Shown here: one piece after another, positions 1-64,000 of the stretch
Layout: each line of letters starts with the position of its first letter
Position numbering within the stretch: position 1 is the stretch's first letter
NCBI GenBank assembly: GCA_009193035.1
Contig: SWDT01000025.1
Coordinates: 1 to 64,000 of the forward strand
Source of the DNA: Halicephalobus mephisto
Lineage: Eukaryota; Nematoda; Chromadorea; Rhabditida; Panagrolaimidae
Length of the DNA: 64,000 nt
Direction: 5' to 3'
Program-made: the position numbers and the translations under genes
Notes under the pieces: model-generated
What the model saw: the letters and a program-made list of their open reading frames with translations, nothing else
Databases searched by the model: none
Told to the model about the DNA's origin: nothing

Positions 1-10
1 ATGTGAATAG

Positions 11-3000
11 TGTTCAAAACCACTAGAAATTTACAAAAAATTGATAGTAAAAAACGTAATAAAATTATTCTAGTTCTTAAACCCGGTAAACGACAAGCTC
101 CACCTCCACCGATAACTGAACCAAATCAACCAACCATGGATCCAGAAAATCCACCACCTGAACCCATTCCTCCCGAAGCAAAATCAGGACTTAACACAGT
201 GATAGATCCAATACCTCAACTAATCTTACCTCAAACACAACCTCAAGAACACACAGTAATTTTCCTGGGTGAAAGTGGAGTGGGTAAATCAACACTGATC
301 AGTGGTCTCGGTAACTATTTGAACTGGCCCACTTTCGAGGAGGCGAAGAAGAACCAAATGCAGATTTGCATCCCGGTGGAGTTCAAAGTACAGAGGAAAC
401 TTGAAGAGGGTAGATTCGACGAGACGACCGTGAGAGCTGGGGTAGTGGAAGACAACGAGAACTTCAACAGCATTGGACAGTCGGTCACTCAGAAACCCAA
501 AGTTCATGAATTCACTTTCCAGAACAACACAGTTAAAGTCATCGATACTCCTGGTCTCTCTGACACTAGAGGAGCTGAACAGGACAAGAAGAATCTCGAA
601 CTGATCAGAGAATGCATCCATGATCAAAAGGAGATCCATGCCATCTGCATCGTCCTCAAGTCGAATGAATCCAAACTCGGAAATCAGTTCGAACTGGCCA
701 TTCGGGACCTCCTCTCTCTCTTCCCTAAGTCGGCTCTCAAAAACGTATTCTTCTTCTTTACCTATGCGAGAGGAACCTACTTCGGGATCGGAGATATTCT
801 GAATCCCCTGAAGGAACTCCAACAGAAGTTCAGGGATTCTCATGGAGTCACTTTCGAATTCGAAGGAAGGAACATGTGTCCAGTGGACTCAGAGTCCTTC
901 AGATACCTGCTCTGTAAGGAACAGGGGATCAAATACAGCAGTAGTGAGGAGGAGAGATTTGAGTATTGCTGGAATGAGACGGCGAAACAAATGTGCGACT
1001 TTCTTAACTTCATCAAGACAGTCAAACCAATTGAAAAGAAAATTACTCTCGCTGTCCATCATTTAGTCACTACTGCTCTCAGGTTGGAGGAGTTCATAAG
1101 AACAAGTGACCAACTAACTCTCGAACAGAAAGACAGCCTTGTGAAAGAATCGAAAGTAATCATGTCTACAGCCAGAAAATACTCCATGGTTATTGAATAT
1201 CACAGGTTGACAACTGATGTGACAAATTGGAAAATTGAAGAATTTTGTGAATCCTGTGATCAATGTGAGAAAATAGTAAAAACCGTCGACGAAAAGCTTT
1301 CTGCAGACATATCTGAACATGTCAAGGAGACGGGTTATCTTCTACAATCACATAATGAAGCTGAAAAGGTCAATCATGAAGATAAACATGTGATTTCCCA
1401 AACTAAGGTTGAAGAAGTGGTCAACAACAGTAAGCAGGCTCCAATCGCGAATGCAGATCAACAGAATTCAGGTAAATACTTTTTGAGTAATTAGACATAA
1501 TAATGAGCATTTTTAGAAGAAGATATATCGTCGTTCGAAATTATCAACAATGATGAAAATAAAAAAGTATCAACAGAAACGAGTTCTACAGAAAATGACA
1601 CAATTGGTCAAATTTCCAAAGAAAATGGAACATCAGCTTCGTCTCTACCGATAACCACTAAATCACCACTCGTCGAAAAGCCAGAGATGTCACCACCTCT
1701 TGCGGAAGTAACACCAGAATGGGACAACATTATAACAGTGCATACAGCACGAGACGATTCCAGTTTTAATAGTTCCATCTCCTCAGCAGTTACAGAAGGA
1801 TGGAACAAGATCATCACAGAGTACACTGAACACGACACTATGCCATTCATAGAAGCTCCCCCATCGCCACCGCAAGAGTTCACAGTAATTTTCCTGGTGA
1901 AAGTGGTGTTGGAAAATCTACATTGATCAGCGGTCTCGGTAACTATTTGAACTGGCCCACCTTTGAGGAAGCAAAGAGAAACCAAATGCAAGTTTGCATT
2001 CCTTCAATTCAAAGTCCAACGAGGGAGATCGATAAGAGATCATAGAGACAATCGTAACAGCTGGAGATCCTGAAGACAACGAGAACTTCAACGACATTGG
2101 ACAGTCGGTCACTCAGAAACCCAAAGTTCATGAATTCACTTTCCAAACAACACAGTCAAAGTCATCGATACTCCCGGTCTCTCCGACTCCAGAGGAGCTG
2201 ACAGGATAAGGAAAATCTCAGACTAATCAGGGAATGTATTCACAACAAAAGGAGATCCACGCCATCTGCATTGTTCTCAAGTCTAACGACGCGAGACTGA
2301 GACCGGAGTTTGAGTTGGCCCTCCGAGACCTCCTCTCTCTCTTCCCCAAACCAGCTCTCAAAAATGTCTTCTTCTTCTTCACCTACGCGAGTGGAACCTT
2401 CTTCGGATCGGAGATTCAACCCGGACCAGTCAAAGAGATGCAGAAGAAGATCCAGGACTCCCATGAGGCTACCTATTCCTTCGAGGGGGAGAACACCTGT
2501 GCCGTCGACTCAGAATCCTTCAAATTCCTACTCTGCAAAGAACGTGGAGTGAAGTACAGCAATCGTCCAGAAGAGGATTTCGACTTTTGTTGGAATGAGA
2601 GTGCTGCTCAAGTCAAAGATTTCCTTACCTTCATCAAGACAGTCAAACCGATTGAAAAGAAAATTACTCTCGCTGTCCATCATTTGGCTACCACTGCTCT
2701 CAGTTTGGAGGAGTTCATAAGAACAACTGACCAACTAACTCAAAGAAAGAGAGACCACCTTGTAAATGAATCAAAAATCATTTTGAATGTAGCTAGAAAA
2801 TGGTCCATGGTTACTGAATATCACAGGTTGATAACTAACTTGGAACACTGGAGCGTTGATGAATTTAAGGAGTCTTGTAAGAAGTGTGAAAAATTCTTGA
2901 AAAATGTGAACACAAATTTCACCAAAGAAACATTCAAACGTCTTAAAAAGGAAAATAATCTCTTGATGGTGAAGAATGCAACGCAGATAACGACGTTACC

Positions 3001-4192
3001 GAATTTAGTTGTCGTATCTCCATCAGTATCATCAGCGCCATCTCTACCAAAATCCAAACCATTCACGATCATCTTTCTAGGAGAATCAGGAGTGGGTAAA
3101 TCGACACTGATCAGCGGTCTCGGTAACTATTTGAATTGGCCCACTTTCGAGGAGGCGAAGAAGAATAAAATGCAAGTGTGTATACCATTGCAATTCAAAG
3201 TTCAACGGAGGGGAGTCGATAAGAAGATCATAGAGACAATCGTAACAGCTGGAGATCCTGAAGACAACGAGAACTTCAACGACATTGGACAGTCGGTCAC
3301 TCAGAAACCCAAAGTTCATGAATTCACCTTTCAAAACAACACAGTCAAAGTCATCGATACTCCTGGTCTCTCAGACACTAGAGGAGCTGAACAGGATAAG
3401 GAAAATCTCAGATTAATCAGGGAATGTATTCACAACCAAAAGGAGATCCACGCCATCTGCATCGTCCTCAAGTCCAACGACGCGAGACTGAGACCGGAGT
3501 TTGAGTTGGCCCTCCGAGACCTCCTCTCTCTCTTCCCCAAACCAGCTCTCAAAAATGTCTTCTTCTTCTTCACCTACGCCAGTGGAACCTTCTTCGGGAT
3601 CGGGGATTCAACCGGACCAGTCAAAGAGATGCAGAAGAAGATCCAGGACTCTCATGAGGCTACCTATTCCTTCAAGGGGGAGAACACTTGTGCTGTCGAT
3701 TCAGAATCCTTCAAATTCCTACTCTGCAAAGAACGTGGAGTGAAGTACAGCAACCGTCCAGAAGAGGATTTCGACTTTTGTTGGAATGAGAGTGCTGCTC
3801 AAGTCAAAGATTTCCTTACCTTCATCAAGACAGTCAAACCGATTGAAAAGAAAACTACTCTCGCTGTCCATCATTTGGTCAGTACTGCTCTCAGTTTGGA
3901 AGAGTTCATAAGAACAAATGACCAGTTATCAGTCCAAGTACGGGATGAACTGAAGAAAGAAGTGAATGTGATATTCTCTGCAGCCAAGGAATGTTCCATG
4001 GTTACTGAGTATCACAGACTATTGACGAATGTGGAATGTGAAAATGAGAAGAAATTGCATGATGCTATTTTATCATTGGGCAATATCATTGAGAGAGAAA
4101 AGTTGAATATATCGTTTGACATTTCTAAATGGGAAAAAAATTTGCCGGAATGGTCGAAGATTGAAGCTGACAAAATTAATATTCATTTTTAA
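11..4192 (+). CDS. Gene A: large AIG1/septin-like GTPase with three tandem G modules, 5' truncated
   Basis: Two exons are visible: up to 1471 and 1517-4192, joined by a 45-bp intron (GTAAAT...TTTTAG) that splits a glycine/glutamate codon. The first exon starts at or before the window edge; no ATG is seen, so the 5' end is missing. Three G modules follow each other, each with a P-loop GESGVGKS (about 268, 1893 and 3082), a switch-II DTPGLSD motif and a VDSESF motif, then an alpha-helical tail. Low-complexity linkers (proline-rich at about 100-250, Ser/Thr-rich at 1520-1860) separate modules 1 and 2. No canonical (N/T)KxD G4 motif is present: the spot reads FTYARGTYFG or FTYASGTFFG. Module 2 is broken by several small indels between about 1890 and 2430, after which the frame is open again to the stop. 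Family membership is clear; the role (possibly immune, like GIMAP or GBP proteins) is inference. Confidence 0.8.
1880..2430 (+). other. Cluster of single-base indels in module 2 of gene A
   Basis: Compared with the sister modules in this window, the P-loop has lost one G of a GGG run near 1893 (cctggtgaaag instead of cctgggtgaaag). Two bases are missing near 2003 (attccttcaattc versus attcctcttcaattc), more near 2025-2040, one A near 2147 and one near 2202. A G deletion at about 2405 is followed by a compensating C insertion at about 2420. The sequence before and after is intact and open. Most changes are losses within short homopolymers, which is what uncorrected long-read consensus looks like; real decay of the module is the alternative. 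Confidence 0.75.
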
Positions 4193-4422
4193 GTGTGATT
4201 AGAAAATGTTTAGTAAGTAATATATTAAAAATATTCGATTCTTGTTGAAAGCAAGTGTTTTGTGCATTTGAATATTTTTTTGCGATTTCTAATACTAAGT
4301 TTTAATGATGAAATGTCTCATTTTAGGTGTGTTCCTCTATTTATCACGTTGTATTTTATCAAATACCAGCACTGTTGTTGTTTTTTAATTGTTAAATTGG
4401 TTTTTAGTTTTCAACATTAACC
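4193..4422 (+). promoter_or_regulatory. Spacer between genes A and B with a likely trans-splice acceptor
   Basis: This 230-bp AT-rich spacer ends with ggtttttag followed by ttttcaacattaacc and the start codon of gene B. The acceptor-like TTTTTAG 16 bases upstream of the ATG fits a spliced-leader addition site. No other feature is seen. Confidence 0.45.
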
Positions 4423-6174
4423 ATGTCTGCCCGATCAAGTTCTACCCAGAAAGAATTCACTATCTTGATTCTGGGTATGACGGGAGTCGGGAAATCGACA
4501 TTCATCAATAGCATTGCCAACTATCTGTCGTTCGAAACGTTAGAAGAAGCCATTAAAGAAACTCCTCATTGTATCATTCCGACCAGATTCACACATACGA
4601 TCAGAAATTTCGGCGGGAAGAGGTATACAGAATTGAATATTGAAATGAATGGTCAAAATGCTCTGGATTCCCATAATGAAGATCCTAACAATGGTAAATC
4701 CTCCACTCAAGCTCCAAGATCTTACTCCTTTATTCAAAGCAACATTAAAATCAACGTCATCGACGTCCCCGGGATTGGAGACACCAGTGGATATTTGGTT
4801 GACGAGAGAAACAAAAGAGCTATTATGGAGAAAATTGCGAAATTCCCTGAAATCCATTCTGTCTGGATCATGATGAAAGCTACAGAAACCCGGTCTACTA
4901 TCGAATTTCTCTACTCATTGAATGATGTTTTTTCAGTTATTCCTAGAAATGCAGTCGAAAACATCTCCTTCATCATCACCAACAGTAAAGCCTCGGACTT
5001 TACTCCGGGACATACACTTGACCCATTGAAGATCTTTGTAGAGGACCTGAATACTAACCATAATATGAACATCAATATCGACGACACGACTTTCTGTGTC
5101 GATAGTGAATCCTTCAGATTCCAAGTCGCCTACTATTGCAACGACACTTTCAAGCTTTATGTAGACACCGTTTTACCTCCTCAGACCAGAGAGCAGCACT
5201 ACGAGCGTTGTTGGACCGAATCTCGCGAATCGACCATGAGTCTTCTGGGAAAAACGTTGGGAGCAAGAGCCAAATCAACAAAGTCATTCTTGGCAATCAA
5301 CGAAGCTAGAATTCTGATTCCATGTTTCTTGAATGCCGCTGCTATGGTTCTCCATTTGATTGAGAAAAATAAATCTACTAAATTCAAAACAGAGCTAAAG
5401 AATAGTCTGATGAGAGGAACTGACATCCAAAATGACATCAATGTCAACAAAGGAAAATTGCCACAAACAGTTTGCACCAGTAAAAAATGCATCAAATGGA
5501 AGACTAAGCCCGATGGAAGCAAAATTTTTGAATTCACTCAAGTCTGTCATAATAATTGCCATTTGACAAACGTCATCTACGGCAAAACACCTCAAGACGC
5601 TCTCATTGACTGCCAAGCATTCAATATTTATAACAATTGTATCGAGTGCGGTTGCAATTATGCCTTCCACACTCATATTCATTATAACTTCCAGAATATC
5701 GTCAGAACTATATCCATTAAACCCAAAACAGCTGCTGAAAGCGAGGCTTACATAAAAAAATTCTTTGAGCAACTAGAAGCACTGCGGGCAGGTATTTTGA
5801 ACGCCTTTACGATCGCCTATCGGTACCTACATCAGAATGCAATCCTGACCTACAACACTACGTTGATTGACCGGCTGAACATGGAAATCAGAGTTCAGGA
5901 AAGTAATGACGAAAAAGATTCCGAAGTCATCAACAATTTGAAGAAAATCGTGAACGAACACGAGAAACTAATTCAAACCTTAGATAGTATCAAGAATATA
6001 GCACTAAAAGAACCAGTAACGTATGCAGAGTTCCAAAGCGCCATCAACCAAGTCTTTAATATGCCGCCGTTCGGAACAAAAATTAAGGAAATCTACGACT
6101 CGGAACGCGATTCAGCTAGTCAATACAGTATCGATTTCAAGCCTCTTCTTGTTAAGCATCTTCCAACTGTTTAA
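4423..6174 (+). CDS. Gene B: single-module P-loop GTPase with Cys/His-rich tail
   Basis: An uninterrupted 583-residue frame. The G domain is N-terminal: P-loop GMTGVGKS near residues 18-25, switch-II DVPGIGDT near 110, and NSKASD, which is close to a G4 motif, near 187. The VDSESF motif follows, then a helical region. Residues of about 350-425 hold a cysteine/histidine-rich block (VCTSKKC, CHNNCHL, CIECGC, HTHIHY) with the spacing of a zinc site; I know this G-domain plus CHxxC tail architecture from uncharacterised GTPases of animals and fungi. The C-terminus is helical, probably partly coiled-coil. It is the paralogue of gene F (21506). It lies 230 bp after gene A and about 155 bp before gene C, so co-transcription with C is possible. 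The start is the first ATG after a TTTTTAG acceptor. Biological role unknown. Confidence 0.85.
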   Translation: MSARSSSTQKEFTILILGMTGVGKSTFINSIANYLSFETLEEAIKETPHCIIPTRFTHTIRNFGGKRYTELNIEMNGQNALDSHNEDPNNGKSSTQAPRSYSFIQSNIKINVIDVPGIGDTSGYLVDERNKRAIMEKIAKFPEIHSVWIMMKATETRSTIEFLYSLNDVFSVIPRNAVENISFIITNSKASDFTPGHTLDPLKIFVEDLNTNHNMNINIDDTTFCVDSESFRFQVAYYCNDTFKLYVDTVLPPQTREQHYERCWTESRESTMSLLGKTLGARAKSTKSFLAINEARILIPCFLNAAAMVLHLIEKNKSTKFKTELKNSLMRGTDIQNDINVNKGKLPQTVCTSKKCIKWKTKPDGSKIFEFTQVCHNNCHLTNVIYGKTPQDALIDCQAFNIYNNCIECGCNYAFHTHIHYNFQNIVRTISIKPKTAAESEAYIKKFFEQLEALRAGILNAFTIAYRYLHQNAILTYNTTLIDRLNMEIRVQESNDEKDSEVINNLKKIVNEHEKLIQTLDSIKNIALKEPVTYAEFQSAINQVFNMPPFGTKIKEIYDSERDSASQYSIDFKPLLVKHLPTV

Positions 6175-6328
6175 ATTTACTCATTGTTATTTTTTCTGAG
6201 TCTCGGGTTAAAGTTTTAAACATACTGGTTTCAAAGAAATGTCTGTTAAAAACAGTTTGATATTTTCTGGACAATTTAAAGGTTTTTGAATATAATGATT
6301 TAGTTTTAGACCTGTTAGAAGATTTACC

Positions 6329-6491
6329 ATGACGTATGAATACCTTTACGGAAGAAATTCAGAAGATCAGCTTTACAAAAGTGATCAAATTAATCCAACC
6401 AAAACTACATTAAAATAAATAATAAATTAATCAATGACGTAGACAAACGAAGAATCTGGAGACGATTTTTCATGTTTCACCATTGACAAGT
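6329..6491 (+). other. Broken or misassembled first exon of gene C
   Basis: ATG at 6329 opens a frame reading MTYEYLYGRNSEDQLYKSD, which resembles the YFFYGRDPKARLCKSD segment of gene G exon 1, but it stops at 6416-6418. A second frame, open from just after a TGA near 6436, reads ETIFHVSPLTS up to a good donor at 6492 and resembles the end of gene G exon 1. The two halves are in different frames with stops between, so exon 1 is either decayed, carries an indel, or the true start lies elsewhere. Confidence 0.5.
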
Positions 6492-9400
6492 GTAAGTTCA
6501 ATTTAAAATGACATAATTAATTGATTAAATAAGCTAATTACATTAATTTCAGACAAACTTAGCGATTTCTGATCAAGTTGAATTCTTTAATGTATATAAA
6601 TTCGTTATGGTAAATGACATGACTGTATTAGAAATTGAGATTTCTAAATGGCAACAAGAAATTTTTACAGTTAAAAAGGACAGAGAAAAGGTGCCGAAAA
6701 ATCTTTATAGTGGACATCACATATTTGTCAAAATCGACAAAAAGGAAAAGGAGGTTGTTTGTAAGATTTTTAACTTTTCATAGTTTAGAGATATTTCAGA
6801 TGTACGAATATATTAAAACTGGAACATTAAAAGAAAAAAACAGAAAGAAACTCGACCCATCATCGGTTACTTGTGAATGGATGGAAAATTATGGGAAACC
6901 ACAAATGGACTCAGTAGAAAATTTTCTAAAAAGAATTGAACATTTAACTAAATCAAAAAGTGATGATGTAGGAATACCGTACAAAATTCTATTCTCCAAA
7001 AATCAAGCACCTGTTGATGAGAGATTTACAAAACTGTTATTAGAATCAAGGAGATATTGTACTGCTGTACAAAATCAACCAATTCAACCATCAAAATTGA
7101 AAGATCAGACTTTCACAGATGCATTTACAAAACTCAAAGAAACCATAGAAAAAAGACATAAAAACCAAGATTCTGAACAGAAATTGGCCACAGAATTCTT
7201 TAATTTAGTCAAAAATGGTTGGGAATTTTTGATGAAAAGGGAAAAGCAGATATTTGATTTCAAGGACTGTGCCAGCATTGTGACTAAGATGCAAAAAAGA
7301 GATTATTCGTTTCTAAAAGAAAGTGCTTATGAAATCAACGAAATAGATCCACCCAAGACAAAAGGGGATGAACCTTCAAGTGACGAAATATCAATAAACG
7401 AGTCATTCGAATTGATTGATCCTTTGATTTGTCCCAAATGTGGGAACCAAGTTAATTGTGTAATTTGTAACCCAAATATTGAACTATCAAATGAAAACTC
7501 AGATTTACCGCGAAATAGCAACTTCGAAAACATGAAGATTGGAGAAAAACCATCGGAACAATCTAGCTCAACTATGGAAAATTCTACACCTTCAAAGAAA
7601 GAAGAAGGAAAGCAAGATGAAGACCAAGTCAAACTCCATTCGAAAGATAAGTCTAATGAGGATTTAAATGAAAAAGATAGAGGAAACCAGACGAGTGAGG
7701 TGTTTTCTCAACAACGAAGAGAACCTACAGATGAACTTTACAAAAATAATTCTAACATGCAAACAACCAGTTCTCAGGAGCCACCGACTCCCCCGTGTTC
7801 ATTAAGTTGTCAACCAGGGCAGAAAGATAACCAACTGGATTCTCAGCCACATAATGAGGAAAAAAGTGAAATTCCTCCAACAAAATTCGATAATTCAGAG
7901 TACACACAACAAAATAATGAAGAATCAAATAACGACAATATGAATCCTAATGATGGCATTCATACATATGAAGAAAGATTCGTTTCAGATAATAATACTA
8001 CTCATAATCAACATGATGAAAACAACGATCTAACAGAAAAAACGAATATCATTTTAGCTGATTCTAATCAAGTTCAACAAGAATCTTCAGAGGAACAGGT
8101 AAATAATGGAAATAATGACGACAAACAACCTCCAGTTCAAAATAACACATTGGTAAAAATTAATTACAACGATCTAGAAAGAGAATTCTATGTGAATGAT
8201 GTCTCTCCAAGTAGAATAAAGCTCGCTTTCGAAATTAAATCAGGCGAGATAGACCTTTCTTTCGAAGAAATTATTTACAAAGAGAAAAATGAAACCGAAT
8301 TTGAACCTCCATTACTTCCTGGAGCATATAGATTGACAGTTCAAGGTCCAAAAGAATTCACAGTAATTTTCCTGGGTGAAAGTGGAGTTGGAAAATCGAC
8401 ACTGATCAGCGGTCTCGGTAACTATCTGAACTGGCCCACTTTCGAGGAGGCGAAGAAGAACCAAATGCAGATTTGCATCCCGGTGGAGTTCAAAGTACAG
8501 AGGAAACTTGAAGAGGGTGGATTCGACGAGACAACCGTGAGAGCTGGAGACTTTGAAGACAACGAGAACTTTAATGACGTTGGACAGTCGGTCACTCAGA
8601 AGCCAAAAATTCATCAATTCACTTTTCAAGGAAACACAGTCAAAGTCATCGACACTCCCGGTCTCTCCGACTCCAGAGGAGCTGAGCAGGACAAGAAGAA
8701 TCTCGAACTGATCAGAGAGTGCATTCACAACCAGAAGGAGATCCACGCCATCTGCATCGTCCTCAAGTCGAACGACGCGAGACTGAGACCGGAGTTTGAG
8801 TTGGCCCTCCGAGACCTCCTCTCTCTCTTCCCCAAACCGGCTCTCAAAAACGTCTTCTTCTTCTTCACCTACGCAAGTGGAACCTTCTTCGGGATCGGAG
8901 ATTCAACCGGACCAGTCAAAGAGATGCAGAAGAAGATCCAGGATTCTCATGAGGAAACATATTCCTTCGAGGGGGAGAACACTTGTGCCGTCGACTCAGA
9001 ATCCTTCAAATTCCTACTCTGCAAAGAACGTGGAGTGAAGTACAGCAACCGTCCAGAAGAGGATTTCGACTTTTGTTGGAATGAGAGCGCTGCTCAAGTC
9101 AAAGATTTCCTTACCTTCATCAAGACAGTCAAACCGATTGAAAAGAAAATTACTCTCGCTGTCCATCATTTGGTTACCACTGCTCTCAGTTTGGAAGAGT
9201 TCATAAGAAATAGTGATCAACTAACTCCAAAAAAGAGAGACAACCTTGTGAAAGAGTCAAAAATCATTTTGAATGTAGCTAGGAAATGGTCCATGGTTAC
9301 TGAATATCACAGATTAAAGAGAGATTTGGAACACTGGAACGTTGATAAGTTTCCTAACTCTTGTGAGAAGTGTGAACAACTCATAAACAGTGTGGACAAA

Positions 9401-10909
9401 AAGGTTTCTGAAGAGTTATTTACACATGTCAAAAAAGCATGGGATTTATTAACATTAAAAAGTGCAGTAGGGAATGTTGACCTCAGCGAAGAAGAACATG
9501 AGAATTGGTCATCTAAAATTGAGAAGGAACACACTGATAAAGTTCAGGTTTCGATTTGCATGATGAATAAACAGCATTCAGGTAAATCGATTTGTAGTAA
9601 TTATTGGAAGTGATGAGAATTTGTAGGCACAGATATAACTTCCGCTGACAACGTGATTAATGTTGACGGTAATCACATGTTGACAAACACTAATAACATT
9701 AAACATGATAGTGCTCTTCCTGTTGCCAAAGAAGACAACAACGTAGCTAGAGTGATATCAAATTCAACAGTATCAAGTGTGAAAAGTGACCTATCTCCAC
9801 CTGAATCGAAAATTCAAGAATACACAATCATTTTTCTTGGAGAATCAGGAGTGGGCAAATCAACATTGATCAGTGGTCTCGGTAACTATTTAAATTGGCC
9901 CACTTTCGAGGAAGCAAAGAAGAACCAAATGCAGGTCTGTATTCCTCTTCAATTCAAAGTTCAGAAAACAGAAGAAGACAACAAAATTATAGAGACAATC
10001 GTAACAGCTGGGAATTCAGAGGAAAACGAGAACTTTAATGACGTTGGGCAGTCGGTTACCCAGAAACCTAAAGTCCATGAATTCACCTTTCAAAGCAATA
10101 AAATCAAAGTCATCGATACTCCTGGTCTCTCTGAATATGGAAATAGCGACTTGGATAAGGAGAAACTAAACCTCATTAGAAGTTGTGTCCACGAACAAGA
10201 AAACATCCACGCCATATGTATTGCGCTCAAGTCAGATGGATCAACTTTGAACAACCATTGCATTGTCACTCTCAGATGGCTTCTCTCCATCTTCCCTAAA
10301 ATAGCTCTGAGCAATGTCTTCTTCTTTTTCACTCATGCTGACAGAACCCGATTGGATAATGAAGTCACATTGAAACTACTAAAAGAAACTCAGCAAAAGT
10401 TGGAAGATATTTACAAAGGAACTTTTAAAATTGAACAAAAAAATATTTATTCAGTAGAATTGGAATCCTTTAAATACCTCTTGTCTGAAAATCAAGGAAT
10501 CAAATACAGTAATTTTGAAGAAAATGTCTTTGCGTTTTCTTGGGAAGAAACTTCATTCCAACTTGGAGAGTTTTTCAAAGTCGTCAAATCTATGAAACCG
10601 ATCAATAAAGAAGTGATCATCAATGTACACAAACTGACGGCCTCAGATTCACAGCTCCGTATTCAGGGATCGATTAAAACAGAAGATGAAACGATAATCT
10701 CTAAAGGAATGGACAAACTTCAATTCATGATCATGAAGCATTCTCTCGTGACTCCCCGATACTCCCCTATGTCTGAAGATGTTAAGATGGAAGAACTTTT
10801 CACTGATCTGGATGAAATGACCCCAGTAATCAAAAAATACAGACCAGGAGTTCTCGACACAATCCTTGAGATAAAGAAAGTTGTCTATTATTTCGAAAAT
10901 TTACAATAA
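6329..10909 (+). CDS. Gene C: large GTPase, N-terminal domain, zinc knuckle, beta domain and two G modules
   Basis: Most of the protein lies in two exons, 6800-9581 and 9627-10909, joined by a 45-bp intron at the same place as in gene A. Upstream, 6553-6753 encodes a segment homologous to exon 2 of genes D, E and G (ends in GHHIFVKI). The putative first exon (6329-6491) is discontinuous. After the N-terminal domain comes a CxxC-x5-CxxC knuckle (CPKCGNQVNCVIC, about 7430-7470), a long Asn/Ser/Glu-rich linker, and a beta-rich domain ending PGAYRLTV at 8340. Then come G module 1 (P-loop near 8374) and G module 2 (P-loop near 9838). Both G modules have DTPGLS and lack a standard G4. Module 2 is the most diverged of the large-type modules and may be older. 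Expression possibly shared with gene B just upstream. Confidence 0.75.
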
Positions 10910-12251
10910 ACCATTTTTTTCACTTTACCGTAATAAAGGATGAAGAAATTTTAAAAATGAATTAAATCAGAATGATCCACTTTTCTTTTTGTAAAAAAAT
11001 TTTTTGGGGGGTATTTTCCATTTTCTGTTGACAGTCCATTTTTTGTTTTTTTCCTCTAGGATACCATTCCGATCAAGGCTGCACTTAAATCTCTGCTAAC
11101 CACGGTTTAATCATTTTAAGAACCGTTTTCTTTGATTTCGAATATTTCCATATATCGGAAACTATGATGTTCTATGAAAGATCACTTCTTTAGTACTAAT
11201 ATTCACAATTTGTAAATACCAGAAATACTCCAGATAATCAACTTCCCGAAGCACTTCGGTCCTTGCCATGACGGGAATTTGGTAATTATGCCTTGATCCA
11301 TTAGAAGTTTCTGCCAGAAAGGAGATCCTAGATACTTGAGGGCATTCAAAAGGTGAATACAGAATATTTCAAGAAAATTTTATTTTACTTTTATTCTTAG
11401 AACCGTATTCACAAAAGATAAAGTTTATCCATCCGTCAACATACGTAGAACAATAAATACAGTATACTCAGTTAATGTTTTCAAATAAGCAATAGTTCTT
11501 GAATCAATTTCGCTTTTTTTTCATCTCAGATGTACATGAAAAAAATGAAACATGTTGAAAAAAATAAAACAGTAGAAACGGAAAATTTTAAAAATAAGAG
11601 AATTTTCAGATCAACAGAATTTTGCTGGAAAAACAAATTTACCTTAATTCGTATTCAAAAAATTCATATATGCCGAAAATCAAAGAAGATCTGAACTCAT
11701 TACTGTCTGTTAACTTATGAATTATTTATTTTTGAGTTCAAATTTCTTCAATTAAATTTTTAATTTCGATTTGATTTTCCTAGAAGAATATCGGTCATTT
11801 TAAAATTTTCAGATATCATTATTGTTGATTTTTACAACGATATTTTCGAAATTTTAAAGTGATAGAAGACCATTAAAAAATAAAAAACAACTATTTTAGC
11901 ACTTTTTGTTACATAATGAACTCTTCCGTTTTTCAATGAACATTTCGATGTTCAAAATCAGATTGTCAACTTCTTCAAAAAGATTAAATTCCAGTTTTAT
12001 TGAAAGTAAAAAATTATTAATTCACGTCAATAGAAAATACAAACCAGAAAATTCATCAATTGTTGGTCAAGAATGAATTTCACGATTTTAATCATAACAT
12101 TAGTTACTCAGTCAAAAAAATTATCAAATAACTTCTTTTATTTAGGAATAATTATATAATTTATATTCATTAATTGATCAACAAATTAAATTTCTATAGA
12201 AAATTCTTTATCACCTAATTTCGTTTTTGCAAAAAAACCTTTTTTATTCAT
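10910..12251. other. Convergent intergenic region between genes C and D
   Basis: About 1.34 kb of AT-rich sequence between the stop codons of C (plus) and D (minus). I see no open frame, RNA gene or clear tandem repeat. Confidence 0.6.
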
Positions 12252-15200
12252 TTAACTATTGTTTCCTTTGAGCAGAGACACATTCTCCACGAATTTCGAG
12301 AGCCCATCATGTAATACATTTGAGTTTTTCACAACAGGTAGAAGCTCATACATTGACTTTGCTACACTTGTAGAATCAAGTTCAACCTTTTCCGTTTTCA
12401 GTCGGTAATACTCGGGGACCATTGTCAGACTTCTAGCAATATAAAATAATGGATCAGCTCTTTTCTTCAACAGTTCTCTCGCTCCATCTGAGAGACTTTT
12501 CTTTAATGCCTTGTCCATTCTCAGGAACTCCTCTAACCCCAAGGCAGTTTTCGCAATCTCATGAGCAGCTTTGATTTCCTCCACATCAACAGGATCAACA
12601 CTTTCAAGGAAAGCAAGGAAATCCAACACTTGTTTCGCAGTCTCGTTCCAACAATACTCAAATCTCTCCTCTGCACTACTGCTGTATTTGATCCCCTGTT
12701 CCTTACAGAGCAGGTATCTGAAGGACTCTGAGTCCACGGGACACATGTTCCTTCTTCGAATTCGAAAGTGACTCCATGAGAATCCCTGAATTTCTGTTGG
12801 AGTTCCTTCAGGGGATTCAGAATATCCCCGATCCCGAAGTAGGTTCCTCTCGCGTAGGTAAAGAAGAAGAAGACGTTTTGGAGAGCCGACTTAGGGAAGA
12901 GAGAGAGGAGGTCCCGAATGGCCAGTTCGAACTGATTTCCGAGTTTGGATTCATTGGACTTGAGGACGATGCAGATGGCGTGGATTTCCTTTTGGTTGTG
13001 AATACATTCTCTAATCAAATCGAGGTTCTTCTTGTCCTGTTCAGCTCCTCTAGTGTCAGAGAGACCAGGAGTATCGATGACTTTGACTGTGTTGTTTTGG
13101 AAAGTAAATTCATGAACTTTGGGTTTCTGAGTAACCGACTGTCCAACGTCATTAAAGTTCTCGTTGTCTTCAAAGTCTCCAGCTCTCACCGTTGTCTCGT
13201 CGAACCACCCTCTTCAAGTTTCCTCTGTACTTTGAACTCCACCGGGATGCAAATCTGCATTTGGTTCTTCTTCGCCTCCTCGAAAGTGGGCCAGTTTAGA
13301 TAGTTACCGAGACCGCTGATCAGAGTTGATTTACCCACTCCTGATTCTCCTAGAAAGATGATCGTGAATGTTTGGATTTTGGTAGAGGTAAAGGCAAAAG
13401 ACAAGGTGGTGGAGGCGCAACGGGAGAAGAAAGAGGTGGCGCTGATGATACTGATGGAGATACGACAACTAAATTCGGTAACGTCGTTATCTGCGTTGCA
13501 TTCTTCACCATCAAGAGATTATTTTCCTTTTTAAGACGTTTGAATGTTTCTTTGGTGAAATTTGTGTTCACATTTTTCAAGAATTTTTCACACTTCTTAC
13601 AAGACTCCTTAAATTCTTCAACGCTCCAGTGTTCCAAGTTAGTTATCAACCTGTGATATTCAGTAACCATGGACCATTTTCTAGCTACATTCAAAATGAT
13701 TTTTGATTCATTTACAAGGTGGTCTCTCTTTCTTTGAGTTAGTTGGTCAGTTGTTCTTATGAACTCCTCCAAACTGAGAGCAGTGGTAGCCAAATGATGG
13801 ACAGCGAGAGTAATTTTCTTTTCAATCGGTTTGACTGTCTTGATGAAGGTAAGGAAATCTTTGACTTGAGCAGCACTCTCATTCAACAAAAGTCGAAATC
13901 CTCTTCTGGACGGTTGCTGTACTTCACTCCACGTTCTTGCAGAGTAGGAATTTGAAGGATTCTGAGTCGACGGCACAGGTGTTCTCCCCTCGAAATAGGT
14001 TCATGCAGCTGGATCTCTGGTCTTCTTCTTGTTCTTTGATGGTGGTTGAATCTCGATCCCGAAGAAGGTTCCACTCGCGTAGGTGAAGAAGAAGAAGACG
14101 TTTTTGAGAGCCGGTTTGGGAAGAGAGAGAGGAGGTCTCGAGGGCCAACTCAAACTCCGGTCTCGTCTCGCGTCGTTGGACTTGAGGACGATGCAGATAT
14201 GTGGATCTCCTTTTGGTTGTGAATACATTCCCTGATTAATCTGAGATTTTCCTTATCCTGTTCAGCTCCTCTGGAGTCGGAGAGACCAGGAGTGTCTATG
14301 AACTTGACAGTATTTTCTTGAAAAGTGAACTGATGAACTTTGGGTTTCTGAGTGACTGATTGTCCAATGTCGTTGAAGTTCTCGTTGTCTTCAGAGTCTC
14401 CAGCCGTCACTATTGTCTCTATGATCTTTTTATCAGCTCCTCTCCGTTGGACTTTGAATTGGAGAGGAATGCAAACTTGCATTTGGTTCTTCTTTGCTTC
14501 CTCGAAGGTGGGCCAATTCAGGTAGTTACCGAGACCGCTGATCAATGTAGATTTTCCAACACCACTTTCACCCAGGAAAATTACTGTGAACTCTTTCGGA
14601 TCTCGAACTGTTAATGTATATGCTCCAGGAACTAATGAGGGTTCAAACTCATTATCACTTTTCTCCTTGGAGACGATCTCATCGGAGGCTAATTCTAGAA
14701 TTCCATATTGGATGTTGAAATCAGTTTTAACTTTATGGGGAGTGATATCTTTCAGTTCATATTCATTAATGACATTATTGTGTTTGATCAATACAGTAGT
14801 CTTCTGAGGCTCTGATGAAGAAATATTGCTTGGATCATTGGTTATCGACGGTTCAGAATGCATCGGCTTTTTTATTTCAGGTCGATTTTCCTCAGCACTA
14901 GGCTCCGGTGGTGATGGAGGAGAGTAAGGGGGAGGAAATAGTGACGAGTTCGAAGATATATCTCCGACACTATTTTTTCTTATAATGTGAATTTTATTTT
15001 CCGATTGATGGTTGTTTGTTTCGTCGGAAGTATTCAATTCTGATTGTTGAAATGGAAAGTTAAATATATTTTCCGTTGTTGGACTTTTGTTGCCAGTCTC
15101 GTCTGTCTGAGAAATATCATCAGCGGAATCAATAAAAGGAATAGATTCTATATTGTTTGAAATGTTATTTTGTGCTTGGCTCCCATAATGAGATTGACTA

Positions 15201-16550
15201 GATCCTCCTGAAATTCTTCATTTTTTGACATTTTAAAAATATCCCCACCTGGCAATAATGGAGTTTCCTCTGTGACATTGGGATCATTAACAAGGTCTGA
15301 TGAAGATTCACTTTTAGAAGAACTCTGCTCGGGATTTGATTGAACGGAATTATTCTGGTTCCAGTTGTTTACAGTTTTCTTCTTTCGATTGTTAGCTATT
15401 ACCTGAATTAAGGAAATTAATTCCTTATTTTCTATAATTTCCGGATATTTTATAAATTTTTCATCGGGACCAATTTCCAGTAACTTCTTTATCATTTTTT
15501 TGAGTCGCAGAAGTGATTTTCCATCCATTGGTTTGTTCTTTATAAGGTCATTGATCTCTTTTGGGATCTCAGTATTGTAGAGATCATTGTAGTCATATGA
15601 AATCTCTTCGTCACTTTCTCCCAATCCTGTTGCTTTCTGTAGCTCCATCACAAACTCGACCATTTTAATAGACCGTTGAGTATTAATATATAATTCTTCG
15701 TCCTCTAAGTGAGCAAACACAGCTACACTATTATTTCCGTTTTTGTGTTCTTCAAACTTGTCCAAGAGATTTTGAATCCTACCATGTTGTATATGCTCTT
15801 CAAAATCTACCAAGTAAGAACATTCGAGATCGACAACATTGGAATCTCTCGTTAAGATTCTCGAAAGTAAATATAAATATCTCGTCCAAATTCTTTCAAT
15901 CTATAACTTTCTATTTTTCACTATTAAATATACACTTTTACTAACCTGTAATTTTCTTATGAAATTAGTCTTGACAGCCAAAAGATAATGATGCCCATAC
16001 TTTACTTTCGAAAAACGCGGTGGTTCTTTCTGAGTATTTTTCCATTTTATTTCTTCTTTTACCATGATGATTGAAAAGATCGTAACTGGTCCTTCTATTT
16101 TATTAAAGAATTCCAAAATCCGCAGAAATGCTTCATTTTTTTTCAGGATCAAGCGAATCTGAAATTTTCCGTCCAATTAATCTTCTGCTTTTTTAAAAGA
16201 AGAATTAATGTTATCAGTGCTGTATTTGACTGCTAGAAGAGTTTTTGATAAAAGACTTACCACATCATTTGTTGACAATTTGAGCAAAGTGAAGAACCTC
16301 AGATAGTCTTTGATAGTCTTTGGAGAATTGATTTCAATAGACAAAACGCTTACTGTATCTCTTTTTTCTTTTTGTTTTGAATCATTGATGAAGGTAAGAT
16401 TTTCAAAATCTTGGTCATAACCTATTGGAATCCTTTCTGGTTTTGAAAACAGAAAAACCGCTCTTTTTGTGATTGGTAAATTTGCCGGTTGAGGAAATAT
16501 TGAACAACAACCTTTAAGAAACACGCAAACATTTGAAGTATGATCAATGG
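12252..16550 (-). CDS. Gene D: inverted large GTPase with two G modules, multiply frameshifted
   Basis: Read on the minus strand, exons are about 16550-16261, 16158-15946 (213 bp, same size as gene G exon 2), 15900-15249, and 15207 to 12252. The last intron is only 41 bp (15248-15208) and restores the frame after EETPLLPG. The first exon with the start codon was not found. The N-terminal domain, a helical segment, a Pro/Ser-rich linker, the beta domain (ends PGAYTLTV) and G module 1 (P-loop near 14565) are followed by a proline-rich linker (13380-13440) and G module 2 (P-loop near 13345). The C-terminal half is interrupted by many 1-base losses (about 14200, 14170, 14130, 13945, 13890, 13370, 13195, 12745). 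If the sequence is right this is a pseudogene; if these are consensus errors it is intact. Its first module and linker closely match module 2 and linker of gene A. Confidence 0.7.
12730..14260 (-). other. Cluster of single-base indels across both G modules of gene D
   Basis: Relative to the sister modules, the minus-strand reading has lost single bases at many short runs: ttccc for ttcccc and cctcg for cctccg near 14120-14145, gcaag for gcaaag near 13940, gttga for gttgga near 13890, one C before the module-2 P-loop near 13373, one A near 13196 and one G near 12742. The segment 14000-14080 is more scrambled. The unique N-terminal exons upstream (15.2-16.5 kb) show no such damage. Confidence 0.7.
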
Positions 16551-17017
16551 CTAAAATTAAAAAATAACTATTTATCAATTAAAAATGTTCTCACTAAATA
16601 TTTAAATGCTTTGAATACTTGATTGATAAAGATTCGAAAAGGTTTTATTAAAATAAGAAAATATCTGATAGCTTTTAACGAGAATATCCACTTAAAGATC
16701 TTGAAAATACAACTAAAACAGTATTTGCAAACAGCTGTAACCGATGAACGAGCCAAATCAGTGATGTTCTAAAACTTTATCCTTGTATCGATGGAGTAAA
16801 ATAAAACTCACGTTATTCATTAACTGTTTTAGAAGACAAATAAATGAAAACTGACTAGATAAGAGATGGAATGCATAGAAGATAAAGTTTCATGACTTTT
16901 ATCAGTAGAATTAGAATAGCTGTTTGTTTCGTTTAACTCCAATATTGGGTGCGCCGGAATAAAAGAGACGAAATAATTTTTTTCAATATTGATCACTCGA
17001 CTAATTTTTAATTTCAG
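16551..17017. promoter_or_regulatory. Divergent spacer between genes D and E
   Basis: This 470-bp stretch separates the first recognised exon of D (minus) from the ATG of E (plus). It should contain the promoters of both and the missing first exon of D. It ends in ttaatttcag directly abutting the ATG of gene E, a strong trans-splice or cis acceptor. Confidence 0.4.
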
Positions 17018-20000
17018 ATGGGAAGAAAATATTTCTTCGGTAGAGAAACTGTATTTTCTGATGGATATAAAGTTGATGCTTTATCTGGAATTGAACTCGA
17101 TGATACATGTGAAATTGAAGTCAAGGTAGCTTTTGGAAGAAAACCATTAGAAGCAGTTCGTCATTTATTTGGAATAACGTTTTATCAAATTGTAAGTTTT
17201 ATAATTGTGTATATATAAGATTAAACAAAATTAATATTTTAGTTAGAGCTATTTCTTGACCAATCAGCAGAATTTAAAAGAATTCTTAACTATATACTGT
17301 GTAAAAAAAATGAAGATAGTATTATAGCCCTAGCATTATTGGATAGAAAGAACTATCATATTGACAGAGGATTCACTTATCGTGGAAATATGGTTATTTT
17401 TGTATTCGAAGACATTACTTCAGGTGTATCAGGAGAAGCATTAAATATAGTATCGAGCCAGGTAAACAATTTCGTCTATCATTAAAAGTAATTAATATAA
17501 ATTTATATAGGTACGAACGGGAATAACGAGCATGTTGACTACAGGAGAAATCCCAAAAGATATGGACCGATTATTAAACATCGACAAAAATAACAAAATT
17601 TACTGCATGTTTAATTATAAAACATTCAAAACGGATTCCATTGAACCGTGTCTTATTGAAATTAATGAACAACGGAGGAAAACGCCAATTCCTTTGTATG
17701 CAATAATGCAAGATGATAATCCATCTTCAGATTCTTCTGTCACAGAGGATACCTGTACATATTGCCACGTAACAAAGCTGCTCGTACAAATCTTTTGTTT
17801 ATTAAGGCATTATTATGAAAAAGATGATTATATCCATACACCGGTTACACATCCAGTAAATATTCATCCCTTATTGAAGGATCTTATTGATCGAGGAACA
17901 GATTATATCTACAATCTTGCTAAAAGTGCTGTGCACACAAAGAGGCGCGATATTGACGAATTTTGTAACAACAATATTAAACTTCAATTATTCATTCAAT
18001 CTGAATTCTATGGTAATAGAACGTATTCTTCTTACAGTTCAGCTATTCAAGAATATTCTGCTGTATTATCGCAATTAAATCATATGGACATTATACCATC
18101 AAAAAGTCAGTGGGTGAGTCAGGAAAAAGGACAAACAATCATTGAAGGAAGGATACGAAATTGGGATCGGAAAGTAATTGTGCCAAAGAATATGCACAAA
18201 TCATTTTTTGAATTTTGCGATGATGGTGAACTTAGCCGATTCACATGGATCCGTGATAATAATACTGTTGAAAAAGAAGCGGTCGTTGGTATTAGCGAAG
18301 GAGAATATTATCTTGGTCTTGCTCGTATTAAAAACAAACCATTAAGGCAAACGACTGTTGGAGTTGTTCTTGATTTAGTAGAAATGTTTATGCCGTTTTC
18401 TACTTATGGTATTGCATATAAATTAATTAGTAAAAAATCATTTATTATTACCAAGTGCCCCTGGTGTTCGGTCGAGAAGTTACGCATCTGGATTTGTGAA
18501 ACTTGCCGATTTCTTGTTCGTGAATGGAGTAAGACAGAAGTTGCATGTATTTGTGGAAGGACTAAATGGGGAAATTTACAATTATTTTGTTATGGATGCA
18601 GTACCATAGAAAACTCGTCGTTCCAATGGAAATCGCAAGACGACCTACCAGATAATGTAAAAGAAGATATGACTCGATTACAGGATTATGGGGTCACAAA
18701 CACACAAGATCAATATATTGGTAAGGGAAGTAATCCTGAAGAATCAAATGATTACGAAATTGCTAGACAATTGCAAGAAGAGTATGACAATAATCCAAAT
18801 GCGGAGTATTCTATTTTAGAACGTCAACAATCACATTTGGATCAATCTAAATCATCAGAGCATCCTGTAAATTCAAACTCAGAGACTGGAGCAGAATCCC
18901 CAAAGAACCCATGTTCAACAAAGAGTGAGAAAATTTTGTCGAACAACAACAATTTTGTAAAAGGAAGTGATATGGCTAAACGATTCAGTTTTCTTCAAGA
19001 TCGAAGAGAATCAAATCCAGAAAGTGAAACTCAAAATACTGAATTACCTGAGGGATCTTCTCAAAAACAAGACGATACTAACAATTTAACTGATTTTAAA
19101 ATTGACAACCAAAATGATCAGTCAGTAGTAAAAGACAATGTTCAAGATGATTCTCTAGTGGCAAATGAAAAAACAGGTAATAAACTATATCAAAATCTTT
19201 CCTCATCTCTTCCCCTCTCTACATCAACAACTAATGATGACAACTACCAACATACGAACCAAAATTCAGCCCCTTCTGATTCTCAGGCAGCAGATCACAG
19301 AGATAACAAAGATACACCAGCAATATACTTGAGTCAAATGTCTGAAGAACCCAATGCTCATATACTTACAAATACAGATCTTGATGAGATAGATAAATAC
19401 AATGATTCAAGTAACACAAATCCACCAGAACCTCAGAAGACTACTGTATTGATCAACCACAATAATGTCATTAATGAATATGAACTGAAAGATATCACTC
19501 CCCACAAAGTTAAAACTGATTTCAACATCCAATATGGAATGATAGTCCAAAAAAATACTATGATAAGAATCAATTACAAGGATCTAGAAAGAGAATTCGA
19601 TGTGAATGATGTCTCTCCAAGTAAAATAAAGCTCGCTTTCGAAATTAAATCACGCGAGATAGACCTTTCTTTCGAAGAAATTATTTACAAAGAGAAAAAT
19701 GAAAGTGAATTTGAACCACTATTAGTTCCTGGAGCATATAGATTAACAGTTCGAGGTCCAAAAGAATTCACAGTAATTTTCCTGGGTGAAAGTGGAGTTG
19801 GAAAATCGACACTGATCAGTGGTCTCGGTAACTATCTGAACTGGCCCACTTTCGAGGAAGCGAAGAAGAACCAAATGCAGATTTGCATCCCGGTGGAGTT
19901 CAAAGTACAGAGGAAGCTTGAAGAGGGTGGGTTCGACGAGACAACGGTGAGAGCTGGGACAGTGGAAGACAACGAGAACTTTAATGACGTTGGACAGTCG

Positions 20001-20924
20001 GTCACTCAGAAACCCAAAGTTCATGAATTTACTTTCCAAAAAAACACAGTCAAAGTCATCGATACTCCTGGTCTCTCTGACACTAGAGGAGCTGAACAGG
20101 ACAAGAAGAACCTCGAATTGATTAGAGAATTCATCCATGATCAAAAGGAAATCCACACCATCTGCATCGTCCTCAAATCCAATGAGTCCAAACTCGGAAA
20201 TCAGTTCGAGCTTGCTATCAGAGACCTCCTCTCTCTCTTCCCTAAGTCGGCTCTCAAAAACGTATTCTTCTTCTTTACCTACGCGAGAGGAACCTACTTC
20301 GGGATCGGGGATATTCTGAATCCCCTGAAGGAACTCCAACAGAAGTTCAGGGATTCTCATGGAGTCAGTTTCGAATTCGAAGGAAGGAACATGTGTCCTG
20401 TGGACTCAGAGTCCTTCAGATACCTGCTCTGTAAGGAACAGGGGATCAAATACAGCAGTAGTGCAGAGGAGAGATTTGAGTATTGCTGGAATGAGACGGC
20501 GAAACAAGTCTTGGATTTCCTTGCTTTCCTTGAAAGTGTTGATCCTGTTGATGTGGAGGAAATCAAAGCAGCTCATGAGATTGCGAAAACTGCCTTGGAG
20601 TTGGAAAAGTTCCTGAGAACGGACAAGGCATTAAAGAAGGGTCTCTCAGAAAGAGCAGTAGAACTGTTGAACAAAAGAGGGGAACCATTATTTTGTATTG
20701 CTAGAAGTCTGACAATGGTCCCCGAGTATTACCGACTGAAAACAGAAAAGGTTGAATTTGATTCTACAGAGATAAAGAAATCAATAGAGGAACTTCTACC
20801 TGTTGTGAAAAGTTCAAAAGTATTACATGATGGACTCTTGAAATTGACAGATAATTTAAAACTCTGGAGAAAACATGGTGAAATGAACACGGGAACTTCT
20901 GTTGCTAATGGTACAAATAGGTAA
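17018..20924 (+). CDS. Gene E: large GTPase with four-knuckle zinc module, double beta domain and one G module
   Basis: Three exons, 17018-17191, 17243-17461 and 17511-20924, all joined in phase 0, give about 1268 residues. The first two exons match the N-terminal domain of C, D and G (YFFGRE start). Unlike the others, residues of about 140-500 form an extra globular region ending in paired cysteine knuckles: C447-x2-C450, C460-x2-C463, C477-x-C479 and C491-x2-C494, a probable two-zinc ribbon. Around residue 545 the helix NDYEIARQLQEEYDNN resembles ubiquitin-binding UIM/MIU helices (a guess from pattern). A low-complexity linker follows, then one partial and one complete copy of the beta domain. 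The single G module has its P-loop at residue 890 (GESGVGKS) and DTPG at 982, and lacks a canonical G4. The helical tail is the VDPVDVEEIK type shared with D module 2 and G. The function is unknown. Confidence 0.85.
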
Positions 20925-21505
20925 TGCAGAAATTCTATGGTGTATTAATTGATAAAATCATGTATTTATACATAACAAAGAGTAATTTATCTTTACTATT
21001 ATGAAAGAGATTATATGATCTTCCTATTATCTTTGAAATTTAATCAATAACGCTTTTTTGATGAAAATAGTGAAAGTTTATTATCAGCGGAAAATTAAGG
21101 CTCTTTGATTCATTTTTTCTACTTTTCTTTGCTCATAAATATTCATTTTCAGCCACAATGATGATATTCAAAATCGAAATTGATGCTGAAGAAATTTGAA
21201 GATTTACCACAAAATAATCAAAGATATCGAGATATCTGTCAGCTGCACTTCAAGACAAGTAAAGAACCTAAATTCAAGATCAGTTTTAATCAATCTAAAA
21301 CTCTTCATCCAGTGGAATCATCACAATAAATATAATATTTAGTTTTATATTTTGTGTATTTATTTTTAAATCGAAAAATTTCCAATTCGAAAATCATGTG
21401 ATCAGAAATGTCGCTATCGTTTGAATATCTTTATTCTTCGTAATTTTGATCATGTATTTATCGTGAACAGTTTAACTTTAATAAGTTTTTCAGAATTCAT
21501 CAATT
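20925..21505. other. Spacer between genes E and F
   Basis: About 580 bp of AT-rich sequence without an open frame. It ends in aataagtttttcag 12 bases before the ATG of gene F, a likely trans-splice acceptor. Confidence 0.5.
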
Positions 21506-23239
21506 ATGAAAGGTGACTCGAATTTGAGCAAAAAAGAATTCACCATCCTGCTTCTGGGAATGACAGGCGCTGGGAAGTCCACATACATCAACAGTGTCGC
21601 CAACTATCTCTGTTATGAGACTTTAAAAGAAGCGGTCAATGGAAGTCGGCCTGTATGTATCATCCCTACCAAATTTGATCACACTTGTAAAATGCCTAAT
21701 GGAGGTTTCCAAACGATAACAATTGAAATGGAGGGACAAAACGCAGCTGATGAAGGTAATGAACGTTTTGGTTCTGCTCAATCAGCTACTCAACAACCGA
21801 GATGCTATTCCTTCGTTCAAAACGACATCAAGATCAATATCCTCGATGTTCCTGGAGTGTGTGACACCAGAGGCATTGAAACAGACAAAGAAAACAAGAA
21901 GCTCATTATTGCGAAAATCCAACAATTTCCAGAAATCCATTCTATTTGGATATTGTTGAAATCATTGGAGAATCGTGAAACAACTCAGTTTCTTTTTAGC
22001 TTGAAGGATATATTTACCGTAGTTCCGAAACAAGCCATTGAGAACATTTCCTTCGTTATCACGCACAGTAAGAGCACAGATTTTACCCCTGGGCAGACCA
22101 TCACACCTCTGACTAACTTTATCGCCAACCTCAACGCTAGTCAGAATTTGAATATAGACTTAAATAAGACCATATTCTGCGTCGATAGTGAATCCTTCAG
22201 ATATCAAGTAGGATGGTATACGAGTCCTAAATTCAAAGCAGACGTCAAAAATAAAATAAATTCCTACGAAGAATCATGGATAGAATCTCGTAGAGCTACA
22301 TTGAATCTATTGGAGAAGACCCTTAAAGCGGTTCCCCGACCATCTGCGTTGTTTGTAGCTGTCCACAATGCAAGAGTCGCGATCCCCTGTTTTCTCAATG
22401 CAGCCACCAGAATTCTCACTACTATTGAAAAAAACAAATCTCCAAGTTTCCGCAAAAAATTAACACAACAGTTGATGAATGGGAATCAAATCCAAAACGA
22501 TATCAATGTCAACAAAGCGAGATCTCCCAAGACAATCTGTACTGGTCGAAACTGCATCTCGTGGACTATTCAAAAAGATGGAACTAAGAAATTCAACTTT
22601 AACATCTGTCATAATAATTGTTACTTAAGCAACATCGTTCACGGGAAATATCCCCAGGAAGCTCTGATAGACTGTCAAATCTTCGATATTAATGAAAAGT
22701 GCAATATATGCGGATGCAGCTATAAAGTTCACACCCATGCTTTCTTCGATTTTGAAAACGTTGAGAAATCTACAAAAGTTCCTAAAATGACTCAACCTCA
22801 AGCCGAGGCTTGGATCAATAAATATTTGAAGGAACTGAATGCAATGAAGAATGCCATTTTTGATGCTTTCCTCGTCGCTTATCGCTATCTTCATCAGAAC
22901 TCTATTTTGACTTACAACGATTCACTTGAGGAACAGGTTAACCTTGAAATCAGAGTTCTGGAAGGAACAGAAACTGCAGATCCAGAAGTAATCAAAAATC
23001 TGAAGAGCGTTATTGAAAAGCATAAACAGATGGTTGAAACATTCCAAGCGTTATCGAAAAATGATTTACAAAAGGACAAAGTTACTAATGAAAAATTCGC
23101 CGAAGTCATCAACAAAGTCTTCGCTTTGCCTCCACTAGGACCAACGATCAAAAAGATCTATGATTCAGAACGAGAAACTGTGATAGAATATAGTTCCGAT
23201 TTTACTCCTCTTCCTGTCAACCATGTACCACGTGTTTAG
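21506..23239 (+). CDS. Gene F: single-module P-loop GTPase with Cys/His-rich tail
   Basis: A continuous 577-residue frame, paralogous over its whole length to gene B. The N-terminal G domain has P-loop GMTGAGKS near residue 18, switch-II DVPGVCDTRG near 115 and HSKSTD in place of G4 near 190. The tail has TICTGRNC, CHNNCYL, CNICGC and HTHAFF, a conserved Cys/His constellation likely to bind zinc. The C-terminal third is helical. The start follows a TTTTTCAG acceptor by 12 bases. Gene G begins 142 bp after the stop, the same order and nearly the same spacing as B and C, so F and G may form an operon. No defects seen. Role unknown. Confidence 0.87.
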   Translation: MKGDSNLSKKEFTILLLGMTGAGKSTYINSVANYLCYETLKEAVNGSRPVCIIPTKFDHTCKMPNGGFQTITIEMEGQNAADEGNERFGSAQSATQQPRCYSFVQNDIKINILDVPGVCDTRGIETDKENKKLIIAKIQQFPEIHSIWILLKSLENRETTQFLFSLKDIFTVVPKQAIENISFVITHSKSTDFTPGQTITPLTNFIANLNASQNLNIDLNKTIFCVDSESFRYQVGWYTSPKFKADVKNKINSYEESWIESRRATLNLLEKTLKAVPRPSALFVAVHNARVAIPCFLNAATRILTTIEKNKSPSFRKKLTQQLMNGNQIQNDINVNKARSPKTICTGRNCISWTIQKDGTKKFNFNICHNNCYLSNIVHGKYPQEALIDCQIFDINEKCNICGCSYKVHTHAFFDFENVEKSTKVPKMTQPQAEAWINKYLKELNAMKNAIFDAFLVAYRYLHQNSILTYNDSLEEQVNLEIRVLEGTETADPEVIKNLKSVIEKHKQMVETFQALSKNDLQKDKVTNEKFAEVINKVFALPPLGPTIKKIYDSERETVIEYSSDFTPLPVNHVPRV

Positions 23240-23380
23240 TTTTTTGATCAATAAGTTAATAACACGGTGTTGTGAACAACATATACTAATTTCTGGATGA
23301 TCGATTGATATACTGTTCGAAACAGTAGTATATTTATCAATTTAATTATTAACGTGTTGAACAATTAATCGTATTTTAGG

Positions 23381-26288
23381 ATGACTTCAAAGATACACAA
23401 TGCATATGAAAAATCTGGAAATACTACGTCATCATTTAAATACTTCTTTTACGGTCGAGATCCGAAAGCTAGACTGTGCAAAAGTGATATAGTTTTGGAA
23501 GACAAAGAGATTCTAACGAATCCTCATGAGAAGACTATTTTCCAATGTCATGATAAAGAAATTAAACGTAAGAATGCACACGAATTATTTCATATTTCAA
23601 AAGCAGAATTTGTGAGTTTTAAATTTATACTAGATTATTTAACAGTTTTATTACAATTCTTTTAGGTTGAATTACTCGTTAGCAATCACAACCAGTTATT
23701 TCAAGTCTTTGAATTCTGCAAAGGACAAGACACAGCCATAATAGAAATTGAAATTGTAAAGTATTCACAACAAGTTCATATTGATATCGATTACTCGAGC
23801 GGAAGAACACTAATTCCTGAAAATATGTGCACAGGCCACCACATTTACGTCAAAGTACCGAAAGAACAATCAGAAAAAGTACGATATTTCATTTTATAAC
23901 TAAATATTATAGTTATTCTTCTAGGTTAGGAAATCCTTATTAGATCGAAAGATTCACACAGATTTAGACTGTATTGAATGGATGGAGAATTATGATAAAA
24001 GAAAAGAAGGAACGTTTAGAGCACTACTAGCAAGAATAGCTGAACTGGAAATTTGTTATGATGTAGGAATTCCATACAAGATGGAATGTTATAAGAATCA
24101 AATAGAAGACCAATCTAAAAAGTTAAACTTTATTCTTGATGCCAAGAGAATTTATTCTTATCAAGAGAATGAAGAAGAACACGCCGAAAAAGATAAGGAA
24201 GGAAATGAAGTCAAGAAAAGCGGTGACCTCTTCAAAAAAATGAAAAAACTAAATGATAAAATTAAGAAAAGTGAAGTAAATCAACTACTCTCAGATATCC
24301 AACAGAATTGGCTGGAAATAATGAAGAATAATAAACTACTTGATGGCAAAAAATGGAAAGATATCATTGCAAATTTGTATAAAAAAAAGAAATCATCTGA
24401 TAATCCCCCAAATCCAAACGTTACAGAAAGGACTATAGATATCACTCCGACAAGTTCTAAGAGAACATCAGTAACGACACTGATTTCTAATTCAGGGAGT
24501 GACCAACCGTTATGTTGTAATAGATGCCGTACTCCGATGATTTGTCCAAACTGTGAGCAGCAAAAACCAGATACCACGAGACACAACAAGGGGGTGATTG
24601 ATGACCGGGAAGAAAACTTTAGTAAAACTTCTACGCCTACTCCTCAACCAAGAAAAAAAGGTAATAGTGGATTACAACCTCAAAACAATCAAGAAATATA
24701 CAATACTAATAGTATGGGAACCCAGAATTCCTCCCCTGCTGATATTGGACAAACCCAACCATTAAACCTGGACCGAAGGGAGCAAAAAAGTACAATTGGG
24801 ATGGAGTTAAAATCTTCTCAGGTTCTTCAAAATCTTACCAACCAAGTTAATTCGACAGCAACGTTCAATAACAGAGAAAAATCAGAAAAGAAAGAAAACA
24901 ATAGACGAAAACCCCCAACGACTGCTCTGTCCATTAACTACAAAGATAAAACTTTTCACTATAAATACACCAATATCCTTCCTAGCACGATCAAAACCAA
25001 TTTAAAAATTCATTCCGGAGTGCTGCAACTAGTCCAACACAACAAAATTTATATACAAAAAAGTGAAAGTGAATTTGAACCACTATTAGTTCCTGGAGCA
25101 TATAGATTGACAGTTCGAGGTCCAAAAGAATTCACAGTAATTTTCCTGGGTGAAAGTGGAGTTGGAAAATCGACACTGATCAGCGGTCTCGGTAACTATT
25201 TGAATTGGCCCACTTTCGAGGAGGCGAAGAAGAACCAAATGCAGATTTGCATCCCGGTGGAGTTCAAAGTACAGAGGAAACTTGAAGAGGGTGGATTCGA
25301 CGAGACAACTGTGAGAGCTGGGACAGTAGAAGACAACGAGAACTTCAACGACGTTGGACAGTCGGTTACTCAGAAACCCAAAGTTCATGAATTTACTTTC
25401 CAGAACAACACAGTCAAAGTCATCGATACTCCTGGTCTCTCTGACACTAGAGGAGCTGAACAGGATAAGGAAAATCTCAGACTAATCAGGGAATGTATTC
25501 ACAACCAAAAGGAGATCCATGCCATCTGCATCGTCCTCAAGTCGAATGAATCCAAACTCGGAAATCAATTCGAACTGGCCATTCGGGACCTCCTCTCTCT
25601 CTTCCCTAAGTCAGCTCTCAAAAACGTCTTCTTCTTCTTTACATATGCGAGAGGAACCTACTTCGGGATCGGGGATATTCTGAATCCCCTGAAGGAACTC
25701 CAACAGAAGTTCAGGGATTCTCATGGAGTCAGTTTCGAATTCGAAGGAAGGAACATGTGTCCTGTGGACTCAGAGTCCTTCAGATACCTCCTCTGTAAGG
25801 AACGGGGAATCAAATATAGCAGTAGTGAGGAGGAGAGATTTGAGTATTGCTGGAATGAGACGGCGAAACAAGTCTTGGATTTCCTTGTTTTTCTGAAAAG
25901 TGTTGATTCCCTTGATGTCGAGGAAATCAAAGCAGCTCATAAGCTTGTGAAGAATGCTTTGAACTTGGAAGAATTCTTAAGAACGAAAGAGAATCTTTTT
26001 AAAGAAGATAGAGAATTAAAAGAACATGTAGATCGTTTATTTTTCGCTGCTAGAAATGTCACTATGGTTCCTATGTATAATCGTTTGAAAAACGAATTAA
26101 CGGAAGTAGACAATGAAGCTGTTTTGGAATCGATAGAAAAGCTTTGTGGAAAAGGGGAACTTCAAAGTTTGATTAGTTCATTAGAGGAATGTATGCAAGG
26201 AGTACACTTTTTACAAGATTTTCACAACAAGGAACAAACAATCGACAATTTACCTGACTCTCATAATAGTGAATGTATGCATTTTTGA
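23381..26288 (+). CDS. Gene G: large GTPase with N-terminal domain, zinc knuckle, beta domain and one G module
   Basis: Exons 23381-23611, 23666-23878 and 23925-26288, all phase 0, give about 935 residues. The ATG is one base after an ATTTTAG acceptor. Exons 1 and 2 carry the N-terminal domain shared with C, D and E (YFFYGRD start; GHHIYVKV near the end of exon 2). Exon 3 begins with a lysine-rich helical stretch, then CNRCRTPMICPNC (about 24515), the same CxxC-x5-CxxC spacing as gene C. A Gln/Asn/Ser-rich linker follows, then a beta domain whose end is PGAYRLTV (25095-25125), whose first half is diverged. The G module P-loop is near 25153, with DTPGLSD near 25430. G4 is missing (FTYARGTYFG). 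The tail is the short VDSLDVEEIK type. This is the cleanest full-length model of the large class in the window. Confidence 0.88.
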
Positions 26289-26882
26289 TTTAATAATTAG
26301 AATAAAAATATTGTTATTGGATTGGAGTGGAAGGCGGTTCGTTCTCCGAACCGAAAGTTGTGTCCTTGTTCGATCAACCAGCTGGCGGGAACTGTCTTCT
26401 TTCTTCTGCCAGATTTTTCGTTATTTCTCCCTTAGCAAAGGCCAGACATCTTCACTTCGACATTCAAATTCAAATACTTCTAGATTTTCCGAAATTCAAA
26501 TTTTATAAAAAGTTCAGAATTTTTCAGAATTTAATGGAAAATTCTGAAATTTTAAAAAGTTCATAGAAATTTTAAAATTTTCGGACTATTTATGAACATT
26601 TTTGAAAATTTTCTAAAATCTAATGAAAATTTGAAATTTCTGAAATTTTGAATTTTAGAAATTTTGGAGGTTTTTAAAATTTTGGAAATGTTCGTAAAAA
26701 TAATTTTTCGTTACTTTTATAAAATAATAATTTAAAAATCAACATATTCAACTTCTGATTTTTACGTTTTTGGAATTTTTCAGAAATTCGCGTCGAGATA
26801 ATTTTGTGAAAAAAATTATTTTTTAATTAATATTTTTATAAAAATTTCGAAATTTTTTTATTTTTTATTTTACAATTTTAGA
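26289..26882. other. AT-rich spacer upstream of the ion-channel gene
   Basis: A unique start (26320-26470) gives way to monotonous A/T sequence with repeated gaaattttgaa-like words. The last bases, tacaattttag, form an acceptor 2 bases before the ATG at 26883, fitting trans-splicing. No coding frame is supported. Confidence 0.5.
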
Positions 26883-29370
26883 ATGATTAAATATCCTTTG
26901 TTTTTCTTTATCCACTTTTTGATTATCTTGTTCGTCATCGGTGGAACTTCAAAAGTTGAAGAAAAACCAATCAAAAGGTCAGTTAAATTTTTCAAAATCA
27001 TGTTGATCAAATTAACGTCTAATTGGACAATTTTTATTTTGTTCGAAACAAATTTTAATTCTAAAGTTTTCTGACTAAAAATGGAAAAAATATCCCATTC
27101 GGATCAGTGTTGGATCCCCCGCGGCCTGACTGGATTGATGACCTTGCCCTGATCCCTCGTCACGACTGATCTCGGCCTGAAATCCTTCCGGTCCATTGGA
27201 AGATCAGTCATCCGTTTTATCAAAGTTGGAACTTAGGGCTCGAGATCGAAATTCTAATTTTTCGTGTTAAGACACGATTCACAAGTCACTGTGATTCGAG
27301 AAATCCAGATATCCAATTTTACCAACTTGAATGAAAGAATATTTTACAGTAAGAAAAATTTATGGACGTATCTTAACACGAAAAATTAGAATTTCGACCT
27401 CGAGGCCTAAGTTCCAACTTTGATGTTGAAGTTTGATTATTAACTTTGATGTCGAACTTTGACTATCAACTTTGATATTGAACTTTGACTATCAACTTTG
27501 ATATCGAACTTCGACTGTCAACTTTGATGTTAAAGTTTGGCTATCAACTTTGATGTCGAACTTTGACTATCAACTTTGATGTTGAACTTTAGCTATCAAC
27601 TTCGATATCAAACTTTGATGTCGAACTTTGACTATCAACTTTGATAAAACGGAGTACAAAAAAGCATGAAAACAAGTCCCCTTTAATCAAATAAAATTAA
27701 TTTTAGTACTACTGTGGATTATGGTAATCCTTGGACAGACAAACAAATAATAGAGACGTTGTTAAAGCGATATAGATTCCCAGAATCTGGAATGAATATT
27801 TCTGTCTCAGTTTTACTGGATATTGAAGACATAGAAGACTTCGGAGACGACAAATGTCATTTGTCTGTTTTGATCACGCAGAAATGGATGGAAGAGACTT
27901 TGAAGTACAAAGACATCAGGGATTCCATGAATCCTGTAAATTTCAGAACTTGTAAGTTTTTTGGATTTATTAAATTTCTTCTACAGAACCGAGTAGAAGA
28001 TTCTGGAGCTTTTGAGAATCTTGTGGAATTTTCAAAAACTTTTTAAAGTACAGTAGAAGCTTCAAAAACTTTAACAACATTTTTGGAAATTTTAGAAATT
28101 TGTAAAATTTAACAAAAAATTCCTAAATCTTTCAAAATTTTGTAACTTTTTACGACTTCTGAAAATACAGTAGGAGATTCTGAAATCTTTAGAAATTTCG
28201 TAATCTTCTACGACTTCTGAAAATACAGTAGGAAATTTCGAAATACTCAAAAATTTCGTAATCTTCTATGACTTCTGAAAATACAGTAAGAAACTCTGAA
28301 ACCTTCAAAAATGTCATGGAATTTTCTAGAATTTCATGAAAATCTATGGAATTTTCTAGTATCACATAATTTTTAACTTTTTTTTTAAATTTAAAATTTT
28401 TAGAATTGTTTGAAATCGGAAATTTCGTAATATTCATTTTTAATTTTTATAATTTTCCAGTAAACTACATCTGGAATCCTGCTCTGACCATCGACAACGT
28501 GGTTTCCCTGAATCCGATCGGGAAAGATTCAGTCCGAGTTTTCTCTTCCGGACTGGTCGAGTACAGACATCGACTGAAATTTGTTCTTTTTTCCGAACAC
28601 AAATTGAGAGCTTTTCCTTTTGAATCCAGAAACTGCACTGTCAGATTCATCAATGGTAAGTACTTTGAAAATAAAAATATAAAAAATAAATTTTCAGATG
28701 ATACTCGGGCACAATGGAGTCGGCTTCTGAAGATCACTCTTCCCGCGACTTCGGAAGGCACATCTGACTGGATCGCTGTTCCTGGAGAAACTGTTTCTAA
28801 TTACCACAACCTGAGACTGAAGTTAAAGAGATCGGTGGATCACTGGGTTTGTTCCTTCTTCCTCCCGACCTTCGGCCTCGTCCTGGCTTCTTGGCTTCCG
28901 GTCTGGATGAACACCGGCGCTCAAATATCCAGAACAGCCATCGGAGCTGTCAGTTTTCTGTCTATTCTGACTCTGGTATGGATTTCGTTAATTTTTTATA
29001 TATGAATCAACTTCGAAATTTGAAGGTGCTCTTCCGGGCCAAGGACGTTCCTTCGACCCCCTACCTCAAAGCCATCGATTACTGGAACATCGCTGTTTGT
29101 GTTTTTTCGTTCTTGTCATTCCTCCAATCTTCTTTGATCACTTCCCACGTTAATTCGAAGTTCATTCGTCGACGAAGCTATGAAGACGAAGAAGAAAAAG
29201 CCTGGATCAATGATGTGCCCTATTACTCCCAATTACCCCCTCAGAGAAAATTCAACATAGCTGTAATCTGTGATTACGTCTTCAGAATCGCCGCTCCGAT
29301 CTGTTTTGGAGCTTTTGTGGCAATTTTCGTCTTGACTTACGTTTTGCCTTTTTGGAATATCGTCATTTAA
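26883..29370 (+). CDS. Pentameric ligand-gated ion channel subunit (lgc-like)
   Basis: Exons 26883-26977, 27707-27951, 28461-28655, 28698-28975 and 29026-29370 join in frame to about 385 residues. Exon 1 encodes a signal peptide (MIKYPLFFFIHFLIILFVIG). The extracellular domain shows the YIWNPALTIDN strand typical of the family and a loop ending AFPFESRNC. Four membrane segments follow: M1 WVCSFFLPTFGLVLASWLP, M2 ISRTAIGAVSFLSILTLVLF, M3 NIAVCVFSFLSFLQSSLI and M4 near ICFGAFVAIFVLTYVLPFW. The M3-M4 loop is short. It sits in the plasma membrane as part of a homo- or hetero-pentamer; ligand and ion are not predictable. The first cysteine of the Cys-loop, expected 14 residues before RNC, is serine. 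The acceptor before exon 5 (aatttgaag) is weak. Intron 1 carries an inserted repeat element. Confidence 0.85.
27211..27653. mobile_element. Non-autonomous TIR element in intron 1 of the channel gene
   Basis: The ends are a perfect 18-base inverted repeat: tccgttttatcaaagttg at 27211-27228 and its reverse complement at 27636-27653. Inside, a second inverted repeat of about 50 bases (27225-27276 against 27371-27421; core aattctaatttttcgtgtta) can fold around a 95-bp loop. The rest is a minisatellite. No coding capacity; a MITE-like origin is inferred. A target duplication was not clearly seen. Confidence 0.6.
27408..27650 (+). repeat. Minisatellite of actatcaactttgat type
   Basis: About nine degenerate copies of a unit of roughly 27-28 bp with words such as gatgtcgaactttgac and tatcaactttgat. 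The unit shares caactttgat with the terminal inverted repeat of the surrounding element, so it may have grown from one end of it. Confidence 0.7.
28140..28320 (+). repeat. 58-bp tandem repeat in intron 2 of the channel gene
   Basis: Three copies, with acttctgaaaatacagta recurring at about 28156, 28214 and 28272. Purely intronic; the neighbouring intron is otherwise AT-rich words of the same kind. Confidence 0.65.
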
Positions 29371-29434
29371 AAATACAGTTTCCTTTACAGCAAACCATGA
29401 CTTCCTATAATCAGTTGTTAATTAGTTCGTCATA

Positions 29435-29690
29435 TCTATATGGAAAATAGTGTTACATGTTTAATATTAATAAAATTGATATATGAAAAATCAAAATGAA
29501 AGCTTTTATAAAAGTTAAAAATGAACTTTCTTTTTCACCAACTGAACTTGACTTATTGATTATTTTTTCCCATATATATATGGAAAATAGTGTTAATTAT
29601 ATAATGTTGAAAAATTGATATATGGAAAGTCAAAATTTAACATTTTATGAAGAAATTAAAAATGAACCTTTTTCTTGCCAGTTAAGCCTT
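29435..29690 (+). repeat. Tandem duplication upstream of vha-16
   Basis: Two diverged copies, about 29436-29545 and 29580-29690, both running from atatggaaaatagtgtta through ttgatatatg to taaaaatgaac. They lie between the channel gene and vha-16, in the presumed promoter region. A short frame starting in the second copy (29622) is a by-product. Confidence 0.6.
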
Positions 29691-29904
29691 CAAAAGACCG
29701 CTGAAATTCCCGACACGACTTCCCTGCTGACGGCCGCTGAAATCGAAGATCGATTTCGTTGGTCGTTGACGCAGTCTTCTTGCTCTCTGTTCTCTCATCC
29801 AAGTTACTTTCTATATATCAATTATTGAATTTTATACTACTCCGAGAATATTCTACGTGATTACATTTTTATTTCATTGATTGAGCAATTTTCAGGTCGA
29901 CGAG

Positions 29905-31133
<1,229 letters not shown>

Positions 31134-31340
31134 AACGTTCACCTTCGAGTCTTCACTTCTATCGCTTCTTGAGTACTTTCCAGATTTCTATCTTGGCCAA
31201 ACGCGATTCCATTGTCTACATGAACCGTTGAGATAATTAACCTAGAGTCATTAACTCATTGTAACTTGTATATCTAGATGGTCATAAATAATTAATTAGT
31301 CAATTTTATCCGCAACAAAAACAAAACAGTCGAGGAACCA

Positions 31341-31828
31341 TTACTTGAGAGGGATGAATCGAGAAGAGTGCGTGGCACCGATACCAGGACGACCGTGCTT
31401 GACGGGCTTGTAGGTAATAGCGAATTCGCCCAAGTAATGTCCGATCATCTCAGCACGGATTTCGACCTGGTTGAAAGCACGGCCACTGTGGATACCGACA
31501 ACAGCTCCAACCATCTCTGGCAAAACAATCATGTTGCGGAGATGGGTCTTGATGCAGACGGGCTTCTCCAATTCAGGGGCGTTCTTCTTGGCTTCAATGA
31601 GGCGCTTCAACAGAGCACGGTGCTTGCGAGTAAGACCACGGTTCAGACGTCTACGGTGCTTGGACTGGAACATCTTTGCCAATTGAGCGCTGTAATCGAT
31701 ATGTAAAGATTTGACTCAACGAGGAAAGCTTACCGGTCCATATCGAGGAGACGTTCCAAGTCAACACCACGGTAGGTGTACTTACGGAACATACGCTTCT
31801 TCTTCTGAGCATCATCGTTGCCAGACAT
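31341..31828 (-). CDS. rps-15: 40S ribosomal protein S15 (uS19)
   Basis: Two exons on the minus strand, 31828-31734 and 31689-31341, separated by a 44-bp intron, give 147 residues. The protein starts [20 protein letters not shown] and contains [14 protein letters not shown] and the uS19 signature region around [12 protein letters not shown], ending HSSRFIPLK. It is a component of the small ribosomal subunit head. Codon use is strongly biased to GC-ending codons, as for highly expressed worm genes, unlike the AT-rich neighbours. The short intron after residue 31 splits an arginine codon. It is convergent with vha-16. Confidence 0.96.
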
Positions 31829-32464
31829 GATTACAAACTTGACCAAGCTTCAGCTGGAAACCTGCAAAACGACGGATGAAAAGTGAAAATGTAGGCCTTG
31901 AGTGATTGGGAAAAAAGCCAAAACACGGTAAACTGTAGATAGGGAACAGGGTATTGCGTTCGTAATGAAAAATAAATAAGAATTACAGCAAAAATATGCA
32001 AAGTAATACGAATTCAAGGGAAAACAACGAAAAGAGAAAAAGCAAAAGAAGCGGTCGACGCCGCTCAACAGTAAGTGCAATCTTTCGTTGCGGGAGCAGC
32101 AATGAGCATTGGACAGTCAAAGCGCGAGTAACAGCTGGAAAGTCTGACAAAGTTTCGATTTTTTATTTTTAAATTTTTTTATTTAAATTTTTGGAATTTT
32201 TAATTTTTCTATTTATTTACAACAAAGTCACAGTAAACAATTTATGAAATAATGTTTTTTTATTTTTATTTTTTTTATAAAAATTAAAAAAATTAAAAAT
32301 TAAAAAACATAAATGTCATTGGTTTGCCAGTTTTGTCGTTGTTGTGGAGACATAATTGTAGGTAAATTAGGTAAAAATTAGATGTATTTTATGAGTTTTT
32401 GGAAGAAATTGATTATTGGAAAAGTTTTAGAAAGATATGACGTATCAAAGGTGTGGTCCATTTT

Positions 32465-32830
32465 TTGGTAAAAACCTTTAAAAATTTTCATTTTTGAAGT
32501 AAAATTATCTTTTTTTATTCAAAAACCTTTAAAAATTCTTATTTTTGAGGTAAAATAATTTTTTTATTCAGAAATTTTTAAAAATTCTTATTTTCAAAGT
32601 AAAATTATTTTTTATTCAGAAATTTTCATTTTTGAAATAATTTTTTTTATTTAAAAACCTTTAAAAATTTTTATTTTTTAAGTAAAATTATTTTTTTTAC
32701 TCAGAAATTTTCATTTTCGAAATAAAATTACTTTTTTGGTAAAAACCTTTAAAAATTTTCATTTTTTAAGTAAAATTATCTTTTTTATTCAAAAACCTTT
32801 AAAAATCTTTATTTTTAAAATAAAATAATT
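32465..32830 (+). repeat. Degenerate AT-rich tandem repeat
   Basis: Units of roughly 50-60 bp built from aaaaacctttaaaaat, tttcatttttgaagtaaaa and attattttttattc recur about seven times with variable length. Confidence 0.6.
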
Positions 32831-33216
32831 TTATTTAATTAAAAATAATTTTAAAAATGTTTACTTTAAAAAATAGTTGTTTTATTTACAGTAATTTTAA
32901 AATTTTAAAAATCAAAAAATTTTAAAATTTCAGAATTGGTAATTTTTATTATTTTTACTTTAAATATTTTAAAAATTTATTTGAAAATAAATTTTCGAAA
33001 ATGGATTTTGATTTTTTAAAAAAACATGATTCATCGTTCAGTAATGTTTGTAAACCTCTCCTGAATCTTCTAAACGAAGAATTTTATGCATTTTAATTTG
33101 AATAAAAACTTTCGAAAATCCGCTTCGAAATAATTTTTTAAGGTTTTTAAATATATTTTTAATTTTTATACTTTTAAAATTTTTCAAAATCATAAAAACG
33201 AAAAATATTACACTTT

Positions 33217-33690
33217 CCGGTCTCAACTGGAAAATTTCGATTTTCGTTTTGAGAGAATTTCGAAATTTTCCGATTTCTTTAATTTTACAACTTATGATTT
33301 TTAAAATTAAAACTTTGTAAAATTGAATAAATATAAGTTTTTATATTTTCTGGTCTCAACTGGAAAATTTCGATTTTCGTCTTGAGAGAATTTCGAAATT
33401 TTTGATTTTTTTAATTTTACAACTTATGATTTTTGAAATTAAAACTTTGTAAAATTAGATAAATATGTTTTTATATTTTCCGGTCTCAACTGGAAAATTT
33501 CAACTTTCGTCTTGAGAAAATTTCGAAATTTTCCGATTTCTTTAATTTTACAACTTATGATTTTTGAAATTAAAACTTTGTAAAATTAGATAAATATAAG
33601 TTTTTATATTTTCTGGTCTCAACTGGAAAATTTCAACTTTCGTTTTGAGAGAATTTCGAAATTTTCCGATTTCTTTAATTTTACAACTTA
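33217..33690 (+). repeat. Four-copy tandem repeat of about 130-133 bp
   Basis: ggtctcaactggaaaatttc recurs at 33219, 33352, 33482 and 33615. Each unit continues with a gagagaatttcgaaattt block and an acaacttatgattttt block. Copies are very similar, so the array is recent. Confidence 0.8.
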
Positions 33691-34204
33691 TTGTTTCGGA
33701 ACTGTTTGCATGTAGTCCGTGTCCTCAAAAATCAACTTTTTGACTGTTTGTATTCTTCGACCAATCCGTCGACAGTTTGTCTACATTGATTTTCTCCGAC
33801 AAAAGTTCCCCAATTTTGAATTAATTTCGTTTTCTAAAAAAAGTCATCGATGATGACACCGTTGTTGTTCGTGCCAGTTTTGTCCTTTGTATCCATGGAA
33901 TTTTGTTTTCTCAAAAGGAAATTTTTTCATTTTTGGTCGAAATTTGAATAAAAAATGTTTAATTTTTTAAAACGACTAGATTTTTCGAACAAATTCATTC
34001 AGTTGTAATTTTTGAATATTTTTATTTTTATTTTTATACAATTATTAACGTTCTGAGGTGGATAAAGTTCATTATATTTTACTTTATCTCGCTCCAGAAG
34101 TTTCTAAATCCATCTTAGAAGAATATAGTTTAAAAATCAACCATGACGTCATGTAAGATGACGAAATTGTCACATAGACTATGTTAGTTCCTAGAAACTT
34201 CCGG

Positions 34205-34425
34205 AAATTAGCGTTCAGACAATTTCGTTAAAAATCTATATATGAATTTTAAATATATGATTGATTGCGAAATAATCACTGCAAAAAATCACAATTATCA
34301 CGTAGGCTAGTTTTGTTTTTGATGACTTTTAAAGTTTCGCGTCGAGACAATTCCGTAAAAACTTCATATATGAATTTTTACTTTCATAACATTATTTTTA
34401 TTTTTTATAATTTTTTTGCTTATAA
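34205..34425 (+). repeat. Copy 1 of a 200-bp repeat next to an ABCA exon
   Basis: Nearly identical to 42790-43010: both contain aaatatatgattgattgcga, tatcacgtaggctagttttg, and gacaattccgtaaaaacttc followed by atatatgaa. This copy sits directly before the first ABCA exon; the other sits directly before exon 10. Confidence 0.75.
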
Positions 34426-34468
34426 TAATCCGATTTTTTTAGCTTTCGGCGCCAGACGCCAATCTTCG

Positions 34469-37400
34469 ATGATCTCCGTCTGGGAGCAGTTCTGGCTTCT
34501 GCTGTGGAAAGGATACGTGATCAAGAAGAAACAAAAAGTGATTTTGGGATTTATTTAAAAATTAATAAAATTTTTCAGTTATGGATTATTCTTGAAATTG
34601 CAATTCCGATATTTTTATTTCTATTATTAGTGCTCATCAGAACGAGGAACTTCGATGTCATTTCAGATACGTGTAAGTTTTTAAAATTTATAAATTTATA
34701 AAAATCAATTTTATTACGAAATATTTTTCACATTAATTTCCAGAAAATCCTAAAATTAAAAATTTCTTGGATTTTAGAAACACGCAATTTTCGAAGTTTT
34801 CAGTTTTTATAAAATTCTAAAAGTTTCAAAACGATTTTGAAAGATTTGAAAAACTGAAAATCCCGACGATTTAAAATTTCCCACTGAATTCTAGCGGATT
34901 TCAGAAGTTTCTATTGGATTCTGAAATCATACAAAATTTTATATGAACTTTCCGAAAACTCCAAAATCCTCTAAAATCACAGAATCTGCTGTTGGATTCT
35001 GAAGCCATCCAAAATTTTATATGAACTTTCCGAAAACTCCAGAATCCTCTAAAATTCTCTTCCCTTGGATTCTGAAGCCATCCGAAATTTTATATGAACT
35101 CTCCGAAAACTCCAGAATCCTCTTAAATCACAGAATCTGCCGTTAGATTCTTGAAACGTTTAAAACTTAGAAAATCTTAATTTCTAGAAAAAATAACCTC
35201 CTTAAATATTATTTTTAAAGTTTTATGAAGTTTTAAAGAATTTAGAATGTGCGTTCGAAATTTTTTGTAATTTTAAAATCTTGAATATATTTAACGACTT
35301 TAATTTCCAGGTCATTATGATGCCAAATCGTTTCCTTCAGCGGGTATTCTGCCTTTTATGCATTCCTTGTTCTGTTCGTTATCCAACAATTGCAAAGCTT
35401 CCCCGACGACCGGAGATGACACTACGAACGTCAATGAACCGTCAGATCACGATTCCATGTGAGTACTTTTAAAGCTGTCAGATCTCGGTGAACCGGTGTG
35501 GTTGTGTGAGGGATATAAGTTTCTTCATATCCGAACAACAATAAGACCTAACACAATAACAACCATATATGAATTAACCAGGCAACACTTACTCTGTCGT
35601 GTACAGTATGCCCTCTCTAGTGCGTAGACTTTTCCCTTCGAGATCGCGCACCCTGAGTTAGTTAAGCAATAACTAGTTAATACAGCAAGATAATAAAAAC
35701 CTTTGAAAATTTTTTATTTTGAAATTTTTGAAAGCTTCTGGTATGTAGTACAGGATTCTGAAAATTTTGTAAGTTTTATGGAAGATTCTAGAAACATGAA
35801 GAATTTAGTAGAAATTTCTGCAATTTTTGAGAATTTTATAAACACTTAGAATCTTCCATAATTTCTAAAGTTCTTTAAAAATTTCATAAAAATTTAGTTT
35901 TTGAAAAATTCGTTTTTGTAAAAAATGAATTTAAAGTTTTTGTAATTTTATAATGTTGTAATTTTTGGAATTTCAGAATTATAAATTTAATAAGATGGAT
36001 TACGGAAGTTTTGGAAATTTTCGGACAGAATCCAAAAAAATGGGAAATTGTTTTTCAAGAATTAGCGGATGTTGTTCATATGGTTGCTAATTTGGATCCT
36101 TCGACGATTACTGTAGAAGATTTCGAAAATAGAATGAATATTCCGATTCCTGTCCTGTTTGGAGGAGAAAACGAAACTTTGAGGATTCTGACGGAGGAGC
36201 TGGAAATGGACAAAGACCGGGCTGAAATGTTCAAAAATATCTCCGTGACGCCGTTTTTCTTTTTTCAATTTTATATGAAATCAAGAAAAATGGAAAACGT
36301 TGTGGATCAAGTTTTCGAAGATGTGGATCTTTTTTGCAACGAGTCCCTGAGGAAAAATAGCTTTAAAAGTGTGAATAACGAAGTCGAAAAAGTCCGATTA
36401 TGTGACGTCACTTACTACGATCTCCTGATTCTCTCGGAAAATTTAAATTCTACAATTCTAGAAGCCAGAATTCTGAATTATTTTTTTCCTTCTGAATCTA
36501 CTGTAGAAAAAAATATTTTTTCCAAAAAATTGATTAAAGTAATTTCGGAATTTTCGAAATTACCGTATTTCGATTTTAGTCCATTTTTCGGTTCCGAAGA
36601 AGAACTTCTCAATGCCATTTTCTGTGGAAATTTTTTCGATTCTTTAAAACACCAAACTAGGGGTCCTTCGAAAAAAGCAAACGAGATGTTGCAGGATTTC
36701 CAGAGGGAAGTCCAGGAATTCGTCATGAAGTTGACTCCTGGTCAGACTCACGACGATCACGGAATCAAGAAATGTGGAGATATTGTTGTTAATAAAAGTA
36801 AGTTTTTATTTTTATTTAAAATTTAAATTTAGTAGATTTTGGAGTTTTAAAATATAATTGAAAAATCTGAAAACTAGAAATTTCGGGATATTTCGAAATA
36901 TTACAAAATAGATTAGAAAATTCTGAAAATTTCTAGAAAATAATAGAAGATTCTGAAACTTTTTAGAATAGATTAGAAGATTCTGAAACTTTTTAGAATA
37001 TAATAGAAGATTCTGAAACTTTCCAGAATATAATAGAAGATTCTGAAACTTTTTAGAATATAATAGGAAATTCTGAAACTTTCCAGAATATAATAGAAGA
37101 TTCTGAAACTTTTTAGAATATAATAGCAAATTCTGAAAATTTTGAATTTTGCGAATTTTTCTGAAACTTGAGAATTTTATAAACATTTCTAAGGTTTTTT
37201 AGATTATAATAGAAGATTTTGAAAATTTTTAAAATATAATAGAAAATTTTGAAATCTTTTAGAATATAATAGGAAATTGTGAAAATTTCTAGAATAGATC
37301 AGAAGATTCTGAAGTCTTTTAGAAGTTTATAAACATCTCTGAAATCTTCTAGACTGTAGTGGGAAATTGTGAAACTTGAAAATTTTTTTAAATAGGTTTT

Positions 37401-40400
37401 TTGATTTTTTTAATTTTAGATCCTGCTTGTAATTCGTTGGATTTTCTCTCTTTTGGACCGATGAGTGGAATCACGACGATGTTTTCTGGTTACATCCTGG
37501 TTTCTCCCGACGTTCCGATCACTAGGGAACTCGTCAGGAGGTTGAACGAACCTATGAAGGAGCTTAATTACTTTCGTGACGTCATTGCTGATTTTCATCA
37601 AATTTCGAAACCTCTTCAAGACGCGATTTATGATTCTGATCTCGGGAAGGCTTCAGAAGTCCTCTCGATGATTCTACCGTTCACTGGGATAAATGAAACT
37701 GGATCACTGGTTTGGGCCTTGGAGCACTTGTTTAAAAATTCTTCAGATCCTAATTCGCTTCTGATGATAGGAGACAACTTGGCAAGACAATTTTTAAACA
37801 TTTCTGGATGTTTCAGATTTGAGAGATTTGTGATTATGAAATCGGAATTTGAACTGGAAAAACAGGCCGTCTGTTTGGCGAACAACAAATTTTATTTTTC
37901 AGGAATAGTATTTCCTGATGATATGACGAATTCGACGAATTTGACTCCGTATACAGAATACAAAATCAGACATCTTTATGAATTTGTGGATTCAACGGAT
38001 TTTTTATTGGATAAAATTTCCAGAACTATCTCAAGAGATGATCCGTTTAATGATTTGAAATATTTGACTTTTGGATTTTCGTTTTTACAAGAAGCAATTG
38101 AACGACATCTGGTGGAAATGTTCACGAATAATACTGTAGAAGCGGGGATAATCGCGCAACAGGAACCCTACCCGTGCACCCTCCAGGACACCTTCAATGT
38201 GACTACTTTTTTGTCGATTTTTTTGATTTTGTCGTGGATGATTCCTTCTTCATTATTGGTCAAGAATATCGTCTGGGAAAAAGAAATGAGATTGAAGGAG
38301 ATGATGCGGATAATGGGATTAGGAGACATGATTCACTGGTTCGCGTGGGCTGTTCAATGTTTTATTTTTAATTTTATTGCAATTGTTATTATTTCAATTC
38401 TTTTGAAATTTGGAAATATTCTTCCAAAATTAGATATAAGTTTACTTTTTGTGTTTTTACTACTTTTTACAATCGCCTGTATCGCTCAATGTCTGCTCCT
38501 GACGACCTTTTTCTCGAAAGCCAACATAGCCACAGCTTCCACGGCTTTGTTGTTTTTTTTGTTTTTTGTCCCTTATCAACTGTCAATGAAGCAACGGAAT
38601 CCAACATTGGCAGTAATAAGTGTAAGTTTTTTCGTTTTTTATATAAAAAACTGCAATTTCATATATGAAGATTAATAAATTCATATATAAAAAGTAATTC
38701 ATATATGAAAATCAGTAAATTCATATATAAAAAGTAATTTATATATGAAAATCAGTAAATTCATATATGAAAGTTAATAAATTTATATATAAAAAAGTAA
38801 TTCATATATGAAAATCAGTAAATTCATACATAAAAAAGTAATTCATATATGAAAATTAGTAAATTCATATATGGAAAGTAATTCATATATGAAGATTAAT
38901 AAATCCATATATAAAAAGTAATTTATATATGAAAATCAGTAAATTCATATATAAAAAGTAATTCATATATGAGAAATTACTAGTTTTATATATGAAAATT
39001 AGTGAATTCATATAAGTAATAAATTTATATATTGAAAATTCATTCTCTTTCAGTTGATTTTCCCCCAAACTGCCGTAGGCTATGGGATGACGATGTTGGC
39101 AACGGCTGAATCTGCGGGATTGGCTAGATGGGAAACTATTGGAGCTATTGAAATTGAAGGTGATTTTAATTTTTTATATAAATTTGTAAATTAAATTTTA
39201 GCTTTTTATATTTCTTTGACGAAAATTCTTATTTTTTTCGCCGTTGATACTGTAATTTATTTATTTTGTGCTTGGTATATTTCTGCGTTATTTCCTGGGG
39301 CTTACGGTATTCCGAAAAAATGGAATTTTTTTTTAAGCAAAAATTATTGGTTTAATTTTTATCCAGAAATCGAATTTAGAGAATCAACAAGAAATTCAAA
39401 AAATGAAAATTTCGAAATTGAACCTGATTTGCCTTTGGCTGTGGATATTGTGGAAATTGAAAAAATTTACAATAATCAAACAAAAGCTTTGGATAAACTT
39501 TCTGTGAAATTTTTTGAATCACAAATTACGGCTTTTTTGGGACACAATGGAGCCGGAAAAACAACGACAATTTCGATTTTGACTGGCTTGTTTCCGCCTT
39601 CGAGAGGGACGGCGTATGTGTACGGTAAGGACATTAGGACGGACATTTCTGCCGTGAGAGAATGCCTCGGGGTATGTCCTCAACACAACATTTTATTCGA
39701 TTCTATGACGGTGGAAGAACAACTTTGGTTTTATGGATCTCTAAAAGGCCTAAAAAACGAAAAATTAAAGTCAGAAATGTCTTCGATTTTGATGGATTTG
39801 GGATTAAATAAGAAAAAAAAATGTTTATCATCTGATTTGTCGGGAGGAATGAAAAGAAAATTGTGCATTGGAATCGCCCTGATCGGAGGAAGCAAGTTAA
39901 TCATCCTCGACGAACCCACCGCCGGAATCGACGCTCATGCCAGGAGATCCATTTGGCAATTGTTGTTGAAACATAAGAAAGGAAGGACGATGATATTGTC
40001 GACACATCATATGGATGAAGCAGATGTACTTGCGGATAGGATTACGATTATTGCCGGAGGGAAATTGGAGACTTCTGGATCGGGTTTGTTTTTGAAAAAA
40101 AAATTTGGAAATGGATATCAATTGACTTTGGCCAGATCTACGGACAGACTTGGGAGTTTTATTCAGCCATATGTGGAAAATTCGAATAATTATGATATAA
40201 GAAAAAAATTGGATAATTTAATCGAAATTTCGACAGAAAAAAAAGGAAAAATTATCGACGATTTAGGAACAGAAGTGATATATAATCTACCTTTGGATAT
40301 GACTCCTGAAAATCTCAAATTTCTTTTTGAAAAAATCGAAAAAGAAAAAAATAATCTAGGAATCGAATCCTACGGCATCAGCGCCCCTAGTCTCCAGCAG

Positions 40401-43400
40401 GTCTTCGTCAAAGTCGCCCCGATGAAAGAATCAAAATTAAAAAAAGAAAAAAAAACAATTAAAACAATTTTAAAAAATTTTCTTAAAAAAATACGAAAAA
40501 GAGGAATTCCTGTTTCGTCAGAAAATCTTCAAGAACAACTAGTGGATTTCGATGGATTAGAAAAGGATAAAGATCGTTCTCATCCTTCTGTGGTTACTGT
40601 AACTCAGAAATTTGAAATTTTAAAACAACATTCAAAAGCATTGTTGATTAAACGATGGCATAACTCCAGAAGAAGCCTTCTTCAAGTTTTTTGTCTTCTG
40701 ATTTGTCCGATTTTGCTCATTTTTGCTTCTGAATTTTATGCAAAATTTCAAAGATCCGCGAATTTTGTCTATGACGTCACGGAACAGCCCTTGTACTTGA
40801 CCCCGATCGTGTACGGTAACTTTACTGAAGTGTACTTTGGGGTCTGGAATCAATCTCATTCTACTTTGACTTTTTTGGAGTCGATGATGAAATCTCCCGG
40901 AATCGGATGTAGATGCATGACGGATATCGATCTTTATAACGACACTTTGGACAGATGTATAGAAGGATATGCAGAAGGATTTATGGATTTGTCATTGGAT
41001 AATTCTTCGGAAATTTCTTACAATGTTGATCAAAGATGTGGATGTACTCCTAACAACGGATGGAACTGCACTTTTGGCGATTTTCCTCTGGCCGATCTTC
41101 AAAGCTTCACTTTGAACACCAGCGACAGGGTCTGGGACGTGAGTTACAGGAACATCAGCCAGTTCAGGCTCATGACGAGCAAGAACACGACCTTCCATTC
41201 GAATATCATGTAAGTTTAGAAAATAATTTAAATAATTTCTAAAACAACTTTTATTTTGTCAAATATACTCAAAATCCTTGTTCAATTTCCTCTAAATAGT
41301 CTTCTAGAATGAAAAAATACAAAAATTCATATATGAGTTTTAATTTTTGTGTTCATATATGAGTTTTAATTTTCATGTTCATATATGAGTTTTAATTTTT
41401 GTGTTCATATATGAGTTTTAATTTTTGTGTTCATATATGAATTTTGTTTTTTGTGTTCATATATGAGTTTTAATTTTTGTATTCATATATGAGTTTTAAT
41501 TTTCATGTTCATATATGGATTTTTTCAGATTGGGAGGATGGACGATCGGCCATACTAATGTCCAGACAATGAACGAAGAACAAATTAATCAAGCCCGAAT
41601 CGGAGTAGATACTGTAATTTTTTCCTTAGAGAATGTGTCCTCTATATGGTCATTGGATTGGGAAAACGCGACGGAGGGAGTCAACTGGACGACTTCGAGC
41701 GACCCCTTCAATCCGCCGGACTTGACTGTTCCTGAGTTTTTTAAATCAATTTTTCCGTATTTGGACACGGAACAGAACGTTAAAATTTGGTTCAACAACA
41801 AAGCCTATGCTTCTCTGCCGATCAACACTAACTCCTACCACAACGGTGTCCTCAGGGCCCAAAGTCCCGAGGTAGATCCCGAATTGATAGGGATCATGAC
41901 CATCAGTCATCCGATGAACCAGACCGTGAACAACGCCGTCGGGGCTTCGAACCAACTCCAAAGAACGATCATGTTCAGAGTCGTCGTGACTGTCCTGGTC
42001 TTGAGCTTCATTCCGGCAAGCGTCTGTATGCTGCTCGTCGAAGAAAGAAAAAGCTTCAGCAGACACCTACAAAGCGTCTTCGGAGTCAGTTCGTGGCTTT
42101 ACTGGCTGACAAATTTCATCTATGATTATGTAAGTTGTACTTCCATATATCAATTATTTCTTTATTTCCATACATAGGTTTTAATTTTTAATTTTCATAT
42201 ATCAATTTCACTTTTTAAATTTTTATATATGAATTTCATTTTTAAAATTCCATATATCAATTTTATTTTTTCCTTTATTTCCATATATCAATTTCATTTT
42301 TAAAATTCCATATATCAATTTTATTTTTTCCTTTATTTTCATATATCAATTTCATTTTTTCCTTAATTTTCATATATCAACTTCACTTTTTCCTTAATTT
42401 TCATATATTAATTTTTGCTTTTTCAGATTACTTTGAATCTTTGCTGTTTCGGTATTATTATTGTGTACTGTATTATGGGAGTCGACGTTTTCACTTATTC
42501 TGTAGATGCGTTTTATTCGACTTTGTTGATATTTTTCATCTACAAGTAAGTTTTATCATTTTTAAATTTATATGTAAAAAAGTAAAAAAATTCTCGATGA
42601 GGCAGTTTGGGATTAAGTATGATTTTTTGGATCTTGATTAATAGTTTCATATATGAAAATTAACCTTAAAAGGTAGGCAAGGGATTATGTACCTTAGCTA
42701 CTCTGATTTAGGATTTCTAGATCGATTTAATTTTTAAAAAAATTAATCACAAAATAATCTGCAAAAAATTCAAATTTTAGGCTAGTTTCATTTCTGACAA
42801 CTTTTAAAATTTCGCGTCGAGACAATTTCGTTGAAAATCTATATATGAATTTTAAATATATGATTGATTGCGAAATAATCACTGCAAAAAATTATAATTA
42901 TCACGTAGGCTAGTTTTGTTTCTGACGACTTTTAAAATTTCGCGTCGGGACAATTCCGTAAAAACTTCATATATGAATTTTCACTTTCATAATATTATTT
43001 TTATTTTTTATAATTTTATTTTATATTTATAGTTTTATTTTATTTTATTTTCAGTGCGAGTGTGCTGCCCTGTGTGTACTCGTTGCAGATGGTGTTCTCG
43101 ATCCCCGCAGTGGCTTATGCACTGATCGGTATCGGGTTATTTTTCGTGGGAGTTGTGACTTCAATGACGATTTTATTATTAGAAAACTTAGTTTCATCAG
43201 ATGATTCTCTAATAATTGCTCATCATATATGTTCAATTGTATTTTTAATTATTCCACAATATAACCTCGGAGTTGCTATCAGTAGATTGAACTTCATATA
43301 TGGAGTCTACCAGACCGCGGAGAGGTACCTGGAGAGCATCGGGAGGAGGGACATGCTGGGCCAGGTCCCCCTCCCCCGGGTCTCCCGATGGGACCTCATG

Positions 43401-44639
43401 GGGATCCACTTCTTCGCCTTGGTCCTGGACGGATTTATTTTTTTGGCAATTTTAGGATTGATTGAATACAAAAATATTATTTTCAAATTCCTAAGAAAAA
43501 AAGAAAGAAATTCGACCAAGAAACTTTTGGAAAAGTACCATAAAGACAGGGAAATCCTCGATGAAGACGTCCAAAAAGAACAAATATTCGTCGAAAATTT
43601 GAAAAATTTCGAAGATTACGGTCTGATAGTTCAGGGATTATCCAAAGCTTACAATGGAGAATTCTTAGCTGTGGAGAATCTGTCGTTTGCCGTGGAGAAA
43701 GGAGAATGTTTCGGACTTTTGGGAGTGAACGGAGCCGGAAAAACCACGACTTTTTCCATGTTGACTGGCCGGTTGTCCATAGGATATGGAGATGCTTATA
43801 TTCACGGAAATTCGGTCGTTAATAAGGGATTTAATTCGTTTAGACTTTTGGGATATTGTCCTCAATTTGATTCTTTGAATTTAAGACTGACAGCGAGAGA
43901 ACAATTGACGTTTTACTCCAGAATCCGAGGAATCAGAGAAGAAGACATTTCGAAAACCGTCGATTGGGCCATTGATGAAATGCAATTGAAACCGTATGCA
44001 AATGAGGTTTCTGGATCTTACAGTGGAGGAAATAAAAGAAAACTTTCCGCAGCTATAGCTCTTGTGGCAGATCCTCCGGTGGTCCTTCTGGATGAACCGT
44101 CGGCCGGGATGGATGTGAGTAGTCAGCAGTTCATGTGGAATCTGATTCTGCAATTGAGAAGATCGAAAAGGACAGTGATTCTGACGTCTCATAGTATGGA
44201 GGAATGTGAGGCTTTGTGCACAAGGACGGCGATCATGGTCAACGGCCAGTTCAGATGCATCGGGTCCATCCAGCACTTGAAGGAGAAATTTGGTCAAGGA
44301 TATACATTGACAATCAAGTTGTCGGAAATCAAGGATATAGATCTAGTTAAGGAATTTGTAAAAAGTAAAATTCCCGGAGCTGTGCTGCAGTCGATCCATT
44401 GCAGTACTATGTTCTACAGGATACGGTCGGCTCAATGTTCTTTGATAATCGCCTTCGGGGCCATTGGAGAACTCCAGAAAATAGTAACTGTTGAAGATTA
44501 TTCTTTGTCGCAGACGACGCTGGATGACGTTTTTGTTTCTTTCGCGGCGAGGTCCATGGAAGACCCTTCGGAACTAGATGACGTCAACTTCGACGAAATC
44601 CCCCTCCCGGACTCCCCCCAGAACCCCACACCCATTTAA
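34469..44639 (+). CDS. ABCA-subfamily full ABC transporter
   Basis: Ten exons join in frame to about 2250 residues: 34469-34537, 34579-34672, 35311-35458, 35977-36797, 37420-38621, 39054-39159, 39202-41209, 41529-42129, 42427-42545, 43055-44639. The start MISVWEQFWLLLWKGYVIKK is typical of ABCA proteins, followed by TM1 and a large extracellular loop with FPSAGILPF. A membrane block and NBD1 come next (Walker A GHNGAGKTTT near 927, signature LSGGMKRK near 1026, Walker B IILDEPTAG near 1050). The second half has its own TM1, loop, membrane block and NBD2 (GVNGAGKTTT near 1946, YSGGNKRK near 2045, VLLDEPSAGMD near 2068). All catalytic motifs look intact. It should export or flip lipids at a membrane. 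Nematode relatives are CED-7 and the ABT proteins; which one is not decidable here. The start lies 26 bases after a TTTTTTTAG acceptor. Introns are packed with minisatellites. Confidence 0.92.
34915..35160 (+). repeat. Tandem repeat of 73-78 bp in ABCA intron 2
   Basis: Three copies of a unit containing attttatatgaactttccg and gaaaactccagaatcctct, near 34936, 35014 and 35087. Confidence 0.7.
35462..35700 (-). repeat. Single copy of a dispersed repeat in ABCA intron 3
   Basis: Read on the minus strand this matches the units and right flank of the array at 51155-51840: gcatactgtacacgacagag, the word agtaagtgttgcctggttaa, and a terminal block with tgttcggat, gaaac and ccctcac. It is much less AT-rich than its surroundings, so an inserted element is likely. 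No coding frame. Confidence 0.65.
36860..37300 (+). repeat. 30-bp minisatellite in ABCA intron 4
   Basis: Repeats of agaatataatagaagattct followed by gaaacttttt, about nine copies, regular between 36930 and 37140 and more degenerate on both sides. On the minus strand the 30-bp period keeps a frame open (36812-37186), which is not evidence of coding. Confidence 0.8.
38640..39045 (+). repeat. CATATATG-based minisatellite in ABCA intron 5
   Basis: Alternating aattcatatatgaaaatcag and taaattcatatataaaaagt words fill the intron, around ten copies of a roughly 37-bp unit. Confidence 0.8.
41320..41527 (+). repeat. 26-bp CATATATG minisatellite in ABCA intron 7
   Basis: ttcatatatgagttttaatt followed by tttgtg recurs about eight times right up to the acceptor of exon 8. 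Confidence 0.85.
42175..42426 (+). repeat. CATATATC minisatellite in ABCA intron 8
   Basis: About ten copies of tccatatatcaatttcattt or ttttcatatatcaatttca, a relative of the other CATATATG arrays in this gene, ending at the acceptor of exon 9. Confidence 0.8.
42790..43020 (+). repeat. Copy 2 of the 200-bp repeat next to an ABCA exon
   Basis: Pairs with 34205-34425; internally it also contains two related halves, each with aaaatttcgcgtcgagacaa or cgtcgggacaattccg. It lies just before the acceptor of exon 10. Confidence 0.75.
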
Positions 44640-44836
44640 GTCCTCTCATTTTACTCGGGTAGAACTTCCCAACTGGTGCAAGTATCAAATGACGAGTTTT
44701 ACGTACTTAAAGTCCATAAAAAATTTAAATTTTATAATTTTCCATATTTTTGATTAAAAATAAAAATATAAAAAATCTACAACCTCGGAATTATTGAACG
44801 ATTATGCATCGGATAAGTGAATAAGCAGTTGTGGAT

Positions 44837-45121
44837 CTACAGAAGCGGAGGATTTAAGCGATTCTGGAGCCAGACTCCGATGAACGTGACGCCGTAGAGT
44901 CCCGCAGCGATCCAGCATTGAGTGGCCTTGGCAGCGTACTTCTCTTCGACTTCGGGAACAGTGAATTTTGTGCCTTCTTCGAAATGAAGATCGGGGAATA
45001 ATGTGACAGCTTTCAAACTGAAGAACAATCCCAGCAATCCGAGGAAGACAACACCCCAAACGGAGATAATCATACAGAACGTAGATAACATAGGTCCGCA
45101 AATTGGAAAAATCTTCTGCAT
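44837..45121 (-). CDS. Ribonuclease kappa (RNASEK) family membrane protein
   Basis: An intronless 94-residue frame on the minus strand. The N-terminus ICGPMLSTFCMIISVWGVV and the following GLLGLFFSLKAV align with the CGPK-x-SAWGVI-LGIFF pattern that defines ribonuclease kappa, and the length fits (about 95-100). Two membrane helices are visible, residues of about 13-37 and 65-85, with a charged loop between. The family is a conserved two-pass endomembrane protein found with the V-ATPase and originally reported as an endoribonuclease. The gene is convergent with the ABCA gene, whose stop is about 200 bp away. Confidence 0.85.
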   Translation of the reverse strand: MQKIFPICGPMLSTFCMIISVWGVVFLGLLGLFFSLKAVTLFPDLHFEEGTKFTVPEVEEKYAAKATQCWIAAGLYGVTFIGVWLQNRLNPPLL

Positions 45122-45262
45122 TTCGGAAGATTGATAGAAATTTGGGAATTAATGGAAATAAAACAAAATCGTCAAAAATAAAATAAAAATCGGCAATGAA
45201 TAAAACGGAAAAAAGTGATCGAAACCGATGATCAACGCTGGCGAATGATTTTGCAATTTTCT

Positions 45263-45505
45263 CTATTCTCTCGCAACGAAACCCTGATAATCAGGGAACA
45301 TCAGCCGCTCGTTGTCCGGAAAACGTGCGGATTTCAATAATTCGTGATTTTTAATACTTATTATTGTTAAATCATCAAGACTCGTAACCCCCTCACTCAG
45401 ACCCCCGTGACGTGTGTTCTCAACCCCTCCATGCATCACAACCATGTATTCCTTTAGTTTTGCTTTCCTTAATTGATTTTCCACTGCTTTTTTTCGATCT
45501 TTCAA
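45263..45505 (-). CDS. Possible small protein-coding exon, unrecognised
   Basis: An open stretch of 80 codons on the minus strand, 140 bp upstream of the ribonuclease kappa start. Composition looks protein-like (charged N-terminus, then HGGVENTRHGGLSEGV and a stop after QGFVARE). No ATG lies at its start; the first in-frame ATG is 20 codons in, and a stop sits directly upstream, so an upstream exon would be needed. I do not recognise the product. It could equally be non-coding. Confidence 0.25.
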   Translation of the reverse strand: MKDRKKAVENQLRKAKLKEYMVVMHGGVENTRHGGLSEGVTSLDDLTIISIKNHELLKSARFPDNERLMFPDYQGFVARE

Positions 45506-45789
45506 ATCTTATCCAAGCTCTGTAATTTGGATATATTTACTTCTTATACACGATGCAGATGAATAATCTCGAAGATTTTATATATGAACAGTTTTTGAAT
45601 AAAGTTATTTTACCTAATTTCTCTTTTTTATCGATTTCCCACCACTTGTTATTTCCCGTACTTTTTCTTCTTAAATCTTATCCGATTTCCACGATTTAAG
45701 TCCATTTGCCCATTATTCACAATATAGATGGGTAACCTCGAAGATTTGATATATGAGCAAACCTTTTAATCAAGTTATTTTAGCTAGAG
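45495..45789 (+). repeat. Diverged direct duplication of about 110 bp with 175-bp offset
   Basis: Two blocks, about 45505-45605 and 45678-45780, share aatcttatcc, aacctcgaagattt, atatatga and aagttatttta in the same order. The right copy ends in gttattttag, the likely trans-splice acceptor for the gene starting at 45790. Confidence 0.5.
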
Positions 45790-46347
45790 ATGTCGTTGTC
45801 TACGCTTACCCCCCGACTCATCTCTGGCTCGACGATGCAGCGAATTGTTGCCATCAGAATGGCTCATTCTGCTACTCCGAAGCCGGCCGCCAAGCAAATC
45901 CAAGTCCCATCCAACATCCCTGGATTCTTCAAGTACGAACGTGATTTCTCCCGCGACAAACGTTACTCCCAGCCACAAAAGCCCGGAGACACGCCGATGC
46001 GGTAAGTTCCGTGATTATTCGTCACAGTGGCGTGTAACTGATTCGTTTTCAGCTTCCTTGTTCGTCGTTTGGGACATGCTTATGAGCTTTACCCTCTCTT
46101 CATCTTGACTGGAGCTTGGTTCATCGTCTTCTGCTATGCCGTCTACATCAGCTTCGAGAAGATCGAGATCTGGCTGGACCGTAGCCAAGAAAAGGCTCCT
46201 TGGGATTGGGAAAGGATCCGCACGAACTATTGGAAGAAGCCTACTCTTGTTTTCGACAAGGAAGGAATCTCCCACCAGCGATTGGAGATCATGGAACATC
46301 TTCAGGATGAAATGGTTGAGGCTGCCAAGAAGCGTGGAACTCGCTGA
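45790..46347 (+). CDS. NDUFA4-like small mitochondrial membrane protein, copy 1
   Basis: Two exons, 45790-46001 and 46053-46347, give 168 residues. The basic N-terminus with MQRIVAIRMAHS suits a mitochondrial targeting sequence. After a conserved KQIQVPSNIPGFFKYERD block comes one membrane helix (YPLFILTGAWFIVFCYAVYI) followed by WLDRSQEKAPWDW, which resembles the helix plus WDR-PW pattern of NDUFA4, a subunit now placed with cytochrome c oxidase. That assignment is by pattern only; another respiratory-chain accessory subunit is possible. The gene starts 6 bases after a TTTTAG acceptor. GC-rich codon use suggests high expression. A paralogue with the same exon junction lies at 48147. Confidence 0.6.
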
Positions 46348-48083
46348 TGAGGGTTGTCTTGTAGGACATTTTGATGAAATGGCAACAAGTTCGATTTTGG
46401 ACTATGTGTAGATTATAAAAACTGAGCTAAAAGACTAACATAGAAAGTACCTTTAGATTGCAGAAGTTTTTAGAAGGAATTAAGAAATAACAAGAGGACG
46501 ACAGATATTTTTAGCAAGGTTCGAAAGATTCCTATAGTTGACGTGCGAAATTGAAATCCCGCCCCTGTGGTCAACAGTAACCGAGAATCGCTTATTTCCA
46601 GAAGATGCGTGCATTTACTGAAAAAACACTATTGGTGCACGTGCATTGTCGCAAGCCATGAGCGGAGAAGCAGCAGAAAATGCAACTGCTTTGTATTTGT
46701 TTTGCTTGAGAAACCGGGTAACGAGGAATTCTCAAGGGGGTGGAGCTTGGGAAGATTTATTGCTTTTTTTCCATAAAATAATACTAAGAGTCTTCTGAAC
46801 ATATTTTAGTTTAAAAAAAATTTTTTTAGATTAATCTTAGGGGTAGTTGTGTTAGAGATTCGGGAAATTTCCTCTTAATGCCTTTTCCGCAGTGCCTTCG
46901 AAAAGTCACGTTTCTTCGTGCCTGAGTCGTTTTATAGCTTTTGCTAGAGTTTGGAATGTTTTGCACTTTTTAGTAGGATTCTTAGATTCTGAAAAATATC
47001 ACTGTATGATTGAATCGTTTTTCTTCATTGAGAGGTTTTTCTAGATTTTTAGGTATCGTTAAAATTTCCTAAATTATTTAATATCCTTAATTTTAATATT
47101 TCTTAAAAGTCACTTTTTTTTAATTTCAAAATTCTGAAGAATACTACTGTATGATTGAATCGTTTTTCTTCATTTAGGATTTTTTTCAACTTTTTAGTTT
47201 TATGAAAATTTGAATATTTTTTAACATTTTTAATTACAATAGTTTCGAAAATCCATGTTTCTTTTTTTTCTAGAATTTCAAAATTGTTTACAATTTTTGG
47301 AAGAATTTCCGTATTTTCAAAAATGGCGTTTTTTGATTCGATTCGTTTTTTTTTACTGAAAAATTTTCAAAATTCTTTATTTTTGTGAAATCTGGAAAAT
47401 TCTCTTTTTCCCTTACAGTAATAGTTTCAAAAATCATATTTTTTAAATTTTTTAGAAAATTTCAAAATTAAAAAAAAACGTTTTTTTAATTCTTTAGAAA
47501 ATTTCGAAATTTTTTATCTCTATATGTGAGATTCGGGAAATTTTTATGTCTCATACTGTAATAGTTGCAAAAAATCACGTTTTTTCGTTTTTTTGGTAAT
47601 TTCGAAATTTATAGCCTTCGATAAAACAAGATTAGAATTTTATGAAAGTTTTTAAAATCTTGTAGAATTTCTTTGGAAACTTCTGAAATTCCTATCAAAG
47701 ATTTTAAAATTTTGTAGAAACTTCTGAAATCCGTATTAAAGATTTTAAAATCGTAAAATTTCTTAGAATTTTTAAAAAACTTCTGGAATCTCTTAGAGTC
47801 TTGTAGAATTTCTTTGGAAATTTCTAGAATCCCTTACCGAAGCTTCCAGAATCCTGTAGAATTTCTTAGAATCTTGTAGAACCCCATTTAAGTTCCTGCA
47901 CTTTTATGGAAATTTCTAGAATCTCATACAACTTTTTCCGAATCCTCCATCTAAGCTTCTGGAATCCTTATTTAACCTTCTAGAATCCGTAAAGATTTAA
48001 AATTTATATATGAAACTTAAATTTTAAAACTTGGGAACTTATTTCGAAATAATTTCGTAAAAATGTTAATTTTGAATTTTTAT
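46348..48083. other. Spacer between the two NDUFA4-like genes
   Basis: The first 450 bp (3' UTR and a unique, fairly GC-rich stretch at 46540-46760) contain no supported gene. A 50-bp block with ctgtatgattgaatcgtttt recurs at about 46990 and 47140. From 47620 to 48000 there are degenerate repeats with cttgtagaatttctttgg. Confidence 0.5.
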
Positions 48084-48158
48084 AACTTTGATTTTCAGAT
48101 TCCGAAAGATGTCACTTTCTAAACTTTGATTTTCAGATTCCGAAAGATGTCACTTTCT
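48083..48158 (+). repeat. 38-bp tandem duplication of acceptor and start codon
   Basis: aactttgattttcagattcc followed by gaaagatgtcactttct occurs twice back to back, placing acceptor AG at 48097-48098 and 48135-48136 and ATG at 48109 and 48147. The upstream ATG gives a six-codon frame ending in TGA; the downstream ATG is the real start of the NDUFA4-like copy 2. Confidence 0.9.
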
Positions 48159-49385
48159 ACTTTGAGCCGTCTCCTCCCATCGAAGAACCTCCCCAGATTG
48201 CTGGTTATCCGTCTGGCTTCCACAGGTGCTCGTCCTGTTTCGGCCAAGCAAATCCAGGTCCCGTCCAATATCCCTGGATTTTTCAAGTACGAACGTGACG
48301 TTTCTCGTGATAAACGTTATGCTGTTCCTCAAAAGCAAGGCGACACTCCAATCAGGTCAGTTTTGCTATTTTTAAAATTTTTATTAAAAATTTTTATTAA
48401 AAATTTATTTAGATGTTAATTTTTGAATATTTATAATACTTCCATAAATATCCATTAGTTGGGATGGAATGGATAAAGCTTATATCCCATATTATCCGGA
48501 AGTTTCTGAATCCATCTAAAAAATATAATTTTAAAAAATAGATTTCGAAATTGTACAAGATCGCAAAATTTAAATTTCCGACTTTTTTAATTTCGAAGAA
48601 CTTTTAAAAATTCGTTTCAAGACTATTTCGTAAAAGTTCATATATGAATTTTTATCATAGACGATTAATTACGAAATTACTATATGAAACCTAAATTTTG
48701 AACTTTTTTAATTTCGAAGAACTTTTAAAAATTTATTTCGAAACTATTTCGTAAAAGTTCATATATGAATTTTTATCATAAATGATTAATTACGAAATTA
48801 CTATATGAAACCTAAATTTAAATTTCGAAGAACTTTTAAAAATTCGTTTCAAGACTATTTCGTAAAAGTTCATATATGAAACCTAAATTTTGAACTTTTT
48901 AATTTCGAAGAACTTTAAAAAATTTATTTCGAGACTATTTCGTAAAAGTTCATATATGAATTTTTATCATAGACGATCAATTACGAAACTTCCACAAAAA
49001 ATTTAATTTTGGATTTTTTTAATTTCGAAAATTTCGCCTCAATATATATTTTTGTTTTTTTTACAATGATATTATTTTTGATATTTTTAGATTCATGCTT
49101 CGTCGTCTGAGCCATGCTTATGAAGTTTATCCTTTGATTTTTTTGCTTTCGGCTTGGTTCGTCATGTTCGTTTACGTCGTTTACTTCAGTTTCGAAAAAG
49201 TCGAAATTTGGCTGGACCGCAGTCAAGAAAAAGCTCCTTGGGATTGGGAGAGAATCCGGAACAATTACTGGAAACAACCAACGGTCATCTTCGACCTCGA
49301 TGGAAGAACCCACAAGAGACTTGAGATCATGGAAGTCCTTCAAGATGAAATGCTTGAAGCTGCTAAAAAACGTGGAACTCGCTAG
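48147..49385 (+). CDS. NDUFA4-like small mitochondrial membrane protein, copy 2
   Basis: Exons 48147-48355 and 49091-49385 give 167 residues, interrupted at exactly the same codon as copy 1. The second exons are the same length (295 bp) and nearly the same protein: YPLIFLLSAWFVMFVYVVYF helix, then WLDRSQEKAPWDWERIR. The N-terminal targeting region differs (MSLSTLSRLLPSKNLPRLL) while KQIQVPSNIPGFFKYERD is kept, so selection acts on the mature protein. The intron has grown to 735 bp and carries a tandem repeat, against 51 bp in copy 1. Codon use is less GC-biased than copy 1, suggesting lower or different expression. Confidence 0.6.
48590..48990 (+). repeat. Tandem repeat of about 80-125 bp in the intron of copy 2
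   Basis: Four units with aatttcgaagaacttttaaa, agactatttcgtaaaagttc and atatatgaatttttatcata. Unit length varies by internal deletion. Confidence 0.7.
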
Positions 49386-49599
49386 GAATCAACATAGGTA
49401 GTTTTTTGGATTTTAACGTCCCAGAGTGGTAACACTTCTGTGTATTTATTGAGGTCCTCAGTAATGTCACTTTACGTGTATGGTTTTGGAAGTAAATTTG
49501 TCTTTTTTGAAGATAAATAATCCTAGTTTTTGATGGATTCATAGAATCATGAGGAAAAGTGGATTTGGCTGGTGAAAAAAAACCAATTTGGATAATCAT

Positions 49600-50170
49600 A
49601 GTTGGGAAAGATGGATTTATAAAATCGTATCAAAAGGCGATTGGAGTAATCGTGGTGGGAGGTAATGAATTTAATTAACCAAATTGAGAGATGATGAACT
49701 GGAATAATCATAGTAGGGAAAGATGGATTTATAAAATCATGCCAAGAAGCAATTCAAACAATCGTGTTAGAAATCTATGAATTCAAATAATCATATTAAG
49801 AACCAATGAACTGAAATAATTATGACAAGAAATAATGAATGAAGACAATTATATCAAAAAAAAGATTCAAGTAATCGTGCTAAGAACCAATAAAATGTGG
49901 ACAATCGTGTTAGGAACCAATAAATACAGACAATTGTGTTAAAAATTAATTAACTGAAATAATCGTGTTAGGAACCAATAAATGAAGACAATCATATTAA
50001 GAACTAATGAGCTGAAATAATCGTGTTAAGAACCAATAAATGGAGACAATGGTGTTAAGAACCAATAAATGCAGACAATTGTGTTAAAAATCAATTAACT
50101 GAAATAATTGACAAGAAATAATGAATGCAGAAAATCGTTTTAAGAACCAATGAACTCAAACGTGTTAAGA
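49600..50170 (+). repeat. Minisatellite with AATCGTGTTAAGAACCAAT words
   Basis: More than fifteen degenerate units of roughly 30-36 bp, for example gacaatcgtgttaggaacca followed by ataaatg. It lies between NDUFA4-like copy 2 and a possible minus-strand exon. Confidence 0.75.
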
Positions 50171-50176
50171 GGCGAT

Positions 50177-50380
50177 TCAGGCAATCGTGATGGGAGCCAC
50201 AGTTTGAGTGACGAAAGTGCGTCCAACGACATTGACTTGCGGGCCTACTTTCATATGGTATATTTTGTTTTTTCCTGAAACGAAATAATTACAATCAAGC
50301 ATCCCCTGAGGGCAATTATCAATCTGCTTTTTTTCGACAGTATACATTTTTTTCCAAATAAGTTCCGGTCGTAAAATCAT
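50177..50380 (-). CDS. Possible small or terminal exon, unrecognised
   Basis: A 67-codon minus-strand frame with an ATG at 50380 and a stop after TFVTQTVAPITIA. Its composition (CPQGMLDCNYFVSG, KVGPQVNVVGRT) is protein-like and out of character with the AT-rich surroundings. A TTTCAG inside it (near 50282) may be an acceptor, making only the last 33 codons exonic. It may be a 3' exon of a minus-strand gene further right or a short gene by itself. No family recognised. Confidence 0.3.
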   Translation of the reverse strand: MILRPELIWKKMYTVEKKQIDNCPQGMLDCNYFVSGKNKIYHMKVGPQVNVVGRTFVTQTVAPITIA

Positions 50381-50389
50381 TAATATTTT

Positions 50390-50760
50390 TAAAATTCTAA
50401 AAATAATCCAAAAAAATTAAATTACTTTAAAAAATAATTTTTAAATTAAAAATTTTCTAATTTTAATTTTTGAAATTAATAAAATTTTTAAAATATTTTT
50501 TTTCGAAAATAATAAAATTTTATTTTTTTAAAAATTATTAATTTTTTATTTTTTTTTAAATTATTAATTTTTTATTTTTTTTTAAATTATTAATTTTTTA
50601 TTTTTTTTTTAAATTAATAAATTTATATTTTTTAAATCATTAATTATTTATTTTTTATTTTTTAAAAATTATTAATTTTTTATTTTTTAAAATTATTAAT
50701 TTTTTATTTTTTTTAATTAATAAAGTTGTTTTAAAAAATCTTAAATTTTAAAATTAACTA
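50390..50760. repeat. A/T low-complexity block
   Basis: Almost pure A and T with recurring attaattttttatttttttt words. No feature inside. Confidence 0.8.
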
Positions 50761-51154
50761 CTGTTGATTAATTTTCGGTCGTGTTTTTGCCGAAATTTCT
50801 CGAAGAACCTCTGTATGAATTTCCATAGACATGAAGTCCCCATTATGCATGTGTCCGTGAACTTACGTCTCTTCTACAGATGTCCTGATTACTGTAGATA
50901 GTAATTTCATCATTTATGTGAGTTTTTGGAACACGAACTTTTGGACTTCTTGGTGAATGTAAACTTCCTCTGAATAAACCCCCAAATCCCAAATCTCAAA
51001 TCCCTCGTGAATGGATCTACTAACATTCTGGGAATAAACTCCCTTGTTGTTCGTGATTGCCTCTTTAATGGGAACCAATAACTCGGCCAATCAGCAAATT
51101 TCTGTTGGTAATTAAGTTTTTCAATATTTAGAGCATATTCTAAATTTAAAAAAT

Positions 51155-51790
51155 TGTCATATCGGTGTGTTAACTAGTTATTGGATAAGCAATTCAGGTC
51201 TCGAAAGGAAAATTCTAAGTGTTAGAGAGGACATACTGTACACGACAGAGTAAGTGTTGCCTGGTTAATTCATATATGGTTGTTATTATGGTTGATCTTT
51301 GTTATATTGGTGTATTAACTAGTCACTGGGTAACTAACTCAGGATGTGCGGTCTCGAAAAGAAAACTCTACATACTAGATAGTGAGCATACTGTACATGA
51401 TAGACTAAATGTTGACCTATTATTACTATATATGGTTGTTATTATGGTTGATCTTTGTTATATCGGTGTATTAACTGGTTACTGGGTAGCTAACCCAGAG
51501 CGCACAGTCTCGAAAAGAAAATTCTACATACTAGATAGTGAGCATACTGTACATGACAGAACGAATATTGCTTAGTAGATGATTACGGTGCTTAATCTTA
51601 GTTATATCGGTGTATTAATTGGTTACTGGGTAGCTAACCCAGAGCGCACAGTCTCGAAAAGAAAACTCTACGTACTAGATAGTGAACATACTGTACATGA
51701 CAGAACGAATGTTGGCCTATTATTAATATCTATGATTATTATGTTTAATATTATTACTGTTCGGATAAACAAGAAACTCTTATATTCCTC
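51155..51790 (+). repeat. Four-unit tandem array, units of 144-156 bp
   Basis: gtctcgaaa recurs at 51198, 51351, 51507 and 51651. Units share atcggtgtattaact, catactgtacatgacaga and atggttgttattatggttga. The right flank (tgttcggataaacaagaaac) matches the end of the single-copy version at 35462-35700 on the opposite strand. Frames open through the array (51219-51860) follow from the repeat and are not taken as genes. Confidence 0.8.
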
Positions 51791-52029
51791 ATCCCTCACG
51801 CAACCCACCAGCTCACAAAAATCAAGCAATAACGAAATTTTTCAACTTTTTCAGCATTAATAAAGTTTAAATAATTTTAAACTTTTAAATACATAAAATT
51901 TAAATATTTTTATTGCTGAAAGAATTTTAAAAGTTAATTTAATTTTTTAATTTTTTAATTTTTTTAAAATTAATTTAATTTTTTAATTTTTTTAGATTAA
52001 TTTAATTTTTCGATTTCTTTAGATTAATT

Positions 52030-53043
52030 TTATTTTTGATTTTTACAGTACTTTGTGAATAAAAAAACCCCAGAATCCACATTTGCAGCAATAATATAAA
52101 GAATCGTACCTTTTGCCGACGGCATTGCTCCTTTACCGTAGCCGATTACAGTAACCAATTGGAATACTTCTGTTCTTATTTTAGAGTTAGTAAATACCAT
52201 GAACCACGGTGGCATACAGCTGGAGGCATCGTAAAAAGGAAACTGATATCTCCAGATAAAATTCGTCAATTCGGCGTTTTTCGAAATAAACGGAATTGCT
52301 TGAGTCAAAAAACACAAAAATTCAGTTATAAAAACACACAATGAATAAATAAATAATTTTTTATTTTGTGAATTTTGTTCTTTATCGTTTGAAGAAATCG
52401 ATCTTTTATAAAATAAACGGTAAATCACGTACATGTTCATCAGAAGTCCGGACATGATAGAAGTACTGTAAACAACGACTCCACTGAGAGTAGGTTCGAT
52501 CCATGCGAAATTACTGTAGTTCAATGTTGTCGGGTACGCGATACCGTAACCCGTCGGGTAGTCGATCACGATTACGGTATTCGCCAAAAATCCCCAATTA
52601 AAAATAAACGGAATTAAAAAAACCAAAATTATGAAATATTTTAAATATTTTTTCCAAAAAAATTTGTAATTTGTTTTTAAAAGTAAAACCGAAAATCTGT
52701 TAAAACTTAAAAGCAAATCTAGCACGCAATGTGCGTAATTTGAATTAAAATAAATCATGTAAAAAAATTTATGAAAAAAATTTTGTTTAAAAACAAAGTT
52801 ACTGTAGAATCCGTTGTACATCGTTGCTGTCATCATCCTCATGAAAAAAAAATATAACCAATGAAAAATAATATTGTTAAAAGCAGAAATAACAAAAATG
52901 TAATAAAAACTTGTTTGAAAAATTTTCCGACTTTTTCCGATGAATATTATATAAACAATAATAAAATACAGTATGTCAGAAGGAATCATGCAACATATCT
53001 CAATAGTAACAACGAGATTCTGAATGGATTCCAAAGATAACAT
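52030..53043 (-). CDS. Nematode serpentine receptor (srg/srv-like chemoreceptor)
   Basis: A single long minus-strand frame from ATG 53043, up to 337 residues. Seven hydrophobic segments are visible, starting ILYFIIVYIIFI and including LSFNRFSVLL at the end of TM3 and FIYSLCVFITEFLCFL as TM6. SSCMPPWFMVFTNSKIR at TM7 and the start of the tail is typical of nematode serpentine receptors; srg or srv is my best guess within the superfamily. It would act as a G-protein-coupled receptor in the ciliary or plasma membrane of a sensory neuron. The true 3' end is uncertain: possible donors (for example at 52109, aaaag before gtacg) could splice out the last 25 or so codons. The high A/T content is unlike that of the housekeeping genes. 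Confidence 0.75.
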   Translation of the reverse strand: MLSLESIQNLVVTIEICCMIPSDILYFIIVYIIFIGKSRKIFQTSFYYIFVISAFNNIIFHWLYFFFMRMMTATMYNGFYSNFVFKQNFFHKFFYMIYFNSNYAHCVLDLLLSFNRFSVLLLKTNYKFFWKKYLKYFIILVFLIPFIFNWGFLANTVIVIDYPTGYGIAYPTTLNYSNFAWIEPTLSGVVVYSTSIMSGLLMNMYVIYRLFYKRSISSNDKEQNSQNKKLFIYSLCVFITEFLCFLTQAIPFISKNAELTNFIWRYQFPFYDASSCMPPWFMVFTNSKIRTEVFQLVTVIGYGKGAMPSAKGTILYIIAANVDSGVFLFTKYCKNQK

Positions 53044-53055
53044 AATGAAATAATA

Positions 53056-53580
53056 GGAAAATCAATTTTTGGCGAAGTGTTCTGAACGCCAAAAAAATAG
53101 GTTTTGGCGGAATGTCCTTAATAATGAAAAAATAGTTTTTGGCGAAATGTTCTGAATGCCAAAAAAATCAATTTTTGGCAAAGTGTTCTGAACGCCAAAA
53201 AATAGGTTTTGGTGGAATGTCCTTAATAATGAAAAAATAGTTTTTGGCGAAATGTTCTGAATGCCAAAAAAATCAATTTTTGGCAAAGTGTTCTGAACGC
53301 CAAAAAATAGGTTTTGGCGGAATGTCCTTAATAATGAAAAAATAGTTTTTGGCGAAATGTTCTGAATGCCAAAAAAATCAATTTTTGGCAAAGTGTTCTG
53401 AACGCCAAAAAATAGGTTTTGGTGGAATGTTCTGAATGCCAAAAAAATAGTTTTTGACGAAATGTTCTGAACGCCAAAAAAATGGTTTTTGGCAAAGTGT
53501 TCTGAATGCCAAAAAAATAGTTCTTAGAGAAATGTCCTTAATAGTAAAAAATAGGTTTTGGCGAAATGTTCTCAATACCA
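53056..53580 (-). repeat. Higher-order hairpin array, 105-bp unit of three 35-bp monomers
   Basis: gttttggcgg or gttttggtgg recurs at 53101, 53206, 53311 and 53416, exactly 105 bp apart. Each monomer has the plan tttttggc, then gaaatgttctgaat, then gccaaaaa, so each can form its own stem-loop. Because 35 monomer bases times three is a multiple of three, the minus strand stays open over 100 codons (53062-53581); I treat this as a consequence of the repeat. Confidence 0.85.
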
Positions 53581-53769
53581 ACTATTAGAAAATGTTTTTT
53601 TGACAAAGCAGTCTGTATTTTGCTTATAGGTGACTAAAGAATAATTTTCGAAAAATTGAATCTCAACTTTTAATGACAAAACTTGTCCTGAGGGTATATT
53701 GTAGAATTTATTTTAGTCCAGGACTCCAGGGAAAAGACGAAATCGCCGATGTTTATTTCTTAGAAATCA

Positions 53770-54330
53770 CAACCAGAACTGTTGATTTTCAAATTCATTC
53801 GAATTCGAAAATTTAAAACTTTCAAATTCATTCGAATTCAGAAATTTCGAACTAATTTAAATTCAGAAATTTCAAATTCATTCGAATTCAGAAATTTCGA
53901 ACTTTCGAACTAATTTCGAATTAATTCAAATCCAAAAATCGAAAATTTAAATCAAACTAATTCGAAATTAAAAATCAAAAATTCGAATTCAGAAATTTCG
54001 AACTAATTTTGAACTAATTTGAAATTAAAAATTAAAAATTCGAATTCGGAAATTTCAAACTAATTTGAAATCAAAAATTAAAAATTCGAAATTAAAAATC
54101 AAAAATTCGAATTCAGAAATTTCGAACTAATTTTGAATTAATTTGAAATCAAAAATTCGAATTCAAATTCGGAAATTTCGAACTAATTTGAAATCAAAAA
54201 TTAAAAATTCGAAATTCGAAATTTGAAATTAAAAATTAAAATTCAGCAATTTCAAACTAATTTGAAATCAAAAATCGGAGTCGAATTTGAAAATTGAGGA
54301 CTTCGAAAAATCGACAGCTCTGATCACAAT
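53770..54330 (+). repeat. Degenerate GAATTCGAAATTTCGAACTAATT repeat
   Basis: Many short direct and inverted copies of aaattcgaattc and gaaatttcgaactaattt fill the stretch. No gene. Confidence 0.75.
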
Positions 54331-54469
54331 CTTAAAGACGATCCAGTTCGAGGTCAAATTTTTATTTTTATTTTCGAAGATAATATTCAAAATTTTTTAT
54401 TTTGAAATTTAAAATTTGAATTATCTAATTGATAATGCAACTTATTTGAAGTTTTCGAATCAAAACATC

Positions 54470-54860
54470 ACACGGAAGTCGTGTGCTAACACAAAGACCA
54501 AATTTCAAAAGTCATGTCTCACCACGAAAAGTGCAAGACTCAAAAGTAGAATCTCACCACGAAAAATGCAAGACTCAAAAGTAGAATCTCACCACGAAAA
54601 GTCCAAATTTCAAAAATTATGTTTTAATCCGAAAAGTTTAAATTTCAGAATCTGTATTTCAATCTGAAAAGTCCAAAATCGAATCCCAGCGCGAAAAGTG
54701 CAAATTTCAAAAATTGTGTTTTAATTCGAAAAGTTCAAAATTGAAAAGTTGAATCTTGACACGAAAAATTTAAAATCGGAAAATCAAATCCCAGCGCGAA
54801 AAGTACAAAATTCAAAAAATTATGTTTTAATCCGAAAATTCGAATTTCAAAAATTTCATT
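54470..54860 (+). repeat. Degenerate CGAAAAGTSCAAATTTC repeat
   Basis: About ten units such as ctcaccacgaaaagtgcaag and cccagcgcgaaaagtgcaaa with roughly 36-60 bp spacing. The short frames across it are artefacts. Confidence 0.65.
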
Positions 54861-54989
54861 CAAAATAATTCTGTAAAAATTTATTTTTTCTAAAGTATGA
54901 TTTTTAAAATTCCTCACATAGAAAGTTAACTCCAAAAATACAAAAAACGAAAAATTAAAATTCATTGTGGAAATTTATTTTAAAAATTT

Positions 54990-55360
54990 TTTAAAACTTT
55001 ATTCAAAATAATTTCGTAGAAATGTTTATTTATTTTAATTTATATTTATTTTTTTAATTTTAATTTTCTTTATTTTAATTTTTTAAATTTATTTTTAATT
55101 TTTTTATTTATATTTTTTTAAAATTTTTATTTATTTATATTTATATTTATTTTTTTAATTTTTATTTCCTCTATTTTAATTTTTTTAATTTATTTTTAAT
55201 TTATTTATTTTTATTTTCTTTATTTTCTTTATTTTTAATTTTTTTATTTATATTTTTTAAAAATTTTTATTTATATTTTTTAAAAATTTTTATTTATTTT
55301 TATTTATATTTATTTTTTAATTTTTATTTTCTTTATTTTAATTTTTTTTATTTTTTTGAG
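54990..55360. repeat. T/A low-complexity block
   Basis: Runs of tttatttttaatttttttat only; nothing else seen. Confidence 0.85.
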
Positions 55361-55724
55361 TATGATTGATCTTATGATTGTGATGAGCATGAAAAATGCA
55401 CTTAATTCCACAGAAAACAGAATGATCACAATAGATAAAATTGACACAAAAAAACGTGCATTTTTTAAAATAAATGACCGAAAAATTTCAAAAAAACGGG
55501 ATTTTTGATCTTTGAAACCTGGTTCATTTTTCGATTTTAAAAAAGTTCAAAAAATTAAAGTAGTTTAAAAATATTTAATTTTAAAAAAATTGAATAAATA
55601 TTTTTAAAATATTTAATTTTTAAAAAATATAATTTATATATATTTAATCAAAAGTAACTTTTTAAAGAGTTTTAGTAATTTAAAACAGTCACTGTTAAAC
55701 TTTAGTCCTTTGTATTTTGAAAAT

Positions 55725-56290
55725 GCAAACTTGGATAGTGACTATTTTGAAGAGTAATTTTTATCTGGATAGTGACTATTTTGAAGGGTAATTTTTATCT
55801 GGATAGTGACTATTTTAAATATATTTTAGTTTGATAGTGACTATTTTAAATATATTTTAGTTTGATAGTGACTGTCTTTAATAGAAACTTTCACATGAAT
55901 AGTGATTATTTTGAACAATAAATTGTATTTGGATAGTGTCTATCTTGAACAACTTAGGTAGTGACTATTCTGAGTAATTTTCACTCGAATAGTGTCCATT
56001 TTGAACAATCCCCACTTGGATAGTGTCTATTTCGAACAATTCCGACTTTGATAATATTTATTTTGAATAATAAATTGTATTTGGATAGTGTCTATTTTGA
56101 ACAACTTCCACTTGGATAGTGTCTATTTTGAGCAACTTCCACTTGGATAGTGTCCATTTTGAACAAGTTCCACTTGGATAGTGTCTATTTTGAACAAGTT
56201 CCACTTGGATAGTGTCTATTTTTCACAACCCCCACTTAGATAGTGTCTATTTTGCACAACCAATTGCACTCGGATAGTGATTATTAATCT
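55725..56290 (+). repeat. Minisatellite with GGATAGTGTCTATTTTGAACAA units
   Basis: About seventeen units of 26-35 bp, for example acttggatagtgtctatttt followed by gaacaacttcc. The right part (56090-56230) is most regular. Confidence 0.85.
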
Positions 56291-56971
56291 TCGATCTTAG
56301 CCACTATCCATTTTCCCGTCAAAAATATTGACAATTAATTTTTCAAAGATCACCTGATCAGCAGGCGATTTTCTGCAAATTTCATTATTAAATTTTTTAT
56401 TTTTATTTTTTATAACCCATTCATTACAGTATCCGATTTATTTTAAACAACTTTCAACTCAAGTAATTTAACATAAATTTAAAATTTAATTTTAAAAAAT
56501 TTTTAATTTTAAAAATTTGAAATTTTTCAAATTTACAAAAAAAAAAATAAACTTTAAATTCGCAAAAAAAATGAACTTTGAATTTTTTTTTAAATTACAA
56601 AAATAATTTTTTTAATTTTTAAAATAAAAAAAATAATTTTTAAAAATTTGTTTTTTTTAAAGAAACAATTTGCTGACCAGTTAGTGGCCAAAAATCCCGC
56701 CAATTGACCAGTCAAAATACTTCAAACGAAACTAGACTACTTTTCCTGAAAAGCTTCATCGGATCACGTGAAAGACTGGCCAAAGACCGGGCGTCGGTTG
56801 GTTCCTCCTTCAGTCTGCAACACACATCCAAAACAAAATTGTCGAGACAATTTTCTTTTTAAATGTAAAATTTTCGAATTTTCTTCAATTAAGAAATTAA
56901 ACAACGAACTAGACTCCTTCCTAAATTGATTAAAATAAAAAATATTTAAAAAATTCTAAACGGGTACCATA

Positions 56972-59351
56972 ATGCTATATTACGTCATTTCCCTTCTTAG
57001 GTAAGTTTAAAAATCAATTTCATATATATTTCATATATGCATTTCTTAGTACATTTCGAAAGTCGTAAAACTGACCTTTCAAAAATTTATTTCCCACGTG
57101 ATTTTTTTGATAACGATGTTTATAGCCAAATTTATTGCGATGGACCCATACTCCAGGCAGTTCAAGATGCCAAATTATATCCAGATTCCAAATATTTCGT
57201 TGACATGCCCCTCAAACTCGATCCAGGTTAGTTTAAATTTTACTATTTGCGTAAAAAAATAATTTCTTTTTTCATTTTTATATAAAATAATTTATATTCT
57301 TTAATTTTTTATATAAAATAGCTTATATTCTTTAATTTTTTATATAAAATAGCTTATATTCTTTAATTTTTTATATAAAATAGCTTATATTCTTTAATTT
57401 TTTATATAAAATAATTTATATTCTTTGATTTTTTATATAAAATAGTTTATATTCTTTAATTTTTTATATAAAATAATTTATATTCTTTAATTTTTTATAT
57501 AAAATAGCTTATATTCTTTAATTTTTTATATAAAATAATCTATATTCTTTAACTTTTTATGTAAAATAATTTTTAATTTTTATATAAAATAGTTTAAATC
57601 TCACCATTTTCATATTAAATATTTCAGTACAAACCTTGAGGGACTTTTACGAACTAGGAGATCAAGTCCGTAACTCCGAGATTCTAAAAACATTCGTCGA
57701 CGAGCATTTCGATCCTCCTGGAAACGAGTTAATCGAAGTATACCCCACCGATTGGGTTCCTTTCCCGACAAGTTTCCAAAAAATCGAAGACTACAAACTT
57801 CGAAGATGGGCTTTACATCTCCATCGAATCTGGCGGGACCTTTGCAGAAGAGTCAAGGACGACGTTCGAGAACATCAGGATCTTTATAGTCTTCTCTACG
57901 TCCCCCACCCTTTCATCATCCCAGGAGGACGATTCCGAGAATTCTATTATTGGGATAGTTTCTGGATATTGAAAGGCCTACTATTCTCCGAAATGTACGA
58001 CACAGCAAAAGGCGTCATCCTAAATCTCGCCTATATGGTAGACCAGTAAGTTTCCTGAAATTTTCATATATAAATCATCTCTTCCAGTCACGGTTTCGTC
58101 CCTAACGGCGGAAGAGTCTATTACTTAATCCGATCCCAGCCACCTCTACTAACTCCAATGGTGTATGAATACTTCCTGGCCACGGGAGATTTGGATTTCG
58201 TTCGCGTAAGTTCCCTTTTCACCAAATTTATCGATTTCGGATCGATTCAAATCCAAAAATCATAAAATAAAAAACTCAACATGTCCATTCATTTTTCTAC
58301 TTTCATTTTCCAGTACCTTTTGCCATTACTCGAAAAAGAATACCACTTCTGGATTGCCAACAGAAGGATGCCTTATCTCGATCCAAACACAGGCGAAGAA
58401 TTATTCCACTTTTTTCAATACAGAGCAACAATGAAAACACCACGACCAGAAAGTTACCGAGAAGACATGGAACTTGTCAAACATCTAAATACCGATGAAG
58501 AAAAACAAAAAATCTGGTCTAATATTGCAAGTGCTGCAGAAACAGGTTGGGACTTCTCAACTCGATGGTTTGCCCAATCAGGTCCCGGTCGTCATGACAT
58601 GAAATCCATTCGAACTTGGTCCATTGTTCCAGTAGATCTAAACGCTTTCATGTGTATTAATACCCGAATTCTCAGTGCATTCCACGAGATAAATGGAGAT
58701 TTCACAAAAGTCAAAATCTACACCGACAGATACGAAAACATGAAAAAAGCCATGAAACACCTCCATTGGAACGAAACCGACGGTATCTGGTATGATTACG
58801 ATTTAGAGCAAAAAAAGCACTCAAACACTTACTACGTCTCCAATGCTCTACCCCTCTACGCCAAGTGTTACGACGACGAAGACGAAATCACACCTCACAG
58901 AGTACACGATTACCTAAAAAGAGAAGGAGTCCTAAACTTCACAAAAGGCATCCCAACTTCTCTAGCAATGAGTAGTGAACAACAATGGGACAAGGATAAC
59001 GCTTGGCCCCCAATGGTCCACATGGTTATCGAAGGATTCAGAACCACAGGGGACCCTAAACTAATGAAAATAGCCAGAGATATCGCAACCCAATGGCTAC
59101 TTGTCAACTATAAATCCTACAGCTCCACTTATGCCATGTTCGAAAAGTACAATGTATCTATTATTTCGAGTGATGAGTGTAGCGCTGGATCTGGGGGAGA
59201 ATACGAGGTCCAGAAAGGGTTCGGATGGACGAACGGAGTCATTCTCGACTTGCTCGAAAAATATGGAGATAAAATGTCAGCTTCCGGATCTTTTTCTACC
59301 AGCCCAGTTTTTTGGGCTCTGACTTTGGCAGCTTTTGCTCTGCATTTCTAG
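56972..59351 (+). CDS. Trehalase (GH37), probably GPI-anchored
   Basis: Exons of about 57063-57226, 57628-58045, 58088-58205 and 58314-59351 are clear; a tiny first exon 56972-57000 joins in frame only if the weak acceptor at 57061-57062 is used. The total is about 588 residues. Both trehalase signatures are present: PGGRFREFYYWDSFW near 163 and QWDKDNAWPP near 466, plus IYCDGPILQAVQ at the N-terminus, PNGGRVYYLIRSQPP, and EKYNV and GGGEYE-like motifs near the end (SGGEYEVQKGFGWTNG). It hydrolyses trehalose to two glucose molecules outside the cell. The hydrophobic C-terminus (SPVFWALTLAAFALHF) after a small-residue stretch looks like a GPI-anchor signal. The expected secretion signal is not well resolved, so the 5' end may be incomplete. 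Confidence 0.88.
57245..57605 (+). repeat. 30-bp minisatellite in trehalase intron
   Basis: ttatattctttaatttttta followed by tataaaatag recurs about eleven times with few changes. Confidence 0.85.
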
Positions 59352-59460
59352 GGGATTGATGAAAACGTGTAAAGTATTAGACCGATGTGTCCAGATGTAA
59401 GTAATAAATAAATTCATAAACGAATTTTTATCAATAACGAAAATTACAACCAACAATGAT

Positions 59461-60243
59461 TCAGATCATACGAGCGAGCAGCTTGTTGATCTCATCTTCA
59501 CGGTTACCGAAATCACCACCTTCGACGAAGTGGTTAGCCTTCTTGTTGAATCCTCCAGTTGGGTTGGAAAGCTTGAAGGGCCACAGGAAGTTAGTCGCTT
59601 GCTTGAAATTCTTTCCAACGGTGTAGATTTCGTGGACCAAGTCTTCAGTACAGATAATGTTGTGCTGACCGAGCTTCTCCTCAATGATGGCGTTGTCGGT
59701 GATAGCAATACGTTGTCCGTTGATCTTGGCGTATCCGCGCTTGTAGACGAGGCTGCGGACAGTCTTCAAGCTAGGGTATCCCCAGGCAATGTAAGGATCA
59801 ACAATACGGAGCATCTGAATAGTGGCCTTGTTCAACTTAACGAAGACACCATTGTTGATCTGTCTCAAGCGGAGAAGTTGAAGAACCTTGCGAGGACGAG
59901 GATGGATCTTGTTGATACCACGAATACGAACAACAAAAGCAAGTTTGGGTTCTTCAGGAACGTAGAAGTTACCAGCTTTCTTGGCTTCAATACGGAGTTT
60001 CTTCTCGTTGGCTTCCTTGTTTCGGTACTCAGCAACGTACTTCTCAGCACGCTTGTAGATCTCAGACTTTCTAGCGTCGTTGATCTGCAAGGAAAAGTAA
60101 GAATTTATATATCAATCCACAAAACTCACAGCCTTGGACCTAGCAGCAGCAATCCGAGCACGCTCACGTTGAGTGGCGCGGAGTTTTCTATTCTTCAAAA
60201 GTGTCTCAGGGACGGAAGGGAGCTTCGTCGCAGCTTCAACCAT
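59461..60243 (-). CDS. rpl-7: 60S ribosomal protein L7 (uL30)
   Basis: Two minus-strand exons, 60243-60130 and 60084-59461, with a 45-bp intron in phase 0, give 245 residues, the family length. The basic N-terminus ([20 protein letters not shown]) is followed by [20 protein letters not shown] and the L30-like core [19 protein letters not shown], ending with [20 protein letters not shown]. It is part of the large ribosomal subunit. Codon use is strongly GC-ending, as expected for a ribosomal protein gene in a nematode. It is convergent with the trehalase gene, about 110 bp apart, and divergent from rab-11.1. Confidence 0.96.
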
Positions 60244-60892
60244 GATGTAGCAAGCTCTTACCCTAAAATCGCAAATTTAGAAGTTTGTAGGGAACTTGAA
60301 CGAACATGTGTCAAATCAAACAATAAGATGCAGATAAAACTCGAGGATATCAGCAGTAAGAATCATCATGATACAAACGAAAAATGGCGAGTATAATGGT
60401 AAGTAGCGAAAGTTGTCGATTTTGCAAGAAGAAAGCAGAAGAAATGTAGAACCTAAGGATGACAGTCGAACAGAATCATAGGATATAAGGAGTTATGGAA
60501 ATTACTGTGGTAGAAATGGAAGAAAACAAAATATAACAAGAAGTAGGGAAAGAAGGAATTGCAACTTTTCCACGGGAAAAAGAAGAAGAATGCAGGATTT
60601 AGGAATAGAAGACGAGTAGAATGATGGGATATAAAGAATTATGAAAATTGTTATGGTAGAAACAGGAGAAATTGGAAGATTTAACGAGAAGTAGGAAAAG
60701 AAGGAGTTGCATTCGCAGCAAAGAGAAGAGAGAACGAGCGCTACAGTAGAGTCCATTTTCCGCTCGGGAACCCGCTCAGACGTTTGGCTCAGGCAGAGCG
60801 ATCGATGCTGACGTGGTTTGGTCGCGTGCTCTGATTTGTCCGTCGATTTTTGCTTCATTTACTAATTCTGAACCGCATTCTGAATCTGCACA
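60244..60892. promoter_or_regulatory. Divergent rpl-7 / rab-11.1 intergenic region
   Basis: About 650 bp between the two start codons should hold both promoters. A diverged tandem duplication of about 95 bp at 147-bp spacing is present: gatataaggagttatggaaa near 60482 and gatataaagaattatgaaaa near 60628, both continuing through gtggtagaaa-like and agaagtaggaaaagaagga-like words. No further gene is supported. Confidence 0.5.
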
Positions 60893-61835
60893 ATGGGAAC
60901 CCGCGACGATGAGTATGATTACTTGTTCAAGGGTAAGTTTCTGTCGTTTATAAAAATCTTGTGACCGGAAAACGAAACCAGGTATATCGATAGTAATTTT
61001 CTTTTTTCGTGTTTTTTAGGCTTTGTTTGGCTGTAGAGATTTCGAACATGGTAATTAGGGTTCTCTTCAGGTGTATATATGGAATAGAAGGTCATCTGAT
61101 CACTTTTGATATATGAAACTTTTCAGTTGTCCTGATCGGCGATTCTGGTGTCGGCAAATCCAACTTGCTCTCTCGGTTCACTCGCAATGAATTTAACCTC
61201 GAATCTAAGTCAACTATCGGTGTCGAATTTGCTACAAGAAGTATCCAAGTAAGTTCTCGTCCAGTTGGCACTTTCGAAATCGACTTTTGGAATGATTCAT
61301 CGTTGATTATGCTTTATCGATTTTGGGGAGAATTATTTGTATTCGATTTCAGCTCGAAGGCAAAACAGTGAAGGCACAGATTTGGGACACAGCTGGACAG
61401 GAGCGTTATCGTGCAATAACTTCGGCTTACTACAGAGGCGCCGTCGGAGCTCTCCTCGTGTATGACATCGCCAAGCATGTCACCTATGAAAACGTCGAGA
61501 GATGGCTGAAGGAACTTCGTGATCATGCGGATCAGAACATTGTCATTATGCTCGTCGGCAACAAGAGCGACTTACGGCATCTCCGAGCAGTTCCCACCGA
61601 CGAAGCCAAGGCTTATGCCGAGAAGAACCAGCTGTCTTTCATCGAGACATCTGCTTTGGATTCCACCAATGTGGAGACGGCTTTCACCAACATCTTAACC
61701 GAGATCTACCGATCAGTAAGCAGACGTCAATTCGGTCCAGACCGCACTGTTCCGCTCTCGAACCCAGGAAACAACATCACTATCAATCCGACGAAGGACG
61801 ACCAGCAAAAGCAAAGGTGTTGCTCCAATTTGTGA
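60893..61835 (+). CDS. rab-11.1: Rab11 small GTPase
   Basis: Exons 60893-60932, 61127-61248 and 61353-61835 give 214 residues. The start [13 protein letters not shown] and P-loop GDSGVGKSN are those of Rab11. The other nucleotide-binding motifs are intact: STIGVEF (switch I), [15 protein letters not shown] (G4) and ETSAL (G5). The C-terminus ends QRCCSNL with two adjacent cysteines for geranylgeranylation. Rab11 directs recycling-endosome and secretory traffic and cytokinesis. Introns are at positions splitting codon 14 and after [13 protein letters not shown]. It lies divergently from rpl-7; I recall the same neighbours in C. elegans. Downstream 3' sequence is unremarkable. Confidence 0.96.
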
Positions 61836-62837
61836 TGAAGGACAAGCTGAACATTGTGGTTGAGTTCGCTTATTTGGTAATATCTGTGTTCTATCTCGAG
61901 TAACGCTCAGCTTCGAGTTTGCCCCTGGCAAATCAACTTTGTGCCTAAAGATTTGCTTTTGCATCGCATGTTCATTGTTCTTGTGCGAGGTCTTTTGTTC
62001 AGCATAACCGTTTGAAAATTTTAACTAATTGTATTTTACTAAATATCAAGAAATCGAAGAAGAAAATGTCCATTTTTTGCTTGTGATATTTCAGGAGTTT
62101 CGTTACTTTTGACCCGTTTCTCAAGTATCCGATCCTCCGGTAATTATTTTCTCGTTTACGGATGTATTCTGACATTTTTGGCTAATTTTATTCACATAAA
62201 TTAATTGATAAAGTTAAATAAAGAAAAACGGTGATTTGAAATTCCCGCCAAGAGTTGGATATTACTGTAAATTTTGAAATAAGTTGAAAATTATTTTAGG
62301 TTTAGTAGTTTTGGAGTATTTGTTTGTGTAAATTTTTATTTTTTTGTCGATGAAATTGTTATTGGAATGTGAGGATTTATTTGTATTTGTTTTAGGTATT
62401 TTGGGAAGAATTTTTTTGATTTTTTAAAATTTTTTTAACCCGCCAAATTTTTTTTATTCGATTGGGTCCTGAAACGAAAAATTTTGTTTACTTTTGTTTC
62501 GAAATAATTTAATTTTTTTAATTTTTTTTTATTTTTAATTTTTTAATTTTTTTACCCGCCGAATTCTTATTTTTTACTAGGTCCTGACACGAAAAACCAG
62601 CCTACTTTTATTTTTGGAAATAATTTGTGGAATATAAGTTTTTAGATTTGGATTTTCTTAATTTTTAAATTTCCTATTTTTATATTTCTTATTTATTTAA
62701 CGCGCCGGATTTCCATCTTTACTGGATTGGGTCCCGACACGAACGGCGGACGAGAGGAGTCTAGTTTTGTTTTCGATCAATTTTCAGCTCGCCTGCTAGT
62801 TCGTACATCGTAATTTGGCTTATTTCGTTCTTCCAGA
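61836..62837. other. Spacer between rab-11.1 and the ABHD11-like gene
   Basis: About 1 kb: 3' UTR of rab-11.1, then AT-rich sequence with three related blocks near 62430-62490, 62550-62600 and 62700-62750 containing cgccaaattt or cgccgaattc and gtcctgacacgaaaa. It ends in gttcttccag one base before the next ATG, a good trans-splice acceptor. No gene seen. Confidence 0.55.
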
Positions 62838-63713
62838 ATGCTGTATAGATTAGGTTTATTTCGTACTGTATCGTCGTCACATGAGGCTAGACGAAATGCG
62901 GTTTCTCTCGCGTTTAATAAATTTGGATCGGAGAAGAATAGGTCCCATAATCCGCTTGTTATCGGACATGGATTGTTTGGCCACAAATCCAATTGGAATT
63001 CTGTCGGGAAGCAGCTTCAGAAGAAATTAGATAATCAGATTTACGTGCTGGACTTCCGGAACCACGGTGATTCTCCTCATACCGAGTCCATGAGTTACCG
63101 TGAGATGACAGAAGACGTCGCGAAGTTCGCTCAAGAGGTCGTCGTTCCGGAATCCGGGTTTGACACTTTCCATTTTCTCGGCCATTCCATGGGAGGAAAG
63201 GTTGCTGCTTTGTTCGCCCTGAATCCGGAATACCAGAAGTCTTTGGAATCTGTTATTATCGAGGACATATCTCCGACTTCAGAAAGCCAGAATATCCACT
63301 TCCGTCGGTATGTCCAGCACATGCGTCAAGTGGACCTTTCGAAGTCAAGGAAAGCTATCAGCGATGACCTGGCTCACGTGATCACGGATCTTCCAACGAG
63401 GCAATTCTTGTTGACGAATCTGGCTCCAGAAGACGGGACGAACAGACTCAGATGGAAACCGAACCTTGAGGCCATTGGGAACCACATTGAACATGTTTTG
63501 AGATTCACTATCGATTCCGGTGTTTTCAACAAACCAAGTTTATTCGTCTACGGCGGCAAATCTGGCTACGTGAAGGAGAGCGATTTCGAAATCATTTCCG
63601 GACTGTTCCCTCAAGTGAAATTCAAGTCGATTCCGAACGCCGGACATTGGGTTCATGCTGAGAACCCTGCTGCCTTCGTGAAGTCCATTGTTGAGTTTAT
63701 TCGAAAAAATTAG
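62838..63713 (+). CDS. ABHD11-like alpha/beta hydrolase
   Basis: An intronless 291-residue frame. The alpha/beta-hydrolase core is complete: oxyanion-hole region HGLFGHKSNW, strand VLDFRNHGDSPH, nucleophile elbow GHSMGGK with Ser near residue 118, and the catalytic His in NAGHWVHAENP near residue 275. The GHSMGG elbow, RNHG motif and length match ABHD11, a mitochondrial matrix hydrolase that preserves lipoylated 2-oxoglutarate dehydrogenase. The N-terminal 35 residues are Arg/Ser-rich and lack acidic residues at first (MLYRLGLFRTVSSSHEARRN), consistent with a mitochondrial presequence. The start is one base after a TTCCAG acceptor. Confidence 0.88.
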   Translation: MLYRLGLFRTVSSSHEARRNAVSLAFNKFGSEKNRSHNPLVIGHGLFGHKSNWNSVGKQLQKKLDNQIYVLDFRNHGDSPHTESMSYREMTEDVAKFAQEVVVPESGFDTFHFLGHSMGGKVAALFALNPEYQKSLESVIIEDISPTSESQNIHFRRYVQHMRQVDLSKSRKAISDDLAHVITDLPTRQFLLTNLAPEDGTNRLRWKPNLEAIGNHIEHVLRFTIDSGVFNKPSLFVYGGKSGYVKESDFEIISGLFPQVKFKSIPNAGHWVHAENPAAFVKSIVEFIRKN

Positions 63714-64000
63714 GATAGCTAGGGAATTGGATAAATTTATCTATTTTTTCGCGTCGTGATTTTTGCGGTTTTTTTCCGTTTTATTTCAACTTTCATTCTA
63801 GTTTCATATATGAATTTTTAATTTTTCAGGCCGAAAATGTTGAATTCTCATTCAGGATTAGGAAGTTTAACAATTTCTTCCGTATCATGATTTTTCAGTT
63901 TTTTATTCATTTGACTCTGATTTTATGCAAGTTTTCACTTTTGCAGATGGAAGATCTCTAATTCTTAAATAAGATTAGGAAATTTCAGAATTTCTTTCGT
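63714..64000. other. Right edge, downstream of the hydrolase gene
   Basis: AT-rich sequence with one ttcatatatgaa motif near 63802. A diverged repeat of roughly 120 bp (attaggaaatttcagaatttc near 63975 and ataggaagtttaacaatttc-like near 63860) runs into the edge. No coding frame supported. Confidence 0.4.

Follow-up and report, generated by a model that had tools for sequence, protein, structure and literature searches.

Analysis of the AIG1-type GTPase genes of the nematode Halicephalobus mephisto suggested a paired and shuffled design: at the 11 loci read in detail a compact gene (C) is located directly upstream from a large gene (A) on the same strand, and the two probably form an operon. 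Judged by their sequences, the A genes are mosaics, with N-terminal halves repeatedly shuffled against G cassettes. The preliminary description of this DNA had suggested an undescribed system; for the family that is wrong, because the AIG1 expansion in H. mephisto, with 84 AIG1 domains, is in print (Weinstein et al. 2019, PMC6872716). No description was found in the literature for the paired and shuffled C-A design. The accessible parts of PMC6872716 share with our data the family type, the dozens of copies and the several domains per AIG1 protein, report relatives in Diploscapter and Panagrellus, and do not mention a pairing of C with A, the ribbon, DUF8206, an origin by splitting or an exchange of N-domains.

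The window analysed is a stretch of 64,000 nucleotides; its position 1 is also position 1 of contig C233, and gene 1 is therefore truncated by the contig end. The eleven G modules in seven genes counted previously between positions 1 and 26288 were recovered from ORFs, Pfam AIG1 and a module-query scan: three in gene 1, two each in D and E, and one each in C1, F, C2 and G. The C genes comprise a Toc34/GIMAP-fold GTPase, a Cys/His domain ("DUF8206") and helices; the A genes comprise an N-terminal domain, a zinc ribbon or CxxC knuckles, a disordered linker and AIG1-like G modules, one to three per gene. Confidence in this predicted anatomy is high. The features are:

1..4192, plus strand: A-type gene 1 with three G modules, truncated at its 5' end where the contig begins (ORFs, Pfam, module query)
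about 241-1101, 1872-2722 (frame broken) and 3056-3913, plus strand: G modules of gene 1
4423..6174, plus strand: C1, C-type: a compact GTPase with G domain, Cys/His domain and helices; putative first cistron of a C-A pair
6175..6328, plus strand: C1-D intercistronic stretch; Watson-Crick hairpin CTGTTAAAAACAG; acceptor TTTTAG, last base 6309; start codon ATG at 6329
6329..10909, plus strand: D, A-type; small putative 5' exons, exon 1 with a stop
6632-9613, plus strand: large exon of D, in frame: N1 domain, CxxC knuckles, linker, beta stretch, module at 8348-9208
9815-10645, plus strand: second module of D, beyond the putative intron 9582-9626
12255..15900, minus strand: E, A-type; N3-type N terminus, two G modules, several frame breaks
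17511..20924, plus strand: F, A-type: N2 domain, zinc ribbon at about 18456-18590, linker, module at 19758-20618
21506..23239, plus strand: C2, C-type GTPase, putative first cistron of a C-A pair
23240..23380, plus strand: C2-G intercistronic stretch; 7-bp Watson-Crick hairpin TACTGTTCGAAACAGTA; acceptor TTTTAG, last base 23379; start codon ATG at 23381
23381..26288, plus strand: G, A-type; putative 5' exons from 23381
23925-26288, plus strand: large exon of G, in frame: N1 domain, CxxC knuckles, linker, beta stretch, module at 25122-25982

In gene F the beta stretch is present in one and a half copies, a recombination seam. Sequence-based models place small putative 5' exons in the A genes and putative 45-nt GT-AG introns (1472-1516 and 9582-9626) between tandem modules; what looked like a reading frame upstream of D proved to be a wrong frame of D exon 2 and was rejected. 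Several frameshifts were found in module 2 of gene 1 and in gene E, and an internal stop in D exon 1; these broken frames are due either to pseudogenes or to an unpolished assembly.

AIG1 was once reported absent from the nematode phylum. A scan of the 59.9 Mb genome gave 59 Pfam AIG1 matches spread over 26 contigs, which supports the earlier claim of an AIG1-type expansion and identifies the cluster as one site of a genome-wide family, not an isolated locus. The nematode origin and the multi-domain architecture were likewise supported, and the comparison with GIMAP-type expansions is a fair one. The module query, copied from gene G, scored 337-601 bits against the remaining intact A modules in the window and 132 and 149 bits against the two C proteins. 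Protein searches listed at least two matches for the gene G query and at least one for the A profile.

Assignment of the G modules to an AIG1/septin-like class held, with Toc34 as the top fold match and Pfam AIG1 (PF04548) above the cut-off of 27 bits: six A frames of the window scored 38.7-51.2 bits, the best stretch covering profile positions 24-150 of 212, C1 (27.0) and C2 (29.8) were borderline, and E-values were as low as 1.3e-13. For the AlphaFold model of C2 (mean pLDDT 87.2), the best superposition was with Toc34, ahead of the general P-loop background, and GIMAP came second, level with that background; the predicted G domain of C falls on this test in the Toc34/GIMAP fold class. Matches to the Septin family (PF00735) were listed for five of nine window proteins, at 13.7-22.3 bits, below the cut-off of 26.2; some relatives carry PF00735 in precomputed annotation.

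The canonical G4 motif is (N/T)KxD. The 75-row C-family alignment departs from it, reading T (72 rows), N (52) or H (17), T (34) or S (30), and R (58) or K (10), with K at the second place in a single row; most A modules have FTYARGT or similar in this stretch. Compared with Toc33/Toc34 and GIMAP, the family has mostly T[NH][TS][RK] in place of this motif, and an extra helical and Cys/His half.

The preliminary description could not name the large-protein architecture, which is now placed as a split form of a eukaryotic zinc ribbon-G-DUF8206 protein. Among 120 listed relatives of C1, 94 carry DUF8206 (PF26633, precomputed annotation), including P0001, P0003 and P0004, which cover 98-100% of C1; C aligns with these GTPases over its full length, and A has the G domain in common with them. 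Relatives occur in arthropods (beetles, springtail, mite), fungi including Rhizophagus, tardigrades and Dictyostelium, and some carry MACPF_SNTX, HEPN or fn3 domains. The zinc ribbon of A was also found in 23 of 122 DUF8206 relatives, at 11.7-28.2 bits; among 732 reversed or shuffled controls a single sequence exceeded the inclusion threshold (9.1 bits for the whole sequence; 9.8 for the best single stretch of another). Ribbon, G and DUF8206 mostly share one protein in these relatives (20 of 23), whereas here they are distributed over two cistrons. Because all three are joined in one protein in certain ecdysozoans and fungi, and also in one gene of the present genome, the C-A pair looks like the product of duplication and split of one gene. 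No literature was found on DUF8206, nor on SNTX or MACPF together with GTPases.

The arrangement expected of a nematode operon (same strand, short gap, acceptor and ATG) was found at all 11 detailed loci: the acceptor, picked by eye, lies 113-161 nt past the C stop and the ATG 1-19 nt beyond. The first-exon peptides of A are alike, with GRD or GRN in 9 of the 11. This pattern led us to drop direct splicing of C to A, and it makes improbable the alternative that C and A belong to a single spliced gene or are each driven by a separate promoter, even though the Panagrolaimus model P0001 fuses both, and at C105 the C and A parts lie in abutting frames. Not every copy is paired: a nearby C match is missing for many A matches, and for the C subfamily at C235 and C216:630640 no A frame was found directly downstream within the examined stretch. 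At C216 the nearest A frame lies on the same strand at a distance of 5.7 kb, and another GTPase frame, on the opposite strand, intervenes.

The hairpin evidence for the intercistronic stretches is mixed. Eight non-redundant loci (C16, C233 end and C69 omitted as near copies) were compared with 500 shuffles. A strict 5-bp Watson-Crick hairpin was present at 6 of 8 loci (shuffles: mean 2.13, maximum 7, at least 6 in 2 of 500); with G-U pairs allowed the count was 8 of 8, reached by 25 shuffles, and with 4-bp stems 7 of 8, reached by 45. Folding energies, calculated in 22-nt windows with 40 shuffles per locus at 11 loci, gave a clear hairpin only at C318 (0/40 shuffles as low) and a weak preference at C188 (4/40) and C191 (5/40); no preference was seen at C2-G, C216, C162, C322 and C69 (11-20/40), and for C1-D, C16 and C233 end the figure was 35-40/40. 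The SL2 leader pattern gave no match; the Rfam SL2 model gave one match above cut-off, and none of 47 Rfam SL1 matches was above it. The mostly negative energies and the unmatched SL2 pattern favour the alternative without an operon, but SL2 is not required, since operons of the tylenchine S. ratti are reported to be resolved with SL1-type leaders (PMC1657053).

The shared N-terminal domain described previously holds for D and G only (N1, 27% identity). The N termini of F (N2) and E (N3) have no detectable similarity to N1, and a likeness of N1 and N3 to N2 seen by eye was unsupported (hhalign probabilities at most 1.1%); three N-terminal types, mutually without detectable similarity, are carried on one common G module. 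Within one gene pair the synonymous divergence of N-halves and G modules differs up to about 27-fold, and conversion-like tracts have the G module at their centre. For the N-terminal parts, sequence searches of Pfam and PDB named neither a recognition nor a death domain and gave weak sub-threshold matches only (e.g. PARP14 KH domain, E 0.0033). Convincing positive selection was detected in no domain, the N-domain w of 1.55 in the G pair being based on 3 synonymous changes.

Toc33/34, GIMAPs and septins pair via their G domains. C and A would pair in the same way, and for a C-A heterodimer the chances appear even. The complex would form on a target or on an internal membrane; recognition of the target would fall to the variable terminus of A, extended by the linker, and nucleotide-driven assembly with the C stalk would execute the response. 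The C-A unit with its cassette swapping fits a diversifying recognition or defence system. The best explanation, although it falls somewhat short of an even chance, is an expanded two-component GTPase family with C-A assembly and variable recognition by A; cell-autonomous defence, with many parallel specificities on one engine, is the best single guess for its role, at similar strength. More tentatively, an ancestral ribbon-G-DUF8206 protein could have split in panagrolaimids into a constant C and a diversifying A, as a two-cistron recombining recognition system in which ectopic exchange keeps adding N-terminal specificities to a G engine that is itself homogenised; the idea that such a system is the invertebrate counterpart of the expanded repertoires of NLRs or GIMAPs is just as tentative.

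The Biomphalaria glabrata AIG genes likewise occur in tandem arrays, combine AIG1 with other domains, in some arrangements with two AIG1, and respond to immune challenge (PMC7053062); they belong to a mollusc and, in what is available of that paper, have coiled coils and DD-CARD partners and no two-cistron unit. By title, no other nematode family of this kind besides that of PMC6872716 was found among the matches listed; the available part of PMC7423139 contains no mention of AIG1, and that of PMC11439043 mentions it once, as an expanded stress family.

The expansion could also be neutral or selfish, driven by unequal exchange and gene conversion, with N-terminal swaps as by-products and many copies decaying. 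Family copies at contig ends (C16, both ends of C233, C258, C128, C324), the broken frames and the conversion tracts are in agreement with this, and neutral gene conversion can produce homogenised G modules. It is nevertheless rather unlikely, given purifying selection on G modules (w 0.07-0.32) and C genes (0.14-0.53; by parts with usable dS), open frames of about 860-1140 codons in many copies, a C-A order retained over deep lineages, and a close copy of gene G in the interior of contig C162. A role as membrane or organelle regulators in abiotic stress would suit the fold class shared with Toc33/34 and GIMAP, and the authors of PMC6872716 speculate on hypoxia and other non-thermal stress; yet the AIG1 transcripts reported there were, as a set, unchanged with heat, and cassette swapping is in our judgement unusual for a stress housekeeping gene, so that we regard this role as unlikely. 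The heat result says nothing about infection.

Horizontal acquisition from a fungus of the rhizosphere, which PMC6872716 proposed for AIG1 of H. mephisto with a tree, appears very improbable. Fungal relatives do exist, and in our unrooted tree of limited sampling the long-branched Fusarium domain P0077 adjoins panagrolaimid C domains at 93/89; in the same tree, however, Rhizophagus groups with Gigaspora (99/94) and not with nematodes, and the C247 gene lies outside fungi. The animal and Dictyostelium relatives also speak against it.

These findings bear on the proposed fungal transfer of AIG1 and turn an expansion reported in 2019, and unexplained, into a testable two-component system, in which experiments can address the partner gene, the ribbon, the origin by splitting and the exchange of cassettes one by one. 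They also draw notice to a large uncharacterised eukaryotic GTPase family, the ribbon-G-DUF8206 proteins, some members of which have MACPF_SNTX, HEPN or fn3 partners. Should the role prove to be defence, nematodes would gain a diversifying intracellular system.

Reading frames and a comparison of the modules bore out the eleven G modules in seven genes of the preliminary description; the largest frames reach 1137 codons. The gene models rest on DNA alone, and copy numbers are lower bounds. Two gene types were distinguished. In type C (genes C1 and C2) the G domain stands at the very start and is followed by a domain with conserved Cys/His residues and by a helical part. Genes 1, D, E, F and G make up type A. 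In these an N-terminal domain, which the truncated gene 1 has lost, is followed by a zinc ribbon or CxxC knuckles, by a long linker of low complexity, frequently by a beta-type stretch, and by between one and three G modules. Pfam AIG1 scored 38.7-51.2 bits in the A genes of the window, above the cut-off of 27, and a borderline 27.0 and 29.8 bits in the C genes.

Type C genes and non-cluster neighbours in the window
4423-6174: C1, type C
21506-23239: C2, type C
28370-63713 (all past 27 kb): ligand-gated channel, V-ATPase AC39, ABCA-type transporter, Srg/Srv-type chemoreceptor
28370-63713: trehalase, Ras-family GTPase, ribosomal S19 and L30 family proteins, alpha/beta hydrolase

The genes past 27 kb are ordinary nematode genes; AT-rich tandem repeats are numerous there. 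Frame breaks are densely placed in near-identical modules at 1507-2722 and 12255-15900, as expected from either unpolished long-read repeats or pseudogenes. In such arrays, assembly errors may have interrupted the frames of module 2, gene E and exon 1 of D.

The genome (59.9 Mb in 331 contigs, of which C233, whose first 64 kb form the window, has 260,004 bases) contains 59 AIG1 matches on 26 contigs, 57 of them at or above the cut-off, five of these only jointly with neighbours in the same frame; some of the weak matches may be other GTPases. A probe from the C-terminal half of C gave 26 matches, merged by us to 23 loci, several being fragments, and the A-gene N-terminal types N1, N2 and N3 gave 8, 19 and 10. 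On contig C324 (stretches L012, L013, L015, L016 and L017) several A genes have linkers built, immediately before the G module, from a unit of about 25-30 residues (VTAEWDNIITVYTEHETIPLIIVPSPP-like) repeated in tandem. The expansion, proposed as undescribed, is already known: PMC6872716 reports 84 AIG1 domains in H. mephisto and a blastn check on 63 AIG1 loci. Neither the AIG1 section and other passages of that article nor the titles listed in the literature searches, for most of them a part of the matches, mention pairing, a ribbon, a split origin or cassette exchange; within the literature surveyed, these seem to be what is new.

Eleven loci, two of them in the window and the others at the C233 end and on C16, C216, C162, C318, C191, C322, C69 and C188, share one arrangement: the C stop codon is followed after 113-161 nt by an acceptor (TTTTAG, TTTCAG or ATTTAG, chosen by eye from printed candidates) and, 1-19 nt further, by the ATG of a small first A exon. 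Unspliced, the frame from this ATG is open for at least 59 codons in nine of the 11; stops cut it in D (29 codons) and the C233-end copy (22 codons). GRD or GRN occurs in 9/11 first-exon peptides, near copies counted (FGRDCSNIVGY, FYGRDPKARL, LYGRNSEDQL). Ahead of the acceptor there is often a short hairpin; its statistics were mixed and a folding-energy test was mostly negative. The SL1 leader together with its donor occurs in the genome in 60 perfect copies, and in the tylenchine S. ratti SL1-type leaders resolve operons, according to Guiliano and Blaxter (PMC1657053).

The order has exceptions. On C16 and C258 the part matching DUF8206 (PF26633, the Cys/His domain and helices after the G domain) lies inside the A frame, and on C105 the C and A parts abut. 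The C gene at C191:644946 has a ribbon frame 3.2 kb downstream with an opposite-strand frame in between; for that at C216:630640 the nearest A frame, which has the same orientation, begins only after 5.7 kb of downstream sequence; and for the C genes of C235 no A frame was found directly downstream within the stretch fetched. Genome-wide, many A matches, such as most of those on C324, have no C match nearby. In two A-type frames (L009:7438-9999 and L020:303-3254) a DUF8206 part that lacks its G domain is inserted between ribbon and G module, which is a further domain shuffle. Stretches L043 and L045 (C216, C235) hold a distinct C subfamily with the P-loop GETGSGKT and without ribbon. Within the stretch fetched, no A frame follows it directly, and the other strand has more G-domain frames.

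A C profile search found 140 proteins. Among the 120 listed, from nematodes, beetles, a springtail, a mite, a tardigrade, fungi and Dictyostelium, 94 carry PF26633; of the named relatives, Halicephalobus sp. NKZ332 and Panagrolaimus come closest, for which reason we regard the source as a Halicephalobus-like panagrolaimid. When 17 A-type ribbons were combined into a profile, 23 of 122 proteins matched (E <= 1.1e-3; next 0.32). The ribbon ends 5-23 residues ahead of the P-loop in 22 of these, those in which the pattern found the P-loop, and PF26633 is present in 20 of the 23, including Diploscapter, Heterodera, tardigrade, Fusarium and Mortierella proteins. In the same genome, C247:429500-433500 joins ribbon (9.2e-7), G (1.2e-113) and DUF8206 (1.5e-49) in one frame. 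Because ribbon matches mostly carry PF26633 and this frame joins all three, the ancestor was likely ribbon-G-DUF8206, with G-DUF8206 retained by C and ribbon-G by A; the C247 gene is likely the ancestral form.

In a tree of 57 domains (root unplaced, A branch long) the A modules group in a single clade (100/100), to which the second domain of the Panagrolaimus protein P0001 also belongs, and one panagrolaimid group (98/94) takes in the C domains of this genome. C191/C318 and C216/C322 split apart in both. P0001 joins C and A in a single model, and since P0012 is a nearly identical C part by itself, this suggests a merged operon model.

The A genes are mosaics. Synonymous divergence between N-domains and between G modules was 0.044 and 0.864 for F versus its C255 copy, 0.048 and 1.304 for D versus C16, and 0.036 and 0.308 for G versus C162; it was reversed for C216 versus C322 (1.591 and 0.165) and showed no step for C216 versus C69 (0.261 and 0.175). 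Sliding identity of F to the C255 copy was 92-100% over residues 1-630, mostly 82-98% up to 840, and 40-73% inside the G domain and beyond it. In the comparison with a second C255 gene it climbed from 46-62% to 99% where the beta stretch starts, and against gene G it was 76-99% across the greater part of the G module, with 36-71% on both flanks. The beta stretch is present one and a half times in F, a seam shared with the second C255 gene. G modules are under purifying selection (omega, a dN/dS-type ratio, 0.07-0.32); the constraint on N-domains and linkers is looser (0.28-1.63), and in the domain-wise comparison changes were too few for a claim of positive selection on them.

Several explanations may be considered. 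Neutral conversion is a plausible alternative, as is a role in stress; according to PMC6872716, heat left the AIG1 transcripts of H. mephisto unchanged when taken as a set, and one fell. Acquisition of the family by fungal transfer appears very improbable. The Fusarium domain P0077, which adjoins the panagrolaimid C group (93/89), counts toward it; this domain has a long branch, and its placement may be either an artefact of that branch or a transfer. MACPF_SNTX is joined to relatives in 9/120 listed proteins, HEPN in one and fn3 in one; P0076, P0104 and P0110, from sources including Diploscapter pachys and Rhizophagus irregularis, combine MACPF_SNTX with this GTPase type.

Two related GTPases stand in fixed order as a pair that has expanded and recombines; one member is relatively constant, the other varies. 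C and A would be partners of one complex, the A terminus might supply specificity, and action may be by G-G assembly together with the C stalk. A role in defence is our tentative first choice, because of the cassette diversification, the MACPF_SNTX, HEPN and fn3 relatives, and the precedent of the snail AIG genes (PMC7053062, consulted in part).
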